Source of the DNA: Daucus carota subsp. sativus
Taxonomy: Eukaryota > Streptophyta > Magnoliopsida > Apiales > Apiaceae
Length of the DNA stretch: 64,000 nucleotides
Reading direction: 5' to 3'
NCBI RefSeq assembly: GCF_001625215.2
Contig: NC_030381.2
Coordinates: 6,535,131 to 6,599,130, forward strand
A program made the position numbers and the translations under genes. The notes beneath the pieces are model-generated. The model had not been told where the DNA came from. It searched no databases and saw only the letters and a program-made list of their open reading frames with translations. Position 1 is the first letter of the stretch. Every line of letters begins with the position of its first letter. This document shows, piece after piece, positions 1-64,000 of this stretch.

Positions 1-332
1 TCCTCTTCTCCGAGCCCAAAATGTATTTCTAAAAAAGAAAATGTTAGGTACTCAAAAACTTATAACAAAATGATGTGTCGAAATCTGATTGACTGCATTC
101 GCTCCAATAATAATGAGATTCCTTATATATGTATCAATTATCAATCACTCAATCATAATTTTACACTTGTCTGTCATGTTATTTGGTAAAAAAATTTGAA
201 AAGACTTTTTAGGGATACGTAGTATTATCCTTCTAAAAATTAGTGAGATTTTGTTGATATTCCTATTAAAAAAATTCATGCTCTGGTCCTTTAAAATTAT
301 GGTTTAGCCATGCACTGTTGAATTATATATGA
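1..332. other. AT-rich flank, no gene seen
   Basis: AT-rich sequence without a convincing reading frame or repeat structure. It ends at the 3' terminus of the Helitron that follows. Confidence 0.4.
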
Positions 333-986
333 CTAGCCTTTAACCCGTGCAAAGCACGGGCGCTTATATAACTCGTAATTTATTAATTATAATTTAAATC
401 TTAATATCATTTTATTAGTATTTTAATATTAATAATTTGGATTTTAGTTAAATTATATTAACCAACTGATTATATCTTCTAACAGAAATTTAGCTTTCAC
501 AATTTATTATCTATCTATAATTATTTTTCTGATATTAATATGTGATAGTTTATTATTCAATTAATTTTAAATCAAAATTTTCATATTTCATATATCTTCA
601 TATGTTACGTAATGGTTCGTGTTTGTAATGAAATAGAACACGTTAAAGTTAAATTTCGAGTAGAATATATTATAATTAAAAAGTAGCGTCTCTAATTATT
701 TATATGTATTTTAGACAAAAGATATTCAAAATTGTATATTTATAATTAGTTATACATTTATCTATAAATTTTTTTAATATTAATATATGTTATTAACAGT
801 AGTTTCATCTTTTTCAACTAATTATAAATTATATTTAAAAAGATATTAATATACATAAGGAGTGTTTTTAGTATATGAAACTGTTTAATATCTATCTACA
901 TGTTGTAGACTTTTAGTTTTAGAGAACCAAAATTTTGTACGACTACAAATTATACCTATGTTAGGCTTTTTATAGTATAGTATAGA
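333..986 (-). mobile_element. Non-autonomous Helitron, about 654 bp
   Basis: Read on the minus strand, the element opens with TC followed by TATACTATACTATAAAAAGCC, a close match to the known plant Helitron 5' end. It closes with a GC-rich hairpin (CCCGTGC, loop TTT, GCACGGG, at 344-360), then seven bases and the terminal CTAG at 333-336. The flanking bases are A at the 5' side and T at the 3' side, as expected for insertion between A and T without target duplication. The interior is AT-rich and has no Rep/helicase frame, so it must have been moved by an autonomous relative. Confidence 0.87.
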
Positions 987-1447
987 TTCGGTAAACGCCT
1001 TTTCCAACACTTTACGGTTTAATTAGATCAGTTGACAAGCTATCACAGTTCAATTTATAGAGAGTCTCGGGTTCAGAATGCTAATATTGCAAAACTTCAC
1101 TAGACTTCCAACTTGAGATACTGAGCTATACATGGACTTGCACCTTGAGATGCTGAGCTGAGTTTTTTCACTTGATCCTACGTAGATAAGGCAATAACAA
1201 AGATAATGACAGTAGGGTCCAATTCTGGGAAGCCATTTCTATGTCATCGCCTTCTTGTTAAAAAACTAAAATTTTAGTCGTTATCTCTAAGCCGAAAAAT
1301 ATACCGGAAAAATTATTTTTTCTCAGACATTCAGATCCTCATTTCCCCTTCAATACCAACAGTCTGATTGAAGGTCAGCTGAGATATACATTCTTCACAT
1401 TAATGAATCTATCATTTTTGGGAACAGATACAAATAAAAGAATTAAT
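987..1447. other. Intergenic, no gene seen
   Basis: Moderately AT-rich spacer between the Helitron and the PLP-enzyme relic. The part nearest 1447 may be the former 3' untranslated region of that relic, but no polyadenylation signal stands out. Confidence 0.3.
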
Positions 1448-2372
1448 TCAATCATTTAATAAAGATGAAACAATATGTGAAACCTCATAAGTCTTTTTTT
1501 TAAGAGAATGTAGAGCATGTCTTACACCCTCAACGGTTGTTTGGTTAAGAGCCAGGTATCTCCATTTTTCTTTCTCCACGAAGTCTGCATCCAGGAATTT
1601 TGAAGCGAATTCCCAGAGTCTGCAGACATCTTCGAAGTTTGTAAGGAACCCAAGCGAAACTGTAATAACAGATATTCCTAATATGCATTTATCCTTTTTG
1701 TTTCTCAAAGGTCCTGCCTGCTCAGGATTTTTGCTCTCTAGTAAATTTCTCTCGTTATCTTGCATGTCCGAGAAGTATATGTTTTTCAGAAATCCACAAC
1801 TAAGAGAAATGTTGTTTCTGTCAGCTAGTTTTTGTACAAGTGCAGGATCAACCTTTTCGCCTTTCCAATCAAATATATTGAAACCCACTGCTGGCCCTCG
1901 ATCAAATCGTATACCTTTGGTCCATATATTGTAACTAATGGAAGTGCATTTTCTGAATTTGGATGATTAAGGCTCGTCAGCGCATTTACCAGCCAGTTGA
2001 CTAGGTAATTTGCTCTGCAACTGATCAGTATCAGGCCCAGTGAATCTGCGTGATCTAAACCCCTGAATTCCATCTCTGACTTTACAGTACCTCCATCTTC
2101 TTTGTTCTGTGGCTCGTCTGTGTTGACGGGCTTATCTAGTTCAACGATTTCAGACACTGGTTGTTGTTTTTGTCTATCCCTGGCTTCTGAAGCTTCTTCC
2201 AGCTCATAGGCTGCTTCATTCTGCTGGATAAAGACATCGAGATGGAGGATGAACTTGGCAAAGCCAAGGTCTCTTCCTTTAGCTCGGATACTGATAACTG
2301 TTTATCAGTCTTGGATAGTTTTTCAAGAAACTGACATGGTCTTACAGATGGTAGGAGACGGACAATTCCCAT
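1448..2372 (-). pseudogene. 3' part of a MOCOS-like PLP-dependent transferase gene, broken
   Basis: Minus-strand reading gives two overlapping pieces of one protein. The first (about 2157-1910) contains GLDHADSLGLILIS, NWLVNALTSL and IYGPK. The second (about 1888-1448) contains GFNIFDWKGEKVDPALVQKL, SLGFLTNFEDV and DADFVEKEKWRYLALN. These match my memory of the C-terminal half of the plant PLP-dependent transferase family related to molybdenum-cofactor sulfurase. A small net insertion near 1905-1915 shifts the frame between the pieces. Upstream, at 2136-2372, reading continues only in further shifted frames, and the N-terminal PLP-lysine domain is not in the window. No introns are visible. 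This is a truncated, frameshifted copy, likely non-functional. It lies outside the TCP palindrome. The family assignment is from recall. Confidence 0.68.
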
Positions 2373-4049
2373 ACCAGTAGAAGTGGAATTGTTTAATACT
2401 GAAGCACCGGACTAGCTAGTTATATATAGTGTTTCTTTGGACATTCTGTAACCAATATGGCAATGTCTTTCATTCTTTTTACTCTTCTTAAGTTAGCAAC
2501 ACAATTCCGAGAATACACAAAGTACAGGTCTGAAGATCCAAAGTTCTTGATTTAAAATTTTTTAGCTAAACTATTATGCGCCTGGTATATGCGAAACTAG
2601 GGTGTTAATTGACCACTTTCTAAAATCTCAAGATATTAGAAGGAGGGCTTAACATGATCATATTACATTCTAACGCATTCCCTCTCACCCGAAAGTCCAT
2701 TTATGGGTCGAGAGTGGATCACGACACCATCTTTTAGGGCATAACATCGCCTAACTCGAGTCTCCCGCGAGCCTAAACTCTGATATCATGTTAAGGAGCC
2801 AGTTCTCCTAAAATCTCAAGATATTAGGAGGAGGATTTACCAAGATCATATTATATTCTAACATAAGGCAGTACACTATGTATTAATATCCAAATATTAA
2901 TACACATCATGTTATGCAGGAAAACTGTTCAAAACCTGGCCGGAGCGAACCTGATATTTTCGGTACTGATGATACTGGACCAGATCGGAAAATAATCGAC
3001 CCCAACCAGCCTAGACCGGAAAGGACGGTAGGTGATAATGACACTTTAATATTATTATGAAAACAATTATCTGATCATACGTTTTAATTTTTAATCGTTC
3101 AGCAATGTGTGTGATGAAAATTAAGTATCTATATTGAAGGCTAAAATGCCTGTTGGGTGTTGATTGTTGCGTGGTGTGAGTTTTGCAATCAGCTGGTTCT
3201 GGTATTGCACTGCTCCATCTTTAGTTCTAAGTTCAAATTTAAAGAGAACTTATTTTTATTGAATAAAATAATCACTTCCTTCTATGAATTCATGTCTCTC
3301 TGATTCTCTCTCCAACTTTTCTCTCAAATAATAATAAAATATGAATAATGAGCCAATATGAGTAGGGTTGGAGTTGTCATAATATTCAATGTATTAACTT
3401 ACTAGAAGTCACGTATTATATTATTTTTTTTAAAAGATTTAAGAGCACCATTAGAGATGTACTATTGTCTTAACATAGGCTACAATTACATAGTAATATA
3501 CCTGATGCTTTAAAAGATTCATCTGGATCATCAGACAGGGAAGATGAAGGTCGTAGAAACTTTACCAAATATTATATATAACTTGAGTTTTGGCAACATT
3601 AATGATTTAGAATATTTGATCGAGCAAAAGTTACAAAAACAATTCACATAATTTGATAAAAAATTTATGTCAAAATTAATTTCGACGAGATATTACCTTG
3701 AAAATAGTTATTTTCGACCGTATCTTGTACGTTACAGGCGTCGAAATTAGTTAATATATCAAAAATATAATGACAGCACCGCACATGTCATAAACAACAT
3801 GTGCACACAGAAATATTAAATAACGCTAAATAAAAATAAGGAAACCGGTCCATTCCGGGGATTTTCCGGTTGGACCGGACCGGACCGCATATACATTATA
3901 CAATGTTTTAAATAAAAAATTAATGTTTAAATTTTTATTTAATAAAAGAAAATTTGTAAAAATAAGTTTTAAGAATATTTTATATATATCTTGTAATGCA
4001 TGTTAATCGAAGAAAAAAACTTTAAAAAAATGAGACGGAATAGATATTA
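2373..4049. repeat. Repeat-derived intergenic region
   Basis: No gene seen. Two copies of a phrase beginning AATCTCAAGATATTAG lie at about 2620-2660 and 2811-2850, flanking a GC-richer stretch containing CTGATATCATGTTAAGGAGCC, a type of sequence common in dispersed plant repeats. CCGG-rich patches at about 2935-3030 and 3840-3895 (CCGGACCGGACC-like) resemble subterminal repeats of eroded hAT elements, but I could not define termini or a target duplication. Confidence 0.4.
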
Positions 4050-4290
4050 CTCACTCTGTCCCTCTCATTTCTTTACGGTTTTTTTACAATGCTTGAACGC
4101 ATTTTGAGGCGCATATAAAACATAGTTACATAATTTATTTTTCAATTTTTTTATATTAAAATTTAAACATTAAACTTTTGTTCAGAAGAAAAAAAAGTTC
4201 AAAACAATTTATCAAACTATATTTTATGAGAGCATAGAATGTATGTCAGAGTCTCCATCTTCCAGTAAACAATTGAGGGGGACAATGGAG
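4050..4290. mobile_element. Stowaway-type MITE
   Basis: A 241-bp element flanked by TA dinucleotides. The left end is CTCACTCTGTCCC and the right end, read on the opposite strand, is CTCCATTGTCCCC. These are variants of the Stowaway CTCCCTCCGTCCC terminus of the Tc1/mariner group. The inner sequence is AT-rich and non-coding. It lies just outside the left arm and has no counterpart outside the right arm. Confidence 0.75.
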
Positions 4291-5060
4291 TATTCAATAG
4301 TAAAATTGAATATGTTTAGCAATTTTTTTTTAAAGCTATATACATCTAACACATTTAAAGCAAATTAAAATAAACAATAAACAAAAATAATTGTATTTGA
4401 CATATTAAACGATCCGGAAACAAAATCGCTCATCATATATCTTATTTATTTGATTTTCAATATGATTGCATAATCAATTGGATATTTGTCTAACGAAGTT
4501 CATTTCAAATTAGTAAAATTTGGTCCCAATTTGTCAAAAAGAGGCCCACAAATCAAATACTCCCTTACCAAAATCATCATTATTTAATTAACAAAAATTG
4601 TCCTATTATGCAATTACACACTCTTTAGATATGTAACTCGACAATATGAAAAGATTTGTTAAAAATACATATCTAGAAATCACAAAAATTACACATATAT
4701 ATTTGATTAAGAACTTGAAATATATGTTCGGTATGAAGATGAAAAACACACAAATACATGTATCCTGTCATACAAAAATGGAGAAGACAACAACATAATA
4801 CGAATATATAAAGAGACTAAAGTCAAGTTAATCACGTCATTCGATAAACAAACCCAAAAGTTTGGGATTTTGACCGTTGATTTTATAAACTCAAGTCATC
4901 TTGAAAAATCGAAGCGTCGCTAGCCAATTTCATTTATATGATATTCGATTATTTTTATAAGTTACGAAACAAATTATAGAAATTCGACACACACAAAACT
5001 CTCTTTAAAATAAAATTATTAAACTTTAAAGGATCAAGGACCCACCAAAGCTGTAAAAAC

Positions 5061-5072
5061 ATTCAAATGTCT
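5061..5072 (-). other. Conserved post-stop motif of TCP locus 1L
   Basis: Minus-strand reading is ACATTTGAATGT, about 35 bases after the stop codon. The same near-palindrome (GACATT, TG, AATGTC) follows type B and C loci in this window and overlaps the stop codon of type A genes. It is either a 3' regulatory element or a relic of the ancestral stop. Confidence 0.5.
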
Positions 5073-5107
5073 CCTATACGAAACAAAAACATGTCATTTC
5101 ATCGGAC

Positions 5108-5572
5108 CTAAGGCTTCTGGTTCTGCTCTGACGACCCCGGCGCATATGGACCCTGCATCTTCACGCCAATGCCACGAGTGAGAGCCAGCGGCACAGGCCA
5201 CACCTGTTGCGGCTTGCCCCCATCATCAGGCACCATCCAAAACCCTTTCCCTGGTATAAACACGGGAGTGGGGCCCACAGGCGCAGATCCCGAGGTCTTC
5301 GGAACAATATCCTGGCAAACAGGCTCAGCTTTCTTTTTCTCAGGCACTTTGGGGGTCTCAGAAGAGGCCCCACCAACAGCATTAGAAGACGGAGTTGCAG
5401 TGCCACGCCCCTCCGCACGGTCTAGAAGCCACTGAAGAGTTTCATCTTCGGACTTGAAGCCCAAATCTTTTGTCAACTGAGAGATGTGAGCAGCACATGA
5501 AGCGGACATTTTGATATTCTTGCCCCGACCCTGCATCTTGTTGTGCTTGTCACAATCTTTAACCGGAGACAT
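5108..5572 (-). CDS. Class I TCP transcription factor-like, type B short form (locus 1L)
   Basis: Intronless 154-codon gene. I start it at MSPVKD (5572), because the right-arm copy and the other type B genes begin there; an in-frame ATG 11 codons upstream is less likely. The TCP domain spans about residues 10-60: QGRGKNIKM basic region, SCAAHISQLTKDLGF helix I, then DETLQWLLDRAE in helix II. The usual [10 protein letters not shown] stretch is shortened and altered to HNKMQGRG, so DNA contact may be weakened. The conserved domain cysteine (SCAA) remains. The tail carries EKKKAEP, PVFIPGKGFWMVPDDGG and QQVWPVPLALTRGIG, as in locus 4. A TATA-like box lies at 5612-5619. Class I TCPs are dimeric nuclear bHLH-like factors controlling growth genes. 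Expression and function here are inferred only. Confidence 0.8.
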   Translation of the reverse strand: MSPVKDCDKHNKMQGRGKNIKMSASCAAHISQLTKDLGFKSEDETLQWLLDRAEGRGTATPSSNAVGGASSETPKVPEKKKAEPVCQDIVPKTSGSAPVGPTPVFIPGKGFWMVPDDGGKPQQVWPVPLALTRGIGVKMQGPYAPGSSEQNQKP

Positions 5573-5879
5573 GTTTGCTACACACAATTCTCTGGGAATG
5601 TACAACAGTCGTTATATAGTAGCTGGACCAGGCGTTACGTGCACATATCAGAATCTGCTAGATATTATTTTGATACTGCATTTAGTTAGATTTTGTGGGT
5701 CCCATCGTAAATTATACGTTTCTCACGTTAAACTGTCGAATAAATATATTCTTTAATGGATTTTTATTATATAGTCGATTATCTTTTCAATATTTGATTT
5801 TCCAATGCAAAGAATTATCTACTTTATGTAACGGGTCATGCCAACAGTAATGACATAAAATATATAATAAAATATAGTG

Positions 5880-6175
5880 AACAATCTCTTAAAATCTATT
5901 ATTTTATGAATTCCAAAAATATTCATCAGTATTTGAATATTTAACGTATTTTAATGGATACTAAATAATATAAATTGAATATCATTGGATTTTAGGAATA
6001 ATTTAAACTCCTGATTGAATACTATAATATTTTGTAACATAATTTAAAATCCTAATAAAATGCTCCAAGATTATGATACATTTTTTAAAGTTTCAGTTGA
6101 ATACTACCAAATTTCATAAATGAAAAAATCTTTTAAATCTTAATTGATGACACCATACCCTTAAAACATGATATA
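5880..6175. repeat. Dispersed TTGAATAC/GATTTTAAA repeat upstream of TCP loci
   Basis: AT-rich element made of imperfect internal repeats of the kind TTGAATACTACCAGATTTTG and CATAATTTAAAATCC. One edge reads, on the minus strand, like GGGTGTATTCAATT. Equivalent blocks lie upstream of TCP loci at about 11640-11890 and 16480-17905 and in mirrored positions in the right arm (38310-38560, 43255-43480, 48960-49220). It is probably a nonautonomous DNA transposon carried along with gene duplication; termini were not fixed. Confidence 0.5.
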
Positions 6176-6221
6176 TTGATTTTTTTTTATCTGGTAAAAA
6201 GAATGTAAAGCTGAAATTTTT

Positions 6222-6268
6222 AACTGAGACATGTTGCTACATACAATTCTATGACAATGCGTACAATT
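6222..6268 (-). pseudogene. Dead 5' end of a TCP gene
   Basis: Minus-strand reading gives the untranslated leader and start of a type B TCP gene (TACGCATTGTCATAGAATTG, then ATGTCTCAGTTAAA), closely like the leaders of loci 1 and 4, but no TCP domain follows. The mirrored copy is at about 48858-48905, so the gene was lost before the inverted duplication. Confidence 0.6.
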
Positions 6269-6500
6269 AGGGATGACAAAATAATATGATCCCACGGATA
6301 TTAGATCTGAAACTCGAAACTTTGGATATATCGAATCCGAAATTTTTGATTTGAATTCGTATTCAAAATTTTTTGTATTTGTATTTGGATTAAAGTATTT
6401 ACCGATCTGATATTTAATCCGAGATCTGAAATCCAAAATCAATTTCGAAATTGTTTCCGATGTCTGTCTGTCAGTATATAGGCTAATGATTATATACAAA
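6269..6500. mobile_element. hAT-like fragment
   Basis: Starts TAGGGATGACAAAAT, a hAT-style terminus, followed by subterminal repeats around ATCCGAAATTT and GATCTGAAA. It abuts the dead TCP 5' end. The far terminus is not clear. The same element is in the right arm at about 48630-48853, so it predates the duplication. Confidence 0.45.
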
Positions 6501-6599
6501 CCACTAAATGCGAACCTTAAATACAAATTAAGGAAAACTAGGCCCTAATTGGCATTTAACTAATTTTTCAGTAATTATTTATTTAAATATTTAGAAATT

Positions 6600-8300
6600 A
6601 AATGTTCAAACATTAACTAATTCACTAATGTGGGGCCCACTTAGCATTTACTTAATTATTTAAAAGTTACTTATTTATATATATATATATATTTATTAAT
6701 TATTAATTTAGTCACTAATGTGGGGCCCACACGTGGGTCCACCTAGCATTTAATTAATTATTTAAAAATTAAGTAAAAGATATTAATATATATAATTATT
6801 AAATTATTAATTAATTCACTAATATGGGGCCCACATGTGAGGACCGTTTCGCATTAAATAATTTTTTAGATAAATATCGACTAGTAATTAACTAATTCAC
6901 TGATGTGGGACCCATATGTGGGGCCCACTTAGCAATTAATTCATTATTTAATAATTATTTATTAAATAATTAATTTATTCACTAACGTGGGGCCCACATA
7001 GCATTTGATTAAATATTTAATAATAATATAAATAAATATTTAAATAATTAGTTATTAAATTATTAGTAAATTCAATAACATGGGCGCACATAGCATTTAA
7101 TTAATTATTCATTAATTAATTATTTAATATTTAAATATTTATTACGAACTGATTAATTAATTCACTAATGTGGGGCCCACATGTGAGGTCCGCTTAGCAT
7201 TAAACAATATGAAATAAATATCGACTAAATAATTCACTAATTCATTGATGTGGGACCCATATGCGGGGCCACTTAGCATTTAATTCATTATTTAATAATT
7301 ATTTATTAAATAATTAAGTTATTCACAAACGTGGGCCCCGCATAGCATTTGATTAGATATTTAATACTCACTCTCTCCTATTTCATATGACCCTTATTCC
7401 TTTTTGGGACATCAAAAAAAAATAACCTATCATACTTACTATTTTTGAACACTATTTTACACTATTACACCCACCACTTTCTTCCACTATCTCCATTATA
7501 TTATAATATAAACACTATTACACCCACTACTTTTCTCCACTATTTCAACTTTATTATTAAATATTGATAGGTCCCACCGCTTTACACACTTTTCAACTAA
7601 ACTTACTACTTTTTTCTTAATCTCCGTGAAATTCAAACCAGCTCATTCATTTTGGCACGGAGGGAGTAATAATATAAGTAAATATTTAAACTAATTAGTT
7701 ATTAAATTATTAGTTAATTCACTAATGTGGGCCGCTTAGCATTGAATTATTCATTATTTAATTAATTCACAAATGTGGTGCCCACTTAACATTCATTTAA
7801 TCATTAAAATATTTATTAATTAATTATTGATCAAGTCACTAATGTGTGGCCCGCTTAGCATTTAATTAATTATTTATTTAAATATTTAAATAATTATCTA
7901 ATAAATAATTATTAATTCACTAATATGCGGCCCACACGTGAGGCCCACTTGACATTTAATTAATTGTTTGATAATTTAGTATTTAAATATTTATCAAATA
8001 ATTATTAATTAATTCACTAATGTGAGGCCCACTTAGCATTTGGTTAGTTATTCAATAATTAATTACTTAAACATTAATTAATTAATTATTAATTATTAAT
8101 TAAGTCACTAATGTGAGGCTCGTACTTGTGGCTCGCTTTGAAATTAATTAAATATTTGTCAATACTTATTTAAATATTGAAATAATTATTAATAAATAAA
8201 TGAATTGATTCACTAATGTGGAACCAAACATGAGACCACTTAGTGATTAATTAATTAATTAATTATAAATTATTTAATATATATTATATTAATATTATGG
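6600..8300. repeat. Degenerate tandem array with GTGGGGCCCAC core
   Basis: About 15-18 degenerate units of roughly 70-120 bp, each with CACTAATGTGGGGCCCAC, then CTTAGCATTTAATTAATTA. Exact GTGGGGCCCAC occurs at 6630, 6720, 6918, 6987 and 7170. Near variants include TATGGGGCCCAC (about 6824), GTGGGTCC (6733), GTGGGACC (6905, 7250) and GTGGGCCCC (7331). Each full core contains GGNCCCAC on both strands, the published class I TCP consensus. Units become more degenerate toward 8300. A Stowaway MITE interrupts the array at 7377-7666. The mirrored copy is at about 46800-48510. Confidence 0.8.
7377..7666. mobile_element. Stowaway MITE inside the GGGCCC array (left)
   Basis: TA-flanked element of about 290 bp. 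The left end is CTCACTCTCTCC and the right end on the opposite strand is CTCCCTCCGTGCC. The same insertion is at 47456-47755 in the right arm, so it entered before the inverted duplication. Confidence 0.8.
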
Positions 8301-11041
8301 GTCCACTTATCCTAAAGTAACACTAGCCTTGCAACACAAAAGTAGATGTAACACTTTGCTGTGTGCCGTAAGTGGGGACCGCCCCCTGTCTCCACAATTG
8401 GCAGTGTGGGTCCATCCGTGGGGTCCACTTGTCAGAGTGGGACCCACTTTTCTGGAGTAAATTTCTGTGGGTCCTGCCTTTGTGTAGCCACTTTTGCCGA
8501 CGTGTACAGTTCTGGTCTCAATAAAGTTAATAATTAATTAAAATATTTACATAATAATAATACGAAGTGTTACGACATGACGGTCTTATTGTAACACTAG
8601 CGTTCTACTACAACACACACGCTTTATATAGTAACTGTAAGTGAACATGTAATGTAACTTTGTTTCATTAGTGTTATGATAGGTCCAAAAATTATGTATA
8701 TTGTAACACAAAATAGGCGTTACAGTAGAATAGTGTCTTATTTGCCCATCATTGACATAGTGTATATAACTTCCACTCCTGGTAGGTATTTTTTCATTTC
8801 TCTTTTGAATTTTTTGATGAAATTCAGCTAACATATATAAAATCATGAAATTTTTTGGATACATATTTGACTTGTAAAATATCAAGAATATCCATACTCT
8901 CGATATATCTTTCTAGCTTCTCAATATATTTAAGAAAATTCTCAATTTCAAGATTTCCACCAATAGTATGAAGATTCATTTCTTTTCATGAATTTCTTTT
9001 TCCTTACTTTCTCCTAGTGGGATTCTGATTATGAATGTCTGTATAGGTTATCACATACATGCAAGAACCTTATTCTTTTTATAATGACCAAAATCTCTAT
9101 ATTTGTTGAAGCAAAATCCTTCAAATCTATTTTTCGTTTGCTCTAGTTTTTTTGTCCTTCACATATTGTTGACTCTTTATGTCACAAGCCAATAAATCAG
9201 GTGAAACCCTTATTCTATTATCATTTGATTGAGATAAAAAATAGTATGAATGAATGTTAATACGTAATAAAAATACATGAATCTACCCGACCAAGTTCGA
9301 ACATGATAGGTCTTGAGAAAAAAGATTAGAGAGTCTCGAGATTTTTTTATATTTTCAAAGATTGTTTAGAATACATCGTCTATTGTTTATATAAGGACGT
9401 AAAAGACTAACATGAAATAAAAAAAAAAATTGAAGTCAAATAATATTAAAATAACATGATATGTAGTTTTGAGTAAGAACCGAAGATTGTGAGGAAAACT
9501 TATTTGCCATGATTATGCGTTAAATCTCAACATGATCATGTCTTCTTTAAATATTTTCTTACTATTCATTGCATTCTCAACATAATTTTTGGACAAACCT
9601 TTTTATTCCAAGTTTTTCTTCAAAATAAAGGAGATCTTGTCCAAAATCAGTCCCTTCCACTTGTGAAAAACTTGATATCTAATTTTGAGAACTCATCTTG
9701 CATAATTCTTGAATTAAATTTTGATGATCCAAATTTTCAATCACATTATAAATATCCAAGGATAGGTTTTGCATGCCTTTAATATGATATTCACCACCAC
9801 TCCTATCCCCATCTTCATAGGCATTTTAAAAGTTTTTTTAGATATTATTTTCGGATATCCTTGTATTTATCTTCTTCTTTGTAGATATAAAACTTCATCA
9901 CTCAATATTTCATCTCCTTTTTAGTGTGTTTTTTGTACTCTCTACAATATCATATTTTTCTTGAGAACATTAATTCATCAAACACATTATTATCAGGACC
10001 ATAGTAATAAACGTATCATCCCCCTCCTTCACCCATAAACTATTAATTATAATTTTTCTCAATAAACATATTTAAATTGTAAAGTTATAGAAATATACAT
10101 AACCTCAAAATGTCTTCGTACGTTCTTAGTGCATTCTCGAAAATATTTAATTTACAAGGTATCAATTAAAGGACATAAAATTCATTTTTATTTTTTACGA
10201 TTTTTTCACAATCATCCTAAATCTGTATATGAATCATCACGTGGAAGAATCCTATTTTGTTTAGAATGACTAAAATCATTATATTTTAGGTAATAGAAAC
10301 TTTTAACTCTATTTTTATTGTCTTTAAATTTTTTCTCTTCAATATATTGTTGGAACATGTGTTTTCACTGACTAATATAGGTACACCTTCAAATTTTCCA
10401 CATCAAGCCATTAATCATTAAAATGCTTAATTATACTATCATTTGACACAGTAAAAAAGGTTGGATGAAATATATTTTAATTGGTAGTGGAATACATGAA
10501 TCCATCATTATGAATTCGTACACTATAAATTAATAAATAATGGAAAAAATTAGAAAAATCTCAAGATTGTCTTAATATTGTTTGTTTCAAATAATTAAAT
10601 GAAAAATTGTATCAATTTACTTAATTCATAAACTCAATTCTAAAAATTATTTGTTTAATATAATAAAAAAAATCTATTAAAAAGATTAGTCACACCATCG
10701 AAAAATCGTCATCAATAATAAAAAAATGATATTTACATGCTTCATATATTAAAATTATTCATACACATAGCAGTACTCAATATGTAATGTTCAATCCACT
10801 TTTTAATTATTTTTTTAATATTGAGATGATAAATGAAACAAACTATACTTGAAATATATATAATATTCATTTCTGCCTTTCATGTATAATTATAAAATGG
10901 CAGAAATTTATTTTGATGCAAATTTTATAAAACAAAATATATCCTAACCTTGTAAATTCTCAACACTCTCCTCATTCAACGTTAACTCCCCCTGTAAATC
11001 AAAATCCCCAATTCACCAAATCAGACCTAATCTTGTATCCT
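8301..11041. other. Gene-free AT-rich spacer, partly duplicated 3' flank of type A loci
   Basis: At 8370-8447 lie three more TCP-consensus-like sites (GTGGGTCC 8406, GTGGGGTCCAC 8418, GTGGGACCCAC 8437). About 8320-8760 holds repeated GTAACACTA phrases of unknown origin. From about 9000 to 11040 there is an AT-rich block that recurs, diverged, as the 3' flank of the other type A loci (18190-20266 and 63105-64000); shared phrases include TATGAATTCGAACATGATAA and CATTTGACACAG. Reading frames here are short and unconserved. Confidence 0.5.
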
Positions 11042-11569
11042 TCAAATGCCCCCTTTACGAAACCTGATCTTCTTGCCCATCAATACCATCTCATCATACC
11101 CTTCCTCTTCAGCAGAGCTCGCCCTCGCCTCGCAGCTAACGCTGGTCTGGTTTTGGTTCATCTTCATTCCATTTTCCGCCGCCATCCCATACCCTGGCAC
11201 AGACACGGTGCTGGGGCCCACAGGCGCAAGTCCCGAGGTCTTCGAAACATCCTCAGCAGCCCCCTCTTTCGTCTCCGGGACTCTGAGGGACCCATCAGCA
11301 GTTACAGTAGCAGTAGCAGGCACTGTTCCGGTGCCTGTAGCCCTAATAATGGCAAGCTCCGCTTGTTGAAGAAGCCACTGGATTGTTTCACCATCTGTGG
11401 CCAAACCCAACTCTTTGGTCAGTTGGAAGACCCGAGCAGCACAACGAGTGGGCATTCGGATCCTACTGCCCCGACCCTCCACCTTGGTATGCAGGTCTTT
11501 CCTTGGTGCCGGTTGAGAAGGACCACCGCTCACTTGAGAATCATCATTGAAATCTTTTTGTGAAGACAT
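11042..11569 (-). CDS. Class I TCP transcription factor-like, type A (locus 2L)
   Basis: Intronless, 175 codons, starting at MSSQKDF like all type A copies. The TCP domain covers residues 24-80: basic region [17 protein letters not shown] with the class I spacing, helix [14 protein letters not shown], loop, helix [14 protein letters not shown], then [12 protein letters not shown], the signature following class I domains. The domain cysteine (residue 43), associated in the literature with redox sensitivity of class I TCPs, is kept. The tail (81-175) is low in complexity up to about 140, then [12 protein letters not shown], an acidic run EEEGYDE and a basic end [17 protein letters not shown]-like box is at 11613-11622. 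It lies 1 kb downstream of locus 3L in the same orientation and is clearly a tandem duplicate. Function is inferred from family. Confidence 0.88.
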
Positions 11570-12059
11570 GTTTTAATACATACATACAATTGTGGCGATA
11601 CTCATGTGTGTGTATTATATAGCGGTCTACAAATCCATCAACACTTGAATATTATCATATTTTAATGGTTTTTAAATAATATCAATTAAATAGCATCAGA
11701 TTTTTAAGCATAATTTAAAATGCTGATTGAATACTACCAGATTTTGTAATATAATTTAAAATCCTAATCGAATACTCTAAGATTTTGATACATTTTTTTA
11801 AATCCGAATTGAATATCTTTGGATTTCATAAATGAAATAAATATTTTATAATCCGAATTGAATACACCCCTCAACATGATATATTGATCTTTTATGTAAA
11901 AAGAAAGTAAATAGAAAATAATATGCTCAAATGTTTAGCCATATATTAGCATAAATTTTAAATTCTCACTGGAAAAGATATAGTAATATATTAAATTTCT
12001 TACTCACACTACAACAATATCGACTAATTTCGACTAGAAGAAAAATATTTCATTTATCA

Positions 12060-12574
12060 ATAACTCTCTTGAATATGTTGGGTACAGTGATTCATCATTA
12101 TGAATTCGAACACCATAAATTTATAACAAATGGGAAAAATTAGTAAAGTCTCAAGAGTGTCTCTTGATATTGTTTGTACATATCAAATGAATAAATGAAA
12201 AATTGCATCAATTTACTTATATGATAAATTCAATTCTAAAATTTATTTGTTTGGTATAACAAATAAAAAATCTATTAAAGATATTAGTCACAGTACCATC
12301 AAATAATAGTCCACTTTTTAATTAATTTTTTTTTTTAATATTGAGATGATAAATGAAACAAACTATACTTAAAATATTCATTTCTGCGTTTCATGTATAA
12401 TTATAAAATGGGAGAAATTTATTTTGAAGCAAATTTTGTAAAACAAAAAATATCCTAAACCTTGTAAATTCTCAACACTCTCCTCTCATTCAACGTTAAC
12501 TCCCCTATAATCAAAATCCCCTTCACCAAATCAGACCTGCCCCCCTCACTAAATCAGACCTAGTCTTGTATCAT
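12060..12574. repeat. Shared 3' flank between loci 3L and 2L
   Basis: AT-rich spacer closely resembling the stretch at about 10490-11040 downstream of locus 2L (shared phrases such as TTCATTTCTGCG, TTTCATGTATAATTATAAAATG and CTCAACACTCTCCT). It shows that locus 2 and 3 duplicated together with about 0.5 kb of 3' flank. Confidence 0.7.
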
Positions 12575-13126
12575 TCAAATGCCCCCTTTACGAAACCTGA
12601 TCTTCTTGCCCATCAATACCACCTCATCATACTCTTCCTCTGCATCAGAGCTCACCCTCGCTTCGCAGCTAACGCTGGTCTGGTTTTGGTTCGGCTCCGC
12701 CCCATGCGGTACACCCATCCTCATTCCATTTTCCGCCGCCATCCCAAACCCTGGCACAGACACGGGGCTGGGGCCCACAGGCGCAAGTCCCGAGGTCTTG
12801 GAAACATCCTCAGCAGCTCCCTCTTTCGTCTCCGGGACTCTGAGGGACCCATCAGCAGTTACAGTAGCAATAGCAGGCACTGTTCCTGTTCCTGTAGCCC
12901 TAATAATTGCGGGCTCCGCTTGTTGAAGAAGCCACTGGATTGTTTCACCATCAGTGGCCAAACCCAACTCTTTGGTCAGTTGGAAGACCCGAGTAGCACA
13001 AAGAGTGGGCATTCGGATCCTACTGCCCCGACCCTCAACCTTGGTATGCAGGTCTTTCCTTGGTGCCGGTTGAGAAGGACCACCGCTCACTTGAGAATCA
13101 CCCTTGAAATCTTTTTGTGAAGACAT
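12575..13126 (-). CDS. Class I TCP transcription factor-like, type A (locus 3L)
   Basis: Intronless, 183 codons from MSSQKDF at 13126. An upstream in-frame ATG run to 13198 reads through the TATA box and leader and is rejected as start. The TCP domain is at residues 24-80 with [26 protein letters not shown] and [23 protein letters not shown]. The tail contains [17 protein letters not shown], then a short insert with [10 protein letters not shown] absent from loci 2 and 5, the acidic DAEEEYDE and the basic [17 protein letters not shown]-like run is at 13165-13177, about 40 bases before the ATG. It sits upstream of locus 2L in tandem. It is a putative nuclear DNA-binding dimer; no expression evidence is available from sequence. 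Confidence 0.88.
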
Positions 13127-13544
13127 GTTTTGATACATACATTCAGTCATGGCGATACTCATGTGTATATATATATAGCAGTCGACAAATCTATACATGT
13201 GTTATGTACATGAAACGTAAGTCCAGATTTTTGTCATATGATGCGGACGGTATCTGGCCATATCGTATGTTTTGTGCATTGTTGACTACTTAAAAATCTT
13301 TTTAATACAGAGATATTATTTTTTATATTCTACTGGGATCATATAAAATCTACTGGGAAGTTCCAGTGCTACCACCTATCATTAGATTCATACGTATTAG
13401 TGGATCATTTGAAATAAAATATGTATCTTACCTTTTCAATATTTTCTTTTTATTTGATTAAGATGGTGATTTTATCACTGAGCTTTTATTTTTATTTTTA
13501 CTTAAATATATAATCATAACCATTTTAAAGAGAACATGAAAATA

Positions 13545-13582
<38 letters not shown>

Positions 13583-15168
13583 GTATTTAATATTTCATGA
13601 GCCTCTCACTGAAAATATATATCATGGATCCCAGAGCTAATACTGAGTTGTCCTTTGGAGAAACATAACATAGCTGACTAAGTATTTTTTGTATTACAAT
13701 GTATTTTTAATATTATTGTTTTTATAATTGATATCACCTTAATATAGTTTATTTTGATGAATCCACCCAAAAACAATGAGTGCTTGACAATTAAAAAAAT
13801 TATTAATATAATTCAACAATATTAAATTAGTTGTTACAATGTTATCTCTTATATTAAATATTTAATTTTAATAATAACAAAACTAATATATTTATATGAT
13901 AGTTCAATATATATAAAAATATAATTTTAGATATTAGTTTTTTATTTCTATATGACGTATTATTAACTCATAACATGTATAATATTTTTTAGTTTTCTCG
14001 GCCTATGTATACAAATATTTGTCTAAGCAAATATAAAATAGGCAGCTCGTTATTGAGTTCAAAGAACTGTACATATATATGCACGTCAGGATTATGCACG
14101 GGCCCACCTACTTTTCATATATTAATAATTTAGGAATCGGCTTTTATTTATATATTTAATAATTAATTTTTGTGAATCCCTTGTAAGTGGATATATATTA
14201 CTTTGTATTGCAAAATGTAAACTGTGTTAATGTCTTTATGTATTATTTATTTAAATTATTATGCCCTTTCGAGAGAGTGTCATATGTGATATTTTTTGAT
14301 ATTTTATGTAGTTTTTTTGTCATTAATTAACGATTGTATAATTTTAAATAACTTTGTTTCGTTGTGATTCCTTATTTCCCTTCTTTTCTCTCCTTGGATC
14401 TTTATTTTTTCATTTCGGTGGACTTTATATATTTTAATTGTGTTTTCTTTTCGTTCATTAAAGAAAAGTAATTAAATTTATGGTGCCATCTCTGCATCAC
14501 CTTTGATTAATTGTAGACTTATTTGAATAAGACTTCTATTTTTCTTTTTTTAATTCGCGAATTTAACTTTTACTTCAAGTTAAATTTTTATCTAAATTTT
14601 TGTGAGACATCTATAATGCCCTCTAGTTATATGTCTTATTATTATGAAAGAAATTCTTGCTTTTAGTATTGTATTCCGATACAATTAATTGATGTGAAAG
14701 TATCAAGTATATTAAAAATATATGATGTAGTAAAATGTATCAAGTATATCTTATCTTATTGTGTTTTATTAGTAAGAAGGTGAAATGATATTCTATCAAT
14801 TATTTTTTTATTAATCAAGGGTCATTTTCATTTTCTTTTAAGGAATTAAGGGGTCATTTGGTTAAATTAAAATAAGTGTTTTTTGCTTAAAGTGATTAAA
14901 GTATTTGATAAATAAGTAGAAGTCGTGAAATAAAAGACAATATTCTCAATTTTTATAAGTATTTCTTGAGTTTTACATAAAAAATACGAATAAATACTTA
15001 TAACTTGCTAGAAACGAGGTTTTTAATCCCCACCAAACAACCCCCTACCACTAAAGCAAACCTTAGAAATTCGACACACACGACACTTTATAAAATAAAA
15101 TTAAGGACCCCCAAAACTCTAAAAACTCTCCATTCCTCCCGGGACATTCAAATGTCATTCCATCCGAG
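13127..15168. other. AT-rich spacer with (ATT)n microsatellite
   Basis: No gene seen. An (ATT)n run lies at about 13542-13582 and is longer in the right arm (about 41496-41551). The rest matches the right arm at about 39900-41940 with scattered differences. Confidence 0.5.
15143..15156 (-). other. Conserved post-stop motif of TCP locus 4L
   Basis: GACATTTGAATGTC on the minus strand, shortly after the stop of locus 4L. It can form a six-base stem and is shared with other subtypes. Confidence 0.5.
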
Positions 15169-15711
15169 CTAACGCTTCTGGTTCTGACCTGACCACCCCG
15201 GCGCATACGGACCCGGCATCCTCATGCCAATGCCACGAGTGAGAGCCAGCGGCACAGGCCACACCTGTTGTGGCTCGCCTCCATCTTCAGGCACCATGAA
15301 AAACCCTCTCCCTGGTACAAACACGGGATTGGGATTCCCAGGCGCAAATCCCGAGGTCTTTGGACCACCATCCTGGCCAACAGGTTCAGCTTTCTTTTTC
15401 TCAGGGACTTCCAGGGCCTCAGAAGAGGCGGCACCAGTAGCATTAGCAGACAGATCTGCATTGCCAGGCCCCTGAATCATGGACTCCTCCGCACGTTCTA
15501 GAAGCCAGTCAACAGTTTCACCCTTGGACTTGAAGCCCAAATCTTTCGTCAATTGGGAGATCTGAGCAGCACAAGAAGCCGGCATTTTGATCCTCCTCCC
15601 CCGACCTTCCACCTTGGTTTGCTTGTCCTTCTTGGGTTTTGGAACAGAACTGGTTTGTTGGGATCCGCTGTTGGCTTGGGAATCACTGTCATAATCTTTA
15701 ACTGTAGACAT
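15169..15711 (-). CDS. Class I TCP transcription factor-like, type B (locus 4L)
   Basis: Intronless, 180 codons starting at MSTVKDYDSD. The TCP domain is at residues 29-78: [20 protein letters not shown] basic region and start of helix I, QISQLTKDLGF, then GETVDWLLERAEES. The class I ATGTGT signature after helix II is replaced by IQGPGNADLS, so this is a divergent member. The tail has EKKKAEP, PVFVPGRGFFMVPEDGG at 129-145, QQVWPVPLALTRGIG at 148-162 and a Gln/Arg-rich end. A TATA-like box is at 15752-15760, about 45 bases upstream. The encoded protein is identical to the right-arm copy at 39333-39875. It is probably the best-preserved type B gene; role inferred from family only. Confidence 0.88.
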   Translation of the reverse strand: MSTVKDYDSDSQANSGSQQTSSVPKPKKDKQTKVEGRGRRIKMPASCAAQISQLTKDLGFKSKGETVDWLLERAEESMIQGPGNADLSANATGAASSEALEVPEKKKAEPVGQDGGPKTSGFAPGNPNPVFVPGRGFFMVPEDGGEPQQVWPVPLALTRGIGMRMPGPYAPGWSGQNQKR

Positions 15712-15960
15712 GATTGCTTAATACAATTCTCTGGCAATGCGTACAACAGTCTTTATATAGTACTCTGGATGAGGTGTTATTAATTACGTGCATATATCAA
15801 AATCCCGTAGATATTATTTTGATACTCCATTTTGTTAAATCTGGGGTTCCCATGGTATATCATACGTTTCTGGTGTTGATTATTGAATAAATATCATCTT
15901 TTAATGGATTTTATTATCCAGGCAATTACATTTTTCTATATTCGATTTTCTAAAAAATTA

Positions 15961-16213
15961 CTCCCTCCTTCCCTTTTTAATGTCACATTTCTACTTTTGT
16001 TGGTCAAATTGACTAGTTTTTGACCAAAAATTATAAGTCATTTTTTCATTATTTTAGAAAACCAAAAATTACATCTTAAAGTAGAATAAAAGTTTTTTCT
16101 GGTGAATTTTTTTTTTTATTCTTTTCAATTGATAAAATATTAATAAATTTCAGTCAAATTTTGGTCAACTTGACCAGCACAAAACCAAGACAACTAAAAA
16201 AAGACGGAGGGAA
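15961..16213. mobile_element. Stowaway MITE (left arm)
   Basis: TA-flanked, with ends CTCCCTCCTTCCC and, on the opposite strand, TTCCCTCCGTC. Present at the mirrored site 38828-39083, hence older than the duplication. It lies about 250 bp upstream of TCP locus 4L. Confidence 0.82.
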
Positions 16214-16694
16214 TATCAATATTTATGTTGGTCATGCTAACGTGTAATTACGTGTTTAATGGAGACTTAATTGATTTTTATATAGTGTATGGATTTTAAT
16301 GTATCGTATCTGATTTTGATTTTAGACGGATTCGAGATAAAATTTTGTGTAGTTGATGTAGAGTATTTAGGATTTAAGTACAATACTTCAAAATCTCATG
16401 AATTTTGGTATAATTTCAAATATAAAAAAATAGACCGAATAATCATACAAAATTCATCATTTTATATAGGTCAGAAAAATTCATCAAATTTGAATATCAT
16501 CATATTTTAATGATTATTAAATAATCTCAATTGAATACCATCGGATTTTTAAGCATAATTTAAAACCTGATTAAATACTATTGAATACTACCAGATTTTG
16601 TAACATAATTTAAAATCGTAATCAAATACTTCAAGATTTTGATATATTTTTTAAAATCCAAGTTGAATATCTCTGGATTTCATAAATGAAATAA

Positions 16695-17862
16695 GGGAAA
16701 ATAGATTTTTTTGCCACTCAATTTATAGTGTTTTTAGAAACTTACCACCCAACTAATTTTTTTATTCTTTTAGTCACTAATGTTAGGTTTTGTTTTGTTT
16801 TTAGCCACCAGCTTAGGTTTGGATTTGATTACTAGCATTATGATAATTTTTTGTATCATCATTTATACATAGTGATAGTATCTAATATTTTGATGATGTG
16901 TTGTATGTTTATATCCTTATATATAGCAATAGTAATATAAAATGAGCCGATGAAAAATTAAAATCAGAAATAATAGTAATCAGATTCTAAAAATTCAATA
17001 AATCATGAATATGAAATCAATGACTTCAAACAATTCACCCTCTCTCATAAGATAAAGTGTAATTGAGTGATATGACGGATCATCTTTCGCTATTAAACTT
17101 TCAATGGACTAGCTCAGTCTAAGATCTTTCTTAAATTTATCTCAAAAAATTTTAATAACTTTATCTTATTACAATTTTCGAGATAAATAAATAAAGAGGA
17201 AAACTTAATTTTCGATGATTGTCCTCTATATATAATGCATCATTTTATATTATTATTACTCCCTCCGTCCCTCTCATTAGTTTACAAATTTTCTCTAGTG
17301 CTTAGCATGTATTTAAGATTCTTATAAAACATAGTTTCATAACTTATTTTTGTGTGTAAAAATTCAAACGCTGAATTTTCATTCGGAAGAAAAAAAATAA
17401 AGTTATATATGAAACTACATCTTTTAAAGGCCATATAATACGTGTAAAATTCTTATCATCCAAGGTAAGCGATCTTGAAGACATAAAAAGTACTACATAT
17501 AAAAATACAAATATATATCAAATCATCAAAATATTACCGACTACCACTATATTTTAATAATGATACACATAAAATGTAATGCTAATAATCAAATCTGAAC
17601 CTAACTTCAGTGACAAAAAAAGAGCTAAATCTAACACTAGTGAGTAAAATAAAAAAAATTATAGCTCAGTGGTTAGTTTCTAAAAACACAATAAGTTTAG
17701 TGATAAAAAATTATCATAATGCTCGTAATCAAATCCAAACCTAAGTTGGTGGCTAAAAATAAAACTAAACCTAACATTAGTGACTAAAAGAATAAAAAAA
17801 TTAGTTGGGTGGTAAGTTTCTAAAAACACTATAAGTTGAGTGACAAAAAAATCTATTTTCCC
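16695..17862. mobile_element. Nonautonomous Mutator-like element, left arm only
   Basis: A 1168-bp insertion bounded by 9-bp direct repeats ATGAAATAA (16686-16694 and 17863-17871). Ends are GGGAAAATAGATTTTTTTGC and its inverse, extending to terminal inverted repeats of roughly 150-170 bp. The right terminal repeat is preceded by a second diverged copy (about 17575-17715), a tandem duplication inside the terminal region. A one-ended Stowaway-like start (CTCCCTCCGTCCC at 17259) lies inside. There is no coding capacity. The right arm has the empty site at about 38355. Confidence 0.88.
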
Positions 17863-17984
17863 ATGAAATAAATATTTAATAATCCGAATTGAATACACTC
17901 CCTCAACATGATATATTGATTTTTTTTATGTAAAAAGAATGTAAGAGAATATAAATGCATATGTTGGGTGTAGTAAATGTGTCA

Positions 17985-18177
17985 CGGTTTTTCTATGGTG
18001 TGCCCATGGGCACACCATAAGCACTAACTCCTATGAGTTTGGTGCATTTTTATTGGTCACCTAATCATAAATAAAGATGGCCCCCCTGCATTTACATCAA
18101 GTCCACCAATCAAAATCCACCAAAACCATCAATTTTAGTGTATAATGTGTGCCCATGGGCACACACTAGACAAACCC
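17985..18177. mobile_element. Short MULE-type MITE, left arm only
   Basis: 193 bp flanked by 9-bp direct repeats AATGTGTCA (17976-17984 and 18178-18186). Ends are CGGTTTTTCTATGGTGTGCC and, from the other side, GGGTTTGTCTAGTGTGTGCC. Each end contains the palindrome GTGCCCATGGGCAC. The right arm has the empty site near 38234-38242, so insertion followed the duplication. Confidence 0.87.
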
Positions 18178-18189
18178 AATGTGTCAAAA

Positions 18190-20266
18190 CAATCAAATCC
18201 CAAATTTTTCTTCTAAAATTTGGTCAAGTCCCGAGCTGTGAACCAGAAATATGTTAAACCAAATGCAAAAACTTGCCCGTCACAAATTCCAAAAAGATCA
18301 TGATTTGTTGATGTATTTTCTACTTATACTTGTAAACTCACTTGAATTCATAACGGCCTCGTCTTCTTAAAATGGATAGCCCATAAATCTCTAGCTATTA
18401 TAAAGTAATATAGATCGAATTCGTGTCAAATTCCAAGTCTTTTGCCGAAAATCAGGCCAAATTTCAATTCCGAATTCGGATAAGTACGTCGTAATATAAT
18501 GACCTAAATGCAATAAGTTTAGCTCTATAAGTCCATCTCAAACCCAAAAAAATATGATTTATTAGTGTAGTAATTGTCATTCGATTATAAAATTTCTAGA
18601 GTTTACCCAATATAACCTTGATTAATCTCGACAAGTAAAAATTTAAATTATCATTATAGTGCTCATTTGTTGTAATAAGAGAAGTCACATATTCAAATCA
18701 CAGGTTTAAGAAAAATCTTATTTTTCAATTAAGTCAAAACATACATCATATTATACTTTTCAATAATAAATTCACTTCTGTCCATTCCGTCATCATGTAA
18801 GTTCATATCAAATTTTCATGGTCCATTCAATACTATTTACATGCATTTGTATCAATATCATAAAAAATTGAATAGTGTTAATCTCACAATTTTAAGAAAT
18901 CACCTTTCACAATGTCTGAATTAAATTTCTGTGATCCAAATCATCCAAGAATTTATTTAAAAAATCAAGGAGAGTATCGCACGCCTTTAACAAGATGTTT
19001 AGCATCATCCTCATATTTATCTTGAAGTAAAAATATTTTTACCATCATAACTTTTATATGCCTTCCACTCCGAATAGGTTTTTTTCTTTTTATCTTCCGT
19101 TTTTGTTGATGGAAATTCAGTCAATATAATAAAAAAATCATAAAACTTTTGGATACATATTTAAAATATTGTTTTCGACATTCATGTATATATCTTCTTC
19201 TTTTATCATATTAAGTATTCATTTTATCTCTGTCAAAAAAAAGTATGAATTTTATCACAATCCGTAAATACAAAAATTTCATCACTCAATGTCTCACTAG
19301 CTTTTTTACTTTTTTTTATACTCTCTGGAATATTATGTTTTACTTGAGAACATTTATCAAACACATAATTATCCGACCTTCCATTAAGGATAAGCTTTAT
19401 TTCTATTCTTTTTCGATTATGTTGGTGAAATTTTCATCAACATAATACAAAATCATGAAAATTATTATATTTATACATTTTTCAATTGTGAAGTTATAGG
19501 AATATACATAATGTCAAAACATCTTTGTACATTTTTACTGCATCCAAGAAAATATTAATTTCTAAATATCCATTAAAGAACATAAAATTCACTTTTATTT
19601 TTTGGGTTTTGTCATTTTCTATTCCAAAAATTAGTTTTTTCTAAATATCCAGTAAAAGACATAAATCTCTACATAGGTTATGACAGTATAATCATATCAT
19701 CTTTAGAATGACAAAGTCATTATATTTAGGTTGATAAAATTCTTCAACTCCATTTATATTAATATCTTTTGTTTTTTCTCTTCTAATTACCATTGTTTTC
19801 ACTCACTAATATAGGTACAACTTCAAATTAACTTTCAACACCTAAGTCATTAATCATGAAAAGACCTTGATATCATTTGACACAGCAAGGATAAAGAAAA
19901 TATCTATAGGGGAACATACGACTCCATTATTATGAATTCGAACATGATAAATTTATAACTAATGAGAAAATATTACAAAAGTCTCAAGAATTTTTTATTC
20001 AAACTAACATTTTGATATATCTTAATACTTTTTGTACATATCAAATGCTTAAAAGAAAAATTGTATCAATTTACTTAAACGAAAAATTGTGTCAATTTAC
20101 TTAAATAACTATCAATTGGAGAAATTTGTTTTGATGCGGATTTTTTAAACAAAGAAAATGTCAAAATCCTGTAAATTCTCATCATTCTACTCATTACACA
20201 TAAGCTCCACTATTATAATCAAATCAAAATCCCCCCTTCACTAAATCAGACCTAGTCTTGTATCAT
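18190..20266. other. AT-rich 3' flank of type A locus 5L
   Basis: No gene seen. The block is shared, diverged, with the 3' flanks of loci 2 and 11, and mirrored at 36097-38220. Near 18375 the left arm lacks about 60 bp present at about 37977-38030 in the right arm. Confidence 0.5.
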
Positions 20267-20745
20267 TCAAATGCCCCCTTTACGAAACCTGATCTTCTTG
20301 CCCATCAATACCACCTCATCATACTCTTCCTCTGCAGCAGAGCTCACCCTGGCTTCGCAGCTAACGCTGGTCTGGTTTTGGTTGGACACGGGGCTGGGGG
20401 CCCCAGGCGCAAGTCCCGAGGTCTTCGAAACATCCTCAGCAGCTCCCTTGTTTGTGTCCGGGACTCCGAGGGTCCCATCAGCAGTTACAGTAGCATTAGC
20501 AGGCACTGTTCCAGTGCCTGTAGCCCTAATAATGGCGGGCTCCGCTTGTTGAAGAAGCCACTGGATTGTTTCACCATCTGTGGCCAAACCCAACTCTTTG
20601 GTCAGTTGGAAGATCCGAGCAGCACAAAGAGTGGGTATTCGGGTCCTCCTGCCCCCACCCTCCACCTTGGTATGCAGGTCTTTCCTTGGTGCCGGTTGAG
20701 AAGGCTCACTTGAGAATCACCGTTAAAATCTTTTTGTGAAGACAT
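20267..20745 (-). pseudogene. Type A TCP gene with frameshift (locus 5L)
   Basis: Equivalent of the open gene at 35611-36096. The start [14 protein letters not shown] is present (20745), but about 7 bases are missing in the codons for SGGPS just after it (near 20706), shifting the frame before the TCP domain. From an internal ATG at 20665 ([11 protein letters not shown]) an open frame of 132 codons runs to the normal end [12 protein letters not shown] and covers most of the domain but lacks the KDLHTKV start of the basic region. It could therefore make a shortened dimerising protein if that ATG were used, but the simplest reading is a recent pseudogene. A TATA-like run is at 20783-20790. Confidence 0.8.
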
Positions 20746-20997
20746 GCTTTGATTCATACAATTGTGGCGATACTCGTGTATGTATATATAGCAGTCGACC
20801 AAGAGTATACATGTGTTATGTACATGAAACGTATGGTCCAGATTTCAGTTATAAGATACGAACTATGTCTTTTGTTGAATCAGTTGGAACCCTGTGGTAT
20901 ATTTTGTGCTATTGGGTTCACTCCTGCAAAATCTTTTTCAAATAGATTTATTTTAAATAACAAATACTTTGTGATTGATTATACGAATTCAACTTAA

Positions 20998-21050
20998 TAT
21001 ATATATATATACATACACGCGCGGGCACACATATATACACACACACATGA
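20998..21050. repeat. TA/CA microsatellite upstream of locus 5L
   Basis: Mixed TA and CA dinucleotide run with CACGCGCGGGC in the middle. The mirrored site in the right arm has expanded to a much longer pure TA run (about 35247-35359). Confidence 0.8.
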
Positions 21051-22854
21051 CGTATTGACAACTCATATAATGTCTAATATTTTTTTAGTTTTTTTATTAG
21101 ATACTGCTTACATATACAAATATTTGTCTAAGCCCATCACATAAACATCTGTATACATGACTAATGTTAACCATGGTAATACATATGTTCAATTACAACG
21201 AAAATTCAAAATAACAAATGTAAAATGTGAGCATAAAAGTTAAAATTCATATTCATAAGATTCTGTATTTACTACTAATATGTACGATCATTATCGTCAT
21301 CATCAATGATGTCAGCACGACTATGCATGATCATTATCGTCATCATCAATGATGTCACGTACGTGGAATTAGCCACAAATGACTGTTTTTCTCTAGGTAT
21401 TGAGGTATGTAAGATAGGAATTGAAGTATGTAAGACTATGTTTCTTGTTATTATGTTGATAGCTAGATCCCTTGTCCAATTATTTTTGTATTTAGTTAGA
21501 TCTGCAGTTGCCCGATTATTTTTGTATCTAGCATCTTAATTAATTATTTTTTGCCGGTTTCAACAAAAGATGTATTTCCTATCAATTTTTATATTAAATT
21601 TAGATAGGGCAACCAATTATACTTTTCATAATTTTTTATCAAAATGCATGAAATATATTTGTATACAAACAAATTCATGAAAAATTTAATATTAAATAAT
21701 GTGCAAACTTTGTTTCAAATTTATATAATACCTAACACATTGGGTAGATTTTACTTTAAGGCCAGATTTGGTTGCTAACATAATTAGTAAAATAGCATAT
21801 ATAGACTTGGTTATTGATGTCAAAGGGCATGTAACATATCCCAAGTAAAAGATACTATATTGAGTAGAAAATAGTGTAGTTAAATTCTATAAATATAGAA
21901 AATGAAAAAGGCAAAATAACTTTATATTTGATTGAAAATTGATAGATTAATGATGTGTTAGTTAGGGCCTCATCTAAGTTAAAACCTATTATTATCGGTA
22001 GGTTTTGCTTGTCAATGGGTAAATTTTTGTTTACCACTATATTTGACAAGAATTGATAGTAGCGTGTAAAGAATTGGATCTCACATTTATTATTAATTTC
22101 CTATTATATATGGTAGAATAGAAAATACACGACCATTTCCGACAAAGGTGTTGGGCTCTACTTGATAGGAATTTATGGTTTAACATGTTGTGTGAGTATA
22201 AACTTCTTACAACTTTATATAATCACACGACAATATTTTTGTTAAGATGTGATCATTGACCAACTTTCCTTCGATGCAAATTGTCTCACCCTCTACTTTC
22301 TTACACTAAATTCTTGGTACACAAGGGATTAATTTTGTAAATATTAAACCCTAGGAGAGATTAGAGACAATATGTACAAATACTTATCCGGGACATTTGA
22401 ATTTCGCACCATTATTGCGGCCTTTATCCACAACCATCATAACATATGCAAATCAAATCATCGCCATGCATCATGTTTTACCCTTATTGTATCTTCTCTT
22501 TAATCTTGGTTATGAAAAATCTATAAATTCAATATGTTTGTTATATATATGCAGAAGCTATTAGAATTTAAAATTAAATCACACATACTTGAAATTACAC
22601 ACACATGAAAAGAGACATCACTATCTCTTATTTATCTATATAAAATTTTTATGGGCCATGAAATAATTTGAGTCACATTTTGCTACTTATGATCTTGTCA
22701 ATGTTAAGATTTATCATTTGAGTGTGGGTTGGTGGGTTGGTTTGCTACTTTGATATGTAGTTTATTAATAAAATTAAGAAATAAATCATAATATTTTGAC
22801 ACTCCGCAACTTACAAAACAAAAATAACAGAGCAGACCATTATCCATTATCCAT
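21051..22854. other. AT-rich spacer between loci 5L and 6L
   Basis: No gene seen. A directly repeated phrase GATCATTATCGTCATCATCA occurs at about 21286 and 21329. The block is mirrored at 33400-35240 and recurs, more diverged, at 60680-62330. Confidence 0.5.
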
Positions 22855-22869
22855 TCCAATTCCACCCCT

Positions 22870-22883
22870 GACATTCAAATGTC
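22870..22883 (-). other. Conserved post-stop motif of TCP locus 6L
   Basis: GACATTTGAATGTC on the minus strand, identical to the motif behind locus 4 although the coding parts are of different subtypes. Confidence 0.5.
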
Positions 22884-22912
22884 ACTTTTTCGAAACAAAA
22901 ACCTCTTTCCCC

Positions 22913-23490
22913 TCAAAATTCCTCAAACTCGTCCTCGGCAGATTCATCATCGGCGCTAAAGGTTGACTGGTTCTGCCTATTAAACTCTGCCGCACAGCTG
23001 GGATCTTGCCTCGTGGTGCAAATACCATGGGTAAGAGCCATATATGGACACCGGCGACACTTGTTGTGGCCCTCCACCTTGAGGCACAATCCAGTATCGT
23101 CTCCCTGGTATAAACACTGGACGAGGTCCAACAGTCGCCTGTCCTCGGGTCTTCGAACCACCATCATCATGGACAAGCTCAGCTTCTTTATCTGTCTCAG
23201 TGATCTTGGTGCTCCCACCATATGCCCTAGTGATAGACTCCTCTGCATGTTCGAGAAGCCACTGAATTGTTTCACCCTCAGACTTCAAACCCAGATCTTC
23301 AGTTAGCTGGAAGATTCGAGCAGCACATGAAGCGGACCCTCGGATTCTCCTGCCCCTTTATGTTCTTCTCCGGGGACACGCGGTAGCTCTGAAGAAGAAG
23401 AATATGTCATTTCCTTCTTCTGAAGAAGAATCTACCATTTCCTTCTTCGTGGATTCTCCTGAGTCCTGCCCCTACCCTGCTCCTTTATGT
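22913..23490 (-). pseudogene. Type C TCP pseudogene (locus 6L)
   Basis: Minus-strand reading gives [35 protein letters not shown] (TCP helix I to helix II), [20 protein letters not shown] and QQVSPV. The basic region before it is damaged: the piece encoding QGRG is missing between AGGGGCAGG and AGAATCC, and the 5' part holds a partly duplicated stretch (EEGNG/SSSE-type codons). A two-base insertion near 23041 also shifts the tail. Compared with the open type C gene at 57432-57953 it lacks a usable start and the DNA-contacting residues. The mirrored copy at 32771-33346 has the same lesions, so the gene died before the inverted duplication. Confidence 0.82.
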
Positions 23491-24556
23491 TTTGAAAAAT
23501 ATATAATATGATCCTTACAAAAAAATATATTATATATTTATATGATTAACATATCCCTTATGTTTGATACCGAATTATAATGAAAATTTTATTAGTTAAT
23601 TATCCTGAAATTAAAAAAAATAATCAAATAATAGATATAATTATATGCTAACATATATGGATAGAATGTTGACCTCTTTTATTCAATACAAAGGACATAT
23701 ATACTGTCTCAATTATGTGTACCCACATCTTACAATAAATCATTAATTTTAGGATTGCGTTGTAACCCGGGATATTAGGATCGTGATAATCGTTAAAATT
23801 TAGTTATTCATTCATTCGATTATTTTAAAATTAATTTTATAATTCTATAATCAATCCATACCTTGTTAATATTAACAAGACATGAAAACTGAGTTATTAA
23901 ACTACCAATTATTAACTTAGGAAACTTATAAGTAAGGATTTCAACACCTATTTATCATATGTAAGGCAAAGTTAATTGATAAGTTAATTCATTCATACGA
24001 GGACTATACGAGGATTATAGAATTTGGCCGAATTTGTTAAGGACAACACATCAACCTACGCCTCATCAGGTAATTAGCACATCAACATGCACCTCATCAT
24101 CATGATTTAAACCCAACTGTTTCGCTAAAAATAGTAAAATTTATACAAGTAAAATACTGTAATTTTATAAAATTTATCTCCACAATTTCCCACCATTGTT
24201 GCAACCTTTATCCACAGCTATCATAATAGATGCAAATCCAATCATCGTCTGTAAATTCAGTATGTTTGTCATATATATGCAAAAACTATTAAAAGATCAA
24301 AATTTAAATTAGACATACTTCATGAAATTACACACAGATGAAAAGGGAGATCACAAAAATCACTTATTTATCTATAAAATTTGTATAAGCAATGAAATAA
24401 AGTTGGGCAAATCTTGACATATGAATGGCTTGAATTACGATTTGCTACCTAAGATCTTGTCAATGTTAAGAATATAATTTGAGTGTGAGGCGTCTGCCGA
24501 TAAGATTTTTCCAAGCAAGCAACACAACATATTGCCCTAAATAAAAATAGTAAATG
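23491..24556. other. AT-rich spacer, no gene seen
   Basis: Mirrored at about 31704-32770 in the right arm and partly present at 56330-56830. It contains no supported feature. Confidence 0.45.

Positions 24557-24596
<40 letters not shown>
24557..24596. repeat. TA microsatellite at the MULE edge (left)
   Basis: Pure TA run directly abutting the GGGTCAAGTTCC end of the Mutator-like element. The mirrored run is at 31648-31702. Confidence 0.85.
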
Positions 24597-25741
24597 GGGT
24601 CAAGTTCCAGGGAGACGCACCTTATCAAGAGACTAGAGAGACATAACACTAGTCGTTGATTCCATCAGTACTCTTGGAACAACTACAGGGCTATGCCGCG
24701 CAAATAAAAAATTTTATACGCTGATATAAATTAGAAGCATACGATCAATATACGTTTTTATAAGGTAATGTGTATATTCTTGTGATTTGGAGCTTCAATC
24801 ATGGATTTTATAATTTTGGAAGCTTTGTAAGTCTTAATATATACGACATATATAACTCAAAATCAAGTATGTAAGTGCTGAAAAGATTTGCAGAGGGTTG
24901 TAATATCAATGTCAATGGAAGCTAACATGGGCGACCCAAGGTTTCGTTCTTGCTTTTGATCTCATTGAATCACCATATTTTAAGAATTTCGTAGAGAACA
25001 CCCTAAGGTGGATTTTCTAATTTTGGAAGCTTTGTAAGTCTTAATATATACAACATATATAACTCAAAATCAAGTATGTAAGTGCTGAAAAGATTTGCAG
25101 AGGGTTGTAATATCAATGTCAATGGAAGCTAACATGGGCGACCCAAGGTTTTGTTCTTGCTTTTGATCTCACTGAATCACCATACTTTACGAATTTCGTA
25201 GAGAACACCCTAAGGAACCCACTGGGATTTGCTCCACCTTTATTCTCAATGTGCACTTACATACTTGATTTTGAGTTATATATGTCGTATATATTAAGAC
25301 TTACAAAGCTTCCAAAATTAGAAAATCCACCTTAGGGTGTTCTCTACGAAATTCGTAAAAAATGGTGATTCAATGAGATCAAAAGCGAGAACGAAACCTT
25401 GGGTCGCCCATGTTAGCTTCCATTGACATTGATATTACAACCCTCTGCAAATCTTTTCAGCACTTACATACTTGATTTTGAGTTATATATGTCGTATATA
25501 TTAAGACTTACAAAGCTTCCAAAATTATAAAATCCATGATTGAAGCTCCAAATCACAAGAATATACACATTACCTTATAAAAACGTATATTGATCGTATG
25601 CTTCTAATTTATATCAGCGTATAAAATTTTTTATTTGCCCGGCATAGCCCTGTAGTTGTTCCAAGAGTACTGATGGAATCAACGGCTAGTGTTATGTCTC
25701 TCTAGTCTCTTGATAAGGTGCGTCTCCCTGGAACTTGACCC
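24597..25741. mobile_element. Deletion derivative of a Mutator-like element
   Basis: Ends are GGGTCAAGTTCCAGGGAGAC and its inverse (ending 25741). The left terminal repeat runs 24597-25218 and contains a tandem duplication of a unit of about 207 bp (GGAAGCTTTGTAAGTC at about 24818 and 25025). The right terminal repeat is about 25252-25741. Only about 30 bases of interior remain between them (ATTTGCTCCACCTTTATTCT), identical to part of the longer interior in the right-arm copy at 30420-31022. It is therefore an internally deleted, hairpin-like copy. No clean 9-bp target duplication is visible because TA repeats flank one side. Confidence 0.8.
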
Positions 25742-25746
25742 ATATA

Positions 25747-25850
25747 GGGGGAGGTTCAAAAGAGACGGAGCCTTAGCGAGAGACATGAGAGACGTGATTT
25801 CCATCTGTTGGATCAGTCTTGATCTTGTGATTAGATTAAATACTCTACAT
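25747..25850 (+). mobile_element. Terminal region of a second Mutator-like element (FAR1 type)
   Basis: Starts GGGGGAGGTTCAAAAGAGAC, a MULE-style end different from the adjacent GGGTCAAG type, and leads to the transposase fragment at 27002-27403. It is interrupted by the hAT element at 25851. I found no matching inverted end up to 31 kb, so the element looks truncated. Confidence 0.5.
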
Positions 25851-26680
25851 TAGGGGTGTGCAAACGGTTCGGTTAACCGAAAACCGAACCGAAAAACCGA
25901 AAAAAATTCGGTTCGGTTAACCATATTTCATAATTCGGTTCGGTTTTCGGTAGGAGTTTTTCTGAAATTCGGTTTTTCGGTAATTCGGTTTTTAACCGCG
26001 GTTAACCGAAAAACCGAATAAAAAACCGAATATACATATACATTACTTAACAATTGATATATTCATTCGGTTATTCACTTGACTTAAGTCCATTCTACCC
26101 TAACTTACCTGAAAAAAAAAACACACCCAGCAGCTGCAGAAGAAATTCTCGCCAAACCGAATAGCCGATCTAGTGACTCACTGCATAAACCCTAGTTCCT
26201 AATTTAGAAGGCAATCTAACTAAGATTTTGAGTCCAAATCTGAAAGGCGACGCAGACCCTAATACCCAACAAGGCAACAAACGACGCTCAGAGCTTGAAT
26301 CAAGTCAAGGTATTTTGATTTTTCGTTGCTTGAATCTTGTAGTATTTTCGTCGCTTGGATCTTGTAGCTGGTGTTTCGTGTTTTTGGTTAAAGATTTGCA
26401 ATTTTATTGATTTTAGTTGTTAGTTTAAAGGTTATAGTTTTAGTTTTCAGTTTTGTAATTTAATTGATTTGCAATTTGTAAGCAATTGTATTGATTTTGT
26501 AGTTTAGATTTCGGTTTTGTTTTTCGGTTTTCGGTTTTAACCGAAATCAACAATTCGGTTCGGTTCCAAAACCGAACATAATTCGGTTCGGTTTTCGGCA
26601 GCAGTTTTTCCATTATTTCGGTTTCGGTTAACCGAAATTCGGTTCGGTTCGGTTCGGTTTTTACCGAATGCACAGCCCTA
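25851..26680. mobile_element. Nonautonomous hAT element with 8-bp target duplication
   Basis: 830 bp bounded by direct repeats CTCTACAT (25843-25850 and 26681-26688). Ends are TAGGGGTGTGCAAACGG and, from the other side, TAGGGCTGTGCATTCGG. Both subterminal regions are packed with CGGTTCGGTTAACCG-type repeats, typical of hAT transposase binding zones. The interior around 26110-26400 resembles a leader and first exon of a lost gene but has no transposase domain. It sits in the non-palindromic centre, inside the second MULE. Confidence 0.92.
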
Positions 26681-27001
26681 CTCTACATACTGTATAAATA
26701 CAATTAATTATCTACAAGGGCAGTATATGGAACATTTTAAACACACAAATTTTTTATACGTATCTTTAAGTGTATCAATTGCAGATTTATTACAAAACTT
26801 TCCTTCATTACTCCCCTTAATTGATTCTCACCTCCAAATTATCTCTTTCCCTTTCTGTTCGTTACAGTTGTCAATGTAATATTGTCTGTTTGTTTATTAT
26901 TGAAGATTTGATTGACGCTGCTGTGATTAACATACTCTAATCATCACAAATATTTTTTCATCTGTTGTTGGTAAAAAAATATCACATGTCAACAAGCTTT
27001 C

Positions 27002-27403
27002 ATGGAGGATTCTGATTCAACCCAAGAATTCTTAAATACATCTGGTTCGTTTTTGTGTTCTTTTTCATGTTTACCCGTATATGATATAGAACCCTAGTTC
27101 ATTCCAGATATAGTTATTCCTTTTCTGGTTCTTTATTAGGTTTCAGAAGCAACAGTGCATTTGAAGGTTTTTTGTACTTCTTGCGATTTTGATTTTGATT
27201 TACAAGATCAAGGTAAGGATTGGATTCCAAAATGTCTTCCAGCGTCGAAACCATTTTTAGATCAACGTTTTAATAATCTTGATGAAGGTTTTTTCTTCTA
27301 CAAACATTATGGGGGATTGTGTGGGTTTGATGTTCGTCTATCAACTGAGAGGAGCGATAAAGCTAGGAATACCACAACGAAATATTTTGTAGGATGTAGG
27401 TGA
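27002..27403 (+). pseudogene. N-terminal fragment of FAR1-type MULE transposase
   Basis: A plausible first exon (27002-27044, MEDSDSTQEFLNTS) ends at a GT, and an intron-like stretch ends in TTTCAG at 27146. The frame then continues in phase as EATVHLKVFCTSC. The second part to 27403 contains FNNLDEGFFFYKHYGGLCGF, then VRLSTERSDK and KYFVGCR, matching the N-terminal C2HC-like FAR1 DNA-binding domain of FHY3/FAR1-related MULE transposases (pattern: F.sl.eA..FY..Y....GF.VR). The protein stops there; the catalytic DDE and SWIM zinc-finger parts are absent. It is a plain DNA-transposon remnant, not a host FAR1 gene, judging by the truncated context. Confidence 0.72.
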
Positions 27404-28280
27404 CCAGATGATAAAGAGCAAGAAACGGACGTCCCAATAAGAACGAGGACTGTATGTGGAAAGAGCATGTGTGATAGGCTTGTTTATTTCTCCCTAGTGT
27501 TCTTATAGAGATTCTTATATTATTAAAAGATTTGTATTTAAGTTTTACCATATTAAGAGATTGTATTAAAATTTTACTATATTCACATTGAAGGTAATCC
27601 CACGATGTATGCATTGTATGTATTTAATGATTATGAAATTTAAATTTTTCATTACTAGTTTTCCATATTTATATTTCTCTAGTACGATTTGCTGGCTACA
27701 AGTGAGATCCTTTCCATTATTTGAGGATTCTCTTCCGATTCTTACCTCCAAAGCTAATGTAATAGTTTAACAAATAAAGAAACAACAGTTTAATAGAATT
27801 TTTATTCTGAAATAATATAATATTTAATCTTATACTACAATATTTAAATATTGAATCTTACACCGGAACACTAAAATGAATCAATGAAAAGATAAGTAAA
27901 AATATAAACAAATATGAAACTTGTATAAAATTGAAAATTCACAATATTTATTAAAAAATTATATTAAATTTTATATTAGAACAATTTATATATTATGCAC
28001 AAACCTAAATATTTACGAGCAAAAAAATGTTGTTAGATTTCTCATTAGAGCCTTAGTATTTTTTGAGAACACCTTAATGAATCTTCATATTGATCAAATA
28101 ATAAATCTCTATAAATAAATTTTATAAAAACACAACCATATTTTTTTATTATATGGCTATGTAACACCTTAAAGAATCTCTACAAAAGAAGATATTGAAT
28201 TAATATATGAAAATTTTAAATTAGCAAGTCACTTAATGAATTAATTTATTTGTTTTTAGATTTACCGTCTAAAATTAAAT
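27404..28280. other. AT-rich region after the transposase fragment
   Basis: No supported gene. It begins to show the AACACCTTAAAGAATCTC-type phrases (about 28069 and 28161) that recur through 29480. Confidence 0.4.
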
Positions 28281-29480
28281 AAAACACAAACGTACATTTT
28301 TTATCGTATTCGTAGGTAACATCTTAAAGAATATTTATGAAATCAATAAGAAAAAATTTGAAAAATTATTCCATAAGATATGTTATATGGGTGAAGAACT
28401 CATGGATTAATATAAATCTTATTTAAATAATTTAAAATATTTTTACCTTGTCATCCAACTTTTAGGAAAAAAAATATTTTGATCGTGAAATTATTATCAT
28501 GTGTCTAAGGAACACCTGAAAGAATCTTTTAAAAATAAGTTCGTAACTTAATATTAAAAAGTTATAAATTAGTAGGTAAAATCTCTTTCATGAACACGTT
28601 ATAAAATCTCCATATAAATTAAAACGTTAAATCCTTAATACAAACTTTTTCAAATCTCTATTCACCTTGTCAAAAGTCTAGATACGTTTTCTCACATTTT
28701 TAATAATAATAAATTTATGAGAGATTAATTGGAATATATATGAAATATTTAATTTATCAATTTTTGCAGATAACGTGTTCATAAAGCTTATAAGAATAAT
28801 TACATATTGATATTTTAAAAAAAAATTATATTAATATCAACAAGTTTCTACTAGTAATATCTGCAAAACCTATTGTATTTATTGCTATTATGATTTAACG
28901 AAGAAAAACTCAATTTTTCCGTTACAATTATAATGTGTTTATCGACTAAATTATCATTTTTTTAATATTAATTTTTATCCTATGCGTAACATATTAAAGA
29001 ATATCTATAAAATCAGTAAGAAAAAAATAATTTGAAAATATAAATTTTTCAATAAGATATGTTACATTGGTGAAAAACTCATGAATCAATATAAATCTTA
29101 TTAAAATAATTTAAAATATTTATACCTTAACATCTAACTTTTAACAAAACAAGATATTTGATCGTGAAATTTCTATAACCTTGTGAAAATAAGTTCATAA
29201 TTTATTATTAAAATTTATAAGATAATCGGTAAAATACACTATAATGGTAAAGAAAAAATGAATTTTTCATATTTAAATAATAATAATAATACTTAATACA
29301 AACTTTTTCAAATCTCTTTCCACCTTCCCAAATATCTATATAGATTTTCTCATATTTTTAATAATAATAAATTCATGAAAGATTAATCTGAAAGTCGAAT
29401 TACAAATATTAAGATATTTGTAATTGTTAACAATCCCTTCACGAATACCTTAAGGAATCTCCCACGAACACCTTAAGAAA
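28281..29480. repeat. Diverged tandem duplication, unit about 660 bp, with recurring AACACCTTAAAGAATC motif
   Basis: Segment 28300-28735 and segment 28960-29390 are clearly related in order: GAAAAATTATTCCATAAGAT-like, GGTGAAGAACTCATGGATTA-like, TTTGATCGTGAAATT, then CTTAATACAAACTTTTTCAA and TTAATAATAATAAATT. The short motif AACACCTTAAAGAATCT and variants occur about nine times between 28069 and 29470. There is no coding frame. It is present only in the palindrome centre. Confidence 0.7.
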
Positions 29481-29899
29481 TCTACTATATTTCACTAATT
29501 GTTTTTATTTTAATACGTGTTTTACAGAATTTAATATGTTAGTTTGTCAACAATATTCTATAAAAATACATTATAATTTTTTTATAATAAATTTATATAT
29601 CAAATATATTTTTAATTATAATGTCAAGGTTCCATTAAGTGTTTACTTAAGTAATTCAATATAATTATTCTTTATCAAATGTCAATTATTTTTGCAAGTG
29701 TTTCCTTATAGTTCTATTAAGTGTTTACTATTAAGATTCTATTAAGTGCTTATTTAAATATTTCACTATATCATTTTAAATTGAATATTAGATTTCAGAG
29801 TAGATTAAAGAATCTAACCTATGAATATTGTTGTCTAGTTTTTATTCTTCACTGGATTGGAGGTTTAGCTCCAAAAGGATAAGGTATCATATGGGTTAT

Positions 29900-30115
29900 T
29901 AAATATTTATATAGTTGAAACATAATATATACCGACATCAATGCATTACCAAAAATATAAAATTTGTTATCAATTCATTACCAAAAATATAAAGATTCTT
30001 GTAAATTATAAAATATTTATATAATTGAAACATAATATATACGGACATCAATGCATTACCAAAAATATATATTTGCTATCAATTCATTACCAAAAATATA
30101 AAAATCTTTGTGTAT
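29900..30115. repeat. 110-bp tandem repeat, two copies
   Basis: AAATATTTATATA(A/G)TTGAAAC starts at about 29902 and again at about 30012. Each copy contains two CATTACCAAAAATATA phrases. Confidence 0.8.
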
Positions 30116-30419
30116 TTACAAGATCTTTAAATTAAGTAAGAAGTAGTGTCATAATCTAAAGATTTTTTTAATATAAATAGATATAGGTACGTTTCAATTT
30201 CTATTACTCATAATTAATACTGATTGTAAATATCTATGTATTATAAACTACATCACTCGAAATCTTGAAAATGTTCAATAATTTTTTAAATAATATGTTC
30301 TTTTATTTTAAATTCTGTGAAATTCTTAAACGTGTTCTTTGAATACTTAATGTAATATATATGTTGTACTAAGCTGTGTTCCATTAAGAATTCAAAACTT
30401 AACATTCAATATAGGTAGA

Positions 30420-31022
30420 ACACACTAAAGAATCCAAGATCAGAACTCCAAGGACGTTAAAAATTCTAAAAGCACCGGATTAGATACAACATCTGCATCT
30501 TTTGTTCTATATAATATGCACAGCTCATGGGAAACAATCCCAGAAACTAGAAATGACACAACTGACCTTAACATAATAAGAAATAAAAACTGACTACTAA
30601 AAACATTGAGAATAAAGGTGGAGCAAATCTCAGTGGAGCCTCCATGATTCAACTCAAACCAACTAAAACCTTTCCTTCCTTCCATTGCTACATCCACTTA
30701 GAAATCTCTACTGGGTACTCATTCATCTGAAAGTTTAGTATGGAATCAAACCTAGTCGAAGAAACCCATCGTTTTTTATCATGAGACAGCGACGACAAAA
30801 CATCCACAAGTAAACAAGGCCTAAACCTAACAATCGGTCTCTCTACGGAACCTCTGCAGAACACAAGCACACACAAAAAAAAAATAAGAATGCACGATTC
30901 TTTTTAGAGTTCAATATCTAGTTCTTATAAGTAGCAACATCATATAGAATATAATTTACATCAACAAACAAGAACAAACCATTCTCCATCGATGACCGAT
31001 GTAGTCGACGATATTAATATTA
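30420..31022 (-). mobile_element. Internal part of the GGGTCAAG Mutator-like element with gene fragment
   Basis: This lies next to the terminal repeat at 31023-31647 and is almost wholly deleted in the left-arm copy. On the minus strand an acceptor-like TTCTGCAG (about 30854) is followed by an open stretch to a stop at 30688: GSVERPIVRFRPCLLVDVLS, then SSTRFDSILNFQMNEYP and ISKWM. The pattern resembles the segment preceding the Ulp1 protease domain in Ulp1-carrying plant MULEs (hydrophobic GF/F-x-S-L-L-N-hydrophobic, then P..L..W). No protease triad is present. The assignment is from recall and tentative. Confidence 0.45.
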
Positions 31023-31643
31023 GGGTTCCTTAGGGTGTTCTCTACGAAATTCGTAAAATATGGTGATTCAGTGAGATCAAAAGAAAGAACAAAACCTTGG
31101 GTCGCCCATGTTAGCTTCCATTGACATTGATATTACAACCCTCTGCAAATCTTTTCAGCACTTACATACTTGATTTTGAGTTATATATGTCGTATATATT
31201 AAGACTTACAAAGCTTCCAAAATTAGAAAATCCACCTTAGGGTGTTCTCTACGAAATTCGTAAAATATGGTGATTCAATGAGATCAAAAGCAAGAACGAA
31301 ACCTTGGGTCGCCCATGTTAGCTTCCATTGACATTGATATTACAGCCCTCTGCAAATCTTTTCAGCACTTACATACTTGATTTTGAGTTATATATGTCGT
31401 ATATATTAAGACTTACAAAGCTTCCAAAATTAGAAAATCCATGATTGAAGCTCCAAATCACAAGAATATACACATTACCTTATAAAAACGTATATGGATC
31501 GCATGCTTCTAATTTATACCAGCGTATAAAATTTTTTTATTTGCCCGGCATAGCCCTGTAGTTGTTCCAAGAGTACTGATGGAATCAACGGCTGGTGTTA
31601 TGTCTCTCTAGTCTCTTGATAAGGTGCGTCTTCCTGGAACTTG

Positions 31644-31647
<4 letters not shown>
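31023..31647. mobile_element. Terminal repeat of the GGGTCAAG Mutator-like element (right copy)
   Basis: Reverse complement of 24597-25218, including the same internal 207-bp tandem duplication. It ends in GAACTTGACCC at 31647 and is followed by a TA run. It forms the innermost part of the right palindrome arm. Confidence 0.85.

Positions 31648-31702
<55 letters not shown>
31648..31702. repeat. TA microsatellite at the MULE edge (right)
   Basis: Pure TA run mirrored to 24557-24596 but longer. Confidence 0.85.
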
Positions 31703-31704
<2 letters not shown>

Positions 31705-32770
31705 TTTACTATTTTTATTTAGAGCAATATGTTGTGTTGCTTGCTTGGAAAAATCTTATCTGCAGACGCCCCACACTCAAATTATATTCTTAACATTGAC
31801 AAGATCTTAGGTAGCAAATCGTAATTCAAGCCATTCATATGTCAAGATTTGCCCAACTTTATTTCATTGCTTATACAAATTTTACAGATAAATAAGTGAT
31901 TTTAGTGATCTCCCTTTTCATCTGTGTGTAATTTCATGAAGTATGTCTAATTTAAATTTTGATCTTTTAATAGTTTTTGCATATATATGACAAACATACT
32001 TAATTTACAGACGATGATTGGATTTGCATCTATTATGATAGCTGTGGATAAAGGTTGCAACAATGGTGGGAAATTGTGAAGATAAATTTTATAAAATTAC
32101 AATATTTTACTTGTATAAATTTTACTATTTTTAGCGAAACAGTTGGGTTTAAATTATGATGATGAGGTGCATGTTGATGTGCTAATTACCTGATGAGGCG
32201 TAGGTTGATGTGTTGTCCTTAACAAATTCGGCCAAATTCTATAATCCTCGTATAGTCCTCGTATGAATGAATTAACTTATCAATTAACTTTGCCTTAGAT
32301 ATGATAAATAGGTGTTGAAATCCTTACTTATAAGTTTCCTAAGTTAATAATTGGTAGTTTAATAACTCAGTTTTCATGTCTTGTTAATATTAACAAGGTA
32401 TGGATTGATTATAGAATTATAAAATTAATTTTAAAATAATCGAATGAATGAATAACTAAATTTTAACGATTATCACGATCCTAATATCCCGGGTTACAAC
32501 GCAATCCTAAAATTAATGATTTATTGTAAGATGTGGGTACACATAATTGAGACAGTGTATATGTCCTTTGTATTGAATAAAAGAGGTCAACATTCTATCC
32601 ATATATGTTAGCATATAATTATATCTATTATTTGATTATTTTTTTTAATTTCAGGATAATTAATTAATAAAATTTTCATTATAATTTGGTATCAAACATA
32701 AGGGATATGTTAATCATATAAATATATAATATATTTTTTTGTAAGGATCATATTATATATTTTTCAAAAC

Positions 32771-33346
32771 ATAAAGGAGCAGGGTAGGGGCAGGACTCAG
32801 GAGAATCCACGAAGAAGGAAATGGTAGATTCTTCTTCAGAAGAAGGAAATGACATATTCTTCTTCTTCAGAGCTACCGCGTGTCCCCGGAGAAGAACATA
32901 AAGGGGCAGGAGAATCCGAGGGTCCGCTTCATGTGCTGCTCGAATCTTCCAGCTAACTGAAGATCTGGGTTTGAAGTCTGAGGGTGAAACAATTCAGTGG
33001 CTTCTCGAACATGCAGAGGAGTCTATCACTAGGGCATATGGTGGGAGCACCAAGATCACTGAGACAGATAAAGAAGCTGAGCTTGTCCATGATGATGGTG
33101 GTTCGAAGACCCGAGGACAGGCGACTGTTGGACCTCGTCCAGTGTTTATACCAGGGAGACGATACTGGATTGTGCCTCAAGGTGGAGGGCCACAACAAGT
33201 GTCGCCGGTGTCCATATATGGCTCTTACCCATGGTATTTGCACCACGAGGCAAGATCCCAGCTGTGCGGCAGAGTTTAATAGGCAGAACCAGTCAACCTT
33301 TAGCGCCGATGATGAATCTACCGAGGACGAGTTTGAGGAATTTTGA
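32771..33346 (+). pseudogene. Type C TCP pseudogene (locus 6R)
   Basis: Mirrored copy of 22913-23490. It contains [30 protein letters not shown] (TCP helices), [18 protein letters not shown] and QQVSPV. The bases encoding the GQGRG part of the basic region are missing near 32910, and a two-base insertion near 33216 (TCCATATATGG instead of TCCATGG) shifts the tail. One change near 33321 separates it from the left copy. The post-stop motif GACATTTGAATGTC follows at 33376-33389. Confidence 0.82.
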
Positions 33347-35362
<2,016 letters not shown>

Positions 35363-35610
35363 GTTGAATTCGTATAATCAATCACAAAGTATTTGTTATT
35401 TAAAATAAATCTATTTGAAAAAGATTTTGCAGGAGTGAACCCAATAGCACAAAATATACCACAGGGTTCCAACTGATTTAACAAAAGACATAGTTCGTAT
35501 CTTATAACTGAAATCTGGACCATAAGTTTCATGTACTTAACACATGTATACTCTTGGTCGACCGCTATATATACATACACGAGTATCGCCACAATTGTAT
35601 GAATCAAAGC

Positions 35611-36096
35611 ATGTCTTCACAAAAAGATTTTAACGGTGATTCTCAAGTGAGCGGCGGCCCTTCTCAACCGGCACCAAGGAAAGACCTGCATACCAAGGTG
35701 GAGGGTCGGGGCAGGAGGACCCGAATACCCACTCTTTGTGCTGCTCGGATCTTCCAACTGACCAAAGAGTTGGGTTTGGCCACAGATGGTGAAACAATCC
35801 AGTGGCTTCTTCAACAAGCGGAGCCCGCCATTATTAGGGCTACAGGCACTGGAACAGTGCCTGCTAATGCTACTGTAACTGCTGATGGGACCCTCGGAGG
35901 CCCGGACACAAACGAGGGAGCTGCTGAGGATGTTTCGAAGACCTCGGGACTTGCGCCTGGGGGCCCCAGCCCCGTGTCCAACCAAAACCAGACCAGCGTT
36001 AGCTGCGAAGCCAGGGTGAGCTCTGCTGCAGAGGAAGAGTATGATGAGGTGGTATTGATGGGCAAGAAGATCAGGTTTCCTAAAGGGGGCATTTGA
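35611..36096 (+). CDS. Class I TCP transcription factor-like, type A (locus 5R)
   Basis: Intronless, 161 codons from [10 protein letters not shown]. The upstream in-frame ATG at 35554 reads through the TATA box (CTATATATA at 35565) and is rejected. The TCP domain at about residues 24-80 has [33 protein letters not shown] and [23 protein letters not shown]. The tail is shorter than in loci 2 and 3: [17 protein letters not shown] directly, without the [10 protein letters not shown] stretch. Then come AAEEEYDE and [12 protein letters not shown], with Pro in place of the Arg seen in sister copies. It is the open version of the frameshifted left copy. Role inferred as nuclear DNA-binding factor. 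Confidence 0.87.
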
Positions 36097-38820
36097 ATGA
36101 TACAAGACTAGGTCTGATTTAGTGAAGGGGGGATTTTGATTTGATTATAATAGTGGAGCTTATGTGTAATGAGTAGAATGATGAGAATTTACAGGATTTG
36201 GACATTTTCTTTGTTTAAAAAATTCGCATCAAAACAAATTTCTCCAATTGATAGTTATTTAAGTAAATTGACACAATTTTTCGTTTAAGTAAATTGATAC
36301 AATTTTTCTTTTAAGCATTTGATATGTACAAAAAGTATTAAGATATATCAAAATGTTAGTTTGAATAAAAAATTCTTGAGACTTTTGTAATATTTCCTCA
36401 TTAGTTATAAATTTATCATGTTCGAATTCATAATAATGGAGTCGTATGTTCCCCTATAGATATTTTCTTTATCCTTGCTGTGTCAAATGATATCAAGGTC
36501 TTTTCATGATTAATGACTTAGGTGTTGAAAGTTAATTTGAAGTTGTACCTATATTAGTGAGTGAAAACAATGGTAATTAGAAGAGAAAAAACAAAAGATA
36601 TTAATATAAATGGAGTTGAAGAATTTTATCATCCTAAATATAATGACTTTGTCATTCTAAAGATGATATGATTATACTGTCATAACCTATGTAGAGATTT
36701 ATGTCTTTTACTGGATAATTAGAAAAAACTAATTTTTGGAATAGAAAATGACAAAACCCAAAATAAAAGTGAATTTTATGTCCTTTAATGGATATTTAGA
36801 AATTAATATTTTCTTGGATGCAGTAAAAATGTACAAAGATGTTTTGACATTATGTATATTCCTATAACTTCACAATTGAAAAATGTATAAATATAATAAT
36901 TTTCATGATTTTGTATTATGTTGATGAAAATTTCACCAACATAATCGAAAAAGAATAGAAATAAAGCTTATCCTTAATGGAAGGTCGGATAATTATGTGT
37001 TTGATAAATGTTCTCAAGTAAAACATAATATTCCAGAGAGTATAAAAAAAAAGTAAAAAAGCTGGTGAGACATTGAGTGATGAAATTTTTGTATTTACGA
37101 ATTGTGATAAAATTCATACTTTTTTTTGACAGAGATAAAATGAATACTTAATATGATAAAAGAAGAAGATATATACAAGAATGTCGAAAACAATATTTTA
37201 AATATGTATCCAAAAGTTTTATGATTTTTTTATTATGTTGACTGAATTTCCATCAACAAAATCGGAAGATAAAAAGAAAAAAACCTATTCGGAGTGGAAG
37301 GCATATAAAAGTTATGATGGTAAAAATATTTTTACTTCAAGATAAATATGAGGATGATGCTAAACATCTTGTTAAAGGCGTGCGATACTCTCCTTGATTT
37401 TTTAAAATAAATTCTTGGATGATTTGGATCACAGAAATTTAATTCAGACATTGTGAAAGGTGATTTCTTAAAATTGTGAGATTAACACTATTCAATTTTT
37501 TATGATATTGATACAAATGCATGTAAATAGTATTGAATGGACCATGAAAATTTGATATGAACTTACATGATGACGGAATGGACAGAAGTGAATTTATTAT
37601 TGAAAAGTATAATATGATGTATGTTTTGACTTAATTGAAAAATAAGATTTTTCTTAAACCTGTGATTTGAATATGTGACTTCTCTTATTACAACAAATGA
37701 GCACTATAATAATAATTTAAATTTTTACTTGTCGAGATTAATCAAGGTTATATTGGGTGAACTCTAGAAATTTTATAATCGAATGACAATTACTACACTA
37801 ATAAATCATATTTTTTTGGGTTTGAGATGGACTTATAGAGCTAAACTTATTGCATTTAGATCATTATATTACGACTTATCCGAATTCGGAATTGAAATTT
37901 GGCCTGATTTTCGGCAAAAGACTTGGAATTTGACACGAATTCGATCTATATTACTTTATAATAGCTAGAGAGGTCCAATCTGAACTATGTGCTATTTGTT
38001 TTGCCAAGATGAAGGGAGGTACTATATGGGTTTATGGGCTATCCATTTTAAGAAGACGAGGCCGTTATGAATTCAAGTGAGTTTACAAGTATAACTAGAA
38101 AATACATCAACAAATCATGATCTTTTTGGAATTTGTGACGGGCAAGTTTTTGCATTTGGTTCAACATATTTCTGGTTCACAGCTCGGGACTTGACCAAAT
38201 TTTAGAAGAAAAATTTGGGATTTGATTGTTTTGACACATTTACTACACCCAACATATGCATTTATATTCTCTTAAATTCTTTTTACATAAAAAAAATCAA
38301 TATATCATGTTGAGGGAGTGTATTCAATTCGGATTATTAAATATTTATTTCATTTATGAAATCCAGAGATATTCAACTTGGATTTTAAAAAATATATCAA
38401 AATCTTGGAGTATTTGATTACGATTTTAAATTATGTTACAAAATCTGGTAGTATTCAATAGTATTTAATCAGGTTTTAAATTATGCTTAAAAATCCGATG
38501 GTATTCAATTGAGATTATTTAATAATCATTAAAATATGATGATATTCAAATTTGATGAATTTTTCTGACCTTTATAAAATGATGAATTTTGTATGATTAT
38601 TCGGTCTATTTTTTGATATTTGAAATTATACCAAAATTCATGAGATTTTGAAGTATTATACTTAAATCCTAAATATTCTACATCAACTACACAAAATTTT
38701 ATCTTGAATCCGTCTAAAATCAAAATCAGATACGATACATTAAAATCCATACACTATATAAAAATCAATTAAGTCTCCATTGAACACGTAATTACACGTT
38801 AGCATATGACCAACATAAAT
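36097..38820. other. AT-rich 3' flank and upstream repeats, no gene seen
   Basis: Mirror of 16214-20266 without the two left-arm insertions. It holds the dispersed TTGAATAC/GATTTTAAA repeat at about 38310-38560 upstream of locus 4R. Confidence 0.5.
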
Positions 38821-38827
38821 ATTGATA

Positions 38828-39083
38828 TTCCCTCCGTCTCTTTTTAGTTGTCACATTTGGTTTTGTGCCGGTCAAGTTGACCAAAATTTGACTGAAATTT
38901 ATTAATATTTTATCAATTGAAAAAAATAAAAAAAAAATTCACCGGAAAAAACTTTTATTCTACTTTAAGATGTAATTTTTGGTTTTCTAAAATAATGAAA
39001 AAATGACTTATAATTTTTGGTCAAAAACTAGTCAATTTGACCAACAAAAGTAGAAATGTGACATTAAAAAGGGACGGAGGGAG
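38828..39083. mobile_element. Stowaway MITE (right arm)
   Basis: Mirror of 15961-16213. TA-flanked, with ends TTCCCTCCGTCTC and, on the opposite strand, CTCCCTCCGTCCC. Confidence 0.82.
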
Positions 39084-39283
39084 TAATTTTTTAGAAAATC
39101 GAATATAGAAAAATTTAATTGCCTGGATAATAAAATCCATTAAAAGATGATATTTATTCAATAATCAACACCAGAAACGTATGATATACCATGGGACCCC
39201 TAGATTTAACAAAATGGAGTATCAAAATAATATCTACCAGATTTTGATATATGCACGTAATTAATAACACCTCGTCCAGAGTA

Positions 39284-39292
39284 CTATATAAA
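39284..39292 (+). promoter_or_regulatory. TATA box of TCP locus 4R
   Basis: CTATATAAA-type element about 45 bases before the start codon of locus 4R. All open TCP copies in the window have a TATA-like run at a comparable distance, implying very short leaders. Confidence 0.6.
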
Positions 39293-39332
39293 GACTGTTG
39301 TACGCATTGCCAGAGAATTGTATTAAGCAATC

Positions 39333-39875
39333 ATGTCTACAGTTAAAGATTATGACAGTGATTCCCAAGCCAACAGCGGATCCCAACAAACCAGTTCTGT
39401 TCCAAAACCCAAGAAGGACAAGCAAACCAAGGTGGAAGGTCGGGGGAGGAGGATCAAAATGCCGGCTTCTTGTGCTGCTCAGATCTCCCAATTGACGAAA
39501 GATTTGGGCTTCAAGTCCAAGGGTGAAACTGTTGACTGGCTTCTAGAACGTGCGGAGGAGTCCATGATTCAGGGGCCTGGCAATGCAGATCTGTCTGCTA
39601 ATGCTACTGGTGCCGCCTCTTCTGAGGCCCTGGAAGTCCCTGAGAAAAAGAAAGCTGAACCTGTTGGCCAGGATGGTGGTCCAAAGACCTCGGGATTTGC
39701 GCCTGGGAATCCCAATCCCGTGTTTGTACCAGGGAGAGGGTTTTTCATGGTGCCTGAAGATGGAGGCGAGCCACAACAGGTGTGGCCTGTGCCGCTGGCT
39801 CTCACTCGTGGCATTGGCATGAGGATGCCGGGTCCGTATGCGCCGGGGTGGTCAGGTCAGAACCAGAAGCGTTAG
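39333..39875 (+). CDS. Class I TCP transcription factor-like, type B (locus 4R)
   Basis: Intronless, 180 codons, encoding exactly the same protein as locus 4L. Domain order: Ser/Gln-rich start, PKPKKDK basic patch, TCP domain 29-78 ([30 protein letters not shown]), EKKKAEP, then PVFVPGRGFFMVPEDGG and QQVWPVPLALTRGIG. The surrounding non-coding DNA differs from the left arm at scattered sites, so the unchanged protein suggests either constraint, local gene conversion or simply youth. The post-stop motif GACATTTGAATGTC is at 39888-39901. Confidence 0.88.
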   Translation: MSTVKDYDSDSQANSGSQQTSSVPKPKKDKQTKVEGRGRRIKMPASCAAQISQLTKDLGFKSKGETVDWLLERAEESMIQGPGNADLSANATGAASSEALEVPEKKKAEPVGQDGGPKTSGFAPGNPNPVFVPGRGFFMVPEDGGEPQQVWPVPLALTRGIGMRMPGPYAPGWSGQNQKR

Positions 39876-39887
39876 CTCCGATGGAAT

Positions 39888-39901
39888 GACATTTGAATGT
39901 C
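39888..39901 (+). other. Conserved post-stop motif of TCP locus 4R
   Basis: GACATTTGAATGTC, 12 bases after the stop. A six-base inverted repeat with a TG loop, shared with types B and C. Confidence 0.5.
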
Positions 39902-41493
39902 CCTGGAGGAATGGAGAGTTTTTAGAGTTTTGGGGGTCCTTAATTTTATTTTATAAAGTGTCGTGTGTGTCGAATTTCTAAGGTTTGCTTTAGTGGTAGG
40001 GGGTTGTTTGGTGGGGATTAAAAACCCCGTTTCTAGCAAGTTATAAGTATTTATTCGTATTTTTTATGTAAAACTCAAGAAATACTTATAAAAATTGAGA
40101 ATATTGTCTTTTATTTCACGACTTCTACTTATTTATCAAATACTTTAATCACTTTAAGCAAAAAACACTTATTTTAATTTAACCAAATGACCCCTTAATT
40201 CCTTAAAAGAAAATGAAAATGACCCCTTAATTAATAAAAAAATAATTGATAGAATATCATTTCACCTTCTTACTAATAAAACACAATAAGATAAGATATA
40301 CTTGATACATTTTACTACATCATATATTTTTAATATACTTGATACTTTCACATCAATTAATTGTATCGGAATACAATACTAAAAGCAAGAATTTCTTTCA
40401 TAATAATAAGACATATAACTAGAGGGTATTATAGATGTCTAACAAAAATTTAGATAAAAACTTTAACTTGAAGTAAAAGTTAAATTCGCGAATTAAAAAA
40501 AGAAAAATAGAAGTCTTATTCAAATAAGTCTACAATTAATCAAAGGTGATGCAGAGATGGCAGCGGAAATTTGGTTACTTTTCTTTAATGAACGAAAAGA
40601 AAACCCAATTAAAATATATAAAGTCCACGGAAATGAAAAAATTAAAGATCCAAGGAGAGAAAAGAAGGGAAATAAGGAATCACAACGTAACAAAGTTATT
40701 TAAAATTATACAATCGTTAATTAATGACAAAAAAACTACATAAAATATCAAAAAATCATCACATATGACACTCTCTCGAAAGGGCATAATAATTTAAATA
40801 AATAATACATAAATACATTAACACAGTTTACATTTTGCAATACAAAGTAATATATATCCACTTACAAGGGATTCACAAAAATTAATTATTAAATATATAA
40901 ATAAAAGCCGATTCCTAAATTATTAATATATGAAAAGTAGGCGGGCACGTGCATAATCCTGACGTGCATATATATATATATGTATAGTTCTTTGAACTCA
41001 ATAACGAGCTGCCTATTTTATATTTTATGTGTTGGGCTTAGACAAATATTTGTATACATAGGCCGAGAAAACTAAAAAATATTATACATGTTATGAGTTA
41101 ATAATACGTCATATAGAAATAAAAAACTAATATCTAAAATTATATTTTTATATATATTGAACTATCATATAAATATATTAGTTTTGTTATTATTAAAATT
41201 AAATATTTAATATAAGAGATAACATTATAACAACTAATTTAATATTGTTGAATTATATTAATAATTTTTTTAATTGTCAAGCACTCATTGTTTTTGGGTG
41301 GATTCATCAAAATAAACTATATTAAGGTGATATCAATTATAAAAATAATAATATTAAAAATACATTGTAATACAAAAAATACTTAGTCAGCTATGTTATG
41401 TTTCTGCAAAGGACAACTCAGTATGAGCTAAATAATGAGCTCTGGGATCCATGATATATATTTTCAGTGAGAGGCTCATGAAATATTAAATAC

Positions 41494-41555
<62 letters not shown>

Positions 41556-41940
41556 TATTTTCATGTTCTCTTTAAAATAGTTATGATTATATATTTAAGT
41601 AAAAATAAAAATAAAAGCTCAGTGATAAAATCACCATCTTAATCAAATAAAAAGAAAATATTGAAAAGGTAAGATACATATTTTATTTCAAATGATCCAC
41701 TAATACGTATAAATCTAATGATAGGTGGTAGCACTGGAACTTCCCGGTAGATTTTATATGATCCTTTCCAAAGCATATGTTACTAATATTTTAAGAATAT
41801 AAAAAATAATATCTCTTTATTAAAAAGATTTTTAAGTAGTCAACAATGCACAAAACATACCATATGGCCAGATACCGTCCGCATCATATAACAAAAATCT
41901 GGACTTACGTTTCATGTACATAACACATGTATAGATTTGT
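39902..41940. other. AT-rich spacer with (ATA)n microsatellite
   Basis: Mirror of 13127-15142. No gene seen; the frame at 40546-40743 is closed in the left arm. The trinucleotide run is at about 41496-41551. At about 41740-41800 the arms differ in a short stretch. Confidence 0.5.
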
Positions 41941-41997
41941 CAGACTGCTATATATATACACATGAGTATCGCCATGATAGTATGTATGTATCAAAAC

Positions 41998-42549
41998 ATG
42001 TCTTCACAAAAAGATTTCAAAGGTGATTCTCAAGTGAGCGGTGGTCCTTCTCAACCGGCACCAAGGAAAGACCTGCATACCAAGGTTGAGGGTCGGGGCA
42101 GTAGGATCCGAATGCCCACTCTTTGTGCTACTCGGGTCTTCCAACTGACCAAAGAGTTGGGTTTGGCCACTGATGGTGAAACAATCCAGTGGCTTCTTCA
42201 ACAAGCGGAGCCCGCAATTATTAGGGTTACAGGAACAGGAACAGTGCCTGCTATTGCTACTGTAACTGCTGATGGGTCCCTCAGAGTCCCGGAGACGAAA
42301 GAGGGAGCTGCTGAGGATGTTTCCAAGACCTCGGGACTTGCGCCTGTGGGCCCCAGCCCCGTGTCTGTGCCAGGGTTTGGGATGGCGGCGGAAAATGGAA
42401 TGAGGATGGGTGTACCGCATGGGGCGGAGCCGAACCAAAACCAGACCAGCGTTAGCTGCGAAGCGAGGGTGAGCTCTGATGCAGAGGAAGAGTATGATGA
42501 GGTGGTATTGATGGGCAAGAAGATCAGGTTTCGTAAAGGGGGCATTTGA
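41998..42549 (+). CDS. Class I TCP transcription factor-like, type A (locus 3R)
   Basis: Intronless, 183 codons from MSSQKDF. Mirrored partner of locus 3L, nearly identical: within the domain-flanking signature it has IIRVTGTGT where the left copy has [12 protein letters not shown] basic region [17 protein letters not shown], helix [12 protein letters not shown], helix [14 protein letters not shown]. The tail has [28 protein letters not shown] and [17 protein letters not shown]-like run is at 41948-41957. It is followed in tandem by locus 2R. Function is inferred from family. Confidence 0.88.
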
Positions 42550-43555
42550 ATGATACAAGACTAGGTCTGATTTAGTGAGGGGGGCAGGTCTGATTTGGTG
42601 AAGGGGATTTTGATTATAGGGGAGTTAACGTTGAATGAGAGGAGAGTGTTGAGAATTTACAAGGTTTAGGATATTTTTTGTTTTACAAAATTTGCTTCAA
42701 AATAAATTTCTCCCATTTTATAATTATACATGAAACGCAGAAATGAATATTTTAAGTATAGTTTGTTTCATTTATCATCTCAATATTAAAAAAAAAAAAA
42801 AAATTAAAAAGTGGACTATTATTTGATGGTACTGTGACTAATATCTTTAATAGATTTTTTATTTGTTATACCAAACAAATAAATTTTAGAATTGAATTTA
42901 TCATATAAGTAAATTGATGCAATTTTTCATTTATTCATTTGATATGTACAAACAATATCAAGAGACACTCTTGAGACTTTACTAATTTTTCCCATTTGTT
43001 ATAAATTTATGGTGTTCGAATTCATAATGATGAATCACTGTACCCAACATATTCAAGAGAGTTATTGATAAATGAAATATTTTTCTTCTAGTCGAAATTA
43101 GTCGATATTGTTGTAGTGTGAGTAAGAAATTTAATATATTACTATATCTTTTCCAGTGAGAATTTAAAATTTATGCTAATATATGGCTAAACATTTGAGC
43201 ATATTATTTTCTATTTACTTTCTTTTTACATAAAAGATCAATATATCATGTTGAGGGGTGTATTCAATTCGGATTATAAAATATTTATTTCATTTATGAA
43301 ATCCAAAGATATTCAATTCGGATTTAAAAAAATGTATCAAAATCTTAGAGTATTCGATTAGGATTTTAAATTATATTACAAAATCTGGTAGTATTCAATC
43401 AGCATTTTAAATTATGCTTAAAAATCTGATGCTATTTAATTGATATTATTTAAAAACCATTAAAATATGATAATATTCAAGTGTTGATGGATTTGTAGAC
43501 CGCTATATAATACACACACATGAGTATCGCCACAATTGTATGTATGTATTAAAAC

Positions 43556-44080
43556 ATGTCTTCACAAAAAGATTTCAATGATGATTCTCAAGTGAGCGGT
43601 GGTCCTTCTCAACCGGCACCAAGGAAAGACCTGCATACCAAGGTGGAGGGTCGGGGCAGTAGGATCCGAATGCCCACTCGTTGTGCTGCTCGGGTCTTCC
43701 AACTGACCAAAGAGTTGGGTTTGGCCACAGATGGTGAAACAATCCAGTGGCTTCTTCAACAAGCGGAGCTTGCCATTATTAGGGCTACAGGCACCGGAAC
43801 AGTGCCTGCTACTGCTACTGTAACTGCTGATGGGTCCCTCAGAGTCCCGGAGACGAAAGAGGGGGCTGCTGAGGATGTTTCGAAGACCTCGGGACTTGCG
43901 CCTGTGGGCCCCAGCACCGTGTCTGTGCCAGGGTATGGGATGGCGGCGGAAAATGGAATGAAGATGAACCAAAACCAGACCAGCGTTAGCTGCGAGGCGA
44001 GGGCGAGCTCTGCTGAAGAGGAAGGGTATGATGAGATGGTATTGATGGGCAAGATCAGGTTTTGTAAATGGGGCATTTGA
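43556..44080 (+). CDS. Class I TCP transcription factor-like, type A (locus 2R)
   Basis: Intronless, 174 codons from MSSQKDF. The TCP domain is identical to that of locus 2L ([32 protein letters not shown]). The C-terminus differs: where sister genes end [12 protein letters not shown] this one ends [11 protein letters not shown], losing one Lys codon and changing Arg to Cys and Gly to Trp. The otherwise strictly kept basic tail is thus degraded in this copy only. TATA-like box at 43503-43511. The short dispersed repeat lies just upstream (43255-43480). Confidence 0.86.
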
Positions 44081-46799
44081 AGGATACAAGACTAGGTCTG
44101 ATTTGGTGAATTGGGGATTTTGATTTACAGGGGAGTTAACGTTGAATGAGGAGAGTGTTGAGAATTTACAAGGTTATGATATATTTTGTTTTATAAAATT
44201 TGCATCAAAATAAATTTCTCCCATTTTATAATTATACATGAAACGCAGAAATGAATATTATATATATTTCAAGTATAGTTTGTTTCATTTATCATCTCAA
44301 TATTAAAAAAATAATTAAAAAGTGGATTGAACATTACATATTGAGTACTGCTATGTGTATGAATAATTTTAATATATGAAGCATGTAATTATCATTTTTT
44401 TTATTATTGATGACGATTTTTCGATGGTGTGACTAATCTTTTTAATAGATTTTTTTATTATATTAAACAAATAATTTTTAGAATTGAGTTTATGAATTAA
44501 GTAAATTGATATAATTTTTCATTTAGTTATTTGAAACAAACAATATTAAGACAATCTTGAGATTTTTCTAATTTTTTCCATTATTTATTAATTTATAGTG
44601 TTCGAATTCATAATGATGGATTCATGTATTCCACTACCAATTAAAATATATTTCATCCAACCTTTTTTACTGTGTCAAATGATAGTATAATTAAGCATTT
44701 TAATGATTAATGGCTTGATGTGGAAAATTTGAAGGTGTACCTATATTAGTCGGTGAAAACACATGTTTCAACAATATATTGAAGAGAAAAAATTTAAAGA
44801 CAATAAAAATAGAGTTAAAAATTTCTATTACCTAAAATATAATGATTTTAGTCATTCTAAACAAAATAGGATTCTTCCACGTGATGATTCATATACAGAT
44901 TTAGGATGATTGTGAAAAAATCGTAAAAAATAAAAATTAATTTTATGTCCTTTAATGGATACCTTGTAAATTAAATATTTTCGAGAATGCACTAAGAACG
45001 TACGAAGACATTTTGAGGTTATGTATATTTCTATAACTTTACAATTTAAATATGTTTATTGAGAAAAATTATAATTAATAGTTTATGGGTGAAGGAGGGG
45101 GATGATACGTTTATTACTATGGTCCTGGTAATAATGTGTTTGATGAATTAATGTTCTCAAGAAAAATATGATATTGTAGAGAGTACAAAAACCACACTAA
45201 AAAGGAGATGAAATATTGAGTGATGAAGTTTTATATCTACAAAGAAGAAGATAAATACAAGGATATCCGAAAATAATATTTAAAAAAACTTTTAAAATGC
45301 CTATGAAGATGGGGATAGGAGTGATGGTGAATATCATATTAAAGGCATGCAAAACCTATCCTTGGATATTTATAATGTGATTGAAAATTTGGATCATCAA
45401 AATTTAATTCAAGAATTATGCAAGATGAGTTCTCAAAATTAGATATCAAGTTTTTCACAAGTGGAAGGGACTGATTTTGGACAAGATCTCCTTTATTTTG
45501 AAGAAAAACTTGGAATAAAAAGTTTTGTCCAAAAATTATGTTGAGAATGCAATGAATAGTAAGAAGATATTTAAAGAAGACATGATCATGTTGAGATTTA
45601 ACGCATAATCATGGCAAATAAGTTTTCCTCACAATCTTCGGTTCTTACTCAAAACTACATATCATGTTATTTTAATATTATTTGACTTCAAATATTTTTT
45701 TTTATTTCATGTTAGTCTTTTACGTCCTTATATAAACAATAGACGATGTATTCTAAACAATCTTTGAAAACATAAAAAAATCTCGAGACTCTCTAATCTT
45801 TTTTCTCAAGACCTATCATGTTCGAACTTGGTCTGGTAGATTCATGTATTTTTATTACGTATTAACATTCATTCATACTATTTTTTATCTCAATCAAATG
45901 ATAATAGAATAAGGGTTTCACCTGATTTATTGGCTTGTGACATAGAGAGTCAACAATATGTGAAGGACAAAAAAACTAGAGCAAACGAAAAATAGATTTG
46001 AAGGATTTTGCTTCAACAAATATAGAGATTTTGGTCATTATAAAAAGAATAAGGTTCTTGCATGTATGTGATAACCTATACAGACATTCATAATCAGAAT
46101 CCCACTAGGAGAACGTAAGGAAAAAGAAATTCATGAAAAGAAATGAATCTTCATACTATTGGTGGAAATCTTGAAATTGAGAATTTTCTTAAATATATTG
46201 AGAAGCTAGAAAGATATATCGAGAGTATGGATATTCTTGATATTTTACAAGTCAAATATGTATCCAAACAATTTCATGATTTTATATATGTTAGCTGAAT
46301 TTCATCAAAAAATTCAAAAGAGAAATGAGAAAATACCTACCAAGAGTGGAAGTTATATACACTATGTCAATGATGGGCAAATAAGACACTATTCTACTGT
46401 AACACCTATTTTGTGTTACAATATACATAATTTTTGGACCTATCATAACACTAATGAAACAAAGTTACATTACATGTTCACTTACAGTTACTATATAAAG
46501 CGTGTGTGTTGTAGTAGAACGCTAGTGTTACAATAAGACCGTCATGTCGTAACACTTCGTATTATTATTATGTAAATATTTTAATTAATTATTATTTTTA
46601 TTGGGACCAGAACTGTACACGTGGGCAAAAGTGGCTACACAAAGGCGGGACCCACAGAAATTTACTCCAGAAAAGTGGGTCCCACTCTGACAAGTGGACC
46701 CCACGGATGGACCCACACTGCCAATTGTGGAGACAGGGGGCGGTCCCCACTTACGGTACACAGCAAAGTGTTACATCTACTTTTGTGTTGCAAGGCTAG
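44081..46799. other. AT-rich spacer, 3' flank of locus 2R
   Basis: Mirror of 8301-11041. The short frame at 46237-46536 is preserved in both arms but has no recognisable domain, is AT-biased and overlaps the GTAACAC repeat zone. TCP-consensus-like GTGGGTCCCAC, GTGGACCCCAC and GGACCCAC lie at about 46675-46716. Confidence 0.5.
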
Positions 46800-48510
46800 T
46801 GTTACTTTAGGATAAGTGGGCCCATAATATTAATATAATATATATTAAATAATTTATAAATAATTAATTAATTAATTACTAAGTGGTCTCATGTTTGGTT
46901 CCACATTAGTGAATCAATTCATTTATTTATTAATAATTATTTCAATATTTAAATAAGTATTGACAAATATTTAATTAATTTCAAAGCGAGCCACAAGTAC
47001 GAGCCTCACATTAGTGACTTAATTAATAATTATTAATTAATTAATTAATGTTTAAGTAATTAATTATTGAATAACTAACCAAATGCTAAGTGGGCCTCAC
47101 ATTAGTGAATTAATTAATAATTATTTGATAAATATTTAAATACTAAATTATCAAACAATTAATTAAATGTCAAGTGGGCCTCACGTGTGGGCCGCATATT
47201 AGTGAATTAATAATTATTTATTAGATAATTATTTAAATATTTAAATAAATAATTAATTAAATGCTAAGCGGGCCACACATTAGTGACTTGATCAATAATT
47301 AATTAATAAATATTTTAATGATTAACTGAATGTTAAGTGGGCACCACATTTGTGAATTAATTAAATAATGAATAATTCAATGCTAAGCGGCCCACATTAG
47401 TGAATTAACTAATAATTTAATAACTAATTAGTTTAAATATTTACTTATATTATTACTCCCTCCGTCCCAAAATCAATGAGCTGGTTTGAATTTCACGGAG
47501 ATTAAGAAAAAAGTAGTAAGTTTAGTTGAAAAGTGTGTAAAGCGGTGGTACCTATCAATATTTAATAATAAAGTTGAGATAGTGGAGGAAAGTAGTGGGT
47601 GTAATAGTGTTTATATTATAATATAATGGAGATAGTGGAAGAAAGTTGTGGGTGTAATAGTGTAAAATAGTGTTCAAAAATAGTAAGTATGATAGGTTAT
47701 TTTTTTTGGATGTCCCAAAAAGGAATAAGGGTCATATAAAATAGGAGAGAGTGAGTATTAAATATCTAATCAAATGCTATGCGGGGCCCACGTTTGTGAA
47801 TAACTTAATTATTTAATATATAATTATTAAATAATGAATTAAATGCTAAGTGGCCCCGCATATGGGTCCCACATCAATGAATTAGTGAATTATTTAGTCG
47901 ATATTTATTTCATATTATTTAATGCTAAGCGGACCTCACATGTGGGCCTCACATTAGTGAATTAATTAATCAGTTCGTAATAAATATTTAAAAATTAAAT
48001 AATTAATTAATGAATAATTAATTAAATGCTAAGTGCGCCCATGTTAGTGAATTTACTAATAATTTAATAACTAATTATTTAAATATTTATTTATATTATT
48101 ATTAAATATTTAATCAAATGCTATGTGGGCCCCACGTTAGTGAATAAATTAATTATTTAATAAATAATTATTAAATAATGAATTAATTGCTTTGTGGGCC
48201 CCACATATGGGTCCCACATCAGTGAATTAGTTAATTACTAGTCGATATTTATCTAAAAAATTATTTAATGCGAAACGGTCCTCACATGTGGGCCCCATAT
48301 TAGTGAATTAATTAATAATTTAATAATTATATATATTAATATTTTTTACTTAATTTTTAAATAATTAATTAAATGCTATGTGGACCCACGTGTGGGCCCC
48401 ACATTAGTGACTAAATTAATAATTAATAAATATATATATATAAATAAGTAACTTTTAAATAATTAAGTAAATGCTAAGTGGGCCCCACATTAGTGAATTA
48501 TAGTTAATGT
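46800..48510. repeat. Degenerate tandem array with GTGGGCCCCAC core (right)
   Basis: Mirror of 6600-8300, read in the opposite orientation (units TTAAATGCTAAGTGGGCCCC then ACATTAGTGAATTAATTAA). It keeps several exact cores, most numerous between about 47780 and 48495. It lies between TCP loci 2R and 1R. Confidence 0.8.
47456..47755. mobile_element. Stowaway MITE inside the GGGCCC array (right)
   Basis: Mirror of 7377-7666. The left end CTCCCTCCGTCCC is closer to the family consensus than in the left arm. Confidence 0.82.
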
Positions 48511-48857
48511 TTGAACATTTAATTTCTAAATATTTAAATAAATAATTACTGAAAAATTAGTTAAATGCCAATTAGGGCCTAGTTTTCCTTAATTTGTATT
48601 TAAAGTTCGCATTTAGTGGTTTGTATATGATCATTAGCCTATATACTAACAGACAGACATCGGAAACGATTTCGGAATTGATTTTGGATTTCAGATCTCG
48701 GATTAAATATCAGATCGGTAAATACTTTAATCCAAATACAAATACAAAAAATTTTGAATACGAATTCAAATCAAAAATTTCGGATTCGATATATCCAAAG
48801 TTTCGAGTTTCAGATCTAATATCCGTGGGATCATATTATTTTGTCATCTCTAATTGT

Positions 48858-48905
48858 ACGCATTGTCATAGAATTGTATGTAGCAACATGTCTCAGTTAA
48901 ATATT
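48858..48905 (+). pseudogene. Dead 5' end of a TCP gene (right)
   Basis: Mirror of 6222-6268: leader TACGCATTGTCATAGAATTG and ATGTCTCAGTTAAA, without a TCP domain after it. Confidence 0.6.
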
Positions 48906-49419
48906 TCAGCTTTACATTCTTTTTACCAGATAAAAAAAATCAATATATCATGTTTTAAGGGTATGGTGTCATCAATTAAGATTTAAAAGATTTTTTCATT
49001 TATGAAATTTGGTAGTATTCAACTAAAACTTTAAAAAATGTATCATAATCTTGGAGCATTTTATTAGGATTTTAAATTATGTTACAAAATATTATAGTAT
49101 TCAATCAGGAGTTTAAATTATTCCTAAAATCCAATGATATTCAATTTATATTATTTAGTATCCATTAAAATCCGTTAAATATTCAAATACTGATGAATAT
49201 TTTTGGAATTCATAAAATAATAGATTTTAAGAGATTGTTCACTATATTTTATTATATATTTTATGTCATTACTGTTGGCATGACCCGTTACATAAAGTAG
49301 ATAATTCTTTGCATTGGAAAATCAAATATTGAAAAGATAATCGACTATATAATAAAAATCCATTAAAGAATATATTTATTTGACAGATTAACGTGAGAAA
49401 CGTATAATTTATGATGGGA

Positions 49420-49541
49420 CCCACAAAATCTAACTAAATGCAGTATCAAAATAATATCTAGCAGATTCTGATATGTGCACGTAACGCCTGGTCCAGCTAC
49501 TATATAACGACTGTTGTACATTCCCAGAGAATTGTGTGTAG
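49420..49541 (+). promoter_or_regulatory. Promoter and leader of TCP locus 1R, cut off from its gene
   Basis: Matches the intact promoter of locus 1L: a GGTCCAGCTACTATATAACG core with TATA at about 49500-49507, then the leader TTCCCAGAGAATTGTGTGTAG. The LTR-type element begins at 49542, so the start codon (51751) is now about 2.25 kb from this TATA box instead of about 45 bases. Confidence 0.75.
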
Positions 49542-51740
49542 TGATGTGCTAAAATATTACCTTTTAAAATCGCAAGCGCACGATCACCGTTTTAATATTT
49601 AAGATTCGTCCACAGAGATTAAAATTATTTTCGCAACCTATTATTATTAACCTAGGCGGATTAGAACCATATTTTTAGAATTTCGGGTTTATTAGCTAAT
49701 TAATGAGCAGGAGAAATTGACTACTAATTCGAATACAACCAATTAAACTAGAAATTAACTAAAATTAAACTCGCAAATACAAGACTTAAAAGTTACAAAT
49801 AATTAAGAAAGTTTCTGCATGATATCTCTAAAAACTAAGCTAGCCTGTAACATATTATTATCAACAGAAGATAACCACGTTGGCTACCCAGCCATTTACT
49901 TAATCTAAAAGAAATATAAAATGAAATAAACTAGGCACATGTACTAAATACACTCACAAAAACAATTCCTACACCAAGCTAAACGCGGGGTCACTGAACC
50001 TAGTAAACTAACATGACGCTATAAAGGAAATAAAAGAAAACTACAGAAAGTTATACTCCACTGCTAGACTTAAAAATAAAAGAAACGAAGCAAGCCAACA
50101 ACTCGAAAAACATGAACTAATCAAAACAACTCGGTAAAAGAACATGGACTCGTTGAATTAACTCGGAATAAACTCGGCTTGCGACTCAGCTACTGGCTAA
50201 GAACAGACTCAACAAAGCATAGGAGACTCGACCCACAAACTCGACGCAGCCAAAACAGCCGATCCAAACTAAGCTTGCAAGAAACGAACTCAGCTTTGGA
50301 CTCGGGAAGAAACAGGGGACTCAGTAAAAGAAAGCACAGCAGGAAACTAACAAACAAAAGCCAACAATCGATTGAAAACTTTGAAATAAACTCAAAGAAA
50401 CCAGTCTTAAAACTAGACTAAAACGCAACCAACAATACACAAACTCAGCAACGGCTCAACTCGGTTATGCAGCCATAAAGAAACTAAACCCAGTTTAAAC
50501 TTACGGTAAATCAACATTCGACTCACTACACTACTAGCATAAAAGAGATACACGCAGCAATATTCAAATGAACAGCCATGGTGACTTGGCAGAAATACAA
50601 ATCAACAAACCAGAACTCGAAGCAAAACCCATCAATTTACAAACCCAAACAAAAACGCAGCAGCAAACTCGCAGACAAAACCAACAAACTCCGCTAAGTT
50701 TGACTCGGAAACTCACGCCTTAGACTCGGACAAACAACAGTGAACTCAGCGAAAACAAAACAAAAACTCAGAGCACCACACTGACTCGACCAGGACTCAG
50801 TAACACTACTCGACATTAACTGAAAACAGATCCCATGACGCAGACATTGACTCGGCGAATACAAAGCAAAACGGCGCAGCAAAAACCATTAACTTGACTT
50901 GGTATAAGCAGAGTAGTGGTGATTTTGAACTTAAACTAAAACAGGGGAAAAGAACGTTTAATTAAAAAGGAACAGGGGACACAAGAGGAGTATATGTTTT
51001 AACCGAAACAGAGTAATAATAAACTGGGTTTGTTAAACGAGGGTTTTTTTTAATAGCTAAATTTTTAATTACTTTTATAATTACTAATTAGCAATTTAAG
51101 CAATAAAATCAAGAACAAGAAAATTTGGGGTTTTAGATCTAAACCCTAACACAAATTGATTTTGTGCTAGGATTTAGTTGACTATTTCAAGAGATCACAA
51201 ATCTATACTACTCACAAGCTCAATGATTCTTCATTTCCCAAAAGCCCTTAAGCATATATGGTGGTACTAAGAATCATATTACTTGTAGAAAGAAAATAGA
51301 GACAACACAAGATCAAGCTAAAAGAAAATTTGCACTAAAATAAAAAGTGTTTACAAATATGGTATGAAATTGAGAGAACAAAAGAAGATCTAGCACTATA
51401 CTACCTACCAACTGGGAAAAGACTAGGTTAAAAAGAAGATCCTTACAAGTAAAGAGATGGGGGAATTTATAGCTAAAGATTTAGGGTTTAGGGGTAGGGT
51501 GGCTAAATCTTGACCATCCATGCGCCTTGTGTGTTGGGTAGATCATAGCCCTCCATGTGCCCCTTACTTGCCAACTCATTTTGATTTTCTTCTTTTCTTT
51601 TCTTTTTCTTCCATTTTCTTGCCTTTTCTCTTTTTTCTTTATTTATCTACATTTTCCTGAAATAAAATAAATAAGCGATTAATACTACGAAAATAAACAA
51701 AAAAATAGGCATTTAAATATGCAAAAATATGGACTAATCA
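49542..51740. mobile_element. LTR-type element remnant (solo-LTR-like), right arm only
   Basis: 2199 bp beginning TGATGTGCTAAAATATTACC and ending ATGGACTAATCA (TG...CA), flanked by 5-bp direct repeats TGTAG (49537-49541 and 51741-51745). No capsid or polymerase coding is seen and no second internal copy of the ends, so it looks like a single long terminal repeat left behind, probably of the Ty3/gypsy superfamily (tentative, from the CGCAAGCGCACGATCA-like start). The interior is rich in GACTCGG-type phrases. The left arm has the empty site at about 5577-5581, so it is younger than the inverted duplication. Confidence 0.8.
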
Positions 51741-51750
51741 TGTAGCAAAC

Positions 51751-52215
51751 ATGTCTCCGGTTAAAGATTGTGACAAGCACAACAAGATGCAGGGTCGGGG
51801 CAAGAAGATCAAAATGTCCGCTTCATGTGCTGCTCACATCTCCCAGTTGACAAAAGATTTGGGCTTCAAGTCCGAAGATGAAACTCTTCAGTGGCTTCTA
51901 GACCGTGCGGAGGGGCGTGGCACTGCAACTCCGTCTGCTAATGCTGCTGGTAGGGCCTCTTCTGAGACCCCCAAAGTGCCTGAGAAAAAGAAAGCTGAGC
52001 CTATTTGCCAGGATGCTGTTCCGAAGACCTCGGGATCTGCGCCTGTGGGCCCCACTCCCGTGTTTATACCAGGGAAAGGGTTTTGGATGGTGCCTGATGA
52101 TGGGGGCAAGCCGCAACAGGTGTGGCCTGTGCCACTGGTTCTCACTCGTGGCATTGGCGTGAGGATGCAGGGTCCATATGCGCCGGGGTCGTCAGAGCAG
52201 AACCAGAAGCCTTAG
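51751..52215 (+). CDS. Class I TCP transcription factor-like, type B short form (locus 1R)
   Basis: Intronless, 154 codons from MSPVKDCDKH, the partner of locus 1L with a handful of substitutions (GKKIKM instead of GKNIKM in the basic region, ICQDAVPKT, VLTRGIGVRM). TCP domain at about 10-60 with QGRGKKIKMSASCAAHISQL and DETLQWLLDRAE. Tail PVFIPGKGFWMVPDDGG and QQVWPVP. The reading frame is fully open, but the LTR-type element lies 10 bases upstream of the ATG, cutting it off from the native TATA box. Any expression would depend on sequences inside that element. Confidence 0.8.
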   Translation: MSPVKDCDKHNKMQGRGKKIKMSASCAAHISQLTKDLGFKSEDETLQWLLDRAEGRGTATPSANAAGRASSETPKVPEKKKAEPICQDAVPKTSGSAPVGPTPVFIPGKGFWMVPDDGGKPQQVWPVPLVLTRGIGVRMQGPYAPGSSEQNQKP

Positions 52216-52954
52216 GTCCGATGAAATGACATGTTTTTGTTTCGTATAGGAGACATTTGAATGTTTTTATAGCTTTGGTGGGTCCTTGATCCTTTAAAGT
52301 TTAATAATTTTATTTTAAGGAGAGTTTTGTGTGTGTCGAATTTCTATAATTTGTTTCGTAACTTATAAAAATAATCGAATATCATATAAATGAAATTGGC
52401 TAGCAACGCTTCGATTTTTCAAGATGACTTGAGTTTATAAAATCAACGGTCATAATCCCAAACTTTTGGGTTTGTTTATCGAATGACATGATTAACTTGA
52501 CTTTAGTCTCTTTATATATTCGTATTATGTTGTTGTCTTCTCCATTTTTGTATGACAGGATACATGTATTTGTGTGTTTTTCATCTTCATACCGAACATA
52601 TATTTCAAGTTCTTAATCAAATATATATGTGTAATTTTTGTGATTTCTAGATATGTATTTTTAACAAATCTTTTCATATTGTCGAGTTACATATCTAAAG
52701 TGTGTGTAATTGCATAATAGGACAATTTTTGTTAATTAAATAATGATGATTTTGGTAAGGGAGTATTTGATTTGTGGGCCTCTTTTTGACAAATTGGGAC
52801 CAAATTTTACTAATTTGAAATGAACTTCGTTAGACAAATATCCAATTGATTATGCAATCATATTGAAAATCAAATAAATAAGATATATGATGAGCGATTT
52901 TGTTTCCAGATCGTTTAATATGTCAAATACAATTATTTTTGTTTACTGTTTATG
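52216..52954. other. 3' flank of locus 1R, end of right arm
   Basis: Mirror of 4370-5107. No gene seen. Palindrome homology ends at about 52954 where satellite DNA starts. Confidence 0.6.
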
Positions 52955-54330
52955 GAGTGATAGTTCTTGCTGGATTTTTCTTATAAAGTAATTCAAGTCA
53001 AATTTCAAATATTTTAAAAAAAAAATCACATGACTAAAATCAATATATCTTAACATCCGTACGGTTGGAGCGTTGAAATAATTATTTTATTAATTTATTT
53101 TGTTAATCAGGAATGAATCTCATTTTAATGAGTAGTATTTCTTACTAGATTTTTCTTATAAAGTCTCGCAAGTCAAATTTTAAATTTTTTAATTATTTTT
53201 TCACATGACTAAAATCAATATATTTTAACATTCGTACGGTTGGATCGTTGAAAAAATCATTTAAAAAATTTATTTTGTTAATCAGGAATGAATCTCATTT
53301 TAATGAGTAGTATTTCTTACTAGATTTTTCTTATAAAGTCATGCAAGTCAAATTTCAAATCTTTTAATTATTTTTTCACATGACTAAAATCAATATATCT
53401 CAGCATCTGTACGGTTGGATTGTTGAAAAAATCATTTAAAAAATATGTTTTATTAATCATAAATGAATCTCATTTTAAGGGGAAGTGCTTCTTACTAGAT
53501 TTTTCTTATAAAGTCATGCAAGTCAAATTTCAAATATTTTAACTATTTTTTCACATGACTAAAATCAATATATCTTAGTATCCGTATGGTTGGATTTTTA
53601 ATAAAATTATTTTAAAAAATTATTTTATTAATCAGGAATAAATCTCATTTTAAGAAGTAGCACTTCTTATCGATTTTTCTTATAAAGTCACGCAAGTCAA
53701 ATTTCAAATATTTTAATTATTTTTTCACATGAATAAAATCAATATATTTTAACATTCGTACGGTTGGATCGTTGAAAAAATCATTTAAAAAATTTATTTT
53801 GTTAATCAGGAATGAATCTCATTTTAATGAGTAGTATTTCTTACTAGATTTTTCTTATAAAGTCATGCAAGTCAAATTTCAAATCTTTTAATTATTTTTT
53901 CACATGACTAAAATCAATATATCTCAGCATCTGTACGGTTGGATTGTTGAAAAAATCATTTAAAAAATATGTTTTATTAATCATAAATGAATCTCATTTT
54001 AAGGGGAAGTGCTTCTTACTAGATTTTTCTTATAAAGTCATGCAAGTCAAATTTCAAATATTTTAACTATTTTTTCACATGACTAAAATCAATATATCTT
54101 AGTATCCGTATGGTTGGATTTTTAATAAAATTATTTTAAAAAATTATTTTATTAATCAGGAATAAATCTCATTTTAAGAAGTAGCACTTCTTATCGATTT
54201 TTCTTATAAAGTCACGCAAGTCAAATTTCAAATATTTTAATTATTTTTTCACATGAATAAAATCAATATATGTTAACATCCGTACGGTTGGATCATTGAT
54301 AAAATTATTTTACAAAAATTATTTTATTCG
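52955..54330. repeat. Satellite, eight units of about 175 bp with a three-unit higher-order repeat
   Basis: The phrase GATTTTTCTTATAAAGT recurs at about 52973, 53154, 53328, 53504, 53677, 53851, 54027 and 54200. Each unit also has CACATGACTAAAATCAATAT, GTACGGTTGGAT and AATCTCATTTTAA. Units 3-5 (about 53306-53828) and 6-8 (about 53829-54330) match almost base for base at a period of about 523 bp, while neighbours within a trio differ, so the array grew by trios. It ends inside the CACTA-type sequence. Confidence 0.9.
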
Positions 54331-54677
54331 AAAATTTTCCACCCCTTCAAGCGGGAAATTTTGCCGCCCAAAGTTAAATTTGACCGACTACAATTTTGAC
54401 CGAAGGCGGTCAAAAATAATGACGTCAGCACTAATTTTTTTGGAGGGAACTTTCCCTCCTATTTTTTGAGGGACCCACATACTAAATATGACCGAATAAA
54501 TTTGACCGGTGCCAAATTTGACCGTTTTTGGTCATATATGAAAGCGGTCAAAAATAGTCGGTCAATTTTAACCTTGACTTGATATCATACGAATTTGACC
54601 ATAAATTTGATTGCTTGCAGTCAAAAATAAGTCGGTTAAAAATAATCGGTCAAAAATACCTGGTTTTTCTTGTAGTG
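54331..54677. mobile_element. CACTA (En/Spm) element end with subterminal repeats
   Basis: The right terminus TTTTTCTTGTAGTG at 54677 is the inverse of the plant CACTACAAGAAAAA end. The preceding 340 bp carry many short repeats of TCGGTCAAAAATA and TTTGACCG in both orientations, typical CACTA subterminal repeats. No matching left end was found in the window, so the satellite may be part of the same element or the left end was lost in a rearrangement. Confidence 0.82.
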
Positions 54678-55060
54678 GCTCCATGTGCTGCTCGAATCTT
54701 CCAGCTAAAGGAAGACTTGGGTTTGAAGTCTGAGGGCGAGACAAATTCAATTCAGTGGCTTCTCGAACATGCAGAGGAGTCCATCACTAGGGCAAATGGT
54801 GGGACCCCAAAACTCACAGATAAGGAAGCTGAGCTTGTCGATGATGATGGTGGTTCGAAGACCGGAGGACAGTGCCTGTAGGACCTCGTCCAGTGTTTAT
54901 ACCAGGCAGAGGATACTGGATTGTGCCTGGTTGTGTTCTTGGAGCACAACCAGTCAACCCTAAGCTCCCATGATGAATCCATTGAGGACATTTTTGAGGG
55001 TCTATATTTGAGTTGGAAGAGATTTTTGTTTCAAAAAGGTGAAGTTTGAATGTCAGGGGC
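54678..55060 (+). pseudogene. Type C TCP fragment fused to the CACTA end (locus 7)
   Basis: Begins exactly after the CACTA terminus with [21 protein letters not shown], i.e. at helix I; the start codon and basic region are missing. A six-base insertion adds NS before [18 protein letters not shown]. The frame continues through [18 protein letters not shown] and is then shifted, although VFIPGRGYWIVP-type sequence (about 54893-54930) and the post-stop motif (about 55041) can be followed. A frame open from 54579 to 54881 runs from inside the CACTA end into the TCP helices, so a chimeric protein with a dimerisation region but no DNA-contact region is conceivable. Confidence 0.75.
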
Positions 55061-55530
55061 CGGGTGGAATTGGAACGATTAATGAATAATAGCCTCATTG
55101 TAATTTTGTTTGTGAGTTATGGTGTGTCAAATTATTTTGATTTATTTCTTCATTCATTAATAAAATGCATATCAAGCTGTAAGTTATAAAATATTTTGAA
55201 GGATGTGTCAAATTTTGACACACATTTCCTTCGAAATTACACACGTATGGTCACAATTTTATATACCCAACATATTAATTAATTACACAACATATGTATT
55301 TCATATATAAAAATTTCATTTGACATGAGAATATAAAAATATTATTATTACTTTTATGTTATAGAAACATAAAGTTTACAATTTGAATAAGAATTAATTC
55401 AACAGGTAAAATGAAAATGATTTCTTATCTCCAGAATAAAATTTTCCGAAAAAAAGTTTATAATTAGTTTAGAATGAGAGTATAATCAAGACGTGTATAT
55501 TTGTACTGAATAAGCTAGTTCAAAATTCTA

Positions 55531-55566
<36 letters not shown>

Positions 55567-56329
55567 TATTGTATTTATTATATGTTTATACCATATTTAT
55601 CTATTTTCTAAATTATATTAAAATTTCAAGATAATTAACTTATAAGATTATTAACCCCGATAAAAAGTAGGGGGATATTCATCATATAATATTCTTTTTA
55701 GAAACACAATATACACATCTTTATCATAAACGGGCTCCATATTTCATGTAAAACATAATAGATTATTTATATATTAACAATTTAACTTTTATTGTATTGC
55801 TAATTATTTAACTATACACCATCAAGATTTCATGAGTTACACAACATCTTAATGAATTATAAAATAGAAAGTTAGGCATTTAAATTGATAAAACAATTAA
55901 AAGCTCCTTTGGTTCAAATGGGGCATGAGTAATTAGATATCCTGGTATTGGTTTGAGATTCTGATATCATGTTGGTAGAATGAATATGGTTGATTTAAAA
56001 TATTTTTGAGTGACTAATTTATTTAGAATAATGTTTAGTTCATATTTTTATATATTTTTGAGTTCTTTTGTATTAAAAATTTACATATAATATACAAATA
56101 GGGATGAACATAAAAGATAAAAAAATTGATTTCACAAAACCAAGTATTATTTATTTTTCAATATACTAGTTGAATAATATGTGTCAAACATATTATTAAT
56201 ATATAAGCAACATTTGTATGACTTTTTTTCCGCATTACCGAATTTTATTCTTTTGACTAATAACTTATGTTAGAAGTTGTTGGTTATATATATGAAACAT
56301 ATGAAGATGTGTAAGATCAAAATATCATT
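55061..56329. other. AT-rich spacer with TA microsatellite
   Basis: No gene seen. A TA run lies at about 55536-55562. Confidence 0.4.
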
Positions 56330-57160
56330 TACTATTTTTATTTAGAGCAATTGGTTGTGGTGCTTGCTTGGAAAAATCTTATCCGCAGACGCCCCACACT
56401 CAAATTATAATTCGTAACATTGACAAGATCTTAAGTAGCAAATCGTAATATAAGCCATTCATATGTCAAGATTTGCCCAACTTTATTTCATTGCTTATAC
56501 AAATTTTATAGATAAATAAGTGATTTTAGTGATCTCCCTTTTCATCTGTGTGTAATTTCATGAAGTATGTCTAATTTAATTTTTATCTTTTAATAGTTTC
56601 TGCATATATATGACAAACATATTGAATTTACAGATGATGATTGGATTTGCATCTATTATGATAGCTGTGGATAAAGGTTGCAACAATGGTGGGATATTAT
56701 TTGATTTTTTTTTAATTTCAGGATAATTAACTAATAAAATTTTCATTATAATTGGGTATCAAACATAAGGGATATATTAATCATATAATATATTTTTTTG
56801 TAAGGATCATATTATATATTTTTCAAAACATAAAGGGGCAGGGTAGGGGCAGGACTCAGGAGAATCCATGAAGAAGGAAATGGTAGATTCTTCTTCAGAA
56901 GAAGGAAATGACAGATTCTTCTTCTTCAGAGCTACCGCGTGTCCCCGGAGAAGAACATAAAGGGGCAGGAGAATCCGAGGGTCAGCTCCATGTGCTGCTC
57001 GAATCTTCCCGCTAACTGAAGATCTGGGTTTGAAGTCTGAGGGTGAAACAATTCAGTGGCTTCTCTAACATGCAGAGGAGTCTATCACTAGGGCAAATGG
57101 TGGGAGCTCCAAGATCACTGAGACAGATAAAGAAGCTGAGCTTGTCCATGATGATGGACC
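56330..57160 (+). pseudogene. Type C TCP pseudogene with duplicated flank (locus 8)
   Basis: 56330-56830 matches the upstream flank at about 31700-32770, with about 0.55 kb missing near 56695. 56830-57157 then matches locus 6R, including the same gap in the basic-region codons, giving [21 protein letters not shown] and TIQWLL, a stop in place of the Glu codon after WLL, then [20 protein letters not shown]. It breaks off at about 57157, before the PGRGYWIVP part. It shares the ancestral lesion with loci 6L and 6R, so it descends from the same dead gene. Confidence 0.78.
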
Positions 57161-57431
57161 AGATTATAGGTACCCAAACATTTCTCCAATAAAAGATTCA
57201 AAACAAAAAGAATAGAATAACGGTCATCTGACCGGCTAGATTAGTAAAAATATAGCATCAAAATAATATCCAACAGAATTTACATATTTTAAAATTTGCC
57301 TATTTCAGAGAAATTGGTGCAAGTATACCCTCATCTACTAGTATATAAACATATTGTATGCATCAAATTGTAGGTACTAAAACATATCTCCAATCAAAGA
57401 TTTCCCCAGAGCCAATTCTATTCCAAAATCC
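57161..57431 (+). promoter_or_regulatory. Promoter and former leader of TCP locus 9
   Basis: A TATA-like box lies at 57342-57349. At about 57382 the sequence ACATATCTCCAATCAAAGAT corresponds to the ACATGTCTCCGGTTAAAGAT start of locus 1, with ATG changed to ATA; from there the frame is open into locus 9. A second leader fragment (ACATTTCTCCAATAAAAGAT) lies at about 57178, a remnant of another copy. Confidence 0.6.
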
Positions 57432-57953
57432 ATGAAGAAGGAAATGGCAGGTTCTTCTTCCTCAGAGCCGCAGAGCGCCCCCAGGAAGGAGAAGAACTTA
57501 AAGGGGCACGGTAGGGGCAGGAGGATCCGAGTGTCAGCTCCATGTGCTGCTCGAATCTTCCAGCTAAAGGAAGACTTGGGTTTGAAGTCTGAGGGTGAGA
57601 CGATTCAGCGGCTTCTCGAACATGCAGAGGAGTCCATCGCTAGGGCAAATGGTGGGACCCCAAAACTCAGGGAGACAGATAAGGAAGCTGAGCTTGTCGA
57701 TGATGATGGTGGTTCGAAGACCGGAGGACATGCGCCTGTAGGACCTCGTCCAGTGTTTATACCAGGGAGAGGATACTGGATTGTGCCTGAAGGTGGAGGG
57801 CCACAGCAAGTGTGGCCGGTTCCCATGGCTCTTACCCATGGTATTTGCACCACAATGCAAGGTCGGTGTCGGCAGAGTTCTCTAAGCACAACCAGTCAAC
57901 CTTTAGCTCCAATGATGAATTCATTGAGGACGTTTTTGAGGGTCTCTATTTGA
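57432..57953 (+). CDS. Class I TCP transcription factor-like, type C (locus 9)
   Basis: Intronless, 173 codons from the first available ATG (MKKEMAGSSSSE). The frame is open about 16 codons further upstream, where the ancestral ATG seems changed to ATA. The TCP domain is at about residues 20-72: [30 protein letters not shown] and [14 protein letters not shown], with Arg replacing the nearly invariant Trp of helix II. The tail contains [36 protein letters not shown] and QQVWPVPMALTHGI. The last about 30 residues (RQSSLSTTSQPLAPMMNSLR) are in a different frame from the acidic end of sister copies (NQSTFS.DDE..EDEFE), so a late frameshift changed the C-terminus. It is the only type C locus with an open frame; functionality doubtful. 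Confidence 0.75.
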   Translation: MKKEMAGSSSSEPQSAPRKEKNLKGHGRGRRIRVSAPCAARIFQLKEDLGLKSEGETIQRLLEHAEESIARANGGTPKLRETDKEAELVDDDGGSKTGGHAPVGPRPVFIPGRGYWIVPEGGGPQQVWPVPMALTHGICTTMQGRCRQSSLSTTSQPLAPMMNSLRTFLRVSI

Positions 57954-58842
57954 GTTGGAAGAGATTTTTGTTTCAAAAAGGTGAAGTTTGAATGTCAAGG
58001 GGCTGGAATAGGAACGTTAGTAATGAATAATGGCATTGTGTTATTTTTGTTTAAAAGTTGTGGGGTGCCAAATTATTATAACTTACTTCTTAATTTTATT
58101 AATAAAATGCATATTAAGTGCAAGTTATAATGTTTTGAAGGATATGCGTCAAACATACTATTAATATATAAGCAACATTTATATATATAAGCAACATTTT
58201 GCTTGTCATTTTCCCCCCGCATTGGTGAATTTCAATTCTTTTAAGTACTAGCTAATAACTTATGTAAGAAGTTGTCTCTTATCGATTGATATGTATATAT
58301 GGAACACATTAAGATGTGTCGGATCAAAATGTAGTTTGTTAATAGTGTTGATGAATTTTACAAAAATAATTTGTTGTCATGCTTGTTTGGAAAAAACTTA
58401 TTAAAACTTAAACTCATTTAGTAGTAAAAAATCAATTCAACCTTATCATCAACCCACCTTTATCCATAGATAATATAGAATTTAGAGCATTATTTATTTT
58501 TAAATATACTAGTTGAATAATATGTGTCAAAACATACTATTAATATAGAAGTAACATTAATATGTCTTTTTTTTCCGCATTGTTGAATTTTATTCTTTTG
58601 ACCAATAACTTATGTTAGCAGTTGTTGCTTATCAAATGATATGTATATATATGAAAGATATTAAGATGTGTAAGATCAAATATCATTTATCATTTTTATT
58701 TCACAAGAGCAATTTGTTGTGTTGCTTGCTTGGAAAAATTTTATCTGCAGACGTCCGAACTTATAATAAATCTTAACATTGACAAGATCATACAAGAAGC
58801 AAACCACCCCGCATTGATAATTTTTCTTCTTCAGAAGAGGAA
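57954..58842. other. Spacer with duplicated fragments, no gene seen
   Basis: The stretch at 58676-58810 again matches the flank at about 31690-31820 and 56330-56430. Phrases from 56150-56300 recur at 58150-58320 and 58500-58680, so short tandem duplications surround locus 9. Confidence 0.5.
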
Positions 58843-59325
58843 ATGACAGATTCTTCTTCTTCAGAGCTGCCACGTGTCCCCAGGAAGGAGAAGAACATAA
58901 AGGGGCAGGGTAGGGGCAGGAGAATCCGAGTGTCCGCTCCATGTGCTGCTCGAATCTTCCAGCTAACTGAAGATCTGGGTTTAAATTCTGACGGCGATAC
59001 AATTCAGTAGCTTTTCGAACATGCAGAGGAGTCCATCACTAGGGCAAAGAGTGGCACCCCCTAAATCACTGAGACAGATAAAGAAGCTGAGCTTGTCCAT
59101 GATGATGGTGGTTCGAAGACCGGAGGACAGGCGCCTGTAGGACCTTGTCCACTGTTTATACCAGGGAGAGGATACTGGATTGTGCCTCAAGGTGGAGGGC
59201 CACAACAAGTGTCGCCGGTGTCCATGGCTCTTACCCACATGGTATTTGCACCACGATGCAAGATCCTTGTGCGGCAGAGTTCTCAAGGCAGAACCAGTCA
59301 ACCTTTAGCACCGATGATGTATAGG
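58843..59325 (+). pseudogene. Type C TCP pseudogene (locus 10)
   Basis: Starts [18 protein letters not shown], then the complete basic region [20 protein letters not shown] that loci 6 and 8 have lost, then [14 protein letters not shown] and a stop codon in helix II where Trp is expected (near 59008). Further damage follows near 59063. [12 protein letters not shown] and QQVSPVSMALTH are still readable. The mix shows it branched from the other type C copies before the basic-region deletion. The post-stop motif GACATTTGAATGTC is at 59366-59379. Confidence 0.8.
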
Positions 59326-59379
59326 AGGAGTTTGAGGGGGAAAGAGGTTTTTGTTTCAAAAACGTGACATTTGAATGTC

Positions 59380-60077
59380 AGGGGTGGAATTGGAATGGAT
59401 AGTGGATAATGGCGTTATTTTTGTTTTGTAAGTTGTGGTGTGTCAATATAATATGATTTATTTTTTTAATTTTATTAATAAACTACACATCAAAGTAGCA
59501 AACCAACCCACACTCAAATTATAAATCTAAGTAGCAAAATGTGACTCAATTATTTCATGGCCCATACAAATTTTATAGATAAATAAGAGATAGTGATGTT
59601 TCTTTTCATGTACGTGCATGGGTAATTTTAAGTATGTGTGATTTAATTTTAAATTCCAATAACTTCTGGATATATATAACAAACATATTGAACTTATAGA
59701 TTTTTCATAACCAAGATTAGAGAAGAAACAATAAGGGTAAGACCTGTTGGCGATGATTTGATTTGCATCTGTTATAATGGTTGTGGATAAAGGTCGCAGT
59801 AATGGTGCGAAATTATTGAGATAATTATGATAAAATTAGGGTGTTTTACTTGTTTAGATTTTACTATTTTTTAGGGGAAGAGTTGGGTTTAAATTATAAT
59901 GATGATGTGCATGTTGATGTGCTGTCCTTAACAAATTCCACTAAGTTCAATAGTCGTCGTCTAAATGAATTTACTTATCAATTAAGCTAGTGCTTTGACT
60001 ACATATGACTAGGTATTGAAATCCTTACTAATTACAAGTCTCCTAGGTTAATAATTTTTAGGTAAATAACTCAGTTG
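59380..60077. other. AT-rich spacer of the third copy
   Basis: Direct-orientation, diverged match to about 33390-33850 and 32090-32390 in the right arm. No gene seen. Confidence 0.45.
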
Positions 60078-60434
60078 TCATGTACTTGTGGATTCAAGGG
60101 TACACGAAGGGGTACGTCCTTTGCTGCTCAAACTGCAACGGCTGTTAGAATAAGGTCCGCTTGTCTAGGACTTGATCTTGGGACTAGTCCATTTTGATTT
60201 ACTCAACTCTTTTATTTTCGATCCGAAACGAAGAAGAGCCGCCTGGCGTTCCAACCCAGTTCCAACAATACACTTCTCGGATTGAGAAAGAGGAACTTGT
60301 TGACGTTGCATATTTGAACTCATTAAAGCCCGATTCGCATCATTTTAATGTGGCCAATTTCCCATCTTTTGCAATCAGTTTCGCTACAAAGTGCTTTATT
60401 CATTTGATTACTCATGCTTATTCCAGCCTTGTTA
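60078..60434 (+). other. Inserted segment with chloroplast rps11-like fragment
   Basis: About 355 bp interrupts sequence that is continuous in the right arm (CAGTTTTCATGT / CTTGTTAATATTAACAAGG at about 32370-32397). Its first part encodes GFKGTRRGTSFAAQTATA, strongly resembling a conserved stretch of bacterial-type ribosomal protein S11 of chloroplasts. The rest (open frame 60194-60442) I do not recognise. It could be nuclear DNA of plastid origin joined to another piece, or a filler from double-strand-break repair. Confidence 0.45.
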
Positions 60435-62616
60435 TAGATTAACAAGGTATGGATTGATTAGACTTATAAAATTAATTTAAAAATAATCAACGATTAATAC
60501 ATAATTAAATTTCAACAATTATCACAAAATAGTTACTATTATTAAGTTATATGTTTAACTTTTATCAAGTTCCTATAATAATTTTACCGCTCAAGGAGTT
60601 TAAAATTGTATTATAATAAAACTTAAAAACATGTCAATAATGTTGAGTCAAAATCATGACAACAAAATTAATTAAGAGATATCCGTCAAAAAACTCAAAT
60701 TATAGGTATTTGTACACTATTGTCCCTAATCTCTCCTAGGGTTTAATATTTTACAGAATTAATCCCATATGTACCAAGATTTTAGTGTAAGAAAGTAGAG
60801 GGTGAGGCAATTAGCATCAAAGGAAAGTTGGTCAATGATCACATCTTAACAAAAATATAGTTGTGTGATTATATAAAGTTGTAATTAAGAAGTTTATACT
60901 CACATAACACGTTAAACGATAATTAATTTCCTATCATGTAGCCGAAAATCTTTGTGGAAAATGATCGTGTATTTTATATTATACCATATGTAACAGGAAA
61001 CTAATGATAAATGCGAGATTCAATGCTTTACACGCTACTATCAATTCTTATCAAATATAGTCGTAAACAAAAATTTACTCATCGACAAGCAAAATCTACC
61101 GATCATAATAGGTTTTAACTTAGATAAGGCCCTAACTAACACATCATTAATCTATCAATTTTCAATCACAAATAAAGTTATTTTGCCTTTTTCATTTTCT
61201 ATGTTTATAGAATTTAACTACACTATTTTCTACTCAATATAGTATCTTTTACTTGAGCTGTTACATGCCCTTGGACATCAATAACCAAGTCACATGCCCT
61301 TGGACATCAATAACCAAGTCGATGCTATCCTACTAATAATATTAGCAACCAAATCAGGCCTTAAAGTAAAATCTACCCAAAGTGTTAGGTATTATATAAA
61401 TTTGAAACCAAGTTTTTACATCATTTAATATTAATTTTTTCATGATTTTTTTTGTAAATATAATTATTTACGCATTTTGATAAAAATTTATGAAAACTAT
61501 AATTGGGTGCCCTATATAAATTTAATATAATTGATAGGAAATACTTCTTTTTTGAAACCGGCAAAAAATAATTACGATGTTAGATACAAAAATAATTGAG
61601 CAGGGACGGATTTAGCTAAATACAAATATAATTGAGCACGGGATCTAGCTATCAACATAATAACAAGAAACATAGTCTTACATACCACAATTCCTATCTT
61701 ATGTACTTCAATGCCTATCGAAAAACAGTCATTTGTAAATATAATTATTTACTCATTTTGATAAAAATTTATGAAAAGTAGAATTGGGTGCCCTATATAA
61801 ATTTAATATAATTGATAGGAAATACTTCTTTTTTGAAACCGGCAAAAAATAATTAAGATGCTAGATACAAAAATAATTGGGTAGCGGCGGATCTAGCTAA
61901 ATACAAATATAATTGGGCAGGGATCTAGCTATAAACATAATAACAAGAAACATAGTCTTACATACCTCAATACCTATCGAAAAACGGTCATTTGTGGCTA
62001 ATTCCACGTGACATCATTGATGATGACGATAATGATCATGCATAGTCGTGCTGACATCATTGATGATGACGATAATGATTGTACATATTGGTAGTGAATA
62101 CAGAATCTTATGAATATGAATTTTAACTTTTATGCTCACATTTTACATTTGTTATTTTGAATTTTATTTGTAATTTAACATATGTATTACCACAGTTAAT
62201 ATTAGTCATGTATAGGTGTTTATGTGATGGGTTTAGACAAATATTTGTACATGAAGGCAGTATCTAATAAAAAAACTAAAAAAATATTAGACATTATATG
62301 AGTTGCCAATACGCGGTGTGTGTCTATATATATATATATATGTGTGTGTGTGTGCGCGCGCGTGCGTGTATAGGTATATATATATATATTAAGTTGAATT
62401 CGTATAATCAATCACAAAGTATTTGTTATTAAAATAAATCTATTTCAAAAAGATTTTGCAGGAGTGAACAACAATAGCACAAAATATACCACAGGGTTCC
62501 AACTGATTTTAACAAGACACAGTTCGCATACGTTTCATGTACATAACAAATGTATACTCTTGGTCGACTGCTATATATACATACACGAGTATCGCCACAA
62601 TTGTATGAATCAAAGC
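60435..62616. repeat. Third copy of the spacer before a type A TCP locus
   Basis: Follows the right arm from about 32390 to 32480 and 33870 to 35610 in the same orientation, with more differences than between the two arms. Local changes: a 29-bp tandem repeat at 61263-61320 and a tandem duplication of about 279 bp (about 61452-61730 and 61731-62000). TA/TG microsatellites lie at 62326-62389. No gene seen. Confidence 0.7.
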
Positions 62617-63104
62617 ATGTCTTCACAAAAAGATTTTAACGGTGATTCTCAAGTGAGCGGCGGTCCTTCTCAACGGGCAACAAAGAAAGACGTGCATACC
62701 AAGGTGGAGGGTCAGGGCAGGAGGACCCGAATGCCCACTCTTTGTGCTGCTCGGATCTTCCAACTGACCAAAGAGTTGGGTTTGGCCACAGATGGTGAAA
62801 CAATCCTGTGGCTTCTTCAACAAGCAGAGCCCGCCATTATTAGGGCTACAGGCACTGGAACAGTGCCTGCTATTGCTACTGTAACTGCTGATGGGTCCCT
62901 CAGAGTCCCGGAGACGAAATAAGGAGCTGCTGAGGATGTTTCGAGGACCTCGGGACTTGCGCCCGTGGGCCCCATCCCCGTGTCCAACCAAAACCAGACC
63001 AGCGTTAGCTGCTAAGCCAGGGTGAGCTCTGCTGCAGATGAAGAAGAGTATGATGAGGTGGTATTGATGGGCAAGAAGATCAGGTTTCGTAAAGGGGGCA
63101 TTTG
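62617..63104 (+). pseudogene. Type A TCP gene shortened by a stop after the domain (locus 11)
   Basis: Starts [14 protein letters not shown], with TATA-like box at 62571-62579. The TCP domain is complete (residues 24-80) but the basic region reads [14 protein letters not shown], with Gln replacing the first Arg of GRGRR, and helix II reads [12 protein letters not shown] stop at 62920-62922 (TAA where sisters have GAG, after PETK) ends the protein at 101 residues, and a second stop lies later in the former tail, which remains recognisable to [12 protein letters not shown] at 63104. Either a pseudogene or a small TCP protein with dimerisation helices but altered DNA contact and no tail. Confidence 0.78.
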
Positions 63105-64000
63105 AATGATACAAGACCAGGTCTGATTTAGTGAAGAGGGGATTTTGGTTATAACAGGGAAGTTTATGTGTAACGAGCAGAACGATGATTTACAGGATTA
63201 GGACCTTTTCTTTGTTTAAAAATTTCGCATCAAAACAAATTTCAACAATTGATAATTATTTAAGTAAATTGACACAATTTTCGTTTAAGTAAATTGATAC
63301 AATTTTTTATTTAAGCATTTGATATGTACAAAAAATATTAAGATATATCGAAATGTTTGAATAAAAATTCTTAAGACTTTTCTAATATCTTCTCATTAGT
63401 TATAAATTTATCATGTTCGAATTCATAATAATGAAGTCGTATGTTCCCCTATAAATTAAGATATTTTTTCATCCTTGCTGTGTCAACTAATATCAAGGTC
63501 TTTTCATGATTAATGATTTGGCGTTAAAAGTTAATTTGAAGTTGTACCTATATTAGTGAGTGAAAACAATGTTTTAGAAGAGGAAGATAATATAAATGGA
63601 GTTGAAGAATTTTATCATCCTAAATATAATGATTAATTTTATCATTTTAAAGATGATAGGATTCTTGTACCGTGATAACCTATGTAGAGAGATTCAGTAT
63701 TAAAGCTCTCCGAGGATAATATAAAGAAATCCTCAAAAATAAGTGGATTTATGTCTTTTACATGATAGTTAGAAAAAATATATTTTTTGAATAAAAAATA
63801 ATAAAACCCAAATAATAAAAGTGAATTTTATGTCCTTTAATGGATATTTAGAAATTAATATTTTCTTGGATGCACTAAAAATGTACAAAGACGTTTTGAC
63901 ATTATGTATATTCCTATAACTTCACAATTTAAAAATGTATAAATATAATAATTTTCATGATTTTGTATTATGTTGATGAAAATTTCACAAACATAATTGA
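63105..64000. other. AT-rich 3' flank of locus 11
   Basis: Matches 36097-36930 in the right arm in direct orientation, so the third copy continues to or beyond the window end. No gene seen. Confidence 0.6.

Follow-up and report, generated by a model that had tools for sequence, protein, structure and literature searches.

One flipped block in a local TCP gene array probably accounts for both palindromes of a carrot chromosome 1 cluster

The locus described here raises the question of how a stretch of chromosome came to carry the same genes twice, in mirror order: through the birth of a palindrome, through the flipping of a block in an existing array, or through the assembly itself. The window, by which we mean the whole stretch of 64,000 nucleotides analyzed, lies on chromosome 1 of the doubled-haploid carrot DH1 v3 assembly, and the palindrome, the orientations and the copy order are all observed in that assembly. 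Self-BLAST and arm alignment delimit arm A at 4370..25220 (minus strand, 20.9 kb, genes pointing left) and the inverted arm B at 31023..52953 (plus strand, 21.9 kb), two long, highly similar opposite arms around an asymmetric core of 5.8 kb (25221..31022). The arms differ at 218 of 19,453 aligned sites (1.12%), with 38 gap events, and a likeness of 98-99% over 20 kb is not chance. Together with the TCP searches, these comparisons confirmed, in the assembly, the imperfect palindrome with six outward-facing TCP loci per arm that had been proposed from the sequence alone.

Matches to the profile PF03634 were found for 7 of the 10 window frames tested, at 41.7-78.4 bits against a curated cut-off of 23; these were the seven frames taken for TCP loci, and the other three had no match. 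All six loci of arm A pass Pfam PF03634, and the six of arm B were recovered by tblastn and a genome-wide PF03634 search. In arm A, on the minus strand, they are T1 (5111..5611, a 154-aa open frame from Met), T2 (11045..11572, 175-aa open frame), T2' (12578..13201, two alternative starts, with masses that match the published DcTCP10 and DcTCP12), T4 (15172..15717, 180-aa open frame), T2'' (20267..20716, an open frame without the N-terminal start present in B and in a third copy, C) and T6 (22980..23357, a broken frame with one TAA within the profile match). On the plus strand of arm B, the series runs in reverse, with T6 (32902..33279, broken as in A), T2'' (35512..36096, 161-aa open frame), T4 (39327..39875), T2' (41935..42549), T2 (43553..44080, 174-aa open frame) and T1 (51709..52215, 154-aa open frame). 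Among 21 TCP pairs, dN/dS was 0.48-0.93 in the 11 with dS >= 0.07; the remaining 10 had too few changes, with values of 0.46-2.61 and two undefined.

The locus is a gene-bearing inverted repeat but only in part a self-contained one, given that it lies within a larger TCP cluster. A genome-wide profile search placed 47 PF03634 matches at C1:6.409-6.723 Mb, surrounding the window, with 36 on the minus strand and 11 on the plus strand. The 11 plus matches form one block at window 32.9-62.9 kb, uninterrupted by any minus match, that comprises B and its right neighbors: T6-type loci and fragments (54672..59244, plus strand) and a T2-type locus (62614..63102, plus strand) within the arm of a second palindrome. 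Copy C lies outside the window, 80-120 kb to the right, at window coordinates 135423-174473. The paralogous blocks share gene and spacer order, as in a local cluster of tandem and segmental duplications; the DNA comparison of the cluster covers 6.455-6.719 Mb. A mostly colinear inverted match joins 32626-67542 to 174473-103316, at 98-99% in the T1-T6 part and 93-98% beyond. Genome-wide, four matches of >= 98% to the T4 region were found, in A, B, C and D1 (a unit on another contig, described below), of which only that in B is on the minus strand.

The outer limits of the palindrome, which the sequence-only reading had called sharp, stand only in part. A/B homology does stop at 4370 and 52954, but other copies continue past both points. 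Position 52954 is a limit of A/B homology alone, because the likeness of B and C extends further, into a 175-bp satellite (52949..54328, plus strand, 7.9 copies), an outer edge that is common to B and C and absent from A, and two A-type units elsewhere in the assembly run across 4370 into the left flank. The proposed arm-specific insertions with target duplications proved real. An insertion of 2.2 kb at 49542..51745 (plus strand), with TG...CA ends and a CTACA duplication, is private to B, being absent from A and C, and reads as a solo LTR. Two others are present in A and D1 only, one of 1177 bp (16686..17862) with a 9-bp duplication, ATGAAATAA, and long inverted termini, which we take to be MULE-like, and one of 202 bp (17976..18177) with a 9-bp duplication, AATGTGTCA, and inverted termini. 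Independent insertions in A, B and C support separate divergence of the arms after duplication, and the expected instability of such a gene-bearing palindrome is likewise supported.

Three-way divergence over 15,764 sites was 1.11% for AB, 1.14% for AC and 0.84% for BC, with 109 differences private to A, 62 to B and 66 to C (109 versus 66, p = 0.0014). The closest relative of B is thus C, outside the window, and, assuming similar rates, we rejected A and B as sister copies; the idea that they arose from each other in one palindrome-forming event is not supported. Substitution rates of 0.7-1.3e-8 per site per year were assumed, and at these rates A and B would have split about 0.4-0.9 million years ago.

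We consider it probable that one flipped block in a local TCP array produced both palindromes, that arm A has been collapsed and that a displaced contig belongs at this locus. The array would have grown as blocks of very roughly 17-40 kb were duplicated again and again, for the most part in the same orientation, and one block, at window ~31-66 kb and with 11 TCP matches, would have come to lie opposite to the other 36; the T6-type and T2-type loci to the right of B would belong to the same flipped block. The T1-T6 part of B has near-identical relatives on both sides, A to the left and C to the right, and therefore forms two mirror images at once, A/B within the window and a larger B/C image that would be centered near window coordinate 85 kb. 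The flip could have been a single event in which either a tandem unit was inverted or the C block was duplicated in inverted form. C as it now stands was not simply copied to give B, because inner sequence shared by A and B (23633-25220) is absent from C.

That shared sequence also speaks for an alternative, namely, that A and B were born from each other in one inverted duplication, a true palindrome birth, and that C is a later copy of B. Past the inner edge, A and B have an interrupted stretch of ~36 bases in common by eye (25220-25255 with 30640-30605), which C lacks, and B/C as the youngest pair is compatible with such a history. However, the satellite edge is shared by B and C and not by A, and every TCP match in the rest of the cluster faces the same way, so that an inverted birth beside A is not needed. 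The second palindrome would require a further inverted event. We find this history unlikely.

The collapse of arm A was suggested by a contig of 42.85 kb close to the beginning of chromosome 1 (C1:35024-77873), which contains the window's left flank and two A-type units, D1 and D2, head to tail. The left flank of A (85..4369) is part of this 25.1-kb unit, with the junction 25180/85. From -2419 to 9797, a span that takes in 6.8 kb of flank, no mismatch separates D1 from the window, although the junction, a 53-bp deletion and a 3.4-kb insertion distinguish D1 from A. Where the two units differ, A agrees with D1 at all 15 sites between 1789 and 6012 and with D2 at all 3 between 9797 and 11088; it is a mosaic of both contig units and therefore probably a collapsed tandem duplication. 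Judging by these sequence comparisons, C1:35024-77873 probably belongs at the cluster. Two observations count against this. A equals D1, not D2, at 4 sites (11788-11955) in the last 200 contig bases, which we took for contig-end errors because 1-bp gaps are dense there, and, as far as 12323, ~40 small gaps also distinguish D1 from the window, of which 36 lie to the left of 4370.

Arm A might instead be correct as assembled, with the contig representing either a real duplication at a separate place or a structural variant that segregates within DH1 stock, given its private differences, 53-bp deletion and 3.4-kb insertion. Yet the contig is isolated between two 100-N gaps, has dense 1-bp gaps at its ends and lacks any mismatch to the window's left flank, and A switches between its two units. 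We regard this reading as distinctly unlikely. The concern of the sequence-only reading about read depth thus seems justified in the opposite sense, since the comparison suggests a copy that is missing rather than in excess, and the reference genome in use seems to omit one 25-kb unit, its contig placed 6.5 Mb away.

The flipped-block history could also fail if the orientation of B were wrong in the assembly, given the guided gap-filling and the repeat-made centers. The real locus would then be an all-direct array, with the B block misplaced or misoriented at the repeats of the two centers. Element S of the core (26679..30262, plus strand), which carries a weak FAR1-like remnant below the curated cut-off, has more copies outside the window in the center of the second palindrome (65938-69777, 72955-71104 and 105073-103316). 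Element X (24592..25085, plus strand), which adjoins an AT microsatellite where A ends on its inner side, recurs in the first center, inverted at 25253-25746 and in B at 31158-31653. The v3 build included a guided gap-filling step, according to the assembly's paper, and another contig of the TCP locus was put 6.5 Mb away between gaps. Against such an error, zero Ns were found in the window or the surrounding 264 kb, and the published order DcTCP9-14 in v2, a short-read assembly, would read as mirrored. DcTCP9, 10, 12, 13 and 14 would correspond to T1, T2', T2', perhaps T1 and the gene at 58843. DcTCP12 agrees in mass with the frame of A and not with that of B, DcTCP13 resembles a T1 frame in length but none in mass, and no open frame was assigned to DcTCP11 by length and mass in this comparison. 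The v2 order is a weak point in favor of the orientation, with strand not given and v3 having drawn on related mapping data. An assembly error of this kind nevertheless strikes us as rather improbable.

Arm-to-arm gene conversion of the Y-chromosome type had also been raised as a possibility for palindromes of this size. The four copies A, B, C and D1 have the same 549 bp of T4, and A, B and C the same 378 bp of T6, unlike the spacers, which differ by 0.85-1.18%; T2 and T2' differ little between A and B (0.36-0.38%). One 1.26-kb A/B run without mismatches, over half of which is absent from C, was reached in 1 of 5000 shuffles. However, the 237 private differences follow a random order across the three copies (151 switches, with 152.3 expected), with no tract structure, and T1 and T2'' differ as much as the spacers or more. 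For T4 alone, ~2.0 synonymous changes were expected and none was seen (chance 0.13), and therefore constraint may suffice. With B closer to C than to A, no tracts and one odd 1.26-kb run, conversion as the rule is not supported, and it is very unlikely that conversion maintains the palindrome so that its TCP copies stay similar, in the manner of Y or W chromosomes.

To our knowledge, carrot is hermaphrodite and has no sex chromosomes. We also considered a reading in which such a plant carries a double TCP palindrome outside any sex-linked region, its copy number still changing. At least one more 25-kb unit, only ~0.1-0.4% divergent, would be masked in the assembly, and four copies of T4 would be held identical to the letter, through conversion confined to the gene or through strong selection, with drift in the spacers. 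We give this reading little credence. Finally, two haplotypes joined in the assembly, the case that the sequence-only reading had set against itself, would fit ~1% divergence as heterozygosity in an outcrossing plant, but the sequences that flank A and B on the outside bear no relation to each other, and we rule it out for all practical purposes because the source is a doubled haploid (assembly's paper) and four copies match at >= 98%.

The same locus appears in the available part of PMC12980029 (2026), which used an older assembly, as DcTCP1-DcTCP15 of chromosome 1; 7 of these 15 (DcTCP5, 6, 7, 9, 10, 12 and 14) match, by length and mass, open frames of the retrieved DNA. The paper counts 50 carrot TCPs, of which 36 are PCF and 16 lie on chromosome 1, lists 22 tandem pairs and regards whole-genome duplication (32.0%) as the main driver; the words "palindrom", "inverted" and "mirror" are absent from its text. 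In v3, counting fragments and broken copies, the cluster holds 47 of 92 TCP-domain matches and the apparently displaced contig another 8, which argues against whole-genome duplication as the main driver of TCP numbers. The cluster genes may matter for the root, given that DcTCP7 and DcTCP10, whose masses match copies here, are reported to become more strongly expressed as the root develops. Homologues of CHE, TCP23 and TCP7 have been named in a domestication sweep that overlaps Vrn1 (PMC10581907). We considered whether these belong to the present cluster; they more likely lie on chromosome 2, to which the available part of PMC5241283 maps Vrn1, with four TCP genes listed there. For surveys of palindromes more generally, one flipped block in a tandem array can mimic two palindrome births, which calls for caution.

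Arabidopsis TCP15 is a class I TCP protein. Carrot T2 matches its DNA-binding domain (PDB 7VP3, 7VP6) over 63 residues, ungapped, at 5.8e-27; compared with TCP15, the copies in carrot are short, at 154-195 aa, and those of the T1 type diverge in the basic region. At the level of the locus, the W palindromes of the willow Salix purpurea are alike in that two palindromes follow each other across 200 kb and contain 20-kb stretches that are nearly identical as well as duplicated regulatory genes, as described in the available part of PMC7023750. The willow palindromes, according to the same part, lie in a sex-determination region and carry evidence of gene conversion, whereas the private differences of the carrot copies form no tracts.

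The window lies at C1:6535131-6599130. Self-comparison placed one arm, A, at 4370-25220 and the other, B, inverted at 52953-31023, with a 5.8-kb core between them (25221-31022). Each arm carries six TCP loci (minus strand in A, plus strand in B), which we label T1, T2, T2', T4, T2'' and T6. In A, T1, T2, T2' and T4 are open from Met, T2'' has no start (T2'' of B is open) and the frame of T6 is broken. The sequence-only reading had proposed an imperfect palindrome of about 48 kb with six TCP loci per arm, and this structure is present in the assembly and was correctly described. It belongs to a larger, dynamic tandem array in which one block is flipped. The accompanying claim of base changes and target-duplicated insertions between the arms was borne out by 218 mismatches over 19,453 aligned sites, with 38 gap events within the arms, and by private insertions in both A and B. 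Both arms also keep AT-rich tandem arrays whose units include GGGCCCAC (6540-8300 and 46830-48580). Two haplotypes joined in the assembly were ruled out as the origin of A and B, given that DH1 is, in the accessible text of PMC10581907, a doubled haploid with no second haplotype.

A profile search with PF03634, in which fragments and broken copies are counted, gave 92 matches genome-wide, with 47 at C1:6,408,944-6,722,750, 8 at C1:42,792-77,321, 1 on the rest of chromosome 1 and 36 on other contigs. Smaller local groups of TCP-domain matches occur at C7:22.405-22.464 Mb and C3:61.868-61.921 Mb. Four of the 92 matches, at C2:57.036-57.055 Mb, have approximately the spacing of four TCP genes that PMC5241283, in the text available, reports from a chromosome 2 domestication region, and may correspond to the TCP genes that the accessible part of PMC10581907 places in a domestication sweep. 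The 264 kb fetched around the window contain no Ns. To the right of the window, a third arm copy, C, lies in the orientation of A (135423-174473 in window coordinates); it lacks the stretch carrying T2' and is interrupted by a smaller insertion and by a 22-kb insertion with TG...CA ends and a GACCG duplication. Within the latter (139429-161854) are several frames that resemble those of retroelements, along with other long open frames. More distant arm copies, about 80 to 94% alike, lie to the left.

Over 15,764 sites compared three ways, divergence was 1.11% between A and B, 1.14% between A and C and 0.84% between B and C. Private differences, excluding four sites where all three copies differ, numbered 109 in A, 62 in B and 66 in C (109 versus 66, p = 0.0014), and B and C have in common a satellite at the outer edge, where A switches to other sequence. 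Because of the low B/C divergence, the private counts and this edge, the aligned copies indicate that A and B are not nearest relatives of each other, given similar rates. Counting against a B/C pairing, 1.6 kb of inner sequence is common to A and B and absent from C; C may have lost it by exchange among its own T6-type repeats.

A second inverted repeat pairs 32626-67542 with 174473-103316 and is mostly colinear, except among T6-type repeats; a 1.8-kb self-inverted stretch (91%) lies outside the window near its centre, at 69531-71349. Of the 47 cluster matches, 36 are minus-strand; the remaining 11, all plus-strand, form a single unbroken block at 32.9-62.9 kb of the window. When 2 kb around T4 was used as a genome query, four matches of at least 98% were found, one each in A, B, C and the displaced contig described below, with only B on the minus strand. 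The flip of one block within a direct array would produce both palindromes at once; the flip may have been an inversion, or B may be an inverted duplicate.

The displaced contig (C1:35024-77873; 42.85 kb) stands near the beginning of chromosome 1, bounded by runs of 100 Ns at 34924-35023 and 77874-77973. It consists of two A-type units, head to tail: D1, equivalent to window coordinates -2419 to 25180 apart from a 53-bp deletion and an insertion of 3.4 kb, and, after an exact junction 25180|85, D2, equivalent to 85-11978. From -2419 to 9797, D1 matches the window without a mismatch and with 40 small gaps, 36 of them left of 4370, whereas D2 has 15 mismatches at 1789-6012 and the next ones only from 11788. 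A agrees with D1 at all 15 differing sites up to 6012, with D2 at 3/3 between 9797 and 11088, and with D1 at 4 sites in the final 200 bases of the contig. Deletions of one base make up most of the gaps near the ends of the contig, presumably caused by thin, unpolished coverage. D1 and A both claim one left flank although the plant is homozygous, and this is most simply read as a skip in the assembled chromosome, out of unit one and into unit two, which would have omitted one unit of 25-28 kb. The reference copy number at the locus is thus probably too low, and the contig appears to be misplaced from the 6.54-Mb locus, affecting the assembled start of carrot chromosome 1. The accessible text of PMC10581907 describes DH1 v3 as assembled from PacBio, Nanopore and Hi-C data into nine sequences (440.7 Mb, maximum 64.5 Mb); it gives 563 contigs and includes guided gap filling among the steps.

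Among the private insertions, the 2.2-kb element of B is bounded by TG...CA, is flanked by a CTACA duplication and can be read as a solo LTR. The two insertions of A, private relative to B, each have inverted termini and a 9-bp duplication. Copies of S, the repeat element of the core (26679-30262), also occur in the centre of the second inverted repeat; S contains a FAR1-like remnant, a weak match under the curated cut-off. Elements with somewhat similar termini lie in or beside AT microsatellites (24557-25746 and 31648-31702 in the window; C1:61945-65378), namely the element X at the inner end of A, the start of the core repeat and the 3.4-kb insertion of D1, as if one element family targeted such sites.

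We did not observe conversion tracts among the private sites of A, B and C, which follow a random order (151 switches versus 152.3 expected) with no unusually long run for any copy. A mismatch-free A/B run of 1,261 sites (11060-12324) was equalled in 1 of 5000 shuffles. T4 (549 bp) and T6 (378 bp) show no differences among the three copies; divergence is 0.38-0.95% in T2, 0.85-1.18% in spacers and 0.99-2.18% in T1 and T2''. Under neutrality T4 should have gathered about 8.8 changes, but just 2.0 of these at synonymous sites, so constraint by itself may be enough for its identity. This reading applies to T4, given that T6 is identical despite its broken frame; T6 and its surroundings (22940-23572) are identical between A and B over 632 bases. 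Of 21 pairs, 11 reached a dS of at least 0.07, and their dN/dS ratio of 0.48-0.93 suggests weak constraint on the TCP copies.

Searches of the open-licence literature for TCP with palindrome terms, also with Daucus carota, gave no match, and no such locus was among the matches listed for the carrot TCP and palindrome literatures. The accessible text of a 2026 survey on an older assembly assigns DcTCP1-15 to this region (PMC12980029); its wording is without "palindrom", "inverted" or "mirror". Seven of these 15 genes fit frames here in length and mass, within 0.3 Da, and the listed gene order is seemingly mirrored around DcTCP11, which lends weak backing to the assembled arrangement. Gene palindromes in plants are known from the willow W chromosome, as described in the available text of PMC7023750. 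In the part of PMC12980029 available, whole-genome duplication is named the main driver of carrot TCPs, and the locus described here argues against that view.
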